The notes beneath the pieces are model-generated. The model was not told the origin of the DNA. It searched no databases and was given only the letters and a program-made list of their open reading frames with translations. This document shows positions 1-59,430 of a stretch of 59,430 nucleotides of DNA, one piece after another; position 1 is the first letter of the stretch; each line of letters starts with the position of its first letter. Location: the NCBI GenBank assembly GCA_944384815.1, contig CALWUW010000019.1:1-59430 (forward strand), given 5' to 3'. Both the position numbers and the translations under genes were made by a program. The stretch is from an uncultured Clostridia bacterium (GTDB taxonomy: Bacteria; Bacillota; Clostridia; Oscillospirales; Acutalibacteraceae).

Positions 1-30
1 CTTCACAATTCTTCAAAATTATATGAAAAA

Positions 31-51
31 TTGTTGTCAATTTGTTGTCAA
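31..51. repeat. Two 10-nt direct repeats at 11-nt period
   Basis: TTGTTGTCAA occurs at 31-40 and again at 42-51, downstream of lysS. On the minus strand each copy contains TTGACA, but no TATAAT-like box lies 16-18 bp from either, so no promoter is called. Confidence 0.5.
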
Positions 52-94
52 CTCGGATTTGAGATGCCGAAAACCCTTGATTTTACTGGATTTT

Positions 95-1642
95 TTAGTC
101 CAGAGGCTTCATTGTGGGGAACAGCAAAACGTCCCGAATGCTGGCGGAATCCGTCAGCAGCATTACCAGACGATCGATTCCGTAGCCGATGCCGCCTGTA
201 GGAGGCATACCGATCTCCAGAGCATGGAGGAAATCCTCATCGGTATGGTTGGCTTCCTCGTCGCCCTTAGCCAAAAGCTCTTCCTGCTGGGCAAAGCGCT
301 GGCGCTGGTCGATGGGGTCGTTCAGCTCGGAATAGGCATTGCACATTTCCCGGCCGTAAATAAACAGCTCAAACCGCTCCACATACTCCGGCTTGTCCGG
401 CTTGCGCTTGGTCAAGGGGGAGATCTCCACCGGATGATCCATGATAAACACCGGCTGGATCAGGTGTTCCTCTACATATTCCTCAAAGAACAGGTTCAGA
501 ATGTCCCCTTTGGTGTGCCGTTCTTCATAGGCGATCCCTTTCTCATCCGCCAGTTTCTTAGCGGCCTGGGTATCGGGAACCTGGTCAAAGTCCACGCCGG
601 CATACTGTTTCACCGCTTCCAGCATGGTCATCCGGGCAAAGGGTTTGCCCAGGTCAATGATCTCTCCTGCGTAGGGGATCTGGGTGGTGCCGCAGACCTT
701 CTGGGCCACATGCCGGAACATATTTTCCGTAAGATCCATCATGCCGTTGTAATCCGTATACGCCTGATACAGCTCCATCAAAGTGAATTCCGGATTATGC
801 CGGGTATCCACGCCTTCGTTGCGGAACACCCGTCCGATCTCGTAAACCCGTTCCAATCCGCCTACGATCAGCCGCTTCAGATACAGCTCCAGGGAGATCC
901 GAAGCTTTACGTCCTCGTTCAGCGCGTTGTAATGGGTCTCAAAAGGCCGGGCCGCCGCGCCGCCGGCATTGCTCACCAGCATGGGCGTCTCCACTTCCAT
1001 AAAGCCCTGGGCGTCCAGGAAATTCCGGATCTCCCGAAGGATCTGGGAACGCTTTACAAAGGTATCCCGCACTTCGGGGTTCACGATCAAATCCAGATAC
1101 CGCTGGCGATACCGGGTATCCGTATCCGTAAGGCCGTGGAATTTTTCCGGAAGGGGATAAAGGCTCTTACTCAGCAGCGTTACCTTGGACGCTTTGACGC
1201 TCAGCTCTCCTTTTTGCGTGCGGAAGATCTCTCCGGTAACGCCAATCAGATCGCCGATGTCCATTTTCTTAAAATCCGCATATTCTTCCTGGCCGATCAG
1301 ATCCCGGCGAATATACAGCTGGATGGACCCGGAACGGTCCTGCAGATCCGCAAAGCTGGCTTTTCCCATGACCCGCTTGCTCATCATACGGCCCGCTACG
1401 GAAACCGTCACGCCGCTTTCCTCTTCCGGCTGCAAATGAGCATACTGCTCCTTCAGCTGGGAAGCGTGGCTGTCCGCATCAAAGCGAGTGATGGTAAAGG
1501 GATCCCGTCCCTCTTGCTGAAGAGTTTTCAGCTTGTCTCTGCGGATCTGCAAAAGCTCACTGATTTCCTGCTGGGTCTGCTGGGTCTGCTCCCGGTTTTC
1601 CTTATCCAAAGCGCTGTTTGGATTCTTGGTTGTTTCACTCAT
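95..1642 (-). CDS. lysS: Lysine--tRNA ligase, class II
   Basis: Charges tRNA-Lys with lysine in the cytoplasm. The 515-aa protein has the class II LysRS layout. An N-terminal helix precedes the OB-fold anticodon-binding domain (about 75-180). The catalytic core carries motif 1 (FMEVETPML, about 215), motif 2 (RVFRNEGVDTRHNPEFT, about 270-287) and motif 3 (GIGYGIDRLVMLL, about 485-497). Full length for the family. The start is supported by a GGGAG Shine-Dalgarno (SD) sequence 9 nt upstream. It lies downstream of greA on the same strand, a common Firmicutes order, but a terminator-like hairpin in the 245-nt spacer suggests partly separate transcription. No lysine riboswitch or T-box was seen upstream. 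Confidence 0.97.
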   Translation of the reverse strand: MSETTKNPNSALDKENREQTQQTQQEISELLQIRRDKLKTLQQEGRDPFTITRFDADSHASQLKEQYAHLQPEEESGVTVSVAGRMMSKRVMGKASFADLQDRSGSIQLYIRRDLIGQEEYADFKKMDIGDLIGVTGEIFRTQKGELSVKASKVTLLSKSLYPLPEKFHGLTDTDTRYRQRYLDLIVNPEVRDTFVKRSQILREIRNFLDAQGFMEVETPMLVSNAGGAAARPFETHYNALNEDVKLRISLELYLKRLIVGGLERVYEIGRVFRNEGVDTRHNPEFTLMELYQAYTDYNGMMDLTENMFRHVAQKVCGTTQIPYAGEIIDLGKPFARMTMLEAVKQYAGVDFDQVPDTQAAKKLADEKGIAYEERHTKGDILNLFFEEYVEEHLIQPVFIMDHPVEISPLTKRKPDKPEYVERFELFIYGREMCNAYSELNDPIDQRQRFAQQEELLAKGDEEANHTDEDFLHALEIGMPPTGGIGYGIDRLVMLLTDSASIRDVLLFPTMKPLD

Positions 1643-1778
1643 ACGTTATTTCTCCCTGTATTTCTTTGTTCCCTTTGGCCTTGTTTTCTTTGGCCTTACA
1701 GCAAATTCTGCCGCATATTTTATTTCCGCTTTATCTCTTTGATTTCTCCTGCCGTTCTGCTTTCTGCCCCAAAGGGGC

Positions 1779-1812
1779 AAAAAACAGAAAAAGGAGCGGT
1801 CTCCCGCCCCTT
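1779..1812 (-). terminator. Rho-independent terminator after greA
   Basis: Arms 1791-1799 and 1804-1812 pair over 9 bp with one G-U on the minus-strand RNA. The run complementary to 1779-1790 gives a U-rich tail. A second hairpin, TGCCCC-AAA-GGGGCA, sits beside it at 1765-1779 without a T run. Confidence 0.55.
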
Positions 1813-1886
1813 TTACGGCTGCTGTCTCCTGGATCCGCGGGGCTGGACGGCTGGACGGTTCCTGACTCCGCAGATGCTTCAAAACC

Positions 1887-2375
1887 TTATCGGGAAATGG
1901 TCAGAACCTCATACACCATGGTTCCTGCCGGCACTTCCACCTCAAACCGATCCCCGATCTTGCGGCCCAGCAAAGCCTTGCCCACAGCGGATTCATCGGA
2001 AATTTTTCCCATAATGGGATCCGCTTCATTGGAGCCTACGATATGGTATTCCGCCGCAAAGGTCTTTCCGGTGGCCTGGTTCTCCACCCGGACTTCCACT
2101 TTGGAACCGATATGCACATTTTCAAGGCTCAGCTCGCTTTCGTCAATCACTTTGACGTTTTTCAGCATCACTTCAATATCGGCAATTCGAGCTTCCACAA
2201 TGGCCTGCTCGTTTTTTGCCTCGTCATATTCGCTGTTTTCCGAAAGGTCACCGAAAGAAAGCGCTACCTTGATTTTTTCCGCCACTTCTTTCCGGCGGAC
2301 GCCTTTCAGCTCATCCAGCTCTTCTTCCAGCTTTTTCAATCCCGCCTGGGTCAGCATAACCTGCTTTACTGCCAT
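1887..2375 (-). CDS. greA: Transcription elongation factor GreA
   Basis: Rescues backtracked RNA polymerase by stimulating transcript cleavage through the secondary channel. The 162-aa product has the N-terminal antiparallel coiled coil (about 1-75) with the acidic tip motif [17 protein letters not shown], then the C-terminal FKBP-like domain. The ATG at 2375 is chosen because an AAAGGTGG SD lies 8 nt upstream; the in-frame GTG at 2387 is part of that SD. A near-perfect promoter lies about 110 nt upstream. It is followed by lysS. Confidence 0.96.
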
Positions 2376-2488
2376 TGTCAATTCCACCTTTTAAAATGGC
2401 CTGCATCATTGGGCCTGAATTCTTCTGTATCCTCCCTAAAAGGCAAAGAAATCTCTCTGCATTATAGGGGCTTTGGGCTATACGTTCT

Positions 2489-2517
2489 ATTATAATTTCC
2501 CAAAACGCTTCTGTCAA
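2489..2517 (-). promoter_or_regulatory. Sigma-A promoter of greA
   Basis: On the minus strand, TTGACA (2512-2517) and TATAAT (2489-2494) are separated by exactly 17 bp. Both hexamers match consensus. The predicted 5' leader is about 107 nt. Confidence 0.85.
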
Positions 2518-2581
2518 CGCAAAAAATGGCGTATTTCCGCCTTTTTCCTTCTTTCCCAAAGGTGTTCCCGCAAATTGCCGG

Positions 2582-2616
2582 AAAAAGGCTTCGGAAACAG
2601 GTTCCGAAGCCTTTTT
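2582..2616 (-). terminator. Terminator after the S41/PDZ gene
   Basis: A perfect 15-bp stem (2582-2596 with 2602-2616) has a 5-nt loop and ends in five U on either strand. It lies 8 bp after the stop codon of the ftsEX-operon S41 gene. Confidence 0.88.
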
Positions 2617-2623
2617 GTATAGT

Positions 2624-3982
2624 TTAAGAAGCCTGGGAGCTGGCCGCCGCTTGGGATTCTGCTTCTCCGGAAGCCGGTGTTTCTTCGCCTTCCGTTGTTT
2701 CCTCCCCTTCCGTGCCTTCCGCATCTTCCGCATTCTCCCCGTCTCCGGGCACAATTTCCACCGAAGCCCCCTGCCGGATCAATGCCGATACCGCGGAAAG
2801 GATCTGGGGATCCGATTCCGCAGGAAGGTCTCCCAGTGTAAACTGTTCTTTCTGTTCCACCGTCAGCAATTTGGTAATATCCGGCGTAATGCCTGCACCG
2901 TCAAAAGCCGTGCCGCCGGCGGTAAGATATTCCGCCACGGAAAAGGAAACCGCCGAACCGTCGGAAAGAGGCACCACCTGGGTTTTCCGTCCGTATCCTG
3001 CCGTTTGGTCACCGATCAAAAGCCCCTTGTTATACTCCCGGATGTTGGCCGCTACCAGCTCCGCGGCTCCAAAAGTACTTTCATTAACCACCACGCTGAT
3101 GGGCTGAGCGTATTCGCTGGCCACGCTGGAATATTCCAGCGTCACCGTTCCTTGGCTGTCCCGGGAATTCACCAGTGCGCCTGCCGGAAGCAGAATATCC
3201 ATCACCTTGGCGGCGGATTCCATATCCCCGCCGGCATTGCTGCGAAGATCCAACACCAATCCGCAGACACCGCTGTTTTTCAGCTGGGTCAGCGCTTCCT
3301 GAAATTGATCCGGCGTACTTTCCTGGAATTGCCGCACACGGATATACCCAACGTTTCCATTGATAATGGCGCTGTCCACACTTTTCCGGCTATATTCCGC
3401 CCGGATAATATTCACCGTCACCAACTGGCCGGAGCCTTCCTGGGTCTCCGCCGGGCGAAGAACCCCCAGCTTCACCTGAGAACCGGCGGAACCTTCCAGC
3501 AGGGTCACCGCGTCGCCATAGGTGATCCGCACAACTTCCTTTCCGTCCACGGAAACAATGACGTCCCCTTTTTGAAGGCCGGCGGCCTCTCCGGGCGAAT
3601 TGGGGATCACTTCGGTGATCTTCATATTGCCGTCTTCATCCTTGACGGTATTGATCCCCACCCCTACGGATTTTCCGGATGTTCCGCTAAGGTAGGCTTT
3701 ATATTTTTCCGCCGAAAGATATTTGGCGTCCGGATCTCCAAGGCCAGCCACATAACCGGTGCAGATTCCGTCCAGCAGGGAAGTTTCGTCGATCTCCCCT
3801 ACAAATTCCTGGCGGACAGTCTGGTCGATCTCGCTGAGCTTGGCATACATCGCCTGGCGCTGGTTTACATCCGCCACCTTTTCGTTAAAGCTGTTCATAG
3901 CATACACATAGGTAACGGAGACGGTGGCTGCTGCTGTCAGGGCACAAAGGGCCACGCAGGCTCCCAAAGAAAATTTTCTCAT
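2624..3982 (-). CDS. S41-family C-terminal-processing protease homologue with PDZ domain, catalytic residues lost
   Basis: The 452-aa protein has an N-terminal signal anchor (about 5-28), a PDZ domain (about 103-180, including GVGI, GEAAGLQKGDVIVSVDGKEV) and an S41 fold (about 205-375, with LDLRSNAGG). At the active site the family Ser-Asp-Lys triad is absent when aligned to E. coli Tsp: the Ser of SASASE is Gly305 (TFGAAE), the Asp is Glu316, and the Lys of TFGKG is Tyr330 (TAGYG). I infer a pseudoprotease acting as a PDZ scaffold outside the membrane. A Glu/Thr/Gly-rich C-terminal tail (about 415-452) is encoded by a 9-nt array. It is the last gene of the ftsE-ftsX-M23 operon, after a GAGGAG SD. 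A divergent active CtpA is the alternative reading, but the substitutions are clear in the sequence. Confidence 0.88.
   Translation of the reverse strand: MRKFSLGACVALCALTAAATVSVTYVYAMNSFNEKVADVNQRQAMYAKLSEIDQTVRQEFVGEIDETSLLDGICTGYVAGLGDPDAKYLSAEKYKAYLSGTSGKSVGVGINTVKDEDGNMKITEVIPNSPGEAAGLQKGDVIVSVDGKEVVRITYGDAVTLLEGSAGSQVKLGVLRPAETQEGSGQLVTVNIIRAEYSRKSVDSAIINGNVGYIRVRQFQESTPDQFQEALTQLKNSGVCGLVLDLRSNAGGDMESAAKVMDILLPAGALVNSRDSQGTVTLEYSSVASEYAQPISVVVNESTFGAAELVAANIREYNKGLLIGDQTAGYGRKTQVVPLSDGSAVSFSVAEYLTAGGTAFDGAGITPDITKLLTVEQKEQFTLGDLPAESDPQILSAVSALIRQGASVEIVPGDGENAEDAEGTEGEETTEGEETPASGEAESQAAASSQAS
2681..2734. repeat. 9-nt imperfect tandem array inside a gene 3' end
   Basis: Six 9-nt units of the type TTCCGNNNT run without indels through the 3' end of the S41-like gene. 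On the coding strand they give a Glu/Gly/Thr/Ala-rich tail. Confidence 0.6.
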
Positions 3983-4073
3983 TCTTCCTACTCCTCGGAA
4001 TCAAGTTTTTCTTCCTCTTCCCTGGAAAAGAGAAAAGGGGAAAGGTCAAAGCCAAAAAACAAAGCCTTCCGGA

Positions 4074-5309
4074 TCAAAAATCATACCAAAGATCCGGATC
4101 CTTTGCCACGCCGTTATACCGGATCTCATAATGCAGATGAGGGCCGGTGGATTGCCCTGTGCTCCCCACGGTGGCAATGGTCTGCCCCCGGGAAACCGTC
4201 TGCCCTTCGGAAACGTTCAAAGAGTTGCAGTGGGCATACAAGGTCATATATCCGTTGCCGTGGTTGATCACCACCACATTTCCGTAGCCGCCGTAGCCGC
4301 TTCCGGGCATTCCGAACCGGGCGAACACCACGGTTCCTGCGTCTGCAGCCACAATGGGTTTTCCGAAAATGCCTGCCCAGGAAATATCCACTCCTTTATG
4401 GGTGCCTCCCCGGGAACCGAAATAATCCGTATGATAGGTATATCCGGGAACGGGCCAAAGGAACTGCCCCTTGCTTACCACTCCGGATCCGCCGGAGCCG
4501 CCGCCGGTACTTCCGCCGGAGCTGCCGCCGCCGTTTTGCGCCGCCTGCTCTTCAAACCACTTGTCAATGGCGGCTTCCGCTTCCTGCTGTTTCTTTTCCA
4601 GCTCTTTCTGCTCTTCTGCCGCTTCTCCCTGGAGACTTTCCAGATTGCTCAGGACTCTTTCCGCCTCCTGCTGCAAAGCAGCCAGCTGGTTCTGTTTTTC
4701 GTCCATTTCAGCCTTTGCCGCTGCCACCGCTTCCCGATTTTGCTGGATCTCCTGCCGCTGCTGGGCAATGGATTCCAGCTCGGTAGAAAGCTGCTGAACC
4801 AAATTGGTATCGTGTTCGGAGATCATCCGGATCAGCTCTGTTTTTTCCGCCATATCCATTACGTTTTCCGAGCTGAGAATCAGCTGCAGATTGCTGGCCT
4901 CTCCCAGCATATACATGGCGCAAAGCCGCTGCTTCAGAGTTTCGATATTGCTGTTGATGGAAGCCTGCTTTTCCGCGATCTCCTGATTTTTCTCCTGGAT
5001 CTGCCCGTCCATAACGGCGATCTGGCTGTTTAATCCGTTGATCTGGTCCCCCAGATTCTGGATCTGAGCGTCCAGCGTAGCTTTATATTCCTGCTGCTTG
5101 GCAGTATCCTGCTTCAGCTGGTCGATCTTGGCCTGATTGGCTTCCGCCTGCTTTTTCAGCTCTTCCTGCCGCTCTTTCAATTCTTCCAGAGACGTGGCCG
5201 CCTGCACTTCATAGGAAACAGGCGTTTCCGGCACAGCCAAAAAAGCCCACAAAAGAACCATAGCCAGCGCCAGGCATATCCCTCTGCGCCTTCTGTTTTT
5301 CCTGCTCAT
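4074..5309 (-). CDS. Coiled-coil M23 (LytM) peptidoglycan hydrolase, EnvC/PcsB-type partner of FtsEX
   Basis: A 411-aa exported protein that probably cleaves, or activates cleavage of, septal peptidoglycan under FtsEX control. A basic N-terminus and hydrophobic signal (about 1-38) precede a long coiled coil (about 40-245) with regular Glu/Gln/Lys heptads. A Gly/Ser linker (about 250-270) leads to a C-terminal M23 domain. The zinc-site motifs are present: HKGVD near 305, YAHC near 370 and HLHYE near 391, so this domain looks active, unlike its S41 neighbour. It sits 67 nt after ftsX with a GGGAGG SD. The coiled coil is the expected contact with the FtsX extracellular loop, as in PcsB and EnvC. 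Confidence 0.92.
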   Translation of the reverse strand: MSRKNRRRRGICLALAMVLLWAFLAVPETPVSYEVQAATSLEELKERQEELKKQAEANQAKIDQLKQDTAKQQEYKATLDAQIQNLGDQINGLNSQIAVMDGQIQEKNQEIAEKQASINSNIETLKQRLCAMYMLGEASNLQLILSSENVMDMAEKTELIRMISEHDTNLVQQLSTELESIAQQRQEIQQNREAVAAAKAEMDEKQNQLAALQQEAERVLSNLESLQGEAAEEQKELEKKQQEAEAAIDKWFEEQAAQNGGGSSGGSTGGGSGGSGVVSKGQFLWPVPGYTYHTDYFGSRGGTHKGVDISWAGIFGKPIVAADAGTVVFARFGMPGSGYGGYGNVVVINHGNGYMTLYAHCNSLNVSEGQTVSRGQTIATVGSTGQSTGPHLHYEIRYNGVAKDPDLWYDF

Positions 5310-5376
5310 TCCGGTGAACCTCCCGTCGGTATTTTCAAGTTTCCCCGCAGATTCTTCCTTTGGGGGCAGAAATTGT

Positions 5377-6285
5377 TTAGAAAATGGAAAAGCTTCCTTC
5401 TTTCCGAAGATAACGAGTAATGGAAATGGTTCCGCCTAAAGCGCCGAACAAAACGCCGGCTGCTATAAAAATCATCAGGATCTTTCCCTGATATACAGAA
5501 TAGTCTATGGGCGTAAACAAATTGATCCCGGAAATTGCCTCCAAAATCTTTCCGTATACCACATTCAGAAGCAGACTGGCAAACACACCGGAAAGCAGCC
5601 CGATGAGGATTCCTTCCACAATAAACGGGAAACGGATAAACCAATTGGTAGCGCCTACGGATTTCATAATGCTGATCTCCAGCCGGCGGCTGAACATGGC
5701 CACCCGGATGGTATTGGAAATAATAAAGAGAGAAACCAGACTCAGCAGCACCACGATCCAGATTCCCGCGGTGGAGACCATTTCGTCCAGCCGGGTCAGC
5801 TTTTCCGCCACATCCTTATAGTCGATGATCTGCTCCACGCCGTCGATGGCCAGGATCTGCTGGGCCGTTTCCTCATACAAAGACAGATCCTCCATAGAGA
5901 TCCGGAAGGCATCCGGCAGAAAATTGTCATCCCCCAGAAGACTTTCCAGCACCGTTCCGTTATCCCCCAGAGAATCCAGCATCTCCTCCACAGCTTCATC
6001 CTTCAGGATCAGTTCGCAGCTTTTGATGTTCTCCAGCTTCATGATCTCTTCTCCCACCTGCACGGAGCGCAAAGTGGGGAGCCCCTGCTCACAGTATACT
6101 TTAATGGAGTTGTTGCCCTCCACGCTGGCCATAGCCGTATTGATGTTCATGGAAAGCAGCACCGCCGCTCCCGTCAGAAGCAGGCAGGAAACCAAAACCG
6201 CCACGGACGCGAAGCTCATGGTGCGGTTGATCCAGATATTTTTAGCGCCTTCCTTCAGCAGAAAGGGCAAATTACGCAGTTTCAT
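5377..6285 (-). CDS. ftsX: Cell division protein FtsX
   Basis: Membrane subunit of the FtsEX ABC-type complex, which transmits cytoplasmic ATP hydrolysis to extracellular cell-wall hydrolases. The 302-aa product has a cytoplasmic N-terminus, TM1 (about 22-45), a large extracellular loop (about 46-170), then three TM helices in the C-terminal FtsX/MacB-type domain with the LEISIMKSVGATNWFIRFPF segment. The start overlaps the end of ftsE by 14 nt, indicating translational coupling. Family-typical length. Confidence 0.95.
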   Translation of the reverse strand: MKLRNLPFLLKEGAKNIWINRTMSFASVAVLVSCLLLTGAAVLLSMNINTAMASVEGNNSIKVYCEQGLPTLRSVQVGEEIMKLENIKSCELILKDEAVEEMLDSLGDNGTVLESLLGDDNFLPDAFRISMEDLSLYEETAQQILAIDGVEQIIDYKDVAEKLTRLDEMVSTAGIWIVVLLSLVSLFIISNTIRVAMFSRRLEISIMKSVGATNWFIRFPFIVEGILIGLLSGVFASLLLNVVYGKILEAISGINLFTPIDYSVYQGKILMIFIAAGVLFGALGGTISITRYLRKEGSFSIF

Positions 6286-6961
6286 GATCCGTTTCCACCT
6301 TTCCCGTGTCCGCTACAACACATCCTCCCTGAATTTCCACAATTCGTTTGTGAAAATGCTTAACAAGCCCATGCTCGTGGGTCACCATCAAAATGGTAGT
6401 GCCCCGGCGGTTGATCTCGCTGAGAAGATCCACGATCTCAAAGGAAAGCGCCGGATCCACATTTCCTGTAGGCTCGTCCGCAATAATCAGCTTGGGGTTA
6501 TTGATCAGCGCCCGGGCAAGGCCCACCCGCTGCTGCTCGCCGCCGGAAAGCTCGCCGGGGCGGCACTTGGCCTTTTTCTCCAGGTTCACCAGTCCCAGCA
6601 TATACGGCACTCTCCGGCGGATCTCCTCTGGAGAAGCACCCACCACATGCATGGCAAAGGCTACATTTTCATATACGTTCATGGTGTCAATCAGCCGGAA
6701 ATCCTGGAACACAATGCCCATGGTCCTGCGCAAATAAGGGACTCTTCTTTTGGGAAGATTGGTAATATCCGTATTGTTTACCAGGATCTTTCCTTCCGTG
6801 GGCCTTTCTTCACACATGATCATCTTTAAAAACGTACTTTTTCCCGCGCCGGAAGATCCTACAATAAACACAAATTCACCCGAATCCACCTGCAAATCCA
6901 CATGCTTCAGCGCATGGGTTCCGTTTCCGTAGGTTTTGCTTACATTCTGAAATGTAATCAC
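6272..6961 (-). CDS. ftsE: Cell division ATP-binding protein FtsE
   Basis: Cytoplasmic ATPase of FtsEX. The 229-aa product shows Walker A GSSGAGKST (about 36-44), the ABC signature LSGGEQQRVGLARAL (about 138-152), Walker B LIIADEPTGN (about 159-168) and the H-loop VTHEH. The start codon is GTG with a GGAGGGG SD 8 nt upstream. It is the first gene of the four-gene operon ftsE-ftsX-M23-S41. No convincing promoter box was found in the 350-nt upstream spacer, which contains a strong hairpin. Confidence 0.96.
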   Translation of the reverse strand: MITFQNVSKTYGNGTHALKHVDLQVDSGEFVFIVGSSGAGKSTFLKMIMCEERPTEGKILVNNTDITNLPKRRVPYLRRTMGIVFQDFRLIDTMNVYENVAFAMHVVGASPEEIRRRVPYMLGLVNLEKKAKCRPGELSGGEQQRVGLARALINNPKLIIADEPTGNVDPALSFEIVDLLSEINRRGTTILMVTHEHGLVKHFHKRIVEIQGGCVVADTGKVETDHETA

Positions 6962-7123
6962 TGGCTCCCCTCCATTTTCCCATTGTTCCGGATCCTACTC
7001 CGGTTTCACCATAGCCGTAAAAAGCCGCAAGCTGTTTCAGCTGCCCTTGGCTCCTGCCGTTTTCACTCTATATCTCCATCAAAATCCCAATAAGGACAGA
7101 ACAAAATTCTCATTCAGACAGAA

Positions 7124-7158
7124 TGCCCGTAAGTATGACATCATCATACCAACGGGCA
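7124..7158. other. Two-tier hairpin upstream of ftsE
   Basis: Outer arms TGCCCGT (7124-7130) and ACGGGCA (7152-7158) enclose an inner 6-bp stem (7133-7138 with 7144-7149). On the plus strand a T-rich stretch follows; on the minus strand none does. It lies about 165 nt before ftsE, so it could be part of the ftsEX leader or the end of an antisense transcript. The rest of the 6962-7312 spacer is AT-rich with nothing else recognised. Confidence 0.5.
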
Positions 7159-7264
7159 CTGATTTTATTTATTCTTAAAAGAATTAAATTGTAACTATTT
7201 TGTAATTTTTCTAAAATATTTTACAATTTCGCAATACATCTGCCTTATCTTTCCAGAAAAAACC

Positions 7265-7297
7265 AAAAAAGTCAGGGAGCCGCCCGCAGGCGACTCC
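7265..7297 (-). terminator. Terminator after the cdaR-like gene
   Basis: A 9-bp stem (7276-7284 with 7289-7297, one G-U pair) with a 4-nt loop is followed on the minus strand by six U (complement of 7265-7270). Confidence 0.75.
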
Positions 7298-7312
7298 TTT
7301 CCATTTGCATTC

Positions 7313-8398
7313 TCAGAATTTCACCGGGTTGGAGGACAAATACTTCTTTACCATCAATGCCACTTTAAACACAATGGCGTCCTCAAATTCCCGCAGATCC
7401 AAACCGGTGATCTTCTTGATTTTTTCCAAACGATACACCAGCGTATTCCGGTGTACAAACAGCTTCCGGCTGGTTTCGGAAACATTCAGGTTGTTTTCAA
7501 AGAACCGCTGAATGGTAAACAGGGTCTCATGATCCAGAGATTCAATGGAGCCCCGCTTAAACACTTCCTTCAGGAACATATCACAGAGCGTTGTGGGCAG
7601 CTGATAGATCAGGCGGGCAATACCCAGATTATCATAGCCGACAATGGGACGCTCCGTATCAAATACTTTTCCTACTTCCAGCGCGACCTGGGCTTCCTTA
7701 AAGGAACGGGCCAGATCCTTAATGCCCACCACCAGAGTGCCAATGCCCACCATGCAATGGGTATAGAATTCACCGGAAAGGGTGTCCACAATGGAGCCGG
7801 CCAGCTTGGCCAGATCCTTGGAGTCGATGCCGCTGCGGACTTCCTTCACCAGGGCAATATCTGTCTCATTGATATTGATAACAAAATCCTTGGTCTTATC
7901 CGGGAACAGATTCTGCACCACATCGTAAACGGAAACATCCGTACGGTTGGTGATTTTGATCAGCATGCAAACCCGGCTTACATCGGAATTAAAGCGAAGC
8001 TCACGAGCCTTCAGGTAAATATCTCCGGGGAGAATATTATCCAGGATCACGTTTTTAATAAAGTTCCCCCGGTCGTATTTCTCATCATAATACTGCTTGA
8101 TGCTGGCCAAAGACACGGAAAGCAGAGACGCATACCGCCCCGCCTCCGGATCGTTTCCGGAAACAAACACAGCATATTCCGGACGAGGCCGGTTTCCAAA
8201 AGATTTATAGGTATATCCATTGACAACAAAGGTTCCGGGAGCGGCCATAACCTCGGGGGTTATACTGTCGTTAACTTCACCGATCCGCCCCAACTCACTG
8301 CAGGCAATGATTACGGAGGTTTCATCTACTACGCCGATGGTGCGATCAATGGCGTCTCTCATTTGATGGATCACGCCCTGGAATAACCTGTTGGACAT
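7313..8398 (-). CDS. CdaR/PucR-family transcriptional regulator
   Basis: 361-aa DNA-binding regulator. The N-terminal part (about 1-135, starting with a LFQGVIHQMRDAIDRTIGVVDE segment) matches the sugar-diacid recognition domain of CdaR. The middle is GGDEF-like. The C-terminus has the PucR-type HTH (NLNVSETSRKLFVHRNTLVYRLEKI, about 310-335). Members often respond to glycerate, glucarate or related acids, but no such catabolic genes adjoin, so the effector here is unknown. It is monocistronic: own terminator, and a GAGGGAG SD 6 nt before ATG. Confidence 0.9.
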   Translation of the reverse strand: MSNRLFQGVIHQMRDAIDRTIGVVDETSVIIACSELGRIGEVNDSITPEVMAAPGTFVVNGYTYKSFGNRPRPEYAVFVSGNDPEAGRYASLLSVSLASIKQYYDEKYDRGNFIKNVILDNILPGDIYLKARELRFNSDVSRVCMLIKITNRTDVSVYDVVQNLFPDKTKDFVININETDIALVKEVRSGIDSKDLAKLAGSIVDTLSGEFYTHCMVGIGTLVVGIKDLARSFKEAQVALEVGKVFDTERPIVGYDNLGIARLIYQLPTTLCDMFLKEVFKRGSIESLDHETLFTIQRFFENNLNVSETSRKLFVHRNTLVYRLEKIKKITGLDLREFEDAIVFKVALMVKKYLSSNPVKF

Positions 8399-8586
8399 TG
8401 CTTCTCCCTCGCTTTTCTAAAAAATCATATCAATCCGTGCAAAACCGATATCAATGCCATATCCGCTGCCCGGGCACAAAACAAAGGCACTATGAAAGGC
8501 AAAACAACCGGGCCGAAAAACAAAAGCTTCCCAAGGTTTCCCCACGGCAATGCCCTATTTTTCGGAGCGGACACCTATACGATTAT

Positions 8587-8615
8587 ATTTTACACAAGTT
8601 CTTTGTTTTTTTCAA
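8587..8615 (-). promoter_or_regulatory. Possible promoter of the cdaR-like gene
   Basis: TTGAAA (8610-8615) and TAAAAT (8587-8592) lie 17 bp apart in an AT-rich spacer, giving a leader of about 180 nt. A TATAAT nearby has no -35 at the right distance. Confidence 0.4.
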
Positions 8616-8720
8616 CATTTTTTCAGGAAATATTCATTCATTTTTCCATACAAAGTCCTTTTTTCCTTTGTCTTTTATAAAAATCTTTAGAAATACACTT
8701 TTCATCCCGGATTTTCCAAA

Positions 8721-8749
8721 GAAAAAGCCGCGCCTAAAAGGCGCGGCTT
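8721..8749 (-). terminator. Terminator after the ABC ATPase gene
   Basis: A perfect 10-bp GC-rich stem (8725-8734 with 8740-8749) has a 5-nt loop and a minus-strand U tract. Confidence 0.88.
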
Positions 8750-8772
8750 CCGTACTTTTTTGAAATTTTCGA

Positions 8773-9882
8773 TTAGTTGAGGATGGTCTTCTCCGTCTCT
8801 TTGTCGAAGAGATGCATCTTCTTCAGATCGAAAGCGATCTTGATGGTATCGCCGGACTTGGCGGTGGAGGTGGGCTCTACGCGAGCAGTGAAAGCGCTGC
8901 CCTCGCAGGTCAGATACAGATAGATCTCAGCGCCCATCAGCTCGGTTACGTCAACGTTAGCATCTACGAAGCCTTCGCTGATCTTGGCGAGAAACTCAGG
9001 ATCGTCATGTACGTCTTCCGGACGGATGCCGAACACAACTTCCTTACCCACATAATCTTCCAACTCCGGAACCACCTTATCCTTGGGGATCTTAATGGAG
9101 TACTGGCCGAATACCATAGTGTAATCGTCGCCTTCCTTGGCGATGCTTACGTTTACAAAGTTCATTTGAGGAGATCCCATGAAGCCGGCTACGAATTCGT
9201 TTACCGGATAATCATACAGGTTCTGGGGAGTATCTACCTGCTGAATGAAGCCGTCCTTCATAACCACGATGCGGTCACCCATGGTCATAGCTTCCGTCTG
9301 ATCGTGAGTAACGTAGATGAAGGTGGTGCCCAGTCTCTTATGTAACTTGGCGATCTCGGTTCTCATCTGGGCACGCAGCTTAGCGTCCAGGTTGGAGAGC
9401 GGTTCGTCCAGCAAGAATACCTTAGGATCACGAACGATAGCACGGCCCAGGGCAACACGCTGTCTCTGGCCACCGGAAAGAGCCTTGGGCTTTCTGTCCA
9501 GCAGATGGGAGATGTCCAGGATGCGGGCGGCTTCTTCTACACGGCGCTTGATCTCATCCTTGGGAGTCTTGCGCAGCTTCAGGCCGAAAGCCATGTTGTC
9601 ATATACGGTCATATGGGGATACAGAGCGTAGTTCTGGAACACCATGGCGATGTCACGATCCTTAGGAGCAACATCGTTGGCCAGGGTATCGCCAATGTAC
9701 AGTTCGCCCTTGCTGATCTCTTCCAGACCGGCGATCATTCTCAGAGTGGTGGACTTACCGCAGCCGGAAGGTCCTACCAGAATGATGAACTCAGTATCCG
9801 CGATTTCCAGGTTAAAGTCCGTAACGGCCGTTACGCCGCCGTCATAAATTTTATAGACGTTTTTTAAAGTTACGCTTGCCAT
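8773..9882 (-). CDS. Multi-sugar ABC transporter ATP-binding protein (MsmX/UgpC-like)
   Basis: 369-aa ABC ATPase of the carbohydrate uptake (CUT1) type. Walker A GPSGCGKST (about 38-46), signature LSGGQRQRVALGRAI (about 135-149), Walker B VFLLDEPLSNLD (about 155-166), then C-terminal OB-fold/TOBE regulatory domains (about 240-360) with the GIRPEDV motif. No permease or binding protein is nearby, so it probably serves several distant sugar importers, as MsmX does in Bacillus subtilis. Monocistronic: AGGAGG SD 6 nt before ATG, strong terminator. Its codon usage and promoter context suggest high expression (inference). Confidence 0.93.
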   Translation of the reverse strand: MASVTLKNVYKIYDGGVTAVTDFNLEIADTEFIILVGPSGCGKSTTLRMIAGLEEISKGELYIGDTLANDVAPKDRDIAMVFQNYALYPHMTVYDNMAFGLKLRKTPKDEIKRRVEEAARILDISHLLDRKPKALSGGQRQRVALGRAIVRDPKVFLLDEPLSNLDAKLRAQMRTEIAKLHKRLGTTFIYVTHDQTEAMTMGDRIVVMKDGFIQQVDTPQNLYDYPVNEFVAGFMGSPQMNFVNVSIAKEGDDYTMVFGQYSIKIPKDKVVPELEDYVGKEVVFGIRPEDVHDDPEFLAKISEGFVDANVDVTELMGAEIYLYLTCEGSAFTARVEPTSTAKSGDTIKIAFDLKKMHLFDKETEKTILN

Positions 9883-9947
9883 AATAATCCTCCTGAAATT
9901 CTACATTGTGGAAGCTCTACAGGAAAGCCTCCGCTTTCATGTACACT

Positions 9948-9956
9948 ATCATACCA
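9948..9956 (-). promoter_or_regulatory. Extended -10 promoter of the ABC ATPase gene
   Basis: TGGTATGAT on the minus strand is an extended -10 element. No good -35 lies 17 bp upstream, as is common for this class. The leader would be about 60 nt. Confidence 0.4.
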
Positions 9957-10050
9957 GAAATCTTCGGTTTTTAACAGACGTTTTTTGCCCAAAAAAACGG
10001 AATCAGGTTTATGTGAATGTGACAAATTCAAAATATCCTTTGAAATTTTG

Positions 10051-10809
10051 TTAAAATTGCCCCTTTTCATCCGGAAACGGCTGAAAAACCAGCTGCGCCT
10101 CCTGCGGAGACAGGGGTTTAGCCTCCCCGGGGGCCAGGGTTTCATCCAGAAGCAGGGCGCCGATCTGCAGCCGTTTCAGCTCCAAAACCGTTCTTCCCAC
10201 GCCTTTGAACATCCGCTTTACCTGGTGAAATTTCCCTTCCCGGATCCGCACCTGCACCGTATGGGAACCGTTTTCCTCTCCCGGGGGCAAAAGAAGCTCT
10301 GCCGGAAGGCAGGTAAGATCCGGCAGCCTGAGCCCTTCCCGGAACAAGTTCTGCTCCCCGGTTCCCACCGGCCCGTCCAGCTTCGCCTGATACAATTTCC
10401 ACACATGGCTGCGGGGCGCCAGCATTTTGTGGGCAAAATCTCCGTCATCCGTTAAAAGCAGCAGGCCGGTGGTATCCTTGTCCAACCTTCCTGCAGGGAA
10501 GATGCCCCGCCGGGAAAGCTCCGGAGGCAGCAGATCCACCACCGTCTTCGCCTTGGGATCCTGTGAAGCGGAAAGCACCCCTTGGGGCTTGTTCATCATC
10601 AGATACACGTGCTTCTGCAGCCGGAGAGGGGTTCCCTGCACGGTGAGAACGTCGTTTTCCGGATCTGCCTTTTCCTCCGGACGCCGGACGGGAACTCCGT
10701 TTCGGGCCACATGTCCTTTTCGCACCAGGCTTCCCGCTTCCTTCCGGCTGATTCCCAAATGCAGAGCCAGCAGCTTATCCAACCGCTCCAAACGTCCTTT
10801 CTCCTCCAT
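10051..10809 (-). CDS. rsuA: 16S rRNA pseudouridine synthase, RsuA/RluB family
   Basis: Converts a uridine in rRNA (U516 of 16S in E. coli RsuA) to pseudouridine. The 252-aa product has an N-terminal S4 RNA-binding domain (about 8-65), the catalytic motif GRLDKDTTGLLLLTDDG (about 142-158; Asp is the nucleophile) and the C-terminal KFHQVKRMF motif. Whether the target is 16S or 23S cannot be fixed from sequence alone. It has its own promoter and an AGAGGA SD 9 nt before ATG. Confidence 0.9.
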   Translation of the reverse strand: MEEKGRLERLDKLLALHLGISRKEAGSLVRKGHVARNGVPVRRPEEKADPENDVLTVQGTPLRLQKHVYLMMNKPQGVLSASQDPKAKTVVDLLPPELSRRGIFPAGRLDKDTTGLLLLTDDGDFAHKMLAPRSHVWKLYQAKLDGPVGTGEQNLFREGLRLPDLTCLPAELLLPPGEENGSHTVQVRIREGKFHQVKRMFKGVGRTVLELKRLQIGALLLDETLAPGEAKPLSPQEAQLVFQPFPDEKGQF

Positions 10810-10841
10810 GCTTCCGTTCCTCTTTTCATTTCTTTCCCACT

Positions 10842-10870
10842 ATTATAAAGGAAAGAAACCGTTTCCTCAA
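10842..10870 (-). promoter_or_regulatory. Promoter of rsuA
   Basis: TTGAGG (10865-10870) and TATAAT (10842-10847), spacer 17 bp, about 33 nt before the rsuA start. Confidence 0.65.
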
Positions 10871-11087
10871 GCCCAATGTCTCCCACAGCCGGTATTGGCA
10901 ACTTGTTTTCTGTTCTGTTTTCCGTTTTCTCTTTCCGGCTTCCGCTCCAGGCCTCCTGCCTCCAGGTTTCCGGGTTTCTTTCTCCCTTTTCCGGATTCCG
11001 GCTGCTTTCCGGCGCAAAGGAAAATTCTGCCTTTACGCCGGAAATGCGCCGGAAAGCAGCCAGGAGCGCGGGAGATTTCCCAAACCG

Positions 11088-11711
11088 TCAATCGGAAGGC
11101 CAGGCATCCTCCGGCACCACAGGGGCCTCGGCAGAAGCCGTGCTTTCCACAGCGGCTTCGCTTGTCTGAGGCGCTGCACTTCCCGCCGAAGAAGCGCTTT
11201 CACCGGACACTGCACCTGCAGAAGAACTTTCGCCAGCTTCCGGCAGATGACTCTCCTCTCCGGGAGCCCCCGGGAAACCATACTGGAATCCGTCGATCTC
11301 CGCGCTGCTAATGTCGCCTCCGATGATCTGCCCCTCACAGACCAGCAAAGTCGCCTGCACATGTTCCTCTCCCGGGTAATTCAGCACGGTATACACCCAT
11401 TTCCGGCACTCTTTTCCCGCATAAGGTTCCAGATCCATCTGGTTCTGCTCCTTCTGCAGCTGATTATACCGGGTGTACACTTCGCCGAACTCTTCGGGGA
11501 TGGTAATATCCTCAAACTCCTCCGGCTCTTCCGCCACCTGCCAGCCGTATTGCAGCAAAAATGTGATCCGCTGGCTGTTGGTATCCCCCGGGATTCCTCC
11601 GGAAAGCTCCGGCTTCATGCTGCTCACCAGGAACCACGCCACCAGAACCAGAAGAAGTCCTCCCAACGCCGCCATCCATGTCTTTTTGGCTTTCACAGAA
11701 ACCACAAACAT
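11088..11711 (-). CDS. DUF4830-type membrane-anchored protein of unknown function
   Basis: 207-aa protein. One N-terminal membrane helix follows a short basic N-terminus (about 8-30, TWMAALGGLLLVLVAWFLVS). An extracytoplasmic domain (about 45-145) starting QRITFLLQYGWQVAEEP resembles DUF4830. A long Ser/Ala/Glu-rich, probably disordered tail (about 150-207) ends at PSD. The ATG at 11711 is chosen for its AGGAGG SD 6 nt upstream; in-frame codons further upstream lack one. It lies downstream of hsp20 but beyond that gene's terminator. Function unknown; similar proteins occur in Clostridia. Confidence 0.75.
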   Translation of the reverse strand: MFVVSVKAKKTWMAALGGLLLVLVAWFLVSSMKPELSGGIPGDTNSQRITFLLQYGWQVAEEPEEFEDITIPEEFGEVYTRYNQLQKEQNQMDLEPYAGKECRKWVYTVLNYPGEEHVQATLLVCEGQIIGGDISSAEIDGFQYGFPGAPGEESHLPEAGESSSAGAVSGESASSAGSAAPQTSEAAVESTASAEAPVVPEDAWPSD

Positions 11712-11825
11712 TCCGTCTCCTCCTTTCTCCGTTTCTGCCCATATATATGCGGCGGCGGCCGTTCTTATTCGGTGCTTTTCAGGCTTCCCCTTCCAAGAAA
11801 AACCATGCAGGCAACAAACAGGCAA

Positions 11826-11856
11826 CAAAAAAAAGGCCGCCCCTTTCGGGGCGGCC
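11826..11856 (-). terminator. Terminator after hsp20
   Basis: A perfect 9-bp GC stem (11835-11843 with 11848-11856), TTTC/GAAA loop, then eight or more U on the minus strand. Confidence 0.92.
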
Positions 11857-11870
11857 AAAGGAGAGACCGC

Positions 11871-12317
11871 TTATTCGATGGTCACGGCATGTTTTTCCGG
11901 CAGGCTTTGCTGGCTCTTCTTGGGAATGGAGATCCTCAGGATCCCGTCCTCCAGTTTGGCCCGGACATCTTCTTCCTTCACGCCCTGGCCAACATAAAAG
12001 CTGCGGCTGCACTGGCCGGTGTAGCGCTCTCTGCGCACATACTTTCCTTCCTCATTCTTTTCTTCCTTTTCCGTACCCTTGGAAGCACGAATGGTCAGGT
12101 ATCCGTTCTCCACGGTGGCTTCTATGTCTTCCTTACGGAACCCGGGCAGATCCACATCCAGTTCATAGGAATCCTCTTTCTCCCGCACATCCGTCTTCAT
12201 CAGGTTTGCACCATGCTTGCCGTACAGCGGGTTTTTCCGGTTCCATACAGGCACCATAGCAAACGCATCTTCAAACACATCATCCCACAAATTTTCTCCA
12301 AACAAACTAGGCAACAT
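11871..12317 (-). CDS. hsp18: Small heat-shock protein, Hsp20/alpha-crystallin family
   Basis: ATP-independent holdase that binds unfolding proteins in the cytoplasm. The 148-aa product has the usual clostridial Hsp18 form: a short Phe-rich N-terminus, the alpha-crystallin domain (about 40-135, containing ELDVDLPGFRKEDIEATVENG and DGILRISIPK) and a short tail. GGAGG SD 8 nt before ATG. It has a consensus promoter overlapped by a CIRCE-like inverted repeat, and a 147-nt leader with small hairpins that may also act thermally (inference). Symbol by analogy with Clostridium hsp18. Confidence 0.93.
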   Translation of the reverse strand: MLPSLFGENLWDDVFEDAFAMVPVWNRKNPLYGKHGANLMKTDVREKEDSYELDVDLPGFRKEDIEATVENGYLTIRASKGTEKEEKNEEGKYVRRERYTGQCSRSFYVGQGVKEEDVRAKLEDGILRISIPKKSQQSLPEKHAVTIE

Positions 12318-12470
12318 ACTTCATTCCTCCATTCTTAATTTCACTCGTAGCTGTGGGGAATTCTCCTCGCATGGGCGAGTGCCGTTACCCAAACCGGTTT
12401 TCCCGGCTGCACCTTTTGAGAAGGGAACCTTTCATTTATCTTTTTTCTCTTCTTTTCTAGGTACAACCTT

Positions 12471-12499
12471 ATTATATGCTCGATTTTTAGCAGAGTCAA
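12471..12499 (-). promoter_or_regulatory. Sigma-A promoter of hsp20
   Basis: TTGACT (12494-12499), 17-bp spacer, TATAAT (12471-12476). Confidence 0.8.
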
Positions 12500-12513
12500 G
12501 AGGATAGTGCTAA
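12487..12513 (-). promoter_or_regulatory. CIRCE-like HrcA operator at the hsp20 promoter
   Basis: The minus strand reads TTAGCACTA, 9 nt, CTCTGCTAA. Against the CIRCE consensus TTAGCACTC-N9-GAGTGCTAA this is 8/9 and 6/9 with exact 9-9-9 geometry. It covers the -35 box and part of the spacer, where a repressor would block polymerase. Confidence 0.65.
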
Positions 12514-12568
12514 ATTTACAAAACCATAAAATTTCGTTCATATCTTATGCGATTTTCCCCTGAAAACG

Positions 12569-12601
12569 AAAAAGACAGCCCCACGAAACCGTGGGGCTGT
12601 C
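12569..12601 (-). terminator. Terminator after the EF-G paralogue
   Basis: A perfect 12-bp stem (12574-12585 with 12590-12601), 4-nt loop and five U on the minus strand. Confidence 0.9.
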
Positions 12602-12627
12602 TGCTGCCGATCTGGCTTTTGAGTTTC

Positions 12628-14697
12628 TTATTCGTCGTTTTCTGCCTTAGCCGCCTCAATGACCTTCTGCGCCACCATAGACGGCGCCTCCTCATACCGG
12701 GCAAACTGGAACGTAAACCGCCCTCTGCCCTGGGTGCACTGACGGATAAAGGTGGTAAAATCATACATCTCCGCCTCGGGAACATCCGCCTCGATGGTCT
12801 GATACCCTGCTTCCGCCGGGTTCATGCCCAAAACGCGGCCGCGGCGCTTATTGATCTCACCCATTACATCACCCATGTTGGCGTCGGGAACCGTCACCTG
12901 CAAGGTGCCGATGGGTTCCAGCAGAACCGGGCTGGCCTGGGGCATACCGGCCTTATACGCCAGGGACGCCGCCGTCTTAAAGGCCATTTCCGAAGAGTCC
13001 ACCGGATGATAGGAGCCGTCGTACAGAGTGGCCCGAAGCCCTACCACCGGATAACCGGCCAGAGGTCCTTTAGCAATGCATTCCCGCAGCCCTTTTTCTA
13101 CCGCCGGGAAGAAGCCCTTGGGAACGGATCCGCCTACTACCCGCTCGCCGAATTCCATGGACTCGCTGTCGCAGGGTTCAAATTCGATCCACACATCGCC
13201 GAACTGACCGTGGCCGCCGGTCTGCTTCTTATGCCGCCCCTGCACGGAGACCTTTTTGCGGATAGTCTCTCTGTAAGCCACCTTCGGCTGCTTCAGCTCC
13301 ACATCTACGCCGAACTTGGAGCGCAGCTTGGAAACGATCACATCCAGGTGCTGCTCGCCCAGGCCGGACAAAAGCATCTGCCGGGTCTCGGGGTCGTTTC
13401 TGTAGCGAATGCTGGGATCCTCTTCCAGAAGCCGGAAAATTCCCTGGGCTGCCTTGTCTTCCTCGCCTTTGTTTTTGGGTGTCACAGCCATGGTAAGGGT
13501 GGGAACCGGATAGGTGATGCCGTCCAGAACCACTTTTCGAGTGGGCGCGCACAGGGTATCCCCGGTGTTGACGCCGGAAAGCTTCAGCACAGCGCCGATG
13601 TCTCCCGCAACCAAAGCAGGAACATCCTCCTGCTTCTTGCCCCGCATCACTACCACCTTGCCGATGCGCTCCGTGTTGCCGGTACGCATATCCACCAGCT
13701 GGCTGTCCGGGGTGATTTTTCCGGAAACTACCTTCAGGTAGGAAATTTTACCCACAAAGGGATCCGCTACGGTTTTGAATACCAGCGCCGCCGCAGCGCC
13801 GTCCTCGTTCACGGAAAGCTCCACAGGATCCCCGTTTACGTCCGCGCCGATCTCTCCGGCCTTTTCCGCGGCGCTGGGGGCCAGCCAAACCAGGCCGTTC
13901 ATAAACTGCTCCATGCCCCGCATCAGCATAGCGTCCCCGCAGAATACTGGGGTAATAGCGCCGGACTTCACGCCCTGGCTGACGCCTACGATCACTTCTT
14001 CCGGCGTAAACTCCTCGCCGGAGAAATACTTTTCAAACATTTCCTCGCTGGTTTCCGCCACAGCCTCATAAATAGCCGTGCGCAGGCCTTCCAGACGGTC
14101 TCCCATATCGGGCATTTTCACTTCCACCGGAGCGCCGCCGGAATAGTCATAAGCTTTGTATTCCAAAACGTTGATGTAAATATTGGCCTGCCCGTCCACA
14201 ATAAACGGAACCACCACCGGGCAGATGGAAGGGCCGAAGGAAGCCTTCAGGTCCTCAAACACCCGGTAGAAACGGGCGCTTTCATCGCACAGACCGTTAA
14301 CGAAAAACATCTTGGAAAGCCCTCTGGCGGAAGCCGCGGCAAAAGCCTTTTCCGTGCCCACAGCCACGCCGTCCTTTCCGGATACGGTGATCAGCACACT
14401 GTCCGCCGCCCGGATGGCTTCACACATGCTGCCCTCGAAATCAAAGAGGCCGGGAGCGTCGATCAGATTGATCTTTTTATTTTTCCATTCCACAGGAGCC
14501 ACAGCCGCTCCTACGGTTGTTTTTCTGCGGATTTCTTCCGGATCAAAGTCACAGACGGTGTTTCCGTCACTGATTTTTCCCCGCCGCTCCGTGGCGCCGG
14601 AGAGATACAGCATGGCTTCCGCGATGGATGTCTTCCCCGAGCCGCTGTGCCCGGCGATAGCTACATTCAATATGTTCTTAGCATTGTATTGTTTCAT
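12628..14697 (-). CDS. EF-G-like translation GTPase (FusA2-type paralogue)
   Basis: 689-aa GTPase with EF-G domain order: G domain, domain II, III, IV and V. The P-loop is GHSGSGKTS (about 16-24), unlike the AHIDAGKTT of canonical EF-G, and G3 is DAPG. The G4 guanine-recognition motif NKxD is replaced by NGLC (in FFVNGLCDE, about 130). These traits place it with the clostridial EF-G paralogues rather than the essential translocase; it is not in an rpsL-rpsG-tuf cluster. The role of this subfamily is unclear (recycling or a stress-time factor are possibilities). Start at ATG 14697 with an AAGGGG SD 7 nt upstream. Own promoter and terminator. Confidence 0.9.
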   Translation of the reverse strand: MKQYNAKNILNVAIAGHSGSGKTSIAEAMLYLSGATERRGKISDGNTVCDFDPEEIRRKTTVGAAVAPVEWKNKKINLIDAPGLFDFEGSMCEAIRAADSVLITVSGKDGVAVGTEKAFAAASARGLSKMFFVNGLCDESARFYRVFEDLKASFGPSICPVVVPFIVDGQANIYINVLEYKAYDYSGGAPVEVKMPDMGDRLEGLRTAIYEAVAETSEEMFEKYFSGEEFTPEEVIVGVSQGVKSGAITPVFCGDAMLMRGMEQFMNGLVWLAPSAAEKAGEIGADVNGDPVELSVNEDGAAAALVFKTVADPFVGKISYLKVVSGKITPDSQLVDMRTGNTERIGKVVVMRGKKQEDVPALVAGDIGAVLKLSGVNTGDTLCAPTRKVVLDGITYPVPTLTMAVTPKNKGEEDKAAQGIFRLLEEDPSIRYRNDPETRQMLLSGLGEQHLDVIVSKLRSKFGVDVELKQPKVAYRETIRKKVSVQGRHKKQTGGHGQFGDVWIEFEPCDSESMEFGERVVGGSVPKGFFPAVEKGLRECIAKGPLAGYPVVGLRATLYDGSYHPVDSSEMAFKTAASLAYKAGMPQASPVLLEPIGTLQVTVPDANMGDVMGEINKRRGRVLGMNPAEAGYQTIEADVPEAEMYDFTTFIRQCTQGRGRFTFQFARYEEAPSMVAQKVIEAAKAENDE

Positions 14698-14759
14698 GGT
14701 CAAGCCCCTTTCGGATAAATTGGTACAACTTTGACAATCCATTTGCCCAATGTGCCATA

Positions 14760-14788
14760 ATTATATCGCATATTCACAGCATTGGCAA
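14760..14788 (-). promoter_or_regulatory. Promoter of the EF-G paralogue
   Basis: TTGCCA (14783-14788), 17-bp spacer, TATAAT (14760-14765); leader about 55 nt. Confidence 0.75.
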
Positions 14789-14980
14789 TCCCTGTTTCGA
14801 GAAAATTAACAATTCTATGCCAATTATATTCGCTGTTATTTGTACAAAACGCAGATATTTTTTCTTTTTGCCCTGGTCTTTTTCCTATTTTGTTTTCAAA
14901 AAGCACCAAAATTTTTCCTTTATCCTCACCAAAAAAAGCCTTTTCCAGCCGAGAAAATCCTTTTTCCCGGCGCTTTCGCA

Positions 14981-15009
14981 TTGAAAGGAGCCGAGGAAAG
15001 GAGTACAAT
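14981..15009 (+). promoter_or_regulatory. Promoter of azlCD
   Basis: TTGAAA (14981-14986), 17-bp spacer, TACAAT (15004-15009). The leader of about 95 nt contains small GC-rich inverted repeats. Between this and the divergent EF-G promoter the spacer is AT-rich with no further element seen. Confidence 0.65.
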
Positions 15010-15112
15010 AGTGATTGTCCGCTGTGGCCGGAACAGATCCGGAACTCGGGCGGATATCCGGGCAGGACCCACGGTTCTGCCTTCTTTGCTGATTTTGATT
15101 TGGAGGGTATTC

Positions 15113-15904
15113 ATGGAAAACCGATATATGCTTGGATTTCGGCACGGCATTCCCATTGCCCTGGGGTATTTTTCCGTAAGCATGGCCTTTGGCATTCTGG
15201 CTGTGGCGGACGGGCTTTCCCCCTGGCAGGCGGTGCTGATCTCCCTGACCAATCTGACCTCTGCCGGGCAGTTCGCCGGCCTTTCTGTTATCACCGCGGG
15301 AGGTTCTCTGGCGGAAATGGCTTTCACCCAGCTGATCGTAAACCTTCGCTATGCGCTGATGTCCCTTTCTCTTTCTCAGAAGCTGCATTCTTCCGTGGGG
15401 ACCTTAAAGCGCTGCGTCATCGCCTTTGGAAACACCGACGAGATTTTCGCCGTAGCCAGCTCCCAGAGGCAGTCCCTGGGCTTTTTCTATATGCTGGGGC
15501 TGATCTCCTCCCCCATTTTAGGCTGGAGTGCCGGCACTCTTACCGGCGCCGTAGCCAGCACCATCCTTCCTATTTTCATCCGCAGCGCCTTGGGCGTGGC
15601 GCTGTACGGCATGTTTGTGGCCATTGTGGTGCCGCCTATGAAACGCCGTCACTCCATTCGGGTGGTGGTGGCCATTTCCCTGCTGCTGAGCACCGCTCTC
15701 ACCTATCTGCCCTACCTTTCCTCCTTCCTTTCCTCGGGCACGCTGATCATCCTGTGCACCCTGGCAGCCGCCGGGCTGGGCGCGGCGCTGTTCCCTTTGA
15801 AAGAAGAGGATATGGAGGACCCGGCTGAAGCTTCTCCGGAAGCCGCTTCGGAAGAAGCCCAGGCGGCCGCTTCCCAAAAAACGGAAAAGGAGGTCACCCC
15901 ATGA
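15113..15904 (+). CDS. azlC: Branched-chain amino-acid export protein AzlC
   Basis: Large subunit of the AzlCD exporter for branched-chain amino acids and analogues. The 263-aa membrane protein begins RYMLGFRHGIPIALGYFSVSMAFG, the family signature, and has 6-7 hydrophobic helices. The ATG at 15113 is chosen for the GGAGGG SD 6 nt upstream and homology to the usual AzlC N-terminus. The C-terminal 30 residues are Glu/Ala-rich. Its stop overlaps the azlD start by 4 nt. Confidence 0.93.
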   Translation: MENRYMLGFRHGIPIALGYFSVSMAFGILAVADGLSPWQAVLISLTNLTSAGQFAGLSVITAGGSLAEMAFTQLIVNLRYALMSLSLSQKLHSSVGTLKRCVIAFGNTDEIFAVASSQRQSLGFFYMLGLISSPILGWSAGTLTGAVASTILPIFIRSALGVALYGMFVAIVVPPMKRRHSIRVVVAISLLLSTALTYLPYLSSFLSSGTLIILCTLAAAGLGAALFPLKEEDMEDPAEASPEAASEEAQAAASQKTEKEVTP

Positions 15905-16227
15905 TCTATGCCTATATTGCCGTAATGGCTCTGGTCACCTACCTGATCCGTATGCTGCCCCTGACGCTTTTCCAGAAGAAGATCCGGAATGTGTATATTC
16001 GCTCTTTTCTGTACTATGTTCCCTACGCCTGCCTGGCAGCCATGACCTTCCCCGCCATTCTTTCCGCCACGTCCTCTCCCATTTCTGCGGCGGTGGGGCT
16101 TTTGGTGGCGGTCGCGCTGGCGCTTTGGGAAAAAGGGCTTTTGACAGTGGCTGTCGGCGCCTGCGCCGCCGTGTTCCTTACAGAGCAGGTCCTTACCCTT
16201 TTCCTCCATCAACCTCTGTTTGGTTGA
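15901..16227 (+). CDS. azlD: Branched-chain amino-acid transport protein AzlD
   Basis: Small membrane subunit of AzlCD. 108 aa with about four hydrophobic segments; opens AYIAVMALVTYLIRMLPLTL, as in the family (the Arg-Met-Leu-Pro motif is typical). Start overlaps the azlC stop (ATGA), so it is translationally coupled. Followed by an 8-nt repeat array and a shared hairpin. Confidence 0.93.
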   Translation: MIYAYIAVMALVTYLIRMLPLTLFQKKIRNVYIRSFLYYVPYACLAAMTFPAILSATSSPISAAVGLLVAVALALWEKGLLTVAVGACAAVFLTEQVLTLFLHQPLFG

Positions 16228-16232
16228 TAGTA

Positions 16233-16280
16233 ACCCTGCAAGCCTGCAACCCTACAGGCCAGCAAGCCAACAAGCCTTCC
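16233..16280. repeat. 8-nt imperfect tandem array after azlD
   Basis: Six consecutive octamers with no indels: ACCCTGCA, AGCCTGCA, ACCCTACA, GGCCAGCA, AGCCAACA, AGCCTTCC. This fills the first part of the 307-nt spacer between the convergent azlD and rimI. Confidence 0.65.
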
Positions 16281-16359
16281 CCGGGGCCTTTTCCAAAGCT
16301 TTCAGCCTGCCAACCTTGTTGTTTGCCGTTTGCCCTTCCCCTTTCCCTTTTTTCCTGGC

Positions 16360-16404
16360 AAAAAACAACCGTCGGATGCCCTTCCCGGGCTTCCGGCGGT
16401 TTTC
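16360..16404. terminator. Bidirectional terminator between azlD and rimI
   Basis: Outer arms 16367-16376 and 16392-16401 pair with a wobble or mismatch, with an inner GCCC/GGGC. Four T follow on the plus strand and six on the minus strand (16360-16365 complement). Confidence 0.55.
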
Positions 16405-16512
16405 GCTTTGTATCGGTTTTATGGAGCGCTTTCCCAGGGTCTGCCGCCTGCTGTCTATTAGCTGGAAGTCCCTGGGTTTACGGCTTATGGACTTGTGGCT
16501 CCGCGGCTTTAC

Positions 16513-16566
16513 GGCTTCCGGTGGCTTCCCGGGCTTACTGGACCTCCCGGACTTCCCGGGCTTCGT
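16513..16566. repeat. 9-nt array across the rimI stop codon
   Basis: Six 9-nt units such as TGGCTTCCC, GGACCTCCC, GGACTTCCC run from outside the gene through its stop codon (16535) into the last codons, where they give the EAREVREVQ tail. Confidence 0.55.
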
Positions 16567-17053
16567 CCCCTTCCTTTTCCGAAGAAAGAAAGCAGGTCAG
16601 CAGCAAAGCGTCCTCCCGGGGATGGGTGTAAAAATCCTTCCGCCGGCCCACCGGCTGAAACCCCAGGGAGCGATACAACCCCAGAGCTGCCTGGTTGGAC
16701 GGGCGCACCTCCAGTGTAACAAAAAGCCCATTCTGTTCCCGGGCCCAATCCAGAAGGGACTCCACCAGCTTCCGCCCTACGCCGGCCCCGCGGGATTCCG
16801 GGAACACCGCCACGTTGTCCACATAGCATTCCCCGCACACCGCGTGCATTCCCGCGTAGCCCAAAACCTTCCGGCAGGAGCCTTCCCCCTCCTCTCCATT
16901 TTCTCCCGCCTCTGCTACACGGAATACCGCTGTGGGGTTTTCCAGCTCCGCTTCCAGGCCCTCCCGGGTCCAGGGTTCTGAAAAACAAATGGCTTCCAGC
17001 CGGGCCAGCTCCGGGATATGCCGTTTTTCCATGGGTACGATCCCAACTGTCAA
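16535..17053 (-). CDS. rimI: Ribosomal protein S18 alanine N-acetyltransferase
   Basis: 172-aa GNAT enzyme, cytoplasmic, predicted to acetylate the N-terminal Ala of ribosomal protein S18. Starts TVGIVPMEKRHIPELARLEAICFSEPW, typical of RimI; the acetyl-CoA motif is VFPESRGAGVGRKLVESLL (about 95-113), followed by EVRPSNQAALGLYRSLGF (about 126-143). Start overlaps the rlmA stop by 4 nt. It normally sits with tsaBDE; here it ends a polA-rlmA-rimI operon. A generic GNAT function is the alternative. Confidence 0.88.
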   Translation of the reverse strand: MTVGIVPMEKRHIPELARLEAICFSEPWTREGLEAELENPTAVFRVAEAGENGEEGEGSCRKVLGYAGMHAVCGECYVDNVAVFPESRGAGVGRKLVESLLDWAREQNGLFVTLEVRPSNQAALGLYRSLGFQPVGRRKDFYTHPREDALLLTCFLSSEKEGDEAREVREVQ

Positions 17054-17943
17054 GGCTCCTCCGTCCTTTCATACACCAAAAAGTCAAACCCGATCTCTGT
17101 TTTCAGCTGGGAAGTCTGCCGCAGGCGCTCCCCGCCCTCCCGGGGGGTTTTCCAATAATAGGGCGTCATGGCGAACAGATCCTGAAGAGCGTTTCCGTCT
17201 CTCAATTCCAAAACGCCCTCCACCTGCCGCCGGAAAAGGAACCGGAACCCGGGATATTCCGTATCCTTCCGCTGGTTTTCGTAGGGCTCCGTATACAAGA
17301 TCTCCTTCAGCCCGTATAAATGCCTGGGGGAAGGGACCGCCAGGATCAGCCTTCCTCCGGCGCCGGTGACCCGGCGCAGCTCTCCCGGCTCAATGGGAGC
17401 AAACACATTCACTGTGCACCGGGAGATCCCGTCTTCCGCCGGGATGCGGAAGGCGCTGGCCACAGCGAAATCCGCCTGCTTCCCGTATTTTTTCGCCGCC
17501 GCTTTTACGGCGAATTTGCTGATGTCAAACCCCAAAACCCCGGGCGCTTCTCCGGGAAAGGCCTGCTCCAAAGCCCGGGCCATCCGGCCGGTGTAATAGC
17601 CTTCCCCGCAACCTACGTCCAAAAGGCAGCCTTCTTTCCGGGCCTCCGCCTCTTCCTTCCGGGCAAAGGCCTCCTGCACCAGCGTTTCCAGCTCCCGGGC
17701 AAACAGATCGTAAGCCCCGGATTCCAAAAACCGTCTGCGGGCCGCCACCATTTCCCGGGTATCCCCGGGAATTTTGGAGTGCATGTATTGGGAGGGCAAA
17801 AGATGCACATAGCCCTCCGCCGCTTTGTCAAAGCAATGCCCGGCGGCGCACCGGCAGATCTTCTCTTCCTGTTCCAGAGCCTTTCCGCAGATGGGGCAGG
17901 CAAAATACGGCTTGTGCCGGTTTTCTTTTTCCATCTTTTCCAT
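17050..17943 (-). CDS. rlmA: 23S rRNA (guanine-N1)-methyltransferase, RlmA family
   Basis: 297-aa SAM-dependent methyltransferase predicted to methylate G745 or G748 of 23S rRNA. The N-terminal zinc site (CPICGKALEQEEKICRCAAGH) and the next segment, FDKAAEGYVHLLPSQ with MHSKIPGDTREMVAARRRFL, match RlmA closely. The SAM motif I is LLDVGCGEGYYTG (about 105). ATG at 17943 is preferred (AGAGG SD 6 nt upstream); a TTG at 17964 would overlap the polA spacer. Coupled to polA (about 24 nt) and rimI (4-nt overlap). Some family members confer tylosin resistance. Confidence 0.88.
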   Translation of the reverse strand: MEKMEKENRHKPYFACPICGKALEQEEKICRCAAGHCFDKAAEGYVHLLPSQYMHSKIPGDTREMVAARRRFLESGAYDLFARELETLVQEAFARKEEAEARKEGCLLDVGCGEGYYTGRMARALEQAFPGEAPGVLGFDISKFAVKAAAKKYGKQADFAVASAFRIPAEDGISRCTVNVFAPIEPGELRRVTGAGGRLILAVPSPRHLYGLKEILYTEPYENQRKDTEYPGFRFLFRRQVEGVLELRDGNALQDLFAMTPYYWKTPREGGERLRQTSQLKTEIGFDFLVYERTEEP

Positions 17944-17967
17944 TTTTGCCTCTTTCTTTTCCAAGGG

Positions 17968-20529
17968 TCATCCCTTGGCGTCGTACCAGGTTTCTCCTAT
18001 GCTGGCTTCCGCCACCATGGGCACCCGCAGCTCCACGGCGTTTTCCATTTCCTGCCGAAGAAGCTCCGCCACCTTCTCCGCCTCTTCCCGGGGCGCCTCC
18101 ACGATCAGTTCATCGTGCACCTGAAGGATCAGCCGGGCCCGAAGACCTTCCGCCTTCAGCCGGTCCGCCACACGGATCATGGCGATTTTGATAATGTCCG
18201 CCGCCGCCCCCTGAATGGGCATATTCCGGGTCACTCGTTCCCCAAAGGCCCGGGTGTTGAAATTAGAGGAAGCCAGCTCCGGCAGATACCGCCTTCTTCC
18301 GAAGAGAGTCTCTGCGTATCCCAACGCCCGGGCGCTTTCCACAGACTGCTGCATATAGCTCTCCACGCCGCTGTAGTGAGAGAAATAATCCCGGATATAC
18401 TGCTCCGCTTCCTTTCGGGTGACCCCAATATCCTTGCTTAAAGAAAAGGCTCCGATGCCGTAAACAATGCCGAAATTCACGGCTTTTGCCCGGCTGCGCA
18501 TCAAAGGCGTCACCAGTTCTTCCGGAACATGGAACACCTGGGCCGCCGTCCGGCGGTGAATATCGTCGTTTTCCAGGAACGCCCGGATCATTTCCTCATC
18601 CCCGGAAACATGGGCCAGCACCCGCAGCTCGATCTGGGAATAGTCCGCGTCCACCAATACCCAGCCGGGGCGGGCGGTAAAGAACCGCCGCAATTCCCTT
18701 CCCAGCTCCGTGCGCACAGGGATATTCTGGAGATTGGGCTCTGTGGAGCTGATCCGCCCGGTGCGGGTCTCCGTTTGGTTGAAGCTGGAATGGATCCTTC
18801 CATCCTCGCCCACCACTTTCAGAAGCCCGTCGCAATAGGTGGATTTCAGCTTGGCAAGGGTGCGGTAAGAAAGCACTTTCTCCACGGCGGGGTGCTCCCA
18901 TTTCAGGCTTTCCAGCACTTCCGCGTTGGTGGAATAGCCGGTTTTGGTCTTTTTCCCGTGGGGCAGCCCTAATTTTACAAACAGCGCTTCCCCCAGCTGC
19001 TTGGGGGACTGAATGTTAAAGGAATATCCCACCAGCTGGTAGATCTCCTCCTGCATGGCCTGGATCTCCTTTTCCAGAGTCTCTCCGTATTCCCGGATAC
19101 CCTGGGCGTCCACGCCAAAGCCTTCCAGCTCCATTTCCGCCAGCACCCGGGAAAGGGGGATCTCCATCCGCTCCAAAAGATCGGACTGCTGTTTTTCCCG
19201 GATCTTCTCCTCCAAAACCGGGAAGAGCCGGGTCAAAAGCTCCGCCTCTCCGGCCTTTTCCGGAAGCTCCGGAGAAGCCGGCCGCTGGGAGACGCCGTAT
19301 TCCTGAGCCAGCCGGGGCGGGTCATACGCCGCGCCGGAAGGATTCAGCAAATACGCCGCCAGAAGGGTGTCCCACAAAGAAACGGCAGGCCGGATCCCCT
19401 GGGGAAGAAAGTGCCCGTAAAAAGCCTTGCTGCCGTGAAGCACCAGTCGCAGATCTTTCCGGGAAAGCAAAGCCTCCAGCTCTTCTCCGGAAGGGAGCAG
19501 CGCCGTCTCCCCCTGCCAGGCCACATAAAGTCCCTCCGGCGCCAAAGCGCAGAAAAGGGTCTCCTGGGATGCAAGGCTCTCCAGCAGCGCCCGGGGCTCC
19601 TTTTCCAGAAGCAAAACCGGGGCTTCTTCTTTTTCCTGCTTCTCTTCTCCGGAAGAAAAATCCGCCTTAACCCCCATTTTCTCCATCAGGCTGAACAGCT
19701 CCAGCCGGGCCATCAGCCGCCCGGCCTCCGGGGAGACCTCTCCGGGAATATAGGCGGACGGATCCTTTTCCACCGGGGCGTCCCGGCGGATGGTCCCCAA
19801 CCAGAGGCTCATTTCCGCGCTTTCCCGGCCTTCTTCCAGCTTTTTCCGCATAGCCGGACGGATCTCCGGGGAAGAAAGATTTTCGTAAACGCCTTTCAGG
19901 GAGCCGAATTTTCTAATCAGCTCCCCGGCACCCTTGGCGCCGATCCCGGCCACACCGGGAATATTATCGGAAGAATCCCCCTGAATGGCTTTAATATCCA
20001 CCAGCTGCTCCGGGGAGACCCCGTATTCCTCCCGGATCTTCTCCTGGTCGTAGAGGGTGGCCGTGGGCTGCCCCATTTTGGTGGCCGCCAAACGCACGGA
20101 TACTCCCGGCTCCACCAGCTGCAGGCTGTCCCGGTCTCCGGTGGCGATCACGCACTCCCAACCTTTTTCCCGGCAGGAGGCCGCCATGGTCCCCAGAATG
20201 TCATCCGCTTCATAGCCCGGGCATTCCACCAGCTTATACCCCAGATCCGAAAGAAGTTCCTTTAAATAAGGAAGCTGCTGGGCCAGCTCTTCCGGCATTC
20301 CCTTCCGCTGGGCTTTGTAGCCGGCATAGGCTTTGTGCCGGAACGTGGGAGCCTTCTGATCGAAAGCAATGGCCACGGCGTCCGGGTTTGTTTCCCCCAG
20401 AAGCTTCTGCAGCATGGTCAGAAACCCATAGATTCCGTTGGTGAAAAGACCTTCTCCCGTGGTCAGCAGCCGGATGCCGTAAAAAGCCCGGTTCAAAATG
20501 CTGTTTCCGTCCAGCACAAGCAATTTCAT
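17968..20529 (-). CDS. polA: DNA polymerase I
   Basis: 853-aa repair and Okazaki-fragment polymerase. The 5'-3' exonuclease domain (about 1-290) begins LLVLDGNSILNRAFYGIR and has the GVAGIGAKGAGELI helix-hairpin motif. The middle domain (about 310-470) lacks the DxE exonuclease residues, so it has no proofreading, as in many Firmicutes. The polymerase domain shows motif A DADYSQIELRVLAH (about 620), motif B RSRAKAVNFGIVYG (about 670) and motif C VHDELIVE (about 803). Heads an operon with rlmA and rimI. Confidence 0.97.
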   Translation of the reverse strand: MKLLVLDGNSILNRAFYGIRLLTTGEGLFTNGIYGFLTMLQKLLGETNPDAVAIAFDQKAPTFRHKAYAGYKAQRKGMPEELAQQLPYLKELLSDLGYKLVECPGYEADDILGTMAASCREKGWECVIATGDRDSLQLVEPGVSVRLAATKMGQPTATLYDQEKIREEYGVSPEQLVDIKAIQGDSSDNIPGVAGIGAKGAGELIRKFGSLKGVYENLSSPEIRPAMRKKLEEGRESAEMSLWLGTIRRDAPVEKDPSAYIPGEVSPEAGRLMARLELFSLMEKMGVKADFSSGEEKQEKEEAPVLLLEKEPRALLESLASQETLFCALAPEGLYVAWQGETALLPSGEELEALLSRKDLRLVLHGSKAFYGHFLPQGIRPAVSLWDTLLAAYLLNPSGAAYDPPRLAQEYGVSQRPASPELPEKAGEAELLTRLFPVLEEKIREKQQSDLLERMEIPLSRVLAEMELEGFGVDAQGIREYGETLEKEIQAMQEEIYQLVGYSFNIQSPKQLGEALFVKLGLPHGKKTKTGYSTNAEVLESLKWEHPAVEKVLSYRTLAKLKSTYCDGLLKVVGEDGRIHSSFNQTETRTGRISSTEPNLQNIPVRTELGRELRRFFTARPGWVLVDADYSQIELRVLAHVSGDEEMIRAFLENDDIHRRTAAQVFHVPEELVTPLMRSRAKAVNFGIVYGIGAFSLSKDIGVTRKEAEQYIRDYFSHYSGVESYMQQSVESARALGYAETLFGRRRYLPELASSNFNTRAFGERVTRNMPIQGAAADIIKIAMIRVADRLKAEGLRARLILQVHDELIVEAPREEAEKVAELLRQEMENAVELRVPMVAEASIGETWYDAKG

Positions 20530-20643
20530 ATTGTTTCTCTCCTGTTGTTTTTTTAGAAAGGATTCCCAAAGGGGCGCCCATCCATTCCGCCCGGCTCTCC
20601 CGGCAGCGGTCCGGCTTTCCGGCGCCTTGAAAAAACCGGTTCC

Positions 20644-20652
20644 AGTATACCA
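20644..20652 (-). promoter_or_regulatory. Possible extended -10 promoter of polA
   Basis: TGGTATACT on the minus strand, about 115 nt before polA; no good -35 at 17 bp. Confidence 0.35.
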
Positions 20653-20740
20653 CGTTTTCCGGAAAAGATGAAGCCTTAAAGAAGAAGCCTTCCGGCGGAT
20701 TTGCCCCGGTTTTCCGGAACCCGCCGCCCTTCCTCTTGCC

Positions 20741-20828
20741 GCCCTGTTCTTTCGCCTCTCTGTTTCCCTGTGGCTCCATGGTTCTGTATCTCTGCCGCCC
20801 TGCTTTTCTGCTCTTCTGCTTTTCTGCC
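20741..20828. repeat. 8-nt imperfect tandem array, 11 units
   Basis: Eleven consecutive octamers without an indel, consensus NYYCTGYN (GCCCTGTT, CTTTCGCC, TCTCTGTT, TCCCTGTG, GCTCCATG, GTTCTGTA, TCTCTGCC, GCCCTGCT, TTTCTGCT, CTTCTGCT, TTTCTGCC). It occupies the middle of the 526-nt spacer between polA and the divergent acyltransferase-like gene; the rest is low-complexity T/C-rich DNA. Confidence 0.75.
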
Positions 20829-21055
20829 GCGAAACAGGGAATCTTTCTTTCCCCTTTTCCTTTTTCCTTTTTTCCTCTTTCTACTCCCTTTTCTTGACAA
20901 GCCCCGGGAAACCTTTTACACTTAAAGCCGTAATTGTGTAATCCTGCGAAACAGCTGCAAACCACCGGCCACCGGCTACCGGTCGTGACTGAGCGGCCTC
21001 TCCGGGATGGTTTGATTTTCCCGGAACTGTATCCTTTTCCGAAAGGAGTCTTTCT

Positions 21056-21883
21056 ATGTCTTTGGCGTTTTTCCGGTCTTCCTCCTGCGCATCTTCCCCC
21101 ACCTCCCAGGAGCGCCCCTCCCGGATCCACCTGATGGACGAGCTGCGGGGCTTTGCCGTTTTCTGCATGGTGTTTTATCACGGGTTTTATACCATGGCCT
21201 ATTTATTCGGGATCCCTCTGGGGGACGTGTTTTTCCGGTTCTTTACCCCGGCGGAGCCCTGGTTTGCCGGGCTTTTCATTTTGATCTCCGGCATATCTTC
21301 GGCTCTTTCCCGTTCCAATCTGCTAAGGGGACTGAAGCTTTTGGCGGTAGCCCTGGGAGTAACACTAGTGACGGCGCTGGCGGTGTCCCAGGAGATCATT
21401 TTGTTTGGCATTCTTCATTTTCTCTCCACCTGCATGATCGTATTCGGGCTGTTTCAGCTTCTGGAGAAAAAGCGGGGCGCGGCTCCCCGGGAATTCCGCT
21501 TCTGGCCGCTGCTGGTCTGCGCGCTGCTGTTCCTGCTGACCATGAAGCTCAAGCAGCACGTGCTCTTTATTCCCTTTGGCCCGGAAATCCCTATCCCCCA
21601 AGAGTTGTACACCTGGGGCGTGCTGACGCCTTTGGGCTTCCCCGGCCCGGGGTTCTCTTCCTCGGATTATTTTCCCCTGCTGCCCTGGTGCTTCGTGTTT
21701 TTCGCCGGAACGGTTGTGGGCCGTCTGGCCAAAGAGGGGAAATTTCCCGCCTTCTCCTATAAAAGCTGCATTCCCTTTTTCTCCTTTTTAGGCCGCCACG
21801 CCCTTCTGATCTATGTGCTGCATCAGCCGGTGATTTACGCCTTGTGCTGGGCGGGCACTTCCCTGGCCGCTCTTTTCTCCTGA
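21056..21883 (+). CDS. DUF1624/HGSNAT-like acyltransferase membrane protein
   Basis: 275-aa polytopic membrane protein. After a short N-terminus, HLMDELRGFAVFCMVFYHGF opens the heparan-alpha-glucosaminide N-acetyltransferase catalytic-domain family (DUF1624); about seven hydrophobic helices follow. Members are thought to move acyl groups across the membrane onto sugars or cell-wall polymers, but the bacterial substrate is unknown. AAAGGAG SD 7 nt before ATG. Monocistronic, flanked on both sides by octamer-repeat spacers. Confidence 0.82.
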   Translation: MSLAFFRSSSCASSPTSQERPSRIHLMDELRGFAVFCMVFYHGFYTMAYLFGIPLGDVFFRFFTPAEPWFAGLFILISGISSALSRSNLLRGLKLLAVALGVTLVTALAVSQEIILFGILHFLSTCMIVFGLFQLLEKKRGAAPREFRFWPLLVCALLFLLTMKLKQHVLFIPFGPEIPIPQELYTWGVLTPLGFPGPGFSSSDYFPLLPWCFVFFAGTVVGRLAKEGKFPAFSYKSCIPFFSFLGRHALLIYVLHQPVIYALCWAGTSLAALFS

Positions 21884-21922
21884 GCCTTGCCCAAGGCAAC
21901 GGCGTCTGCAAAGGAGCGTTCC

Positions 21923-21978
21923 CCGGATTTCCGGATTCCTGGTTTCTCGGTTTCCCGGATTTTCAGACTTTCCGAATT
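21923..21978. repeat. 8-nt imperfect tandem array, 7 units
   Basis: CCGGATTT, CCGGATTC, CTGGTTTC, TCGGTTTC, CCGGATTT, TCAGACTT, TCCGAATT in strict register. A shorter 9-nt array (TTTCCGGCG, TTCCCGGCA, TTCCCGGTG) follows at 22143-22169 in the same 473-nt spacer before tex. Confidence 0.65.
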
Positions 21979-22277
21979 TCAAACCCATTTCCTTTCCTCC
22001 CGGGGGGCACCCTCCCGGGATTTGCTTTTTTTACGGCTTTCCGATATACTGAATACCGGTTATACCGGTTTTGCGGGAATTTTCAGGCGAATTTTCGGCG
22101 CGGACTTTAAGCCGGATTTTCCCGGCATTTTCGTGTTTTATATTTCCGGCGTTCCCGGCATTCCCGGTGTTTTCAGCGCATCTGATCCTTTGATTCTCGG
22201 ATTCTTCGGCATTCCGGTTTTTCGGAAGGCAGCTCCCACAGAATCACCGCCTGCATTCTGCAGTTTATGTAAAAATC

Positions 22278-22321
22278 AAAAGCGTTTTCTTCGCCTCGAT
22301 CAGCAGGAAACGGCGCTTTTT
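22278..22321 (+). terminator. Terminator-like hairpin in the tex upstream region
   Basis: AAAAGCG (22278-22284) pairs with CGCTTTT (22314-22320), with a further TTTC/GAAA inner pairing and a T run at the end. It ends about 35 nt before the tex start, so it may be the distant end of the upstream gene or an attenuator in the tex leader. Confidence 0.4.
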
Positions 22322-22356
22322 ACCAATGAAAACGGATGAAAACGGAGGCATACCCT

Positions 22357-24519
22357 ATGGATGTGATTGGGCAACTGACACAGCAATTTTCTTTGAAACC
22401 GGCACAGGTGGAAGCCGTGGTGCAGCTTTTGGACGAAGGCAACACCGTGCCCTTTATCGCCCGCTACCGGAAAGAAGCCCACGGCGGCCTGGACGACCAG
22501 GTGATCCGTGAGCTTTCCCAGCGTTTGGAATACCTGCGGGGTCTGGAAACCCGCCGGCAGGAGATCACCCAGCTGATCCAGGCCGCCGGCGCCTTGACCC
22601 CGGAGCTTTCCCTTGCTTTGGATAAGGCTTCCACTCTTACGGAGCTGGAAGATCTTTACCGTCCTTACCGGCCCAAGCGGCGCACCCGGGCCACCATTGC
22701 CCGGGAAAAAGGTCTGGAGCCTTTGGCGGAACAGATCTGGAGCCAGCAGGAAGGGGATCCCCTGGCTCTGGCCGCCTTGTACGTGGACCCGGAAAAGGAG
22801 CTTGCTTCCCCGGAAGACGCTCTGGCCGGCGCGTTGGATATTCTGGCGGAGCGCATTTCCGACGACGCCTCTTTGCGGAAACGCCTGCGGGTGGTAGCCG
22901 CCGCCCAGGGCGAGCTGATCTGCAAAGCCGCAGACCCGGAAAAACCTTCCGTATACGCCCAATATTATGATTTCCGCCAGCCGGTGCGCTCCCTTCCGGG
23001 GCACCGGGTGCTGGCCATGAACCGGGGCGAAAAGGAAGAATTTTTGAAAGTTTCTCTTTCTCTGGACCGGGAAAAGGCCCTTTCCATTGTATACTCCGCC
23101 TCCGTCTCCGGGCAGAACCCCTGCAGCCGGGCTGTGGAAGAAGCTGCCCGGGATAGTTATGACCGGCTGATCTTCCCCTCCCTGGAACGGCAGATCCGCA
23201 GCGATCTTACGGAAAAGGCCAGCGAAGCCGCCATGGGCGTTTTCAGTGCCAACCTGCGCCAGCTTCTGCTGCAGCCCCCGGTGAAAGGAAAGGTCACCAT
23301 CGGCCTGGATCCGGGATACCGCACCGGCTGCAAGGTGGCTGTGGTGGACGGCACCGGCCGTGTGCTGGATACCGGCGTGATCTACCCCACCCATTCCGCC
23401 GCCAAGGTGGAGGAAGCCAAGGCCGTTTTGAAAGGCCTGATCCGCCGCTACAAGGCGGAGATTCTAGCCATCGGAAACGGCACCGCCTCCCGGGAGACCC
23501 AGGCCTTTGCCGCGGAGGTGATCGCCTCCCTGGAAAAGGAGGGGATTTCCCCTGTGCCGGCGTATGCCATGGTCAACGAAGCCGGCGCCTCGGTATACAG
23601 CGCCAGCCCTCTGGCGGCGGCGGAATTCCCCCAGTTTGACCTGACCCTGCGCAGCGCGGTATCCATTGCCCGCCGCCTGCAGGATCCTTTGGCGGAGCTG
23701 GTGAAAATCGACCCCAAGGCCATCGGCGTAGGGCAGTATCAGCACGATATGCCTGCCGGGCGTTTGAGCCAGGCGTTGGAGGGCGTGGTGGAAGACTGCG
23801 TAAACTCCGTAGGCGTGGATGTGAACACCGCCTCTCCCAGTTTGCTGGAAAAGGTCTCCGGCCTTTCTTCCGCCGTTTCCAAAAACATTGTGGCTTACCG
23901 GGAAGAAAACGGCCCCTTCCAGAACCGGGAGCAGCTGAAGAAGGTCCCCAAGCTGGGGCCCAAAGCCTTTCAGCAGTGTGCCGGATTTTTGCGGGTGCCG
24001 GAAAGCCGGGATATTCTGGACCACACCGCCGTGCACCCGGAATCCTACAAAGCGGCCAAAACCCTGCTGGAGCTCACCGGCTATAGTCCAAAGGGCAAGG
24101 CGGATTTTTCCGGGCTGCGGGAAAAAGTGGAAGCTCTGGGCTTTTCCGCCGCGGCGGAAAAAGTGGGCGTGGGCGAACCCACCCTGCGGGACATTGTTTC
24201 CGAGCTTCTGCGCCCCGGCCGTGACCCCCGGGAGGAGCTGCCTCCGGTGCTTCTGCGGAAGGATGTGCTTTCCGCTGAGGACCTGAAACCGGGTATGGAG
24301 CTTTCCGGCACCGTCCGCAATGTTACGGATTTCGGCGCTTTTGTGGACATCGGCGTGCACCAGGACGGGCTGGTGCATATTTCCCAGATCTCCAAATCCT
24401 ATATTCGCCACCCCGGCGAAGTGCTCCATGTAGGAGACATTGTCAACGTCCGGGTGCTTTCCGTGGAAAATCAGGGCAAGCGCATCGGCCTGACCATGCG
24501 GGATGTTCCCCAAAGCTGA
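22357..24519 (+). CDS. tex: Tex-family RNA-binding transcription accessory protein
   Basis: 720-aa cytoplasmic nucleic-acid-binding protein. The helical Tex N domain (about 1-200) contains TVPFIARYRKEAHGGLDD. A YqgF/RNase H-like domain starts IGLDPGYRTGCKVAVVDG (about 314), helix-hairpin-helix motifs follow (about 490-560), and a C-terminal S1 domain (about 642-715) reads PGMELSGTVRNVTDFGAFVD. Start at ATG 22357 with a GGAGG SD 8 nt upstream rather than ATG 22336. Tex affects transcription and, in some bacteria, toxin and stress gene expression; its exact role is unsettled. Confidence 0.96.
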   Translation: MDVIGQLTQQFSLKPAQVEAVVQLLDEGNTVPFIARYRKEAHGGLDDQVIRELSQRLEYLRGLETRRQEITQLIQAAGALTPELSLALDKASTLTELEDLYRPYRPKRRTRATIAREKGLEPLAEQIWSQQEGDPLALAALYVDPEKELASPEDALAGALDILAERISDDASLRKRLRVVAAAQGELICKAADPEKPSVYAQYYDFRQPVRSLPGHRVLAMNRGEKEEFLKVSLSLDREKALSIVYSASVSGQNPCSRAVEEAARDSYDRLIFPSLERQIRSDLTEKASEAAMGVFSANLRQLLLQPPVKGKVTIGLDPGYRTGCKVAVVDGTGRVLDTGVIYPTHSAAKVEEAKAVLKGLIRRYKAEILAIGNGTASRETQAFAAEVIASLEKEGISPVPAYAMVNEAGASVYSASPLAAAEFPQFDLTLRSAVSIARRLQDPLAELVKIDPKAIGVGQYQHDMPAGRLSQALEGVVEDCVNSVGVDVNTASPSLLEKVSGLSSAVSKNIVAYREENGPFQNREQLKKVPKLGPKAFQQCAGFLRVPESRDILDHTAVHPESYKAAKTLLELTGYSPKGKADFSGLREKVEALGFSAAAEKVGVGEPTLRDIVSELLRPGRDPREELPPVLLRKDVLSAEDLKPGMELSGTVRNVTDFGAFVDIGVHQDGLVHISQISKSYIRHPGEVLHVGDIVNVRVLSVENQGKRIGLTMRDVPQS

Positions 24520-24584
24520 TTTTCCGGAGCTTTGCTTTTCGGATGCTCATTCTATCATTCTAAATAAAAGGAAGGATGGTTCCC

Positions 24585-25313
24585 ATGCGTCTTTTATTTA
24601 TTCGCCACGCCGATCCGGACTACACCAAGGATTCCCTTACGGAAACCGGCTGGGAAGAAGCCCGGCTTCTGGCTCAGCGGCTTTCCCGGGAGGAGATCTC
24701 CGCCTTTTACTGCTCCCCTCTGGGAAGGGCCCGGGATACCGCAGGGGTCACCCTGAACGCCATGGGCCGCCAGGCCCAGGTAAAGGATTTTCTCCAGGAA
24801 TTTCTTTACCCGGTGCAGGATCCTCTCACCGGGGAAATTCTGGACTACCCCTGGGATCTTCTTCCCGCCCGCTGGACGGAAGAAGCGGAAAACTTCCAAA
24901 AGGACCAGTGGCTGCAAACGCCTTTGATGCGCTCCGGCAAGATTGAGGAAAAATTCAGCCAAGTGGCCCAAGGGCTGGATGCCATCCTGGCGGAGCACGG
25001 GTATATCCGGGAAAACAACCGGTATATCACTTCCCAGGGCAATACGGAAACGCTGGCCTTTTTCTGCCATTTTGGAGTGACAGCCGTGCTTCTTTCCCAT
25101 CTGCTGGGGATCCCCGCCCCGGTTCTGTGGCACGGTTTCTGCGCCGCTCCCTCCTCCGTTACCACGCTGATCAGCGAGGAGCGGGAAAAGGGGCAGGTAT
25201 TTTTCCGGTGCCAGTCTTTTGGGGACGTTTCCCATCTGCTTTCCGCCGGGCGGGAGCCTTCCTTTGCCGCCCGCTTCTGCGAAACCTTTGAAAATTGGGA
25301 GCAGCGCCATTGA
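24585..25313 (+). CDS. Histidine phosphatase family protein
   Basis: 242-aa member of the phosphoglycerate-mutase-like superfamily. The catalytic His is in LLFIRHADP (residues 3-11; RHA instead of the usual RHG), with YCSPLGRARDTA (about 44-55) and the second His in FFCHFGVTAVL (about 163). A phosphatase is more likely than a glycolytic mutase; substrate unknown. ATG 24585 is preferred over 24576, which lies inside the GGAAGGATGG ribosome site. It lies 65 nt after tex, probably co-transcribed. Confidence 0.87.
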   Translation: MRLLFIRHADPDYTKDSLTETGWEEARLLAQRLSREEISAFYCSPLGRARDTAGVTLNAMGRQAQVKDFLQEFLYPVQDPLTGEILDYPWDLLPARWTEEAENFQKDQWLQTPLMRSGKIEEKFSQVAQGLDAILAEHGYIRENNRYITSQGNTETLAFFCHFGVTAVLLSHLLGIPAPVLWHGFCAAPSSVTTLISEEREKGQVFFRCQSFGDVSHLLSAGREPSFAARFCETFENWEQRH

Positions 25314-25320
25314 TGCGCCA

Positions 25321-25349
25321 TTGATTTTATCCGAAAAATCCTTTATACT
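25321..25349 (+). promoter_or_regulatory. Promoter of ychF
   Basis: TTGATT (25321-25326), 17-bp spacer, TATACT (25344-25349), starting 8 bp after the phosphatase stop codon. The leader is about 170 nt. Confidence 0.72.
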
Positions 25350-25424
25350 TTTAGAGCTTACGTGTTCCGTGGATCGTGGATCTTATTTTATCCCGCTGCG
25401 GCTCAGCTCCGGAGCGGAAGATAC

Positions 25425-25460
25425 CCAAGATCTCCAAGACCCCCAAGCTTTCCAAGCTTT
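25425..25460. repeat. 9-nt array in the ychF leader
   Basis: CCAAG recurs at 25425, 25434, 25443 and 25452, an exact 9-nt period. Confidence 0.5.
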
Positions 25461-25526
25461 GGAATCTTCGGAACCCCAGCCAAACCCTGTTTTGCAAGAA
25501 TTTTCCATAGAAAGGCCTGATCCATT

Positions 25527-26621
25527 ATGAAATTAGGTATCGTAGGGCTCCCCAACGTGGGAAAAAGCACCCTTTTCAACGCCATCACCAACGCAGGCGC
25601 TCAGTCCGCCAACTATCCCTTCTGCACCATCGAGCCCAACGTGGGAGTGGTCACCGTTCCGGATAAACGGCTGGACAAGCTGGCGGAAATGTATGAGCCG
25701 GAAAAATTCACCCCGGCCACCATTGAATTTGTGGACATTGCCGGCCTGGTAAAAGGCGCCTCCAAAGGCGAAGGCCTGGGAAATAAGTTCCTTTCCAATA
25801 TCCGGGAAGTGGACGCCATTGTCCATGTGGTGCGCTGCTTTGAAAACGACGACATCATCCATGTGGAAGGCAGCATCGACCCTGCCCGGGATATTGAAAC
25901 CATCAACCTGGAATTGGTGCTTTCCGACATGGAAATTCTGGACCGCCGCATTGACAAAACCCGGAAAATGCTGAAAGCCGATAAGAAATACCAGGAAGAG
26001 CTGGATTTTTTCCTGCGGGTGCGGGAAACGCTGGACGGGGGCAAGTCCGCCCGTTCCGTGGAATGCACGCCGGAAGAAAAGGAGCTGCTCTCCACCGTTT
26101 CCCTGCTGACCAACAAGCCTATTATTTACGCCGCCAATATGAGCGAAGAGGACTTTAAAAACGGCGTGGAAAACAATCCCGGGTATCAGGCCGTAAAAGA
26201 AATCGCAAAGGAAGAACACGCCGCTGTGCTCCCCATCTGCGCGGAGATCGAGGCGGAGATCTCCGGCATGGATCTGGAAGAAAAGAAGCTTTTCCTTTCG
26301 GACATGGGCCTGGAGGAATCCGGCCTGGACCGGCTGATCAACGCCTGCTACAGCCTTTTGGGGCTGATCTCCTACCTGACCGCCGGGAAACCGGAAGTAC
26401 GGGCCTGGACCATTACCAAGGGCACCAAGGCTCCCCAGGCCGCTGGAAAGATCCATTCGGATTTTGAGCGGGGCTTTATCCGGGCGGAAGTGATCTCCTT
26501 TGAGGATCTGATGGCCTGCGGCTCCATGGCCGCTGCCAAGGAAAAAGGGCTTGTACGCTCCGAAGGCAAGGACTACGTAATGCAGGATGGGGACATTGTT
26601 CTTTTCCGGTTCAACGTATAA
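25527..26621 (+). CDS. ychF: Obg-like ATPase YchF
   Basis: 364-aa P-loop NTPase, a universally conserved ribosome-associated Obg relative that prefers ATP. P-loop GLPNVGKST (residues 6-14), DIAGLVKGAS (G3 region, about 70-79), a G4 of NMSE (about 206) in place of NKxD, which underlies ATP preference, a central coiled coil, and a C-terminal TGS domain (about 280-363) ending QDGDIVLFRFNV. Family-typical length. Own promoter and strong terminator. Confidence 0.96.
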   Translation: MKLGIVGLPNVGKSTLFNAITNAGAQSANYPFCTIEPNVGVVTVPDKRLDKLAEMYEPEKFTPATIEFVDIAGLVKGASKGEGLGNKFLSNIREVDAIVHVVRCFENDDIIHVEGSIDPARDIETINLELVLSDMEILDRRIDKTRKMLKADKKYQEELDFFLRVRETLDGGKSARSVECTPEEKELLSTVSLLTNKPIIYAANMSEEDFKNGVENNPGYQAVKEIAKEEHAAVLPICAEIEAEISGMDLEEKKLFLSDMGLEESGLDRLINACYSLLGLISYLTAGKPEVRAWTITKGTKAPQAAGKIHSDFERGFIRAEVISFEDLMACGSMAAAKEKGLVRSEGKDYVMQDGDIVLFRFNV

Positions 26622-26717
26622 TGTCTGCCACCGCCCACCGTCCACCGTATATCGTATACCGCGTACCATACGCCGCGTCGGTTGATTTTTAAAATTTTTC
26701 ATTTTAAGCGTTTGCCG

Positions 26718-26756
26718 CGCCTGGAGGATTTTGAAGAATCCTCCAGGCGTTTTTTC
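26718..26756 (+). terminator. Terminator after ychF
   Basis: A perfect 13-bp stem (26718-26730 with 26737-26749), 6-nt loop and seven T. Confidence 0.92.
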
Positions 26757-26759
26757 TTG

Positions 26760-26797
26760 CCTTTCTGTATTTCCGCCTTTCCGTATCTCTGCCTTTG
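26760..26797. repeat. 8-nt array downstream of the ychF terminator
   Basis: CCTTTCTG, TATTTCCG, CCTTTCCG, TATCTCTG, CCTTTG in register. Further low-complexity stretches with CATAT and GTAAACA motifs at 7-8 nt spacing occupy about 26850-26930. Nothing else was recognised in this 417-nt spacer. Confidence 0.55.
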
Positions 26798-27038
26798 AAA
26801 AATCTTTTTTTGGAAAGCCGAAAGCCGAAGGCCGGCGTCCGGCGGCATATGGCATATAGCAGATGATAGATGGTATATAGTAAAAGCAAACCGTAAACAG
26901 TAAACAGCAAACAGCAGACGTCCGACTGCCCATTTTCTTTCAACGCTCTTTTTACCCTTCTTTTTTCCAAAAATTTTTTTCGGCGGCATATTTTTTGGAA
27001 TTCAGGGCCAAACTACCATTGGAGGTGCAGTTGAACGT

Positions 27039-27797
27039 ATGAAACATTTTAAACAAAGCAAACCCGGAAAAAGCAGCAAAGGTTTTTATGTAGCTCTGGG
27101 ACTCTGCCTCATGGCCGTAGGCGTGGCGTCCTGGGTAACTTTCGATAGTATGCGTCCCTTTACCGAAGATGATTCCTCCTCCCAGTGGATGCAAACGGAA
27201 AAGGTGGTCAGCGGGGTGAAAGTTCCTTCCTCCTCCGCTTCTTCCTCTTCCTCCGTTTCTTCCGCTTTGGAATCCTCTTCTCTGCCGGAGTCCTCCCAGG
27301 AGGCTCCCTCGTCTTCCTCCTCCCAGCCTGTTTCCTCCCAAAGCGAGCCTCCCGCCGTTTCCACGGGGACCTCTCCGGAGTCTTCCGCCGTGCCTACGCC
27401 GGACGCTCTGCAATATCCCTTGGGAAATTCCATTTCTAAGGGTTTCAGCGGGGAAGAGCTTCTGTTTTCGGAAACCATGAAAGACTGGCGGGCCCATACC
27501 GGAGCGGATCTTCCCGGTGAAGTGGGAGATTCCGTAAAAGCGTCGGCCGCCGGTATTGTAAAATCGGTTTCCTCGGAAAGCATTTACGGCGTCACCGTTG
27601 TGGTGGATCACGGGGATCTGACCGTTTCCTACTGCGGATTGGGCACCACTTCCGTGGAAGCAGGACAGTTTGTAGGCCTGGGTGATGTGCTGGGCACTTT
27701 GGGAGATGTCCCCTGCGAAACGGCGGACGGCCCCCATCTGCATCTGGAAGTGAGCCGGGAAGGCACACTTTTGGATCCCGCTTCTCTGCTGCAATAA
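27039..27797 (+). CDS. M23 family metallopeptidase, SpoIIQ-like
   Basis: 252-aa membrane-anchored protein. A basic N-terminus (KHFKQSKPGKSSK) and one helix (about 15-35, YVALGLCLMAVGVASWVTFD) precede a 60-residue Ser-rich linker and a compact M23 domain (about 135-252) with HTGAD and GPHLHLEV, so the zinc ligands appear intact. Size and layout resemble clostridial SpoIIQ, the forespore side of the engulfment channel with SpoIIIAH; this is inference. A general cell-wall hydrolase is the alternative. GGAGGTG SD lies 11 nt before ATG. No clear promoter; a sigma-F-type site was not identified. Confidence 0.82.
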   Translation: MKHFKQSKPGKSSKGFYVALGLCLMAVGVASWVTFDSMRPFTEDDSSSQWMQTEKVVSGVKVPSSSASSSSSVSSALESSSLPESSQEAPSSSSSQPVSSQSEPPAVSTGTSPESSAVPTPDALQYPLGNSISKGFSGEELLFSETMKDWRAHTGADLPGEVGDSVKASAAGIVKSVSSESIYGVTVVVDHGDLTVSYCGLGTTSVEAGQFVGLGDVLGTLGDVPCETADGPHLHLEVSREGTLLDPASLLQ

Positions 27798-27834
27798 AGA
27801 TCCTGCCCCCGGCTTCTTCGCTTAGGGGCAAATC

Positions 27835-27867
27835 AAAAGCCCGGAAAGAATTTCTTTCCGGGCTTTT
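27835..27867. terminator. Bidirectional terminator between convergent genes
   Basis: A perfect 14-bp stem (27835-27848 with 27854-27867) is flanked by A and T runs. It serves the M23 gene and the DUF11 gene. Confidence 0.88.
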
Positions 27868-27890
27868 GCCTTTTTTCTTCTGTAACGCTT

Positions 27891-28754
27891 TTAGATGGTT
27901 CCCTGCACCGTAACGGATACCGTCCCCGGCGTGACCATTTGCACCCCTGTTCCCGGGTCCGCCGTAAATGTAGCGGCAGGAATGGTGATGGAATAAGAAG
28001 AACCCGGAGAGGGCAGGGTGAGGCTGCCGCCGGTGTACTGGAAGTCCCCGGGAGAAACCGGTTCCTGATCCACCCATACGGAAAGCATGGAAGGCGCCGG
28101 ATCGAACAGATCCGTCAGCACCACATTTTCCGCCGGGATATTGCCGTGATTATACAGCGTGAACTGATAGGTCAGCCGGCCGCCGGAAGAAACCGGATTG
28201 GGGGTCATGGCCTTTATGATGCTGACCTTTGCCTCATCCGCCGCCGGGATCACATGGAACGCCGTCACCGGCTGGGCCAGGGAATCGGCTGTCCAAACCG
28301 CGGTATTGGTGATGGTGGAACCGGAAGCCAGGGGGGCTTTCTCGTTGACCTTCACGGTATACACCAAAAGGGCGTTGCTGCCCGAAGCCAAAGCGGGCAA
28401 AGGAAAGGAAACCGAACCCACAGCGGTTTCTCCGGGAATTTCGGAAAGGAATTGCCCATTTTCGTAGAGCCTGGCAGGCCCTGTATAGGTCAGGGGGGTT
28501 ATGGGGCTGCCCTGAAGCAGATACGTTCCCAAATTATCCGTGACCCGAAGGCCGGTAAGGGGCGCAGCGCCGGTATTCCGCATGGTCAAAAGATAGGTTA
28601 GTTCTTTTTCTTGTGTATACTCCGGCTGCAAAGCGGTTTTTTCCGCTGAAAGGGGACCTTGTAATGTGGTGGTGGCAATATTGGACGCCGCCGAACCGCT
28701 CTGCCCGTTGGATACAAAGGTCAGCAGAGCCTGGTTGCTGATTTGTGTTGCCAT
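27891..28754 (-). CDS. DUF11-repeat protein lacking a signal peptide
   Basis: 287-aa beta-rich protein with two DUF11/CARDB-like units: about 45-165 (TYLLTMRNTGAAPLTGLRVTDNLG) and about 170-285 (TYQFTLYNHGNIPAENVVLTDLF). DUF11 domains are usually seen in secreted adhesins, but this protein starts ATQISNQALLTFVSNG with no signal or anchor. A spore-surface or intracellular assembly role is possible but unproven. AGGAGG SD 8 nt before ATG. The leader contains a small hairpin (CCGCC/GGCGG at about 28780-28796). Divergent from lexA. Confidence 0.8.
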   Translation of the reverse strand: MATQISNQALLTFVSNGQSGSAASNIATTTLQGPLSAEKTALQPEYTQEKELTYLLTMRNTGAAPLTGLRVTDNLGTYLLQGSPITPLTYTGPARLYENGQFLSEIPGETAVGSVSFPLPALASGSNALLVYTVKVNEKAPLASGSTITNTAVWTADSLAQPVTAFHVIPAADEAKVSIIKAMTPNPVSSGGRLTYQFTLYNHGNIPAENVVLTDLFDPAPSMLSVWVDQEPVSPGDFQYTGGSLTLPSPGSSYSITIPAATFTADPGTGVQMVTPGTVSVTVQGTI

Positions 28755-28880
28755 ACTGTGTTCCTCCTATAGCAAACCGCCCTGTCAGGCGGCTTATAAA
28801 TCTTTTTCTTCCCTACATCTTATGCAGGAAGCCCCGGGAAGGACTCTGAAACCGAAAAATTATGCAGCACAAAATCAAAT

Positions 28881-28914
28881 GAAAAGAGGCCGGACAACCG
28901 TCCGGCCTCTTTTC
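28881..28914. terminator. Orphan bidirectional terminator between divergent genes
   Basis: A perfect 15-bp stem (28881-28895 with 28900-28914), 4-nt loop, and T/A runs inside the arms. It lies between divergent DUF11 and lexA, where neither gene needs a terminator, so it implies a small unannotated transcript or a relic. Confidence 0.7.
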
Positions 28915-29074
28915 ATTAGCTTGAGGGTATATTGAGGAGGGTAGAACATGAATCAAAGATCGGTGCGGCTCCGATCCCTGATTACAAGTGTATTATATCC
29001 AGTTTTTCCGTGGCAGTTGTTAAGATGCTATGAATATTCTTTAAATACTTTGGGCAATTTCCCCGGAAAGATTT

Positions 29075-29090
29075 GCAAACAAACGTTTGC
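29075..29090 (+). promoter_or_regulatory. Candidate LexA (SOS) operator
   Basis: GCAAAC-AAAC-GTTTGC is a perfect 6-bp inverted repeat with a 4-nt centre. It keeps the AAC-N4-GTT core and geometry of the Gram-positive SOS box (CGAAC-N4-GTTCG) with A/T in place of G/C at the fourth position. It overlaps the -35 of the lexA promoter. A short terminator is a less likely reading despite five T after it. Confidence 0.55.
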
Positions 29091-29115
29091 TTTTTCGGCA
29101 GAATTATGGTATACT
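29087..29115 (+). promoter_or_regulatory. Promoter of lexA
   Basis: TTGCTT (29087-29092), 17-bp spacer, TATACT (29110-29115) preceded by TGG, an extended -10. The leader is about 210 nt. Confidence 0.6.
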
Positions 29116-29225
29116 ACCCATAGTATAAATTTGTATTTATCCCCTTTCCCTGGTGTTTATGCCAAAAGATGGAATTCCCCACAAGAATTTTAGGATCCGG
29201 AAATATAAAGGCGCAAAAGCATGAA

Positions 29226-29273
29226 AACACCGGAACATAGGGAGCACAGGAACACAGAAACACAGAACTCCAA
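29226..29273. repeat. 8-nt array in the lexA leader
   Basis: AACACCGG, AACATAGG, GAGCACAG, GAACACAG, AAACACAG, AACTCCAA in strict octamer register. A CAATAACAGT-type repeat follows at about 29288-29310. Confidence 0.6.
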
Positions 29274-29329
29274 ATATATAAACATACAGTCAATAACAGT
29301 CAATAATTGTACAGAAAGGTTGCGTGTAT

Positions 29330-29908
29330 ATGCTGACACAAAGCCAGAAAAAAGTATACGATTACCTGAAAAACCGGGTGCAGAACGGCCTCCCCCCCAC
29401 TGTGCGGGAGATCTGCCAGGCCACGGGTTTGAAATCCACCTCCAGCGTCCATGCCCATTTGAAAACACTGGAGCGGGAAGGATATATCAGCCGGGATACG
29501 GGGCTGAACCGGGCCATCCACATTGTAGGAGAGCAGCACACCGTGCAGGTGCCCATTGTGGGCCGAGTGGCCGCCGGTCAGCCTATTTTGGCGGAGCAGC
29601 AGATCGAAGGCTACATTCCCTTCTCTCCCCCTGCCGGCAGCTATGAATACTTTGCCTTGAATGTCCGAGGCGAAAGTATGCGCATGGCCGGCATCCTGAA
29701 CGGGGATATTGTCATTGCCCAGCAGACGCCTGTAGCCCGGGACGGGGAAATCGTGGTGGCGCTGATCGAGGACGAAGCCACGGTAAAAACCTTTTACCGG
29801 GAAAAGGACCGGATCCGTCTCCAACCGGAGAACCCGGAATATGCCCCCATTTACGCCACGGATGTGCGGATTTTGGGAAAAGTCGTGGCGGTGTTCCGGT
29901 ATTATTGA
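29330..29908 (+). CDS. lexA: LexA repressor
   Basis: 192-aa SOS repressor that self-cleaves when RecA filaments form. The N-terminal winged HTH (about 1-65) contains PPTVREICQATGLKSTSSVHAHL. The Ala-Gly cleavage site lies in VAAGQPI (about 80). The catalytic Ser is in GESMRM (about 113) and the Lys in ATVKTFY (about 151). ATG 29330 and GTG 29324 are both possible; the AAAGG SD sits 10 nt and 4 nt upstream, respectively. The promoter carries a candidate LexA box, implying autoregulation. Confidence 0.96.
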   Translation: MLTQSQKKVYDYLKNRVQNGLPPTVREICQATGLKSTSSVHAHLKTLEREGYISRDTGLNRAIHIVGEQHTVQVPIVGRVAAGQPILAEQQIEGYIPFSPPAGSYEYFALNVRGESMRMAGILNGDIVIAQQTPVARDGEIVVALIEDEATVKTFYREKDRIRLQPENPEYAPIYATDVRILGKVVAVFRYY

Positions 29909-29969
29909 CCGAAACCGTTTTCGGCAAGCAATACGGGCGTGAAACAGGAAAGCAGAATAGCAGGAACAG

Positions 29970-30016
29970 AAAGCATTGGGGCACCATCCTTACGGATGGT
30001 GCCCCAATGCTTTATC
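29970..30016 (+). terminator. Terminator after lexA
   Basis: A perfect 20-bp stem (29970-29989 with 29994-30013), TTAC loop, short T run. It marks the border between GC-rich DNA and the AT-rich island that follows. Confidence 0.82.
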
Positions 30017-30024
30017 TGTGTGAC

Positions 30025-30765
30025 CTATATCTTTTCTTGCCTGCCGACCTTGGCGTTCGGGTGGATCTTTATCTGCTCGCTGTACTGTACCAAATCAATC
30101 TCGCAATCCTCGCCTATGGTCACAATCCTGCCTGTTACGCTTTTGGCTTTTACGCCCTCAACCGCTACGGTATCGCCCTCGATAGAGTTTTTGATAACGG
30201 CCGTGCCACCCGATGAGCCGATCATTGCCGACAGCAGCGGAAGACGCGATATTACACTTTTTCTTTTATAAAAATTTTGGTTTATGGAGATGCTGTTGCC
30301 CCCGATACTCTCAATATCCACCCTTGATTGAGGGTCTGTTTCTATGTTGATTTTTTCTGCATTCATAAGGTCGCCGCAGCACACGCTGCCGGATATTTCA
30401 ATCTCCTCAGCCTCTATGCCTTTTGTTACATCAATACTGCCCGATACGCATAGATTTCCACACTTTACCATCCCTCCAATCCGGGTGGAGCCTGAACATT
30501 TAAGCTTGTTTTTCACCTTGCAGTCGCCGCCGACAGACGCAGAACCGCTGGTTGCCATTTCATCCGCCGTCAAGCTACCGTCAAGCCTCATACTGCCAGC
30601 TGTCCTGACATCTCCGCGGCACTGCAGCTCGCAGCCGTGAACCGAGCCTGCGGTGTGCAGGCTGTCGCAGCGCACAAGCCCCTCCATTTTTCCGCTGCCC
30701 GAAATTCTCACTTTTTCATAATCGCCTGCGGTGATAACGCCGCTGCCCGAAAGCTCCATATCCAT
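30025..30765 (-). CDS. Polymer-forming (bactofilin-like, YhbE/YhbF-type) protein
   Basis: 246-aa protein made of short beta-helix-like repeats about every 17-20 residues (SGSGVITAGDY, SGSGKMEGLV, AGSVHGCEL, SGSASVGGD, SGSTRIGGM, SGSIDVTKG, SGSVCCGDL), as in the polymer-forming cytoskeletal DUF583/bactofilin family and B. subtilis YhbE and YhbF. The C-terminus (about 170-246) departs from the pattern. It follows the yhbD-like gene by 2 nt and belongs to its operon. Codon use is more AT-rich than the flanks, suggesting transfer. Confidence 0.8.
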   Translation of the reverse strand: MDMELSGSGVITAGDYEKVRISGSGKMEGLVRCDSLHTAGSVHGCELQCRGDVRTAGSMRLDGSLTADEMATSGSASVGGDCKVKNKLKCSGSTRIGGMVKCGNLCVSGSIDVTKGIEAEEIEISGSVCCGDLMNAEKINIETDPQSRVDIESIGGNSISINQNFYKRKSVISRLPLLSAMIGSSGGTAVIKNSIEGDTVAVEGVKAKSVTGRIVTIGEDCEIDLVQYSEQIKIHPNAKVGRQEKI

Positions 30766-30767
30766 AA

Positions 30768-31181
30768 TTATTCCCCTTTCAAAAAATTTTTAATGTGCTC
30801 TGTAATGTCGCGAATCTCTCCGCTGTTGTCAGTGAGCATAATTTTTTCAATATCCCGAAAATAAAAATTTTTTTTGCCGAAAACAGTCCAAAGCTCAAGC
30901 GTGGAGTTGTCCTCATTTTCACCGCTGAGCTGTTTTGCCAAATCGTCAAGGGAGACATCCTCCTTCATACTTTGAATCCGTGCGATTCGCTCACAGATTA
31001 ACTGTTTCGGAAAGAATGTCTCCTGCCCTGTGGAAACGGTCTTTTTTATGAACCATTCCTCGGGGATAAGACCTTTTCGTTTCCAGCGGTAAAGCGAGCC
31101 GTATGAGATGGAGTAAATAGCCAACAAATCCTTTTTTGAAATCAGCTCTTCATTTTTGTCTATTGTTCTCATCCTTTTCAT
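30768..31181 (-). CDS. yhbD: YhbD-like DUF4004 HTH regulator
   Basis: 137-aa protein with an N-terminal MerR-like HTH (about 14-60, [31 protein letters not shown]), then a helical effector region. The order yhbD followed by bactofilin-like genes is the same as in B. subtilis (yhbD-yhbE-yhbF), so I infer it controls the downstream polymer-forming protein. Two matching palindromes flank its transcription start, suggesting autorepression. The start is uncertain: ATG 31181 or ATG 31172; neither has a strong SD. Confidence 0.8.
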
Positions 31182-31187
31182 ATTTTT

Positions 31188-31202
31188 CGTAACAATGTTA
31201 CG
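31188..31202 (-). promoter_or_regulatory. Operator 1 of the yhbD operon
   Basis: CGTAACA-A-TGTTACG, a perfect 7-bp inverted repeat around one base, located just downstream of the predicted transcription start. Confidence 0.65.
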
Positions 31203-31207
31203 ACATC

Positions 31208-31236
31208 ATTATAGTATAACATTGTTACGCCGTCAA
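31208..31236 (-). promoter_or_regulatory. Promoter of the yhbD operon
   Basis: TTGACG (31231-31236), 17-bp spacer, TATAAT (31208-31213), with operator 2 filling the spacer. Confidence 0.82.
31217..31229 (-). promoter_or_regulatory. Operator 2 of the yhbD operon
   Basis: TAACATTGTTACG repeats the core of operator 1 (TAACA-N-TGTTA), centred about 27 bp from it, inside the -35/-10 spacer. Confidence 0.6.
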
Positions 31237-31261
31237 CAGCTTTTAAAAAGTTTTTAAAAAT

Positions 31262-31292
31262 ATAAAAAAGGCGGAGCAATTTTGCCCCGCCT
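31262..31292 (-). terminator. Orphan minus-strand terminator
   Basis: Stem 31269-31274 with 31287-31292 plus an inner GCA/TGC, followed on the minus strand by UUUUUU (31264-31269). No annotated minus-strand gene ends here, so it implies a short transcript from about 31300-31450 or a deleted gene. Confidence 0.55.
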
Positions 31293-31373
31293 ACGGTACT
31301 GTCAATTGCCTACATGTTTAACGAGCATCGGATTTTGACACAAAAATCCGCCCTCTGCATTTTGGGATAATAG

Positions 31374-31402
31374 TTGAATTGTAAAAAGCTATTATTTATA
31401 AT
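31374..31402 (+). promoter_or_regulatory. Promoter of the sugar isomerase gene
   Basis: TTGAAT (31374-31379), 17-bp spacer, TATAAT (31397-31402), about 40 nt before the start. An 8-bp inverted repeat, CGGATTTT/AAAATCCG, lies upstream at about 31329-31350. Confidence 0.7.
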
Positions 31403-31448
31403 TTAACATATTACGGTACGATTATATATAGGCTTTGGTAGGGTTGAT

Positions 31449-32211
31449 ATGAAATATACAATCGTTGATTATTTCGGGTATAATTTGTCTTCGCAAGGAA
31501 GAATGAAAAGTATAAAGCAAGCGGGTTTTGACGGCGTAATTTTATTATGGGCGGATTATTTTGATGAAGATTATAAAGATTTCCCCAAATACGCTGAAAA
31601 AGAAGGCTTGTATGTTGAAAATGCTCATGCCCCATATGTGCAGGCAAACTCCATATGGGAAGATACAATAGCCGGAATCGATTACCACAGATCATATGAT
31701 TCGCTGTATAAAAGACTGTTCTGTATATAATATACCTACTCTTGTTATGCATCCGATAAATGGAATGACCCCTTTGCCTAAGAATAACATTGGTATCGAT
31801 CGTTTTAAACAGATTATTGAAACAGCTGAAAAGTTTAATGTTAATATCGCTATTGAAAATCAAGGGAATCCAGAGTATATTGATTTAGTATTTCAAAATA
31901 TTCAATCTGATAGGTTGTTTTTCTGTTTCGATAGCGGTCACGAAAATTTTTATTCTCCACATCTTGATTTATTGGATTTGTATGGGGATAAACTGATTGC
32001 CTTGCATCTGCACGATAACAACGGAACAGATGATACCCATGCATTACCTTTTGCAGGTACTGTTGATTGGAACAGAATAGCTAGCGAACTGGAAAAAATA
32101 AATTATACAGGCGCTATTGCGTTAGAAACTTTAAATAAAGGATTTGAACACATAGAAAAGCCTGTGGAGTTTTTGCAAATTGCACTAGAAAAAGCGAAAA
32201 AAATTTTATAA
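31449..32211 (+). pseudogene. Sugar phosphate isomerase/epimerase, frameshifted
   Basis: TIM-barrel AP-endonuclease-2 family protein split into two frames. The N-terminal part (31449 to about 31690) reads KYTIVDYFGYNLSSQGRMK and ends near AGIDYHR. The C-terminal part continues in the next frame from about 31690 as DHMIRCIKDCSVYNIPTLV and carries the metal-site segments IENQGNPEY, CFDSGHEN and ALHLHDNNGTDD. Together they make a full-length protein of about 254 aa. A one-base insertion (or two-base deletion) near 31690 explains the break; a sequencing error is equally possible. No slippery heptamer for programmed frameshifting was seen. Good promoter and AT-rich codons. Confidence 0.8.
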
Positions 32212-32278
32212 AAGAAAGCAGGACAAATCGCCCTGCTTTCTTCCTTATAAGGTGCTCCCCTTCCAGGGAGCCTTTTTT
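32212..32278 (+). terminator. Two hairpins between convergent isomerase and radical SAM genes
   Basis: First stem 32212-32222 with 32232-32242 (11 bp, weak tail). Second stem 32254-32259 with 32266-32271, followed by six T. Confidence 0.55.
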
Positions 32279-32295
32279 ACGACATCGGACCGTAT

Positions 32296-33333
32296 TTACT
32301 TTCTGCAATATGTGTTCAGAAGGTAGTCAATATAATCGCCCTTGCTAAATAATCTCTGGCTTTTACAGTCGCCTTGTGATACCACAATATTGCAAAGAGG
32401 CACCGTCAGCCGCGTGTGCTGGGCAGCGCTTTTGCTTTCCGTATAATTTTCCAGTATCGTTTCTATTTTGTCCGTTCTCAAATTACCTAAAAGCCAGGAT
32501 GGTGCAGGGGAAGTGACATTTGGATAAACATTAAACTCCTGATCCACATAGAAAACAGGATCCTTACTGACATAACTTGCGGTGGAATGATCCTTTATCA
32601 ATTCCTCATAAAGTGTTTGTTCCGTTTTTCCGAACACCTCTTCTATGCTGGCTTTCTGAAAATATTTCAGCGTATACTGGATTAGTGTTGGGGGAATTTT
32701 ACTTAAATCCTCAGGGGTTACTCGAATATCATACAGTTTTTCATTTTCCCCATCACAAGACCCCGAATGCAAAAACATAGAAAATTCTCCGCCAAACGCT
32801 TTACAACGATTTTCCAGGTTTAAGCGCTGGATGAGGTTTTCAATAAGCGGAAGTTCATCCACAGTATCTTTGTTGACAAAAACTTGTATGCGAGGAGAGA
32901 TCTTGTTTTCCACCAAGATCTCCATCGCTTCTACTATTTCGTTATATGCGTTTTTTCTGCCGGTATAATAATCGGTCTTTTCCTGTCCGCCAAACAAAGT
33001 AATCTGCGCTTTTTTCAGCTCCAGGGAAGAAAGCCATTTTACATACTTTTCGTCTCGAACTATACGCCAAAAGCTGATAAGCTCAAAATGCTCCCGGTGA
33101 GTATCCGACAGAGAATTGCATAAATCCCAAAGTTCTTCGTAGTTATCTTTATAATCCGGTTCACGATACCAATCGTAAACCGTCAGGCAATTTGTAAACG
33201 GACGAAATTTCTCTGCAACAAATTTCAAATCATCGCTTGTTAAATTACCATTTGGAGAATGCCCAATCCAGCAATGCTTACAGCGATTGGGGCATCCAAA
33301 CATATCCAGACATACCGTTATGCTTGTAAACAT
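32296..33333 (-). CDS. Orphan radical SAM protein
   Basis: 345-aa cytoplasmic iron-sulfur enzyme candidate. The cluster motif is CPNRCKHCW (Cys14, 18, 21; CxxxCxxC), followed by a GHSPNGNLTSDDL segment and a partial TIM barrel. Two C-terminal cysteines (PLCNIV, GDCKSQ) could bind an auxiliary cluster. No precursor peptide, carrier or maturase is adjacent, so the reaction is unknown. GGAAGG SD before ATG. AT-rich codons match the island at 30.0-33.3 kb. I do not recognise the subfamily. Confidence 0.8.
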   Translation of the reverse strand: MFTSITVCLDMFGCPNRCKHCWIGHSPNGNLTSDDLKFVAEKFRPFTNCLTVYDWYREPDYKDNYEELWDLCNSLSDTHREHFELISFWRIVRDEKYVKWLSSLELKKAQITLFGGQEKTDYYTGRKNAYNEIVEAMEILVENKISPRIQVFVNKDTVDELPLIENLIQRLNLENRCKAFGGEFSMFLHSGSCDGENEKLYDIRVTPEDLSKIPPTLIQYTLKYFQKASIEEVFGKTEQTLYEELIKDHSTASYVSKDPVFYVDQEFNVYPNVTSPAPSWLLGNLRTDKIETILENYTESKSAAQHTRLTVPLCNIVVSQGDCKSQRLFSKGDYIDYLLNTYCRK

Positions 33334-33406
33334 CTAATCCATCCTTCCATCTCTGTTTTTTACGAGAGGATAGCATTCTCCTTCCCAGCCTGCCCGAAAG
33401 GGGCTT

Positions 33407-35092
33407 TTACTCCAGGCTGGGAGGCATTTGTCCGGGAAGCTCCTGGGAGTCCCGGTTTTGCCGTCCATCCCGATCTTTTTGCTTTTTCTCCCGGGAAAAA
33501 AGCCCTGCCAAACCGGAAGCGAAAATCAGCAGGATCCCCAGCCCCGGCAAAAGCAATGAACTGGGGCTCCATCCGGTGAGCATCCATTCTGCCCAGGCAA
33601 TGGCTCCGAAAAAGAAGACGCAAAGCATGGGAAGCTGCAGCCATAGGGGGAATTTATCCTTGGCGGAAGCCGCCGCCCATAAAAACAACCCTAACGCGCC
33701 CAGGCAGAAACCGATTCCTTCTATCCAGAAAAACGCGGAAAGCCTGCGGATCCCCTCTGCGGAATAGATCATCAGCCGAACCAGATCCATATACCGCATA
33801 TAGCCCAAACAGTGCAGGGAGAGAGCTCCCGCAAGCACTACCACGCCTCCGGGTACAGCCAAACGGAAAAAGCCCGCTTTCCTGGCCAAAAGGCAGATCG
33901 CCGTAAAAATAAACAACAAAGCCAACACCGACGGCCGGTAAATTCCTCCCATGGAGCCCACCGCCCAGAAACTTTTCACCACGGCGAAATCCGTAAGATT
34001 TTGGGAACTAACCTGGTTTACCATCATCTTCTGATCCAGCGTAGTGAGCAGCGCCAGAAAAATTCCCAAAAGCGCCCCGCCCAGTACGGTGGAGGACACG
34101 GCCCGGGGCAATTTCCCCAGGGAAAACCCCGTCCCTTTTTTGCGGCCTTTCCGCCGAAGCAGCAGCCCCGAAATCCCCACTGCCAGGCAAAATATACCTG
34201 TAGGCAGCAAAAACAAGTAGTGGTTGCCCAGATTGGCTCCCGGCTGCCAAAGCACGTCCGGCAGAATAACCAGGATCTCCTCCGAAGCGCCCAGCCATCT
34301 TCCCAGTATCTTCAGGCCGGGAGAAAGCAGGCTCATGGGTACCATCAGCAGCAGATACACTCCCGAAAGGATCTGGGCGATGCCGGAAAGCAGCACCCCC
34401 CTGGATCCTCCCTGCCCCCGAACCAGCAAGACCCCCGGCGCCGCCAGGGAAAGAACGGCCATAGGCAGCAAATACACACCATCCAGAAAACTAAAGGCGG
34501 AACGCAGACTGCTTAGAGCCGCCATCTCCACATCGGAAATTCCTCCCAGCCAGCTGTAATCCACAGGGAAAAGGAAAGAAAACAGCGTGGGCATCCCTAC
34601 CAGCAAAATCGCTCCCAACAGGAAGAAGATCCCCAGAGTTTTTTCTTTCCGCGCCGCTTTTCGCCGCTGGATTTCCCCTTCCGGATCCTCGCTTCGGGTA
34701 TCCGGGATTTTTCGGGTCTTCCCGGATCTTCCGGGCTTTTTGCCTTTTCCGGAAACGCTTTCTTCCCCCGTGTCTTCTTCCATGGAAGCGTCCTCCGTTA
34801 AAGGAATATCTTCTCCCTCTTCGTTTTCTTCCGGCAGGGGATCTTCCGGAAGGTCGGAAAGATACCGCTGCTCCCGGATCCTTTCCTCAGGGGAAACCGG
34901 GGAAAACGCCGCCGCTTCCGCCTGAAACACCGGGGGATCCGCCTCTTTTGTTTTCTCCGGCAATTCTTCCGGCTGAATGGGAGCAGAGGAAGAGAGCTCT
35001 TCCGGGGCCCGGGAAAAGTTCTTGCCGCAATAAGGGCAAAAACGCAGTGTTTCCGGGCTCTCTTTTCCGCATTGGGTACAAATCATATCCAT
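33407..35092 (-). CDS. Zinc-ribbon multi-spanning membrane protein
   Basis: 561-aa protein of unknown function. N-terminal zinc ribbon (CTQCGKESPETLRFCPYCGK, residues 5-24), an acidic, Pro/Glu-rich cytoplasmic region (about 30-150) with a basic stretch (GKKPGRSGKTRKIPD), then ten or more hydrophobic helices (about 150-535) and a charged tail. Zinc-ribbon plus polytopic architecture is common in Clostridia without known function. AAAGGA SD. It is followed by a stem spanning the stop codon (33384-33392 with 33413-33421) without a U tract. Confidence 0.78.
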   Translation of the reverse strand: MDMICTQCGKESPETLRFCPYCGKNFSRAPEELSSSAPIQPEELPEKTKEADPPVFQAEAAAFSPVSPEERIREQRYLSDLPEDPLPEENEEGEDIPLTEDASMEEDTGEESVSGKGKKPGRSGKTRKIPDTRSEDPEGEIQRRKAARKEKTLGIFFLLGAILLVGMPTLFSFLFPVDYSWLGGISDVEMAALSSLRSAFSFLDGVYLLPMAVLSLAAPGVLLVRGQGGSRGVLLSGIAQILSGVYLLLMVPMSLLSPGLKILGRWLGASEEILVILPDVLWQPGANLGNHYLFLLPTGIFCLAVGISGLLLRRKGRKKGTGFSLGKLPRAVSSTVLGGALLGIFLALLTTLDQKMMVNQVSSQNLTDFAVVKSFWAVGSMGGIYRPSVLALLFIFTAICLLARKAGFFRLAVPGGVVVLAGALSLHCLGYMRYMDLVRLMIYSAEGIRRLSAFFWIEGIGFCLGALGLFLWAAASAKDKFPLWLQLPMLCVFFFGAIAWAEWMLTGWSPSSLLLPGLGILLIFASGLAGLFSREKKQKDRDGRQNRDSQELPGQMPPSLE

Positions 35093-35167
35093 GTTCCTTT
35101 CTTTCCTGCCTTCCCCATCCCTGGGGCTTCCTGTTTTTGGTCCGACCCGGGAAATCCGGATCCGTTA

Positions 35168-36001
35168 TTAAAAGCCGGAATTCTCCTCCAGCCACCGGGC
35201 GACCCCGTCCTCATCGTTGGAGCCGATCTGCCCGTGCGCTATTTTAACCAGCTCCGGCACAGCGTTTCCCACGGCGTATCCTTCATCCGCCGCCTGCAGC
35301 AGCGGAATATCGTTTTTGGTGTCTCCAAAAGCCACCACCCGGCTGCACCCCAGAAGCTCTTTCAGCCGCTGGACCCCCTGAGCCTTGGTGGCTTCTTTGG
35401 GCATGATCTCCAGCCAGTATTCCGGCGCGTACGGCTCCTTCTGAAACACAAAGGTGGTAAAGGGATAGTCTTCCCGCCGGTGGTAAAGGGGCTCCAGCTC
35501 CTGAAAATCCCCCATGGCGGTGAAATAAAACACGTCCCCGTCCTTCAGCTGCTGAAAATCGGAAACCGGCCGAAGCCTGGGGTCTCCCCGGCGGCTTTCC
35601 AGGTAATGGCGAACGGCTTCGTTTTCCCGTCCTACCTGCCAGCTGACCCGTTCCCTTCCGTCCAATAGGCTGTAAGTCTGAGGGGACAGCCCATGCTCCT
35701 GAAACAGCTGAAACAGCAGCTCCTGCTCCCGGGGCGTAAACCCCTGGGCGATCAGATTTTTCCCCGTCTGGGAAGAACACACAAATGTCCCGTTATACAC
35801 CACCGCCGGAAACTCCACCGGAAGCTCCTTCATCACCGCGTAAGCCGAGGTAAAGGAACGGGCAGTGGCGTAGGTAAACTGCATTCCCCGGCGGATCAGC
35901 CGGGTGAGGGTCTCCCGGGTATAGGAAGAAAGCTCTCCCCGGGAATTCAAAAGGGTTCCGTCCAGATCGGAAACATACAGTGTTTTTTCCCTATTCTCCA
36001 A
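35168..36001 (-). CDS. Cof-type HAD-IIB hydrolase
   Basis: 277-aa predicted phosphatase of sugar phosphates or cofactors. HAD motif I VSDLDGTLLNS (about 11-21), motif II in TYATARS, motif III Lys in the EATKAQGV region and motif IV VAFGDTKNDIPLL (about 225-237) are intact. The TTG at 36001 (AGGA 8 nt upstream, 11-nt overlap with the upstream GNAT) is my choice; an ATG at 36031 is the alternative. Coupled to the GNAT gene. Confidence 0.85.
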   Translation of the reverse strand: MENREKTLYVSDLDGTLLNSRGELSSYTRETLTRLIRRGMQFTYATARSFTSAYAVMKELPVEFPAVVYNGTFVCSSQTGKNLIAQGFTPREQELLFQLFQEHGLSPQTYSLLDGRERVSWQVGRENEAVRHYLESRRGDPRLRPVSDFQQLKDGDVFYFTAMGDFQELEPLYHRREDYPFTTFVFQKEPYAPEYWLEIMPKEATKAQGVQRLKELLGCSRVVAFGDTKNDIPLLQAADEGYAVGNAVPELVKIAHGQIGSNDEDGVARWLEENSGF

Positions 36002-36620
36002 TTTGCTCTTCCTTTCCCGGGTCTTCCCCATTGTTCCGGATTTCCCCGGAAGAAGCAGCCTCCTTTTGGGGGTTCCGCAGGGAGATCTCCAGCCGGGAAA
36101 AGGTTTTCGATCCAAAGGCATGCCGGTATAAGCCGGTATATTCTTCAAAAGTCAGGGAACAATGGTCCGTCATGCTGTCCAATGCCGCCCCGGCCACAAC
36201 TGCCTGCAGCCCGGCATCCTGAAACCCGTGGCGCAGATAAAATTCTTTCCGCCGCACCCGCTGCCGGCTGTTTTCCGCCTGAGGGTCCGGGGGTTCAATT
36301 TCCAGAAAGAACCGTTTTCCCTGATAGCGCTGCCGCAAAAGCTCCAGGGCTTCTCCGCCCATTCCCCGACCCCGAAGCGTCGGATCCATGGCGAAATAAT
36401 CCAGAAGCACCAAATCCCCGAAAAAGGCGCTGATGGCCAAGCCCACCGGGCGGGACTCCTGCAGGGAGAAAATGGAAAGGATCTCCACTCGTTTTAAGCG
36501 CTGCCGTTTCACCAAAAGAGAGAACGGCTTGCGTTCCACCGCGGGAAACGCTTCCTTATATAATTGGCGAATAAAGGAAAGTTCCTCTTTTCCGGCTTTT
36601 TCCAGCCTAAGGGACCCCAT
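35991..36620 (-). CDS. GNAT family N-acetyltransferase
   Basis: 209-aa enzyme of unknown substrate. Acetyl-CoA motif A reads VLLDYFAMDPTLRGRGMGGEAL (about 84-105); RRKEFYLRHGFQDAG (about 132-146) is motif B. The ATG at 36620 follows an AGGAG SD about 10 nt upstream. The extra in-frame N-terminal residues further upstream are low-complexity repeat sequence. First gene of a pair with the HAD hydrolase. Confidence 0.83.
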   Translation of the reverse strand: MGSLRLEKAGKEELSFIRQLYKEAFPAVERKPFSLLVKRQRLKRVEILSIFSLQESRPVGLAISAFFGDLVLLDYFAMDPTLRGRGMGGEALELLRQRYQGKRFFLEIEPPDPQAENSRQRVRRKEFYLRHGFQDAGLQAVVAGAALDSMTDHCSLTFEEYTGLYRHAFGSKTFSRLEISLRNPQKEAASSGEIRNNGEDPGKEEQIGE

Positions 36621-36642
36621 TGTATCCAGCTCCTTTTCTGAT

Positions 36643-36696
36643 TCTGCTTGTGATCTTGCTGATCTTGCTTTCTTGTTTCCTTGTTTCCTTGCCTTT
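36643..36696. repeat. 9-nt imperfect tandem array upstream of the GNAT gene
   Basis: TCTGCTTGT, GATCTTGCT, GATCTTGCT, TTCTTGTTT, CCTTGTTTC, CTTGCCTTT in register. The rest of the 632-nt spacer to 37252 has a possible promoter (TGGAAA/TATACT, 36825-36853, minus) and the terminator at 37097; nothing else was recognised. Confidence 0.55.
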
Positions 36697-37096
36697 CTTT
36701 CCGGCGCCCTGAAAAGCGTGTTGAAGAGAGCATGGGCAAACAGCTTCCCGCTCAAGCGCCCGATTCTTACAATTTTCAGATTTCTTTACAGAAGTTTCTG
36801 AAATTTTGCAAAGTATATGGGTGCAGTATAGCATATTTTCGCCGGATTTTCCAGCGTTTCCCCATCCTGGCCTTTCTGATTTTGGGAACCTCCCAGCCGG
36901 ACGCCAAAGTTTTGCCCCACCAGTCGATGAGATCACCCATACATCGCCATACCAGCACGCCGCATCCCCATAGCATCGCAGCAGGCTTTTTCAGCAGGCC
37001 CCTAAGCACGCCCCCCTGAACGCGCCCCCTGCCGGAATATTTGAATGCCCCGCAATACTCCCGGCGTCCCAACTCCCAACGCCCCGGCAGCGTCAG

Positions 37097-37138
37097 CCAA
37101 AAACACAGGAAGGCAGCGGCCGATTGCCGCTGCCTTCC
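37097..37138 (-). terminator. Terminator of the GntR-GH31-transketolase operon
   Basis: A perfect 13-bp stem (37108-37120 with 37126-37138), 5-nt loop, and a minus-strand tail TGTGTTTTT. Confidence 0.85.
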
Positions 37139-37252
37139 CAAACCATGGAAGAAAAAATAAGCCATTCGCCCGGCCGATTGCCGAGCGTTTTGCTTGTACG
37201 CTTATAAAAAGATCTCTCGGCTAAGCCCGCTCCACCCGGGCAAAAAGAGACT

Positions 37253-38050
37253 TCAGCAAGCCTCTTTTTCCTTGGGCCAAAGCTGCCGCATTTTCTGCAA
37301 ATCCTCCCGGGGGCAGGAAGAAAAAGCTTCCAGGCTTACCCGATGCCGGTATTCCCAGGTTTCCAGGGCTTTTAAAAATTCCAGGCCTTTGCCGTCTTTT
37401 TCCGGAAAACCCCGGCGGATCCCCTCTGCCATATGAACGTGAGCCACCTGCTCCATCCGATCCTCAACGTGTTCCCAGGGCTCCTGCTCCATTTCCAGAT
37501 GGTAATAATCCACCAAAAGACGAATATGGGGGCAGCCCGCGGCACGGCGAAGTTCTTCTGCCTGCTGAAGGGTTTGAATAATGTTGCCTTCCTGCCGGTT
37601 GATGGGCTCCAGGGCCACCAGGATCTCATAGGGCTCCACCCAGCGTTCCACGTCCTCCAAAAGCTGTTTCAGCTGATCCATAGCCTTTTCCATAGGAAAC
37701 CCCGGGGGAACATTTTTAGCGCCGCTGCTGCCCAGAACGATCACCTTTGCTCCGGCTTCCGCCGCCAGTTCTACGGCCTTCCTGCCGTATTCCCCGATTT
37801 TTTCCCGGGAAATATCCGTCCCTGTAAGCCGAAGGCTTCCCGGGAAAAAGTTGTTGCAGGCCTCACAGGGAACCCCCTCCTGCTTCAAAGCCCGGAAAAT
37901 TTGTTTATGCTCTTCCCCGGTAAGCTCCATCATCTGTGCCAGAGGCAGCTCCGCGTATTCATACCCTATCTCTGCCAGCGCGGAGAGAAAGTGCATTCCC
38001 AAAGGATCCTCCCGGCTGCCGAACATATTCAGGCAGCATCCCAGCTTCAT
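37253..38050 (-). CDS. Sugar phosphate isomerase/epimerase-type TIM barrel
   Basis: 265-aa AP-endonuclease-2 superfamily protein, likely an isomerase or epimerase of an unphosphorylated or phosphorylated sugar. Metal-site segments LVALEPINRQEGN (about 148-160), RLLVDYYHLEM (about 178-188), HVHMAEG (about 211) and SLEAF (about 245) are present. It ends a seven-gene operon; AAAGGAGG SD inside the upstream reductase gene, 4-nt overlap. It is not close enough to Hyi or DTE/xylose isomerase to name a substrate. Confidence 0.82.
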   Translation of the reverse strand: MKLGCCLNMFGSREDPLGMHFLSALAEIGYEYAELPLAQMMELTGEEHKQIFRALKQEGVPCEACNNFFPGSLRLTGTDISREKIGEYGRKAVELAAEAGAKVIVLGSSGAKNVPPGFPMEKAMDQLKQLLEDVERWVEPYEILVALEPINRQEGNIIQTLQQAEELRRAAGCPHIRLLVDYYHLEMEQEPWEHVEDRMEQVAHVHMAEGIRRGFPEKDGKGLEFLKALETWEYRHRVSLEAFSSCPREDLQKMRQLWPKEKEAC

Positions 38051-38970
38051 GGCGTTTTGCCTCCTTTGATCTCCACCTGCTCCCGCTCTTCGTAATACTG
38101 CACCAGGGCGCTGTGATCCAGCTTTCCTTTGCCTTCCGCCTGCAGCCGCTTCATCATGTCCAGAGCCATATGGGTCAGGGGAAGATCCATCTCCGCCGCT
38201 TTTCCCGCCTGGACGGCGTTGTTTAAGTCCTTCACATGCAGATCGATCCGGAAGCCGGGGTCAAACCGTCTTTCCATCATCATAGGCGCCTTGGCGTCCA
38301 TGACTGTGCTTCCGGCCAGTCCGCCCCGGATGGCCTTATACACCTTTTCCGGGTCCACCCCGGATTTGGCCGCCAGAACCAATGCCTCGGAAACCGCGGC
38401 GATATTCAGCGCCACCACGATCTGGTTGGCCAGCTTGGTCATATTGCCGCTGCCCACTTCTCCCACAAGAGTCACGGAGGCGCCCATAGTCTCCAGAATG
38501 GGGCGGACTTTCTCAAACACTTCCGGTTCCCCTCCGCACATAAAGGAAAGGGTGCCGTCTATGGCCTTGGGTTCTCCCCCGCTTACCGGCGCATCCACCA
38601 AAAAGCCCCCGGCTTCCGCCACCTTTTTTCCCAGCTCCACGGAAACGTTGGGGTCAATGGAGCTCATGTCCACCACGATGCTCCCCGGCCGCATTCCCTG
38701 AAGCACACCGTTTTCCCCTAAAAGCACTTCCTTTACCTCCGGGGAATTGGGCAGCATGGTCAGGACTCTCTCCGCCTTGGAGGCCGCTTCCTTAGGAGAA
38801 GCGCAGGGGATCCCGCCCATTTTCTCCACGGCTTCCACCGCCTGGGGCAAAATATCGTAAATATACAGCGTATATCCGGCTTTCAAAAGATTTCCCGCCA
38901 TGGGCTTTCCCATGATCCCCAGGCCGATAAACGCGATTGCTTCTCTTGTTGCCTGCTTTTCCATTTCCAT
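38047..38970 (-). CDS. garR: 2-hydroxy-3-oxopropionate (tartronate semialdehyde) reductase family
   Basis: 307-aa NAD(P)-dependent beta-hydroxyacid dehydrogenase. Rossmann motif IAFIGLGIMGKPMAGNL (about 12-28), substrate motif VDAPVSGGEPKAIDGTLSFM (about 128-147), catalytic Lys in NMTKLANQIVVALNI (about 178-192). The long match IRGGLAGSTVMDAKAPMM plus FRIDLHVKDL is characteristic of GarR/GlxR rather than 3-hydroxyisobutyrate dehydrogenase. It reduces a small semialdehyde here; the exact one depends on what the adjacent transketolase and isomerase make. Immediately follows tktC (0-nt gap). Confidence 0.85.
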   Translation of the reverse strand: MEMEKQATREAIAFIGLGIMGKPMAGNLLKAGYTLYIYDILPQAVEAVEKMGGIPCASPKEAASKAERVLTMLPNSPEVKEVLLGENGVLQGMRPGSIVVDMSSIDPNVSVELGKKVAEAGGFLVDAPVSGGEPKAIDGTLSFMCGGEPEVFEKVRPILETMGASVTLVGEVGSGNMTKLANQIVVALNIAAVSEALVLAAKSGVDPEKVYKAIRGGLAGSTVMDAKAPMMMERRFDPGFRIDLHVKDLNNAVQAGKAAEMDLPLTHMALDMMKRLQAEGKGKLDHSALVQYYEEREQVEIKGGKTP

Positions 38971-39909
38971 TCATCCTTTCCAAAGCTTCCAAAGTTTCTC
39001 CTGCATAGCCCGGCTGTCCAGACCATAGGCCTGCAGCAATTCTTCGTGGGAAGAAGCGGACTGGCCGAACCGGTCCTCCACCGCCAAAACCTCTTTGGGC
39101 ACCCAAAGGTTCCGCAGAAGGTAACACAGCAGCATTCCCAGTCCTCCCCGAAGGGAATGCTCCTCACAAATCAGGATCCCCTTTTTTCCCCGGGCCAAAG
39201 GAAGCACCGCTTCCTCTTCCAAAGGTTTCAGGGTGGGGATATGCACCACCTGCACCTGCACCCCCTGCTTTTCCATCTCATTGGCCGCCTGCAAAGCCTG
39301 GGAAGCCAGGATCCCCGTGGTAAACACCGCCAGATCCGTTCCTTCCCGCAGCACCACCGGCTTCCCCGGCGTATACTTTTCCTCCGGCGGGAACACATTC
39401 TCCACATCGTTTCGGCTAAGCCGCAGATACACCGGCCCCTGGATCCTAGCCGCTTCCCGGACAGCCAGAACCGTTTCCGGCCCGTCGCAGGGGGAAAGCA
39501 CCGTCATCCCGGGAATAGCGCTCATCAGCGCCAGATCTTCCAGGGACTGGTGGGTGGCGCCGTCTCCAAAATCGGAGAATCCGGCGCTGGAGCCTACGAT
39601 CTTTACGTTCAGCCCCGCGGTTCCGATGCTTTGCCGGATCTGGTCATAGGCCCGCCCGGCGGCAAACACCGCGAAGGTATTCACAAAGGGGATCTTCCCC
39701 GCCAGGGCCAGCCCCCCGGCAAACCCCAGCATATTCTGCTCGGCGATCCCCATTTCAAAGTACCGCTCGGGGAACGCCTTCTCAAACAGGCAGCTTTGGG
39801 TGGACTTTCCCAAATCCGCTTCCAAAACCACGATTCGAGGATCTTCCCGACCCAGCTCCACCAACGTTTTTCCGTATTCCATCCGCTGGTTATGCGTCCT
39901 ATGGGTCAC
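38971..39909 (-). CDS. Transketolase, C-terminal subunit
   Basis: 312-aa Pyr/C-terminal half of a split ThDP transketolase. The catalytic Glu is in MGIAEQNMLGFAGG (about 53-66). AGFSDFGDGATHQSLEDLALM (about 110-130) carries the substrate His, and the C-terminal domain includes ILICEEHS. GTG start overlaps the tktN stop by 4 nt. Split transketolases in catabolic operons handle pentoses or branched and modified sugars such as apulose 4-phosphate or sulfofructose; the substrate here is unassigned. Confidence 0.9.
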   Translation of the reverse strand: MTHRTHNQRMEYGKTLVELGREDPRIVVLEADLGKSTQSCLFEKAFPERYFEMGIAEQNMLGFAGGLALAGKIPFVNTFAVFAAGRAYDQIRQSIGTAGLNVKIVGSSAGFSDFGDGATHQSLEDLALMSAIPGMTVLSPCDGPETVLAVREAARIQGPVYLRLSRNDVENVFPPEEKYTPGKPVVLREGTDLAVFTTGILASQALQAANEMEKQGVQVQVVHIPTLKPLEEEAVLPLARGKKGILICEEHSLRGGLGMLLCYLLRNLWVPKEVLAVEDRFGQSASSHEELLQAYGLDSRAMQEKLWKLWKG

Positions 39910-40751
39910 AGCGCCTCACCTGCCTTTTCTTCCAGCTCCCGCAAAGCGGTTTCATACTGCTCCCGGGTCATGGCGCCGTTATGGAAGGAAGGCTGGTTTT
40001 CCGCAAAGGAAATGCCTTTTCCCTTTACTGTTTGGGCCACAATGGCCACGGGCTTTCCCCGGACTTCCTCCGCCTTTTGCAAAGCTTCCAAAATTTCCCT
40101 TACGTTATGCCCGTCCACGGTGAAAACCGCAAACCCGAACGCCCGGAATTTTTCCTCCAAATGGGGAATGGGAAATCGCTCTTTTGTGGGGCCCGTAGCC
40201 TGCAAGCCGTTTTGATCCACCACCACCCGCAGGTTATCCAGCCGGTAAACCGCCGCGGAAAGCAGCGCTTCCCAGATCTGCCCTTCCGCCAGCTCCCCGT
40301 CTCCGGTGATGGCGTACACCCGAGGGGGTCTCTCCGGAAAATCCAGCTTCAGCCCCGCCGCCACCCCTGCCGCCAGGGAGACCCCCTGGCCCAGGGAACC
40401 GGTGTTGGCTTCGATCCCGGGCACCTTGTTTTTATCCGGATGCCCCTGCAAGGGGCTTCCCAGCTGCTTCAGCCCGCGGCACCACTGCTGGGGAAAATAC
40501 CCGCATTCCGCCAAAGCCGCATATTGAAGAATGCCCGCGTGCCCTTTGCTGAGGATCAGCCGGTTCCGCTGAGGCCACTGGGGATTTTCCGGATCATGGC
40601 GCATAAAGCCAAAGTATAAAACAGAAAGGATCTCCGCCAGGGAACAGGCGCCTCCCAAATGCCCGGTTTTTTCCGGGCCGATCATTTTTACCACCAGAGC
40701 CCGAAGCCGGTTGGCTTTTTGCTCCAGCCTTTGTATGGTTTGTTCCTCCAA
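39906..40751 (-). CDS. Transketolase, N-terminal subunit
   Basis: 281-aa ThDP-binding half. GHLGGACSLAEIL (about 30-42), SKGHAGILQYAAL (about 69-81), and the ThDP motif starting GDGELAEG (about 151) and ending VDQNG (about 180). Starts with TTG preceded by an AAGGTGA SD at about 6 nt; no better start exists. Forms a heteromeric enzyme with the next gene by family precedent. Confidence 0.9.
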   Translation of the reverse strand: MEEQTIQRLEQKANRLRALVVKMIGPEKTGHLGGACSLAEILSVLYFGFMRHDPENPQWPQRNRLILSKGHAGILQYAALAECGYFPQQWCRGLKQLGSPLQGHPDKNKVPGIEANTGSLGQGVSLAAGVAAGLKLDFPERPPRVYAITGDGELAEGQIWEALLSAAVYRLDNLRVVVDQNGLQATGPTKERFPIPHLEEKFRAFGFAVFTVDGHNVREILEALQKAEEVRGKPVAIVAQTVKGKGISFAENQPSFHNGAMTREQYETALRELEEKAGEAL

Positions 40752-40798
40752 GGGCTCACCTTCTTTCTCCTGCCGCTGTTTCAGAGATTTGTTTCAGA

Positions 40799-41467
40799 TT
40801 ATAAAGCTTCCAGCATTTCCCGGACTCTTTGGAAGCCAGTCTCTCCGCTGTTATATACCGGCACCCGGGTGTTTTTTAAATACGGCGCTAAAGCGGACAT
40901 GGAAAGCTGCGCCATAACGATGCAGTCCACTTCCCCGGAAAGATCCTCCACCGCCTGGGTCAGGATTCGGTTATGCTCCTCCACATTTCCCTTGGAGTAT
41001 TCCTCAAACGCCTTGCTGCAAAGGACAGTTTTGCAGGTGATTTCTTTTCCCGCTTCCCGGGCGGCGATCTCCAACAGCCGCTGGGAGGAGGGAATGGTGG
41101 TCTCCAGGGTGGCCAAAAGGCCGATCCGGCGGCCGTTCTGCACAGCTTTCTCCATCATAGGCCGGTCGATCTGCGCAATGGGCACCTGAATCATAGGCCT
41201 TGCCAGCTCCGCCGCATAGTTGAAGGTGGAGCAGGCCAGCAGAATCAGATCCGCTCCGGCTTCCTCCAGATTGTGGGCATACTGGGCAAATTTAAAGTAA
41301 TTGACTTTGGGGATCACTCCCGCCCCGGCTTTGATATTGTCCCTTTGAATGGTGTCGTCACAAAGGTGCATCACCTCCACCCCCTCCGGCAGATACCGGC
41401 GAAGATAGGGCTCCATAGCGCTGATGGTGATGTGGGAGGCATGGATAATTCCCAGTGTTTTTTCCAT
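40799..41467 (-). CDS. Aspartate/glutamate racemase-family protein with one active-site cysteine
   Basis: 222-aa Asp/Glu/hydantoin racemase superfamily protein. The first catalytic Cys is present in LLACSTFNY (about 79). At the second position, where racemases have GC or C-x-H motifs, this one reads MAQLSM (about 183) with no cysteine. Two-base racemisation is therefore unlikely; a decarboxylase, isomerase or lyase role is possible, as in single-Cys members such as arylmalonate decarboxylase (whose Cys is at the other site). GGAAAGGATG SD. In an operon with GH31 and transketolase. Confidence 0.78.
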   Translation of the reverse strand: MEKTLGIIHASHITISAMEPYLRRYLPEGVEVMHLCDDTIQRDNIKAGAGVIPKVNYFKFAQYAHNLEEAGADLILLACSTFNYAAELARPMIQVPIAQIDRPMMEKAVQNGRRIGLLATLETTIPSSQRLLEIAAREAGKEITCKTVLCSKAFEEYSKGNVEEHNRILTQAVEDLSGEVDCIVMAQLSMSALAPYLKNTRVPVYNSGETGFQRVREMLEAL

Positions 41468-41545
41468 ATGGCCGCATCCTTTCCCGCTGTTTTGCGTTTT
41501 CTTGTTTGGGAAGAGCCTTCCTTATGGGGGAAAGCTCTTCTTTAC

Positions 41546-41609
41546 CTTAACTGCCTAATCTCTTAATCTCTTAACTATTTAACTGCTTAACTGCTTAATC
41601 GCTTAACCG
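41546..41609. repeat. 8-nt imperfect tandem array, 8 units
   Basis: CTTAACTG, CCTAATCT, CTTAATCT, CTTAACTA, TTTAACTG, CTTAACTG, CTTAATCG, CTTAACCG with no indels, in the 174-nt spacer between the GH31 and racemase-family genes of one operon. Confidence 0.78.
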
Positions 41610-41641
41610 CATGTTTCGCCGCTGTTTTCTGCTTCCGCCTT

Positions 41642-43816
41642 TTATTCCCGGGGCTCCACGGGCTGATAGCAGACCGTGACAGTCTCTTCCCTTTCCTCCG
41701 GCAAAAAGCGCAGGGTGATCTGCCGGCTCTTACCGGGGAACATGGAAGATTTTCCTGTAACAATGGCTTTCCCCTGGGCCTGATCCCAGCGGACCTGCGT
41801 CAGGCTGCACATTCCTTTCTGGTACTCCAGGCTGATGCCGTCGTCTTCATACAGCTCATATTCCCCGTCCTTTCCGGTGTAGATTTCCAGCACCAAAGGC
41901 TGGAATTCCGTTTCCGGCTGGGTTCCCACATACTGCCGATGGGGGCCTTTGGCCAGGATTCCTCCTGCAGGCACAAACAGGGGGATAACATCTACCGGCG
42001 CCTCCACCGTGACGGTTTTTCCGCCGGAATACGGAATCCTATTCCAGTAGCTGTACCAGGTGCCTTCCGGCAGGTATACATCCCAGGAGTCAGCGGATTT
42101 GGCCGTCACCGGCGCCACCAAAAGGCTGGGGCCGAAGAAATATTCCGACGCCGTGGCCACGGCCGTTTCGTCCTGGGGATAATAGCACCAAAGAGGCCGC
42201 ATCATGGGGACACCCTGCCCGGCTTCATAGGAAAGAGTATAGATATACGGCAGCAGCTCATAGCGAAGATCCAGGTATTTCTTGCATACTGGCTCCACCC
42301 GGGGATCCGGCAGAATATTGTCCGCCGGCGGGGCGTCATGGGTCATGCCCGGACAAAGCTCCAGAGGGATCTCCTCCAAAGAGCGGAACATGGTCCAGCC
42401 CCAGGGATTATGCAGGAAGGAAGGTCTTCCGTGCCCCCGGACAAAGGGAGTGAACACCGAATATTCCATCCAGCGCATAAACAGTTCGCCGTCCAGCTCC
42501 CGGGTGCAGTAGAAGCCGCCGGTATCCGTTCCCCAATAGGGAGAGCAGCTCAGCGCCACGTTCAGCCCTACAGGAATCTGGTTTTTCAAAGTTTCCCACT
42601 CCGAAAGCACGTCTCCGGACCAGATGACCCCGCCCCATTTGTTGGCGCCGGGGAAGGTATTTCTCTGCATCTGGAAGGGACGGATGTTGGGATTCAGCTC
42701 CAGGGATCCCTGGTAATACATTTTATGCCGGCAAAGGCGCTGTTCCATGTCCACTCCGTCCGCGTCATCCGGCCACCAGGCCAGGTTTTTGGCGGTGTTA
42801 TACAGCCGCCGGTGCCGCTCCCAGTAGGTTTTGGCGTGGTCATATTCCAGAGGGCTGACGTTTTCATCGTCAATGGAGCCGTGCAGGCCGGTATAGCACC
42901 GGGTCACATGGAGATTCACCACGTATCCCATTTCCCGCAGCTCCTCCATGGTCTTTTCCGGCTGGGGGAATACGTCCGGCTGCCACTCAAACTCGCCGTT
43001 GCGGGTGTTCCAGCCGTAATCGCAATAGCCCGTTCCCAGATAGATCAGCATATCGCAGGGAATTTCGTGCTCCCGCATATACTTGGCCGTTTTCATTACG
43101 TAATTCACGCCGTTGTGCATCAGCGTCCGGTAGCTTTGCTGGTAGCCGAAGGCGTATTTGGGAGGCATGGGCGGAAGGCCGGTAAAACGGTAGTACTCCC
43201 TGGGGGCGTCCAGCGGCGTTTCGCAATCCACCACAAACACGTCGCAGTAGGCTTCAGGATAACTTTTAAAGGAGCCGAAGCCGGTATCTCCCGTAAGATC
43301 GATCTCTCCCTTCCAGGGCTGGTGGAAATACAAAGCCCATCCCTGGGTGCTGATTACGTAAGGAGAAGGCGAAGTGGCGCTGTAATTTTCCATAATGCCC
43401 CGGATCAGACCGTTCATCCGCAAATCATAGCGTCCGCCCCGGCGGTTCATCTGCTGGGTGTAGCCATGGCCCAGGCCGAACAAAGCCCCTTCTCCCAAAG
43501 GGAAGCACACCGTGCCGGTTTCTTCTTCCACCGTAAGCGTCTGCACAGGTTTTCCGTTTCTGGAAACCCGGATGCAGAACGGGGAAGGTTCCACGGTAAC
43601 GGCAAACTCCCCGGCGTGAGCGGTCTGTACTCCCTCGCTGCCGTCCAAATACAGGGAAGGCTCCGGCCAATCCCTTTCCGCCAGATCCAATGTGGAAAAC
43701 ACCTGCCGCACCGATTCCTCTTTGGGCAGGATGGAAAGCCGCAGAGTTTTGGGGCTGATAAGGCTGATCCCCAGTTTTACCTCCCGGCCGAAAATGCCAT
43801 AGACTTTGGATTCCAT
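41642..43816 (-). CDS. Glycoside hydrolase family 31 (alpha-xylosidase/alpha-glucosidase-like)
   Basis: 724-aa retaining alpha-glycosidase, cytoplasmic (no signal peptide). N-terminal galactose-mutarotase-like beta domain (about 1-200), (beta/alpha)8 core (about 205-560), and C-terminal beta domains. The nucleophile region is LAWWPDDADGVD (about 345) and the acid/base region is VIWSGDVLSEW (about 398), with CSPYWGTDTGGFY (about 425). The sulfoquinovosidase-type WxQDWxGxR signature is absent. Its operon with transketolase favours a pentose-releasing enzyme such as alpha-xylosidase, but substrate is inference. GGAAAGGA SD before ATG. Confidence 0.88.
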   Translation of the reverse strand: MESKVYGIFGREVKLGISLISPKTLRLSILPKEESVRQVFSTLDLAERDWPEPSLYLDGSEGVQTAHAGEFAVTVEPSPFCIRVSRNGKPVQTLTVEEETGTVCFPLGEGALFGLGHGYTQQMNRRGGRYDLRMNGLIRGIMENYSATSPSPYVISTQGWALYFHQPWKGEIDLTGDTGFGSFKSYPEAYCDVFVVDCETPLDAPREYYRFTGLPPMPPKYAFGYQQSYRTLMHNGVNYVMKTAKYMREHEIPCDMLIYLGTGYCDYGWNTRNGEFEWQPDVFPQPEKTMEELREMGYVVNLHVTRCYTGLHGSIDDENVSPLEYDHAKTYWERHRRLYNTAKNLAWWPDDADGVDMEQRLCRHKMYYQGSLELNPNIRPFQMQRNTFPGANKWGGVIWSGDVLSEWETLKNQIPVGLNVALSCSPYWGTDTGGFYCTRELDGELFMRWMEYSVFTPFVRGHGRPSFLHNPWGWTMFRSLEEIPLELCPGMTHDAPPADNILPDPRVEPVCKKYLDLRYELLPYIYTLSYEAGQGVPMMRPLWCYYPQDETAVATASEYFFGPSLLVAPVTAKSADSWDVYLPEGTWYSYWNRIPYSGGKTVTVEAPVDVIPLFVPAGGILAKGPHRQYVGTQPETEFQPLVLEIYTGKDGEYELYEDDGISLEYQKGMCSLTQVRWDQAQGKAIVTGKSSMFPGKSRQITLRFLPEEREETVTVCYQPVEPRE

Positions 43817-43915
43817 GCTTGCTTCATCCTTTCCGGCATATGCCTCTCCTTTGTGGGTTTATGGGTCTTATCCCTATATGTTTTCCGGGCCTTTCCCGGA
43901 ACCTTTGCCAAAAAT

Positions 43916-44677
43916 CTATTCTGCCGGTTTTGCCGGTTCTGCCGACTGTTCCGATTCTTCCGGCTTTTCCGGTTGTTCCGGCTGAAAATATCCCCGGGCC
44001 GTGGCTTCCAGATGCCGGCGCATCCATTCCCGGGCCTCCTGAGCGTCCCCTTTTTTCAGAGCTTCCAGGATCTGCCCGTGGTAATAGGAGCCTTTTTCCA
44101 CACCGATCTTCTCCACCACCCGGTTAAAATACTCCCGCAGGCACTGCAAGATCATGGAATAGCAGCGGATCAGAATGGTATTTCCCGTCATACCGGCCAC
44201 AGCGGCGTGAAAAGCGAAATCATAATCCGCAAAACGCTCGATGTCCGCCCGGGAATCCAGCATTTCCCTGTAATTTTCTTCCAGCTTTCCAATGTCCTCC
44301 GGTGTGGCCCGCTGGGCGGCCAGATACACGCTTTCCAGCTCGATGATCCTGCGGAACTCCAGCATATCCTGAATGGTGCAGGTGTCCGCCTTAGTCATGT
44401 GCACCGCCAAAGCCCGGCTTTCAAACAGGTCCGCTTCCTCAAATTTCCGAAGAAATCTGCCTTTTCCCTGGCAGGTCTCAATAATACCGCAGCTTTCCAG
44501 CCGCTTCAGGGCTTCCCGAACGGACACCCGGCTCACCTGAAACCGGGCCTGCAGCTCATTTTCCGAAGGAATCTTATCCCCGGGCTGCCAGTCTCCCTGG
44601 GCCAGCATGATTTGCAGCCGCTCAAACAGCTGATCGCTGATTTTCGTTTTTTGGATTCTCTCTTCTGCCTGTGTCAA
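43916..44677 (-). CDS. GntR/FadR-family transcriptional regulator
   Basis: 253-aa regulator. N-terminal winged HTH (about 10-75, with GDKIPSENELQARFQVSRVSVREAL), then the all-helical FCD ligand domain (about 95-225; metal-binding Asp/His around FADYDFAFHAAVAG). The last 21 residues are a Pro/Glu/Gln tail coded by a 9-nt array. TTG 44677 (AAAGGA 9 nt upstream) is preferred over an upstream TTG at 44710 with no SD. It leads the GH31-transketolase operon and probably represses its own promoter through the palindrome at 44736. Confidence 0.87.
   Translation of the reverse strand: MTQAEERIQKTKISDQLFERLQIMLAQGDWQPGDKIPSENELQARFQVSRVSVREALKRLESCGIIETCQGKGRFLRKFEEADLFESRALAVHMTKADTCTIQDMLEFRRIIELESVYLAAQRATPEDIGKLEENYREMLDSRADIERFADYDFAFHAAVAGMTGNTILIRCYSMILQCLREYFNRVVEKIGVEKGSYYHGQILEALKKGDAQEAREWMRRHLEATARGYFQPEQPEKPEESEQSAEPAKPAE
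43919..43981. repeat. 9-nt array coding the GntR C-terminal tail
   Basis: Seven units in frame: TTCTGCCGG, TTTTGCCGG, TTCTGCCGA, CTGTTCCGA, TTCTTCCGG, CTTTTCCGG, TTGTTCCGG. They encode a Pro-Glu-rich tail just before the stop codon. Confidence 0.7.
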
Positions 44678-44735
44678 ACGGATTCTTTCCTTTCCGGAGC
44701 AACCGCACAACTGTATAACAGCACAACAACTTGTC

Positions 44736-44750
44736 AGTTGTCCTACAAGT
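44736..44750 (-). promoter_or_regulatory. FadR-type operator upstream of the GntR gene
   Basis: The minus strand reads ACTTGT-AGG-ACAACT, a TTGT-N3-ACAA inverted repeat typical of FadR-subfamily operators, with one mismatch in the outer positions. It lies just after the predicted transcription start. Confidence 0.55.
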
Positions 44751-44762
44751 GATTCTGCCTGT

Positions 44763-44790
44763 ATTATAAGCCTTTCCTTTCAAAGTGCAA
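44763..44790 (-). promoter_or_regulatory. Promoter of the GntR operon
   Basis: TATAAT (44763-44768) with TTGCAC (44785-44790) 16 bp upstream. Confidence 0.5.
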
Positions 44791-44994
44791 TGGCATTTTG
44801 TCCTGTTTTTTTAAAGTAAAGAAAGATTTTTTACCACCTTTGCCCATCCTTCCGGAAGTTGTCCTGTCTTTTCTCCATTCTTTTATAAAAGAATTTCCCT
44901 TTACCGTTTTGGCTTCCAGCTATCCTTCTCCCGTCTGCCTGTTTCCTTTCCCGGCCAAAAAACCCATCCCAAAAGGAATTTACCCTTTTCCCGC

Positions 44995-45026
44995 AAAAAA
45001 ATCCCGGCAGCCTTCGCTGCCGGGAT
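44995..45026 (-). terminator. Terminator after gldA
   Basis: A perfect 11-bp stem (45001-45011 with 45016-45026), CTTC/GAAG loop, and six or more U on the minus strand. Confidence 0.9.
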
Positions 45027-45073
45027 CCGGTTTCCTTTTTACGTTTCAAGAAAACGTTTTATACTATTTGGAA

Positions 45074-46171
45074 TTATTCGCCTAAAAAATACCTTCCGTA
45101 GGCATCCGCCGCCAAAATAGCGCCGGCTACCTTTTCCGGGGTCACTTCAAAAGGCATATTGTGCAGGGTGTCGTTTTCGGCGCAGGCCGCCTGAGCCACT
45201 GCCATGACCTTTTCCGGCGTTACCGTTTCCACTCCCAGCTCCTTCAGCGTCACCGGGAGGCCCAGGTCGATGCAGAAGCGATACACGTCTTCCAGTTCCT
45301 CCCCGGAAACATTCTCCAGAACCAGCTGGGTCAGGGTGCCGAAAGCCACCTTTTCCCCGTGATACATGCTGTGGCATTCTTCCAGAACTGTCAGGCCGTT
45401 GTGAATGGCATGGGCTCCTGCCAGACCGCCGCTTTCAAAGCCGATACCAGAAAGCAGGGTGTTGGCCTCGATGATCCGCTCCACGGATTCCGTGCAGGCG
45501 CCGGCCTCCAAAGCCAGCTTGGCTTTCATGCCCTCTTCCCGGAGGGTATCGTAGCAAAGTTTGGCCAAAGCCATGGCCGCCTCTGTGGATTTGCCTCCGG
45601 CACAGGAACCGGCATCCTTTCTCCGGCAGGCCCGGGCTTCAAAGTACGTAGCCAGGGCGTCTCCCATACCGGCCACCGTCAGCCGAACGGGAGAATCTTT
45701 GATGATGTCCGTATCCATCAGCACCAAATTGGGGTTGGAAGGCAGGAAAAGATATTCCTCGAACACCCCTTCCTCCGTATACAGCACGGACAATGCGCTG
45801 CAGGGCGCGTCCGTAGAAGCAATGGTGGGGCAGATCAGCACCGGGGTGTGCCGGTAAAACGCCACCGCCTTGGCCGTATCAAAAATTTTTCCGCCGCCAA
45901 TGCCAATCACCAGGTCGCAGCCTTGCTCCTCCATCCGCTGGGTGAGACGCTGAATTTCCTGCTTGCTGCATTCGCCGTTAAAAAAGTCAAATACCGTGCC
46001 GCAGCGCTTTTCCCGGAAGCTTTCCTCCACCAAAGCGCCGATGCGCTTATAGCCGCCCCGGCTGATCAGGATCAGCGCTTTGGTTCCGTAGGCTTCCCCA
46101 TACGTTCCCAGATGTTTCATTTCTCCCGGGCCCTGGATATATTTCCCCGGGCTGATCAAAATTTTTGCCAT
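45074..46171 (-). CDS. gldA: Glycerol dehydrogenase
   Basis: 365-aa NAD-dependent, metal-containing iron-type alcohol dehydrogenase that interconverts glycerol and dihydroxyacetone. It opens AKILISPGKYIQG, as in E. coli GldA. GIGGGKIFDTAKAVA (about 92-106) binds NAD; metal ligands are in DALATYFEARA and GLAGAHAIHNGL with YHGEKVAFGTL. ATG 46171 is preferred (GGAGG 10 nt upstream); ATG 46180 lies only 1-2 nt from the SD. A hydroxyacid or other polyol could be the real substrate. Confidence 0.9.
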   Translation of the reverse strand: MAKILISPGKYIQGPGEMKHLGTYGEAYGTKALILISRGGYKRIGALVEESFREKRCGTVFDFFNGECSKQEIQRLTQRMEEQGCDLVIGIGGGKIFDTAKAVAFYRHTPVLICPTIASTDAPCSALSVLYTEEGVFEEYLFLPSNPNLVLMDTDIIKDSPVRLTVAGMGDALATYFEARACRRKDAGSCAGGKSTEAAMALAKLCYDTLREEGMKAKLALEAGACTESVERIIEANTLLSGIGFESGGLAGAHAIHNGLTVLEECHSMYHGEKVAFGTLTQLVLENVSGEELEDVYRFCIDLGLPVTLKELGVETVTPEKVMAVAQAACAENDTLHNMPFEVTPEKVAGAILAADAYGRYFLGE

Positions 46172-46215
46172 ACCTGACATTCCTCCTTTTGACTTTTCAC
46201 TTTTTCGGTATCCTT

Positions 46216-46303
46216 GATCCGTGGATCTGTGTATCTGTTCACCTGTGGATCCATAAATCTCAGTTCGGCAGCTCGGCAGCTCAGCAATCCATCAATCTGC
46301 CAG
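46216..46303. repeat. 8-nt imperfect tandem array, 11 drifting units
   Basis: GATCCGTG, GATCTGTG, TATCTGTT, CACCTGTG, GATCCATA, AATCTCAG, TTCGGCAG, CTCGGCAG, CTCAGCAA, TCCATCAA, TCTGCCAG. Neighbouring units resemble each other while the ends of the array do not. Confidence 0.7.
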
Positions 46304-46473
46304 CCTTTCGGCTTGTTGACTATGGATCTATCCACCATTTTCTCCGGAGAAATCCCGGGCTCTTCCGGTTTTGCCGGATCTTTCCCCGGTAAAATTTCTG
46401 CAGCCTTGTGGCGCTGCGGTGTTGAGGCGCTGCAGCTTTGTATTTCTATGATGGCGGGACTCTGCGGCTGTGT

Positions 46474-46505
46474 GGTTATACGGTTGTACGGTTGTATGAT
46501 TGTAT
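46474..46505. repeat. 8-nt array, 4 units
   Basis: GGTTATAC, GGTTGTAC, GGTTGTAT, GATTGTAT, in the same gldA leader as the preceding array. Confidence 0.65.
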
Positions 46506-46571
46506 GCTCCTCTTGAAAAAGGGAAATCAAAATCCGCCTGCGACACAAAAAACATCTGTTCTCTTTTGCTT

Positions 46572-46601
46572 AGTGTACCACGATTTTCGGGAAAATTTCA
46601 A
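46572..46601 (-). promoter_or_regulatory. Possible gldA promoter with internal palindrome
   Basis: TTGAAA (46596-46601), 18-bp spacer, TACACT (46572-46577) preceded by TGG. ATTTTC-GG-GAAAAT (46583-46596) lies in the spacer and could bind a regulator. The gldA leader would be about 395 nt. Confidence 0.45.
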
Positions 46602-46699
46602 CCGAAACGCGGTTTTTTCTTCGCTCTCTTTTTTACCGATGCTGTCCTGGTTTCTTTCAATTGGAAGCCTCTTCCCTAAATGAATGAGCAAAATAAAGA

Positions 46700-46728
46700 T
46701 TGACACCCCTTCTCCCGACACATACAAT
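46700..46728 (+). promoter_or_regulatory. Promoter of the AraC-family gene
   Basis: TTGACA (46700-46705), 17-bp spacer, TACAAT (46723-46728); leader only about 11 nt. Confidence 0.8.
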
Positions 46729-46745
46729 TTAAGTACAAAGGAGTG

Positions 46746-47807
46746 ATGGTTACGAAACTCACAGATCAAATGCGGCGTATTTTGGAATCTCCTCCTTCTT
46801 CGGAAAAAGAAGAAGGGAGTTTTCGGTTTCGGTTCCCGGTGTTCCGCCGGGAATATTCTTCCTACACAGAAGAAAAAACACCTTTTCCCCTTTCGGAAAA
46901 TCAAAATCTTTTCGCCCTGCTTTGGGACTTACAGGATCCTTCCCAGCTTTTGGCCGCCACTCTTCCCCGAAGCACTCCCTTTCTTTACCGGGGCGAGGTA
47001 ACGCCCTTTACCCGCACCCAGCCTCATTCTCACGGATATATGGAGCTGTTTTACGTGGCTTCCGGGGAGTCCCGCCAAACCATCTCGGGAACAGAGCTGA
47101 CCGTTCGACAGGGAGAGTTTTGCCTGATGAACCGAAACTGCCTGCACCAGGAAATCTATGGGGATTCCCCCTGTTCCGTTTTATTTCTGGGCATCCGGGA
47201 TTCCCTGTTTCAAGGCAGCATAAAACCCTGCCTTTCTCCGGAGAAAACGGCAGGGTTTTTGGAAGACGCGGAAGAGGACGCCCAGGCAGGGCAGCCGTAC
47301 CTTTTGTTCCGCCCCCGGGGAAATACTCAGGAAGAAACAGAGCGGACCCTTTCCTTCCTTTTGCAGGAGCTTCAGCACCCGGACGCAGACTCCCCCCTGA
47401 TTTGCCGGGGGCTTCTGCTGCGGCTGTTCCGCCGCCTGAACACGGACTACGATTGCTCCTTCTCCCGGGAAAGCCGCCAGGAAATGAGCGGGCTTTTGTT
47501 CCGCCAGCTGACGGAGTTTATGAAAAGCAACCTTCGGGATATGTCTTCCCGGCTTCTTTCGGAAACCTTCCACTTTCAGGAGGACTATTTCAACCGCCTG
47601 ATCAAAAAGCACGCCGGCATGACCTATACGGACTATCTGCAGTCTCTTCGCCTGGAAAAGGCGGAGTTCCTGCTGCACACCACCGATCATCGGATCGACC
47701 GGATCGCCTGGGAAGTGGGGTATCACAACAAAGGATATTTCTATAAACTATTTACGGAACGGCACCGGCTGACGCCGGCACAGTTCCGTAAACAATTCAG
47801 GCATTAA
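46746..47807 (+). CDS. AraC-family transcriptional regulator
   Basis: 353-aa regulator. Cupin-like sensor domain (about 75-185, with HSHGYMELFYVASGESRQTISG) and C-terminal double HTH (about 255-350; LEKAEFLLHTTDHRIDRIAWEVGYHNKGYFYKLF). Start uncertain: ATG 46746 is only 2 nt after AAAGGAG, GTG 46743 overlaps it, and ATG 46770 is far. It converges on phosphoketolase with a 14-nt gap and no visible terminator, so the two 3' ends probably overlap. A pentose-related effector is inferred from context. Confidence 0.86.
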   Translation: MVTKLTDQMRRILESPPSSEKEEGSFRFRFPVFRREYSSYTEEKTPFPLSENQNLFALLWDLQDPSQLLAATLPRSTPFLYRGEVTPFTRTQPHSHGYMELFYVASGESRQTISGTELTVRQGEFCLMNRNCLHQEIYGDSPCSVLFLGIRDSLFQGSIKPCLSPEKTAGFLEDAEEDAQAGQPYLLFRPRGNTQEETERTLSFLLQELQHPDADSPLICRGLLLRLFRRLNTDYDCSFSRESRQEMSGLLFRQLTEFMKSNLRDMSSRLLSETFHFQEDYFNRLIKKHAGMTYTDYLQSLRLEKAEFLLHTTDHRIDRIAWEVGYHNKGYFYKLFTERHRLTPAQFRKQFRH

Positions 47808-47821
47808 ATTTCAGAAGAAAC

Positions 47822-50215
47822 TTATTTCTCCAGAGTGTGCCATTTCCAATCCCGGATCTCGGGCATATCAATGCCATACTCGTGGATATACTGCTTGTGC
47901 TCCACCAGCTTGTCGTTCATCTTCTGCACCAGGTAAGCGCCGCGGTTGCCCAGCTGAGGCAGGAACTTGATGGCGTTCTTTACCAGATGGAAGCGGTCGA
48001 TCTCATTCTGCACACGCATATCGAAGGGCGTGGTGATGGTGCCTTCTTCTTTGTAACCGTACACATGGATGTTCCGGTTCTCACGTCTGTAGGTGAGCTC
48101 GTGGATCAGCGTATGATAGCCGTGGAACGCAAAGATAATGGGCTTATCCTTGGTGAACAGCATATTGTACTCGGCGTCCGTCAAGCCGTGGGGATGCTTG
48201 GTGCTGGGCTCCAGCTTCATCAGATCCACCACGTTGATTACGCGGATCTTCAGCTCCGGAATAGCCTCACGCAGGATGGTCACAGCGGCCAAGGTCTCCA
48301 GAGTAGGAGTATCGCCGCAGCAAGCCATAACTACATCCGGCTCCTGGCCCTGATCGTTGCTGGCCCACTCCCAGATGCCGATGCCCTGGGTGCAGTGCTT
48401 TACAGCCTGCTCCATGGTGAGCCACTGCTGACGGGGATGCTTGGAGGTTACCAGAACGTTTACATAGTCTCTGCTGCGGATGCAGTGATCGAAGCAGGAG
48501 AGCAGGCAGTTAGCATCCGGGGGCAGATACAGCCGCACCACGTCTGCCTTCTTATTGGCAATATGATCCAGGAAGCCCGGATCCTGCTGGGTAAATCCGT
48601 TGTGATCCTGCTGCCATACGTTGGAGGAGAGGATCAGGTTCAGGGAAGCAATGGACTGTCTCCAGGGCAGCTCGCTGCAAACCTTCAGCCACTTGGCGTG
48701 CTGTGCGCACATGGAGTCTACCACGCGGATAAACGCCTCATAGCTGGCGAAGAAGCCATGACGACCGGTGAGCAGGTAGCCTTCCAGCCAGCCTTCGCAC
48801 ATATGCTCGCTGAGCATGGAGTCCATAACCCGTCCGTCCGCAGCCAGGAACTCATCCGTATCGTACGTGCCGTTGTTCCAGTCACGGTTGGTGACTTCAA
48901 ACACCTTGCCCAAACGGTTGGACATGGTCTCGTCCGGCCCAAAGATGCGGAAGTTATGAGCATCCTCGTTCAGGGAGAAGATATCCCGAACAAAGCCGCC
49001 CAGCTCCACCATGTCCTGCGCTTCTACAGCACCGGGCTGGGGAACATTCACCGCGTACTTGCGGAAATCAGGCAGCCGCAGATCCTTCAGCAGCTTGCCG
49101 CCGTTGGCATGGGGGTTGGAGCCGATTCTTCTGTCTCCCTTGGGAGCCAGTTCCTTCAGCTCGGGGATCAGTTTGCCGTTTTCATCAAACAGCTCTTCCG
49201 GATGATAGCTCAAGAGCCAATCCTTCAGCATCTGCAGATGCTCGGGCTTGTCCATCATAATGGGCACCTGGTGCGCGCGGAAAGAGTCCTCGATCTGGTT
49301 TCCGTCCACCACCTTGGGGCCGGTCCAGCCTTTGGGGGTGCGCAGAACCACCATGGGCCACTTGGGCCGGGTGAGATCGCCGTTTTCTCTGGCGTTCTTC
49401 TGGATGGCCTTGATGTCGTCCATAGCCTTGTCCAGAGCTTCCGCCATCTTCCGGTGCATAACCATGGGCTCGCTGCCCTCTACGAAATAGGGCTTCCAGC
49501 CGCAGCCGTCGAAGAAATGCTCCAGCTCTTCATGGGAGATACGAGCCAGAACCGTGGGGTTGCTGATTTTATAGCCGTTCAAATGGAGGATGGGCAGAAC
49601 GGCGCCGTCCGTCTGGGGATTGAGGAATTTATTGCACTGCCAGGACGTGGCCAGAGGGCCGGTTTCGGCTTCGCCGTCGCCTACGATGCAGGCCGCCACC
49701 AGATCGGGGTTATCAAACACAGCGCCGAAAGAGTGGGCCAGAGAATAGCCCAGCTCGCCGCCTTCGTTGATGGAGCCGGGAGTTTCCGGAGCTACGTGGC
49801 TGGAGATGCCGCCGGGGAAGGAGAACTGCTTGCACAGCTTCTTCAGGCCGTCCATATCCTCGCCGATGTTGGGATATACTTCGCTGTAGGTTCCCTCCAG
49901 ATAGGTGTTGGAAACAAAGAAGTTTCCTCCGTGGCCCGGGCCGGAGATCAGGATCATATCCTGGTCATATTTCTTGATGACCCGATTCAGGTGCACATAG
50001 ATAAAGTTCTGCCCCGGCACGGTTCCCCAGTGTCCTACGATCTTCTTCTTCACATGCTCCATGGTCAGGGGCTGGCGAAGAAGCGGGTTGTCCAGCAAAT
50101 ACAGCTGTGCGGCGCCCAGATAGTTGGTAGCACGCCAGTACGCATCCATCTTTGCCAGATATTCATCCGTCAAAGGCTGCTGCTCGACCACATTTACATC
50201 CTTTACGTCTGCCAT
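47822..50215 (-). CDS. xfp: Xylulose-5-phosphate/fructose-6-phosphate phosphoketolase
   Basis: 797-aa ThDP enzyme that cleaves xylulose 5-phosphate with phosphate to acetyl phosphate and glyceraldehyde 3-phosphate (and often fructose 6-phosphate). Family signatures: [17 protein letters not shown] (about 48-64), SGPGHGGNF (about 77-85), [27 protein letters not shown] (split here as [17 protein letters not shown] then INEGGELGY), [14 protein letters not shown] (about 180-193). Full length. GGAGG SD 9 nt before ATG. It joins the transketolase and glycosidases nearby into a pentose route. Confidence 0.96.
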
Positions 50216-50268
50216 TCTGTCTGTCCTCCTTAAAATCTCAAAACAAAAAATTCGTTTTACTTCGTTAT

Positions 50269-50297
50269 ATTCTAAACAAGCGGATTTCCTATTTCAA
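50269..50297 (-). promoter_or_regulatory. Promoter of phosphoketolase
   Basis: TTGAAA (50292-50297), 17-bp spacer, TAGAAT (50269-50274). The rest of the 410-nt spacer to 50625 is T/C-rich; the only structure seen is a 12-bp inverted repeat, AAAAAAAGTTAC (50320-50331) and its complement (50534-50545). Confidence 0.65.
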
Positions 50298-50625
50298 TTT
50301 CCCCATTCTGCCACTTTCAAAAAAAAGTTACCTGATACGACTGTTTTCCTATTTTTCGCCTTCCTTTATTGCTTTTCGGCAAAAATTCCCCTGGAGAGTT
50401 TTTCTCTCTTTCCTTCTTTAGCACGGTAAAAAGCCCCATGTTTCCCGGAAAAACGCCCTTTCCCGTTTTCTTTCCCCTATCTGTGTTCTCCGGAAAGAGG
50501 TTTTCAACAAAAGGCACAGAAACTTTGTGATACGTAACTTTTTTTCTATCAGTTTCCCCTATAAAAATCGTTTCATTCCTTCCGCAAAGAAAAAATTTAT
50601 TTCCTATTCTCAAATTTTGCCGTGT

Positions 50626-51417
50626 CTATTCTTCCTGCCCGTTCATCTTCGCCACAAAGGACGCGCTTTTCACGGTCATCTCCACCCAAGACGGCCGAAA
50701 CCCGCTTTTCAAAGCATTGCGCACCGAAGGGAGGTTGGACCAGGCGGCGCAGTAAAAGGGAATCTTCCCCCGTTTCAGGATCTCCAGCGCCAGCCGGCTG
50801 GTAAGGGTCCAGGCCACGCCCCGGCGGCGATAATCGGGAAGCACATCCACCCCGATCTGCCACATGGTCTCGCAATCCGCGGAGGCGCCCGCCAGGCCGA
50901 TCAGCTTCTCCCCTTCATAGGCGCCCACCGCCAGCACATCCAGCTGTTTCCGCTTTTCGCACAGGGCATTGGAAAACCACGGCGTGTACAGCTCCGGCTG
51001 CCCCTGCAGCTGCGGCTGTTCCAGAATTTTAAGAGGATAAAAGCAATCCGGCGCCCGGAGCCGCTCCATATCCGGAAGAAAATATTCCGCCATAAAACAG
51101 ACCCGCCGGCCCTTTTCCTCCATGGCGTCGTTCAAAACATGGAGATTGGGCGTTTCAAAGCAGTGTTCCATAGGAAACCGGCCCAGGTAGGCTTCCACCG
51201 CTTCCCGATATTCCGGCCGCACGGAAGCCACTACGTTCTGCCCGTAGGAGATCAGGTTGCAGTCCAAGGGAAGATCCAGATATTTCCTGGCCTGGGGGTT
51301 GGCTTTGGAAAGCACCACCACGTTTTCCCGGCGCAAAAAATCCTCTCTCCGGCACCCGGCGTCCTGGGCGGATTGCTCCATGGCGATCCGCAGCACGTCT
51401 TCATTGGTAAACCCCAT
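50626..51417 (-). CDS. GNAT family N-acetyltransferase (C-terminal GNAT domain)
   Basis: 263-aa protein. The N-terminal half (about 1-130) is an uncharacterised domain. The C-terminal GNAT fold (about 140-260) has the acetyl-CoA motif QIGVDVLPDYRRRGVAWTLTSRL (about 185-207; R/Q-x-x-G-x-G/A form RRRGVA) and NLPSVRNALKSGFRPSW (about 228-244). Substrate unknown. AGGAGGGG SD 6 nt before ATG, inside AT-rich DNA that borders the 10-nt array. Confidence 0.82.
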   Translation of the reverse strand: MGFTNEDVLRIAMEQSAQDAGCRREDFLRRENVVVLSKANPQARKYLDLPLDCNLISYGQNVVASVRPEYREAVEAYLGRFPMEHCFETPNLHVLNDAMEEKGRRVCFMAEYFLPDMERLRAPDCFYPLKILEQPQLQGQPELYTPWFSNALCEKRKQLDVLAVGAYEGEKLIGLAGASADCETMWQIGVDVLPDYRRRGVAWTLTSRLALEILKRGKIPFYCAAWSNLPSVRNALKSGFRPSWVEMTVKSASFVAKMNGQEE

Positions 51418-51470
51418 ACGATTCCCCTCCTGTATGTCTCATTTCTAAACCTTATCTTCCGGAAGTTTTT

Positions 51471-51590
51471 CAAGAATTTCCAAGGCATTCCAAAGTGTCC
51501 TAAAGCATCCAAAAGCATCCGAAAGTATCTGAAAGCATTTTAAAGTATTCCAAAATATCCTAAAACATTCTAAAGTTTTCCAAAACATTA
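51471..51590. repeat. 10-nt imperfect tandem array, 12 units
   Basis: Twelve 10-nt units in perfect register, consensus YAAAGYATYC (for example TAAAGCATCC, AAAAGCATCC, GAAAGTATCT, CAAAATATCC, TAAAACATTC). It fills the spacer between the GNAT start and the AraC stop. Ten-base spacing of A-tracts would give phased, bent DNA. Confidence 0.82.
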
Positions 51591-51603
51591 CTGAAAGCGT
51601 TTT

Positions 51604-52383
51604 TTATTTCTCCCGGCGGGAAACCTGCCGCTGGTATTCCCCGGGCGTGCAGCCGCAGATCTGGCGGAAATAGCGGGTAAAATGGCAGATGCTCTTAAAC
51701 CCGCACAAAGCCGCCGCCTGCTGCACCTGCATGGCTTCATTGGTCAAAAGGTTCCGGGCTCTGTCCATACGGGCCGCCAAAAGCTCGTCCCGGGGAGAAG
51801 CCTGAAAAAACTGCCGGTAATACCGGTAAAACTGGCTTTTCCCCATATTGACCAGCCCGCACATCCGGTAAATGTCCCATTCCTCCTCGCACTGGGAAAG
51901 AATGGCCAGCCGGGCTTTCTGAAACTGGGAAAGCAGAGAATCCGGGTCCCCGGCCCCCTGCTCCAGGCTCCGGGCCGTGCTGATCAGCAGCCGCCGCAGC
52001 AAAAGATCTCCCATTTCCTTCCAGTGCTGCCCCCGGTTCAGGTATTCTTCCTGCATCACCCGGATCTGCCGGTTCAAGGCATCCGGAGACGCCGGGTAAA
52101 GGATCCGGTTCCAGGGGATTCCGTAGCGGCGGATTTCCTCCTCCGGGGCGGAGAAATGCACATAGCTGTTGCGGAATACCTCCACCCCCCGGTATTTCTG
52201 GTACGCCCCGGGAGAATACAAAAGACAGGAGCCTGCAGGGGCTACCGCCGTTTCCGTTTCAAAGCTTACGCTCATAGGCGCCAAAAACAAAAGAAACAGC
52301 CAATCCCCGCTGCCATAAGGGCGGAAGATCACGTCGTGGTCGTCATTCTTCCTGGAAAACTCACAGTAGTGGATCTGGAACAT
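51604..52383 (-). CDS. AraC-family transcriptional regulator
   Basis: 259-aa regulator. N-terminal cupin arm (about 1-140; SVSFETETAVAPAGSCLLYSPG) and C-terminal double HTH (about 165-255; DRARNLLTNEAMQVQQAAAL then GFKSICHFTRYFRQICGCTPGEYQ). ATG 52383 with GGGAGG 6 nt upstream. Divergent from the arabinofuranosidase gene and therefore its likely activator (inference). Confidence 0.88.
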   Translation of the reverse strand: MFQIHYCEFSRKNDDHDVIFRPYGSGDWLFLLFLAPMSVSFETETAVAPAGSCLLYSPGAYQKYRGVEVFRNSYVHFSAPEEEIRRYGIPWNRILYPASPDALNRQIRVMQEEYLNRGQHWKEMGDLLLRRLLISTARSLEQGAGDPDSLLSQFQKARLAILSQCEEEWDIYRMCGLVNMGKSQFYRYYRQFFQASPRDELLAARMDRARNLLTNEAMQVQQAAALCGFKSICHFTRYFRQICGCTPGEYQRQVSRREK

Positions 52384-52559
52384 AAAAAACCTCCCGCCTT
52401 CCAAGGATTCTCCTGCCTGCCGCCGGCGGACAGGCCGAATATATTCTCAAAATTTCAAAACAGAAAAAGCCCCGGCAAAGAAAGACTCCCGAAACCATTC
52501 CGTTTTTTATAGGGTACTGAAAATCGGACAAAAAGTCAATAGAATCGGATGATGCGCTA

Positions 52560-52588
52560 TTGGAAAACCCGTTTCCATCCCGTATGAT
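52560..52588 (+). promoter_or_regulatory. Promoter of the arabinofuranosidase gene
   Basis: TTGGAA (52560-52565), 17-bp spacer, TATGAT (52583-52588). The spacer contains GGAAA-N5-TTTCC (52562-52576), a possible regulator site. Confidence 0.65.
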
Positions 52589-52590
52589 AA

Positions 52591-54153
<1,563 letters not shown>

Positions 54154-54244
54154 GAAAACCGGATTCTGCCGTAAAGGCACTTGTTTTCTCCAGCCTGCGG
54201 CGCTATACGACGCAAGGCCATTGAAACTGTAAACCATGGAATAA

Positions 54245-54297
54245 AAACGTCCCGGCACGGTTCCAAAAGGAGCCGGCCGGGACGTTTGGCGTTTTGC
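54245..54297 (+). terminator. Terminator after the arabinofuranosidase gene
   Basis: Long hairpin: 54245-54256 with 54076+200 (54276-54287), 12 bp, plus an inner 7-bp stem (54258-54264 with 54269-54275, one wobble), followed by a GGCGTTTTGCTT tail. Confidence 0.78.
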
Positions 54298-54437
54298 TTA
54301 AAATATGCCCGTTTTGAAAACGTAGAGAAGGAGGATCCCGGAAATTCCGCTAAGACGCTTTTTCTTCTTTTCCTTTACCTGTCATCTTTCGTCCTCTAAA
54401 ACCTTTTGCCCATGCACAAATGAAAGTTCGGATATTC

Positions 54438-55205
54438 TCAGAATCTGCAGAAAAAGGACAGCAAAGAAGGGATGTGAAGAAACGCCTCGTCCAAGCGGTA
54501 AGAGCACACACTCTCTTCCTCTTTCATAGACAAAGGCAATTTTTCCAATGCTGTTTCCGCTTCCTCAACTTTGAGATGCACCGCATCTGCAATCTCCTGT
54601 ACCGTGACATAGCCTTTCGGATCCGCAAGAGTCCGCTCACAAAGCAAGCACAATACTTTCAGCACATTCAAATCGGAAAGCGCCTCCAGTGTGGTTTTGA
54701 TTTCCCCCAGCTGGGCGCCCTTGGGCGAAACATATCCTTTCCCCAAAGAAAAGAAAATGCTGTTGTGCTTTCTCCCGGTACTGCCTTCCGCTTGGGAACA
54801 AATTGAAAGCCCCCAAGAGGAAACATCCTCCCTTGCGTAGTCTTTCTCTTGCCAATAGGCCCTGTTTTTATATCCGTCCGTTGCCGCTGCCTCGTGCAGC
54901 AAAGCCGCCATGCGGTAGGCGCTTTCGAAAGCGCCTTTTTCCGGTAAGGCCATAAAATAGTCTTTGATTTTCAGACAAATATCCCCTAATCCTTCCGTGG
55001 GTTTATACCCTAAAAGCGCGTCTACCGAAACGTCAAAAATCCCAGCCATACGGGGAAGGAGCTGAATATCCGGGCAGCACTGGGCTGCTTCCCATTTGGA
55101 CACCGCTTGGTTGGTAACGCCCAGAGCCTTTGCTAGATCCTCTTGTGTAAATCCCTTTTGTTTTCTTAAAAAAGCGATTTGTTCGTGGATTTTAAGTGTC
55201 TCCAT
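54438..55205 (-). CDS. XRE-family regulator with C-terminal winged-helix-like domain
   Basis: 255-aa regulator. N-terminal HTH_3 (about 7-62; IAFLRKQKGFTQEDLAKALG then VTNQAVSKWE), a linker region (about 70-165) and a C-terminal segment (about 170-240, LNVLKVLCLLCERTLADPKG with VTVQEIADAVHLKVEEAETAL) resembling an ArsR/winged-helix module. GAGGTGA SD. Target and effector unknown. Confidence 0.85.
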   Translation of the reverse strand: METLKIHEQIAFLRKQKGFTQEDLAKALGVTNQAVSKWEAAQCCPDIQLLPRMAGIFDVSVDALLGYKPTEGLGDICLKIKDYFMALPEKGAFESAYRMAALLHEAAATDGYKNRAYWQEKDYAREDVSSWGLSICSQAEGSTGRKHNSIFFSLGKGYVSPKGAQLGEIKTTLEALSDLNVLKVLCLLCERTLADPKGYVTVQEIADAVHLKVEEAETALEKLPLSMKEEESVCSYRLDEAFLHIPSLLSFFCRF

Positions 55206-55243
55206 GTTCTCACCTCGTTTTTGATTTCTGCAGCTGCAAGTCT

Positions 55244-55271
55244 ATTTTATCAATACACGCCGGAAAAACAA
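55244..55271 (-). promoter_or_regulatory. Possible promoter of the XRE gene
   Basis: TTGTTT (55266-55271), 16-bp spacer, TAAAAT (55244-55249). Confidence 0.35.
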
Positions 55272-55328
55272 TGACGCATTTGTTGGATCAACCCCCGCTG
55301 CATCCAACTTCCGGTTGGACGTTCTGTT

Positions 55329-55363
55329 TAAAAAAATGCCGCCTATGAAAAACAGGCGGCATT
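55329..55363 (-). terminator. Terminator after the AraC-GyrI gene
   Basis: A perfect 10-bp stem (55335-55344 with 55354-55363), 9-nt loop, and seven U on the minus strand. Confidence 0.87.
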
Positions 55364-55371
55364 TACACGTA

Positions 55372-56277
55372 TCAGCACTTTATAATGGGGAGCCACAGCT
55401 CAATGTAGCGGGAGTGGTTGACCGCAGGATCTCCCAGCTTGTAAAACCAGTGGTGCACCGATATTTCAGGGGCGGACGCCAGCTCATATCCAGAAGACGG
55501 AAGCCATTCACAAACAGCCTTTTTCCGAAGCTCCTGAAACAACTCCGTGGGATACTGCGTTCTTTCGGTTTCACAAATAAGGTACATCCCCTCGGGAACC
55601 ACTATTTTTTCAAATCGCTTTGCATCTTCCGTGCCTAATTCCTTATCCAAATTATTGGTGGTCCATTCACTTAATTGGGAGGCAATGTAAAAGTCATAGC
55701 CATCCTCACCATATCCCCACAAGATATTGTATCCGGTATCGCAGTCATGGGACAAACCTTTGAGAATATACTGATTTGTCCGGGTCGACACATAGAAATC
55801 ACATTCTTGTTCCATGCGTTCTGCCAAAGTTCCTGTAAACCGCCTTTTGTATCCCGTAAAGATCATTTGCGGTTTCTTCTCCACCCTGTACTTCATAACA
55901 GCACCGCCTTCCAATGAAAAATTCAGTACAAGGCGAGAAAAGGATTTTAAGCTGCTGCCATTGTTTCGAGCCTGGGACGGCAGTATTCCGTGAAATTTCT
56001 GAAAAGCTTTCGCAAAGCTGTCCGGACTTTCATAGCCATACTTCAACGCCACATCAATAATTTTGCCATTACCTGCTGCAAGTTCTTTCCCGGCAAGAGA
56101 CAGCCTTCGGCTGCGTATATACTCGCCCACAGTAAAACCGCAAAGAATGCTGAATACCCGCTGGAAGTGATAGCTGGATGAAAAGCTTTGCGCCGCAACC
56201 ACATCGTAATCCATATTCTCCAACAAATGATTTTCCATGTAGTCGATGGACTTTTGCAATCCGTTGATCCACTCCAT
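55372..56277 (-). CDS. AraC-family regulator with GyrI-like effector domain
   Basis: 301-aa regulator of the Rob/SoxS-plus-GyrI type. The double HTH is N-terminal (about 5-105; AAQSFSSSYHFQRVFSILCG and YGYESPDSFAKAFQKFHG). The C-terminal GyrI-like ligand domain (about 128-300) contains CEWLPSSGYELASAPEISV. Such proteins usually sense drugs or small hydrophobic molecules. GGAGGG SD 6 nt before ATG. Confidence 0.9.
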   Translation of the reverse strand: MEWINGLQKSIDYMENHLLENMDYDVVAAQSFSSSYHFQRVFSILCGFTVGEYIRSRRLSLAGKELAAGNGKIIDVALKYGYESPDSFAKAFQKFHGILPSQARNNGSSLKSFSRLVLNFSLEGGAVMKYRVEKKPQMIFTGYKRRFTGTLAERMEQECDFYVSTRTNQYILKGLSHDCDTGYNILWGYGEDGYDFYIASQLSEWTTNNLDKELGTEDAKRFEKIVVPEGMYLICETERTQYPTELFQELRKKAVCEWLPSSGYELASAPEISVHHWFYKLGDPAVNHSRYIELWLPIIKC

Positions 56278-56288
56278 CTTCTTCCCTC

Positions 56289-56320
56289 CTTGTCTGCTTG
56301 TCTGCCTGTCTGCTTGTATT
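56289..56320. repeat. 8-nt array, 4 units
   Basis: CTTGTCTG, CTTGTCTG, CCTGTCTG, CTTGTATT, immediately upstream of the AraC-GyrI gene. Confidence 0.7.
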
Positions 56321-56433
56321 CTACAAAAAAGCCAAGGGATTTTCCCGATGTTTTATGCTGTACAGAATCGGGTTTAATGAAGTGGCGGTGCAGCGCTTTC
56401 TGGGGCAATCCGCTTTCGTTTGCTTTTGCAGCA

Positions 56434-56871
56434 TCAACGGGTTTTTTCTGCTTTTTGCTGCTGATTCAGCATCCGGTTCATCTTATTTACCTTCAGCTTA
56501 ATGGGAATAAAAATGCTGAACCAAATCACTGCAAACCCTGCCACGAAAATTCCTGTGAAAATCCAGATTCCGCTTCCGGAAACCCAGCCGTTCAGCAAAT
56601 AAAAGCCCAAATAATCCGCATACAGCACTGCCATCTGGATCAATCCGGCAAACGCTTTCGGCAGATTTTCGATCTGATACACAATGGAGATCCCCGCTGC
56701 AATGAAAGCCATTACCGTTGTGCTGACAATCCCCAGCACCACCTGATCCACCGTAAGACTTGTCAATACACCTGCCCCCTGCAGCGCCCCATATACCATC
56801 GCCAGGATCACCGGTCCGCCCCACGCAAACATAGCTCCCCGTATGCAAAAATCTTTTCCGTATTTTCTCAT
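56434..56871 (-). CDS. DUF3021 membrane protein
   Basis: 145-aa protein with four hydrophobic helices (about 12-34, 42-64, 78-97, 101-125) and a basic C-terminal tail, matching DUF3021. The start overlaps the LytTR stop by 4 nt; AAGGAGGT SD. In Firmicutes this gene is regularly paired with a LytTR regulator, and the membrane protein is thought to hold the regulator inactive (inference from related LytTR inhibitory systems). Confidence 0.85.
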   Translation of the reverse strand: MRKYGKDFCIRGAMFAWGGPVILAMVYGALQGAGVLTSLTVDQVVLGIVSTTVMAFIAAGISIVYQIENLPKAFAGLIQMAVLYADYLGFYLLNGWVSGSGIWIFTGIFVAGFAVIWFSIFIPIKLKVNKMNRMLNQQQKAEKTR

Positions 56872-57308
56872 AACCCATACCTCCTTTTAAGCTCGGTAAA
56901 GCATCTTCTGGAAATACATTCGGCATACCCGCACTGGAACACCGCATCCACCGCTCCGGAAAGCTGTACTTTAAATTTTGTGATCTTCTTCCAATTGGCA
57001 ATGGCCGATTTGCTGATCCGCTCAAATCCATCCGGGAGAAGATCTTCCAGGGCATACAGCCGTTTTCGGACGGCATATTTTTTCCCGTCTGCATAAACGG
57101 CAAACGTCTTTTCATTTTCCACAACGAAGCACTGGATCTCATTCATTTCCAACAGGGTGATCTCGTCGTCCAAGTAACCGGGCAGCTGATCGATCCGGTT
57201 CTCCTGAAGGACCAACCGCTCGATTTCATCAATAAGGGGCGTCCGCTGATGGACTTTGGCCATTACTTCCTCCCGGCAGGTTTTGTCGATCCATACTGTA
57301 AAGAGCAT
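56868..57308 (-). CDS. LytTR-domain DNA-binding regulator
   Basis: 146-aa stand-alone regulator. N-terminal region (about 1-48) without a receiver domain, then the LytTR domain (about 49-145; IQCFVVENEKTFAVYADGKKYAVRKRL with GFERISKSAIANWKKI). GGGAGGTGA SD 6 nt before ATG. It forms an operon with the DUF3021 gene, probably autoregulated. Confidence 0.88.
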   Translation of the reverse strand: MLFTVWIDKTCREEVMAKVHQRTPLIDEIERLVLQENRIDQLPGYLDDEITLLEMNEIQCFVVENEKTFAVYADGKKYAVRKRLYALEDLLPDGFERISKSAIANWKKITKFKVQLSGAVDAVFQCGYAECISRRCFTELKRRYGL

Positions 57309-57338
57309 TTTCTGTCACCTCCCATGGTCTATGGCTTT

Positions 57339-57367
57339 ATCATACAGGAAAAAAACAGGTTTGTCTT
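57339..57367 (-). promoter_or_regulatory. Possible promoter of the LytTR-DUF3021 operon
   Basis: AAGACA (57362-57367), 17-bp spacer, TATGAT (57339-57344), about 30 nt before the start. Confidence 0.4.
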
Positions 57368-57483
57368 TAAAAAACGGCATCCGGCAGGATTCGGAAGGCA
57401 AACGGTTAAAAAACTCCGGGAAGCAGAAGGCAGGGAAGTCCCCGACGCGGTTGCCAATGAAATTTTACGGCTTCAGAAGCTGA

Positions 57484-57690
57484 AAACAGCAAAGCGTCAT
57501 GGGCACTTCCTCCCGTAACGGGCAGATTCGCCGTATCAATGAGCTGCAGGATTTCATCCGTCAGCAGCCCACCCGTCTGACCGAGTTTGATGAGTTGTTG
57601 GTACAACGCTGGCTCAAACAAATCACTGTCTACGATGACCATTTCATAGTGGAACTGAAGCCGGGTGTCAGCATCGATGTTGATGCATAA
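57484..57690 (+). pseudogene. Remnant of a large serine recombinase (C-terminus)
   Basis: A 68-codon frame ends in RINELQDFIRQQPTRLTEFD, then ITVYDDHFIVELKPGVSIDV, which is the characteristic C-terminus of transposon-type serine recombinases (FDE-x-L then ITVYDD..V.F.SG). The catalytic and zinc domains are missing upstream, where a stop codon (57481-57483) closes the frame. This marks a decayed integrated element. Confidence 0.7.
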
Positions 57691-57806
57691 CCCCATAGAT
57701 GCACGAAACCCTCCTGACCATAATGGCCGGGAGGGAGGCGTGCTACCATTATTTGAAAAATTCACACTATTCAACAGCTAGATATAGTAAAATTTTTTGA
57801 GATTTA

Positions 57807-59024
57807 TTAATACCAGTCAATATTTGCTCTCATTTCAGCTCTATACTCTGCTTTCAATTCAGCTTCTTGTTCGGCAATTTCACTGAGCATAAAATCACAG
57901 CAATCAAAAAAATTAACCAAAGATTTAAAATATTCATATACATTTTTCAAATCAACAGTTATATTATCAAACCGATATTCTAATCCATATGATGTTGGGT
58001 AACGGAATTTATCTCCATTCTTATCTAATATGCATATATCATTTATTAATTGCTCTACGATATCTATTGTCTCTGTATCATTTGTATTGTTAGAATAGTT
58101 TACGATAACCGGTTTGACATTTTTCCATAAATCTTTCTTGATTAAATGGCTTCTTCGTTTAGAATAAAAAACTTTTAATGGAATTCCATCTTCTACACGA
58201 CTATAGAACAAACGCTTTAAACAAAGCTCTATTGTGTTTCTAAACATAAACATTAAAGGATAAAATTTTGTTTCTTTAGAGATTTTATTGTTATTGTACA
58301 CAAAATCTATTACCGAAACATATCCAGTAACTTTAACATGAAACCCTTCGTCAGACAGACTTTGCCATAAATAGCAGTTCCCCATTCCATGTGGTGCAAA
58401 TACAAAAAATTCAGGCCTAAGCTTATTATCAAATATATCTTCTTTTGCAACAATGCCTTTCTCCAGGCATTTTTTCACAAGGCAGAAAGCTTGTAAAAGA
58501 TTATTTGCTACATGCACATTGTTTAAAAATTTATCTCTGTATTTAGAAAGGAAATCATCCTCAAAAGGGAATCTGAACATGTCCGATTTTCCATCAACTT
58601 CTTCCAAAGATAAAAAATATTTATTCAGCCAGGTATTTTCTTCTTCAGATAAATAGTTTTCTTTTCCTAAACTGTTATAGTGTTGAAAGAGCTTTAATAC
58701 ATCGTGACAATAAGTTTCAAAAGAATTCTGAATATCTTTATTTTTTTCGGAAACTCTGCAAATAAGTGCTTTTAATCCAAGTTCAATACTTTGTCTTAAC
58801 AGAAATATCGCTGTTAAAAACCATGTATCTGACTTAATATTATCATGACCACTACTGATTATGTCGACAAAAGTTTCATAACCACATTCATAAAATTGAT
58901 ATGACAATAGTTTATAATCATCAAAAAATTTATGGCTCCATTTTACCGTTAGTTTATCAGCATCACTGTTAATTCGCCAAAAATCCATATCTTTAGAAGG
59001 CCATAACAAATTTGAATTATTCAT
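57807..59024 (-). CDS. Protein with two tandem HEPN-like units
   Basis: 405-aa AT-rich protein that I do not recognise as a named family. Two internal units share the same motif order: FLLRQSIELGLKALICRV (75-92), CHDVLKLF (106-113), SDMFRFPF (147-154); and FMFRNTIELCLKRLFYSRV (259-277), RSHLIKKDLW (291-300), GDKFRYPT (337-344). The R-x-x-I-E-L-x-L-K-x-L helix followed by H-D/L is typical of HEPN-fold proteins, many of which are toxins or defence RNases. No clear R-x4-6-H catalytic pair is present in unit 1; unit 2 has RRSH. No membrane segment. ATG 59024 with AGGA upstream; GTG 59033 is possible. Its codon use differs strongly from the host genes. Confidence 0.75.
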   Translation of the reverse strand: MNNSNLLWPSKDMDFWRINSDADKLTVKWSHKFFDDYKLLSYQFYECGYETFVDIISSGHDNIKSDTWFLTAIFLLRQSIELGLKALICRVSEKNKDIQNSFETYCHDVLKLFQHYNSLGKENYLSEEENTWLNKYFLSLEEVDGKSDMFRFPFEDDFLSKYRDKFLNNVHVANNLLQAFCLVKKCLEKGIVAKEDIFDNKLRPEFFVFAPHGMGNCYLWQSLSDEGFHVKVTGYVSVIDFVYNNNKISKETKFYPLMFMFRNTIELCLKRLFYSRVEDGIPLKVFYSKRRSHLIKKDLWKNVKPVIVNYSNNTNDTETIDIVEQLINDICILDKNGDKFRYPTSYGLEYRFDNITVDLKNVYEYFKSLVNFFDCCDFMLSEIAEQEAELKAEYRAEMRANIDWY

Positions 59025-59160
59025 CAAGCTCACTTCCTATCTTTAATATCTATCCCACTGCCCAGTTATCCCTCTGATCCTCGAATGGTCTGAACTGCTA
59101 TCAGGGCAAAACATCCAATCCCCACACAAGCAGATCGTGGCTAGAATTTAGATAACAGAA

Positions 59161-59210
59161 ATTCCCCTTTGACATGTTCCCACAAACAGGAACAATCAAG
59201 TAAGGGGAAT
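59161..59210. other. 50-nt two-part stem-loop
   Basis: ATTCCCCTT (59161-59169) pairs with AAGGGGAAT (59202-59210) and GTTCC (59176-59180) with GGAAC (59189-59193), with a small bulge. It has no T run, so it is not a terminator. It could be a structured RNA, a recombination site or part of an element end. Confidence 0.5.
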
Positions 59211-59266
59211 CGCTGTCAGTTCTGTAATATGCGGGAAATGCCATAAACAATCCCTTTCCCCGCGCT

Positions 59267-59392
59267 TTATTTTTCCTCTTTTGCCAACCACGCCACCGTC
59301 TCCACATGCCTTGAGTGGGCAAAAAAGATGTCGCACCCCACTGGTATCCCCTTGGCGGAAGCCCATATTTCTGAAACAGTCGCCTGGATAGG
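59267..59392 (-). pseudogene. Possible C-terminal remnant of an RlmD/TrmA-like RNA methyltransferase
   Basis: A short frame, closed upstream by TAG (59393-59395), ends GCDIFFAHSRHVETVAWLAK plus EEK. The D-x-F-x-x-S/T-x-HVETV motif is the C-terminal signature of RlmD-type m5U methyltransferases (DMFPxTxHVETV). The rest of the enzyme is absent or beyond the window. Confidence 0.4.
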
Positions 59393-59430
59393 CTATTTTT
59401 CATTGATTTGGTGCCTGCTTTTGCGTTACA

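Follow-up and report, generated by a model that had tools for sequence, protein, structure and literature searches.

Drifting tandem arrays with 7–9-nt units in the spacers and genes of an uncultured Clostridia bacterium

Short-step tandem arrays in a Clostridia genome

We identified tandem arrays with periods mostly in a 7–9-nt band in the genome of an uncultured Clostridia bacterium (Acutalibacteraceae). The units of these arrays drift, differ from one another chiefly by transitions and are largely private to each array. The arrays cluster regionally, have in-frame periods where they fall inside genes and are rare at matched loci in two species of the same genus. They are best read as a lineage-specific surge of 7–9-nt tandem duplication, retained where sequence is unconstrained, and this reading does not need a regulatory function.

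Array detection

The window (59,430 nt of contig CALWUW010000019.1) contains 18 arrays at score 11 in its 38 spacers, versus 0.1 per shuffle, and 214 spacers elsewhere in the genome contain 37 arrays, versus 1.7 by shuffling. The original prediction of ungapped, drifting arrays in many spacers thus holds well beyond chance, but the single common period of 8 that it proposed does not. The lag-8 excess over shuffled spacers on which octamer arrays depend is present in plain autocorrelation of the window spacers (z = 8.1). In the other spacers, lag 8 (z = 5.1) is exceeded by lag 9 (6.9) and lag 5 (7.4), and far exceeded by lags 2 and 3. We dropped this measure because its signal is diluted and because lags 2–9 are all raised in the other spacers, where local composition confounds it; local segments were therefore scored against locally shuffled spacers instead.

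Genes were called with our own small hexamer script, which places intergenic borders only approximately. Between them, the overlaps of stretches L041/L195 and L201/L202 cover about 8 kb; no intergenic period-7–11 array is double-counted there, although a coding array may be. We left L195 out of the analysis of distances to gene ends and starts. An Rfam scan of the window returned zero families at the gathering score.

The window contains the following repeats (strand is given where one was assigned):

16232–16276, period-8 array AACCCTGC AAGCCTGC ..., beginning 4 nt past an azlD-like stop codon
20800–20827, period-8 array CTGCTTTT, the sole scoring portion of the locus predicted at 20741
20847–20881, pyrimidine-rich period-7 array
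20962–20982, period-7 array CCACCGG, 3 units
21923–21980, period-8 array CCGGATTT, 7 units, in the spacer between an acyltransferase-like gene and tex
25418–25473, period-9 array AAGATACCC, 6 units
26628–26667, period-7 array CCACCGC, beginning 6 nt past a ychF-like stop codon
26759–26796, 16-nt repeat, 2.4 copies (TRF period 16), lag 8 non-significant
26813–26919, period-7 array, 15 units, drifting from GAAAGCC to ACAGCAA
29241–29267, period-8 array GGAGCACA, lexA upstream region
36663–36691, period-8 array TCTTGCTT
41556–41610, period-8 array TAATCTCT/TAACTGCT, which also forms a 32-nt block repeat
43919–43984, minus strand, period-9 array within a GntR-family gene, a coding example with an in-frame period
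46216–46246, period-8 array GATCCGTG, marginal
46261–46297, period-8 array CAGCTCGG
46474–46506, period-8 array GGTTATAC, a single change per step
51467–51574, period-10 array, almost 11 units
52590–52621, period-7 array ACAGACA, arabinofuranosidase gene upstream region
56278–56317, period-8 array CTGCTTGT, directly upstream of a minus-strand AraC-family gene

The array at 21923–21980 is tallied as coding in the genome count because a low-scoring open reading frame lies there.

Nine octamer loci had been predicted in the window, and we compared each with 400 shuffles of its own spacer at lags 5–12. Seven are individually clear. Six of these (16233, 21923, 29226, 41546, 46474 and 56289) have scores matched by 0 of 400 shuffles at any of these lags, and the score at 20741 is matched by 4 of 400. 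The locus at 46216 is marginal (17 of 400). At 26760, 206 of 400 shuffles match the lag-8 score; this locus is a 16-nt repeat rather than an octamer array. The prediction had overlooked period-7 arrays at 16321, 20847, 20962, 26628, 26813 and 52590, period-9 arrays at 22143 and 25418, the period-10 array at 51467–51574 and octamers at 36663 and 46261.

Period band

Period 8 is not special, as 7, 8 and 9 nt all dominate. At score 12, the intergenic arrays in 821 kb of the genome have periods of 7 (31 arrays), 8 (36), 9 (13), 10 (3), 11 (2), 12 (1), 13 (1), 14 (2) and 18 (1). Zero intergenic arrays of periods 4–6 were found at this score in the 821 kb; a single period-6 array occurs in a stretch added later, and a single period-4 array was found at the laxer score of 11 among the 214 spacers. 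In trials with planted arrays, recovery was 49–77% for periods 5–6 and above 90% for periods 10–14. We judge the 7–9 band to be real because these neighboring periods are recoverable yet few or none are seen.

Unit drift and models of array growth

As predicted, neighboring units are alike and remote ones less so. Among 44 arrays with at least five units, identity at unit distances 1–8 is 0.78, 0.69, 0.63, 0.59, 0.54, 0.53, 0.50 and 0.48; between distance 2 and distances of at least 4 it falls in 35 arrays and rises in 8 (p=3e-5). Neighboring full units are identical in 59 of 348 pairs. Transitions make up 381 of 580 neighbor differences (66%), versus 37% at control lags. When unit order was permuted, observed neighbor identity exceeded all 300 permutations and second-neighbor identity was reached by 101 of the 300, so unit order holds local memory only.

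We compared four models by detection-matched simulation, taking the best SSE per model over two parameter grids. Random in-place duplication with point mutation fits best (SSE 0.0012, at 0.055–0.06 changes per site per duplication). Fits are poorer for end growth (0.0149), copying with error (0.0205) and independent mutation from one consensus, or star, model (0.055). The first grids were too narrow for two of these poorer models; wider grids shrank the gap between models and left the best one unchanged. The simulations are simple and do not single out an enzyme. The decay, the transition bias and the simulations together support the predicted sequence of duplication and then mutation, but not an octamer-specific step.

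Units were also predicted to differ between loci, and exact matches are indeed few (4 pairs among 91 arrays; rotations of GCCAACAA recur in L037 and L202). A small reservation is that weak similarity slightly exceeds nulls: 299 octamer pairs have 5/8 matches versus 254 and 239 expected under two nulls, more than in all 60 replicates of each. Several arrays open with the last codons of the host gene itself.

Placement in genes and along the genome

Arrays are enriched in coding sequence too, where the period is a multiple of three in 35 of 37. The action inferred to be genome-wide in the original prediction thus reaches coding DNA beyond spacers, but is unevenly spread. Intergenic period-7–11 arrays number 0 in 100 kb of contig C12 and 0 in 60 kb of C2; contigs C13, C36, C6 and C19 are rich in them. 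Coding and intergenic arrays tend to occur together within stretches (rho 0.53, p=3e-4). Arrays concentrate in GC3-rich DNA that is mostly origin-side. This bias toward the origin is of moderate strength (contig-level rho -0.55, p=0.049, n=13). Its exceptions are the array-free contigs C25, with anchors near the origin, and C10, with anchors near and far, together with stretch L194 (anchors at 0.69), which has five arrays.

Relative to gene borders, 22 of 85 distances lie within 15 nt of a gene 3′ end versus 7.8 expected, with a trough at 20–60 nt, and 3 of 81 lie within 15 nt of a gene start versus 6.7 expected. The spike at stop codons is sharper than unconstrained space alone predicts.

Comparison with species of the same genus

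The comparison species, G001 and G002, belong to the same genus and are represented by one genome each. Our first survey of relatives was not region-matched. Intergenic arrays of periods 7–11 number 85 in 123 kb here versus 0 in 68 kb of the two relatives; over all periods, the counts are 90 versus 3 (periods 15, 21 and 29). Coding arrays number 37 in 698 kb versus 1 in 249 kb. Gene order around lexA matches poorly: lexA itself is shared, and one other gene, at 27039–27797, has a 51% match, nearby and inverted, in L053 only. We therefore matched spacers at dnaA, where the array-bearing region is collinear with the same-genus species.

The eleven matched dnaA intervals contain 6 period-7–11 arrays here, 1 in G001 and 0 in G002 at score 12 (p=0.003), and 8 here versus 2 in each relative at the laxer score of 11. 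The whole dnaA stretches contain 11 versus 1 and 0, where the 11 include five arrays outside the matched intervals. The predicted growth of spacers is not borne out, as the matched intervals total 4,000 nt here versus 5,070 and 4,543 nt in the relatives; deletions must therefore balance duplications. Two array-bearing matched spacers are longer than their counterparts in both relatives.

Origin of the arrays

We consider it probable that the arrays are neutral products of short-step tandem duplication, a process whose activity in this lineage is unusually high. A 7–9-nt stretch would occasionally be copied in tandem, most likely by replication slippage, and any unit of a young array could be recopied in place. 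Point mutations, chiefly transitions, would build up during array growth, and their accumulation between duplications would make the unit drift along the array. Selection would purge gene-breaking duplications, so that arrays would persist after stop codons and past terminators, and inside genes mainly with steps that are multiples of three. Origin-side replication may be the reason for the clustering.

Several observations could instead implicate selected cis elements, such as leader or 3′-UTR regulators or protein-binding arrays. Several of the arrays in the window are located in leaders (lexA, the AraC gene and arabinofuranosidase), stop-codon adjacency is above expectation and units at different loci share the slight excess of weak similarity. 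However, a common unit is absent, array counts near start codons are below expectation, coding sequence is affected too with in-frame periods, and matched spacers of G001 and G002 are mostly array-free; selected elements are thus quite unlikely. The few recurring units and the same weak similarity might also point to a single mobile or satellite element whose dispersed copies have diverged, but unit similarity is near nulls and several arrays start with host codons, which leaves this the least credible origin. An assembly or binning artefact seems scarcely more plausible. The assembly is a draft of 37 contigs, probably metagenomic, and GC3 differs between array-free and array-rich contigs, but copies vary from unit to unit, arrays are mostly short, array density shifts inside single contigs (C15, C16) and the array-bearing dnaA region keeps the gene order of the same-genus species.

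Loss of MutS/MutL mismatch repair in the lineage could also have produced arrays in which transitions predominate. MutS1 and MutL were not found in the genome, whereas 38 and 37 of 40 genomes, including both same-genus species, pass the respective cut-offs. A type-2 IleRS is present here and was not found in G001 or G002; loss of the ileS-yggS-miaA-mutL-mutS-miaB block would therefore be tolerable (the MiaA query had no positive control). The block may, however, simply be absent from the 92.6% complete assembly. G003 (129 kb) is without MutL and has a stop-interrupted MutS frame, yet outside periods of 3n it shows no more than a single 11-nt and a single 5-nt array; conversely, MutL is present in G037, G040, G041 and G042, each of which has several heptamer arrays. 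Homopolymer runs match those of G001 and G002, and repair is described as handling loops of 1–3 nt well and longer ones poorly (PMC4060949). On the evidence of G003 and the MutL-bearing heptamer genomes, we set repair loss aside as sole cause and regard it as unlikely; the missing mutS/mutL is a lead that the comparison fails to support.

A defined biochemical step, such as lagging-strand flap or primer handling or a polymerase footprint, might fix the 7–9-nt length, and a change in it might have triggered the surge. This idea refines neutral short-step duplication rather than opposing it. The sharp period band and the origin-side bias are consistent with such a step, and a polymerase footprint has already been put forward for heptamers (PMC4679880, PMC4692102). 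The search yielded no causal gene, and we think a fixed step rather doubtful. Loss of the PolA 5′ nuclease or of exonuclease VII is unsupported, as the window PolA has both 5′ nuclease and polymerase domains and exonuclease VII was found in the genome. A bolder reading, which we rate as less likely than not, is a lineage-specific mutational engine with a 7–9-nt step, strongest origin-side, that would rewrite the spacers of this species and leave in-frame scars in its genes; the fixed length of the step would then be a readable footprint of a single enzyme of replication or repair.

Relation to known repeats

Bacterial spacer change is usually ascribed to substitution, deletion and mobile elements. 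Our observations in one lineage suggest that narrow-step short tandem duplication can be a main route of spacer turnover, and that arrays carry a readable record of how duplication and mutation compare. Two species of the same genus are nearly free of arrays, and this contrast makes the cause testable. Proximity of such an array to a start or stop codon need not imply a regulatory role.

Long simple sequence repeats vary in copy number from strain to strain. In prokaryotes they have units of 5–11 nt (Mrazek, 2007, as cited in PMC4679880; Mrazek and Huang, PMC4060949), and the arrays reported here share with them a tandem unit of this size and a length beyond chance. As these accounts describe them, long simple sequence repeats are likewise over-represented between genes in some taxa, patchy taxonomically and skewed within genes toward multiples of three, with slippage proposed. 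Heptamers are commonest among them, whereas here 8 is as common as 7; they are counted as exact, whereas our arrays drift and have largely private units; and, unlike them, our arrays concentrate origin-side. The arrays are a variant of long simple sequence repeats. In the openly available literature searched, as judged by titles and abstract openings, no paper on drifting 7–9-nt arrays of private units was found.

Xanthomonas and Nostoc contain heptamer arrays (GGGAATC and GGGGA(C/T)T; PMC4692102) that are likewise intergenic and that vary in length and sequence between close relatives. They are described as sharing a single G-rich consensus, for which a quadruplex role has been proposed; our arrays are without a common consensus. 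Direct repeats of TAACTGA, found in Beggiatoaceae, some cyanobacteria and Bacteroidetes, are likewise short intergenic tandem arrays, and a functional role has been proposed for those upstream of Beggiatoaceae start codons (PMC4679880). That system uses one fixed heptamer at many loci, versus 4 exact matches among the 91 arrays here, and in its main species lies mostly directly upstream of start codons, where our arrays are fewer than chance placement predicts.

Degenerate tandem arrays in spacers

The window is contig C19 from a draft genome of 2.0 Mb (37 contigs, 92.6% complete) whose family we take to be Acutalibacteraceae. Among named records, its LexA is nearest to those of Candidatus Caccousia, Anaeromassilibacillus and gut Clostridia. 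Ungapped tandem arrays in the window spacers were identified with a lag-segment detector that scores +1 per match and -1.5 per mismatch, requires 2.5 units or more and discards units of low complexity; TRF recovered arrays of the same type. At score 11, the 38 window spacers contain 18 arrays, where 10 local dinucleotide shuffles gave 0.1 on average; for 214 spacers from 20 further stretches of the genome the figures are 37 and 1.7 per shuffle (three shuffles). At score 13 the counts are 15 versus 0 and 26 versus 0, respectively. The arrays are real and non-random, as the original prediction held. Seven of the nine loci it named are individually significant and one is marginal; the ninth, 26760, is a 16-mer rather than an octamer array.

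The original prediction also took the octamer as the defining unit, which the wider survey does not support. In 821 kb including the window (score 12), 90 intergenic arrays have periods of 7 (31 arrays), 8 (36), 9 (13), 10 (3), 11 (2), 12 (1), 13 (1), 14 (2) and 18 (1), with none of period 4–6; one period-6 array lies in a stretch outside the survey. When degenerate five-unit arrays were planted, the detector recovered 29% at period 4, 49% at period 5, 68% at period 6 and more than 90% at periods 10–14. Since such arrays are recoverable yet few or none were observed, the 7–9 nt band is real, and the process is not octamer-specific.

Unit drift and a model of array growth

Among 44 arrays with at least five full units, unit identity falls from 0.78 between neighbours to 0.48 at distance eight. 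Because the detector itself selects neighbour identity, a fair test of drift compares distance 2 with distances of at least 4, where identity is lower in 35 arrays and higher in 8 (Wilcoxon p=3e-5). Against 300 permutations of unit order, real identity exceeds all of them for neighbours, lies at the permuted mean for second neighbours (101 permutations reach the real value) and falls below all of them for third neighbours. Of 348 neighbouring full-unit pairs, 59 are identical and 119 are one base apart; transitions make up 381 of 580 neighbour differences (66%), versus 37% at control lags. Only four exact unit matches connect different arrays among the 91 compared, and weak similarity between units is slightly more frequent than under either null. 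The drift is extreme in two arrays:

Window 26813-26919: 15 heptamer units, GAAAGCC to ACAGCAA
L206 (a stretch of the window genome) 19094-19189: 12 octamer units, smooth gradient

These arrays are near in kind to long simple sequence repeats of 5–11 nt, for which slippage has been proposed in print. Such repeats are exact copies, however, and heptamer families keep one word throughout. The window-genome arrays have neither feature and are thus set apart as a variant.

We passed simulated arrays through the same detector over two parameter grids. The whole decay curve was reproduced by a model in which any unit may be duplicated at random in place while every unit keeps mutating, at a best rate of 0.055-0.06 per site per duplication (SSE 0.0012 in the first grid, 0.0015-0.0017 in the second). 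Over both grids, the best SSE was 0.0149 for end growth with ageing and 0.0205 for error at copying with end growth. Independent mutation from one consensus reached 0.055, and the detector passed only 121 of its 1,500 simulated arrays. A special error-prone copier is thus not required. The mechanism originally proposed, short tandem duplication first and point mutation afterwards, holds in outline.

Arrays in genes and along the chromosome

Relative to random positioning within the same spacer, 22 of 85 distances from an array to a flanking gene's 3' end are 15 nt or less (7.8 expected) and four more are within 30 nt, with a trough at 20–60 nt, where terminators would sit. Of 81 distances to a gene start, 3 are 15 nt or less (6.7 expected). 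Where arrays lie no more than 20 nt from a stop codon (24 listed), eight begin inside the gene, and in seven of these the first unit contains the whole stop codon.

Coding sequence contains 37 arrays in 698 kb of the window genome versus 1 in 249 kb of two same-genus species, G001 and G002 (p=1e-4). Periods are divisible by three in 35 of the 37 (9:13, 12:10, 18:5, 6:4, 15:2, 24:1). Ordinary protein repeats may account for some of the 37, and one of the two exceptions (window 21923) is probably a spacer. Coding and intergenic arrays cluster in the same stretches (rho 0.53, p=3e-4). In-frame coding arrays and this shared clustering are what a mutational process under selective filtering would be expected to leave, rather than a spacer-specific element.

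The arrays are unevenly spread over the genome, contrary to what had been supposed. Arrays per kb of spacer track GC3 (rho 0.69, p=3e-7, 43 stretches), and the complete chromosome of family member G009 (dnaA at start) has high GC3 around dnaA and its lowest values on the opposite side. Placed by reciprocal-best anchors on that chromosome, array-rich contigs lie mostly origin-side, with a mean of 3.3 arrays per anchor's stretch for 32 near anchors versus 0.6 for 23 far ones, the anchors being non-independent (contig level: rho -0.55, p=0.049, n=13). Contigs C25 and C10, without arrays, and stretch L194, far yet with five, depart from this pattern.

The dnaA region is collinear across the compared same-genus genomes (13 orthologous genes, order kept). 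Eleven matched intervals (score 12, period 7–11) contain six arrays in the window genome, one in G001 (scoring 12.0) and none in G002 (p=0.003); the window genome has one period-6 array besides (score 12). At score 11 the counts are 8, 2 and 2. In the window-genome dnaA-dnaN spacer, a run of ten octamers has the dnaA end, stop codon included, as its first unit, and no array was detected after the corresponding dnaA end in G001 or G002, which suggests the birth of an array. The G009 dnaA stretch has no array. Two of the spacers with arrays, of 352 and 339 nt, are longer than their counterparts in both relatives and the others are similar or shorter; the intervals total 4,000 nt versus 5,070 and 4,543 in the relatives. 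The net growth originally envisaged is not seen; spacer turnover fits better.

Distribution and candidate causes

Counting only periods not divisible by three (score 12), the 821 kb of the window genome yield 77 arrays versus 2 in shuffled sequence. Among 37 relatives (3 to 127 kb sampled each), 28 samples contain none and the other nine 17 in total, ten of period 7 or 10 (G037, six; G013, two; G015 and G029, one each). The 127 kb sampled from G001 contain none and the 75 kb from G002 a single 29-mer; additional stretches of 57 and 58 kb from the two also lack them. Such arrays occur in 11 of 67 genome-collection loci of at least 10 kb. The trait is patchy, with the window genome extreme within the sample. 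Three of these loci, from other Clostridia (L074, L086, L108), have 3–4 heptamer arrays apiece, the L074 set being one repeated block within ~220 nt; these are also degenerate, but have common words such as CTAACAA. L151, likewise from other Clostridia, also has several degenerate heptamer arrays, CTAACAA being common to some of the arrays in these four loci.

MutS1 and MutL were not found in the window genome, and their possible loss is a candidate cause of the arrays. The block ileS-yggS-miaA-mutL-mutS-miaB, intact in G001 and G002, was not found, and is either lost or hidden in an assembly gap. Searches found no YggS (with positive controls), no MiaA (single query, no control) and nothing close to the local MiaB and IleS. 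A type-2 IleRS, absent from G001 and G002, is encoded on contig C11 (top models MupA/MupB, scores below their cut-offs). Several findings argue against a causal role: genome G003 lacks MutL yet has no 7–9 nt array in 129 kb, MutL is present in genomes carrying several heptamer arrays, and homopolymer runs match those of same-genus species. Loops longer than 3 nt are, moreover, said in PMC4060949 to be poorly repaired anyway. The window genome has exonuclease VII (ExoVII) and a PolA with both nuclease and polymerase domains. In G003 (99% complete), the MutS reading frame is interrupted by an internal stop and no MutL scores above cut-off.

A candidate small RNA beside lexA

Window 28876-29013, minus strand: likely a conserved small RNA (putative), divergent from lexA

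This candidate has a TATAAT promoter, a 5' hairpin with a GGAGCCGCACC cap, an unpaired, anti-Shine-Dalgarno-like CCCTCCTC stretch and a terminator. Read by eye, stem letters of the hairpin change on both sides between species. No Rfam family reached its gathering score (best STnc70, 29.1 vs 40 bits). Its fold has z=-3.3, and a 23-nt core is exact in 29 of 261 loci, some being the same place, and occurs in 37 records with at most two mismatches. In L053 (Candidatus Caccousia avistercoris), a degenerate 22-nt tandem array occupies the lexA leader, immediately before the gene (match at 10001).
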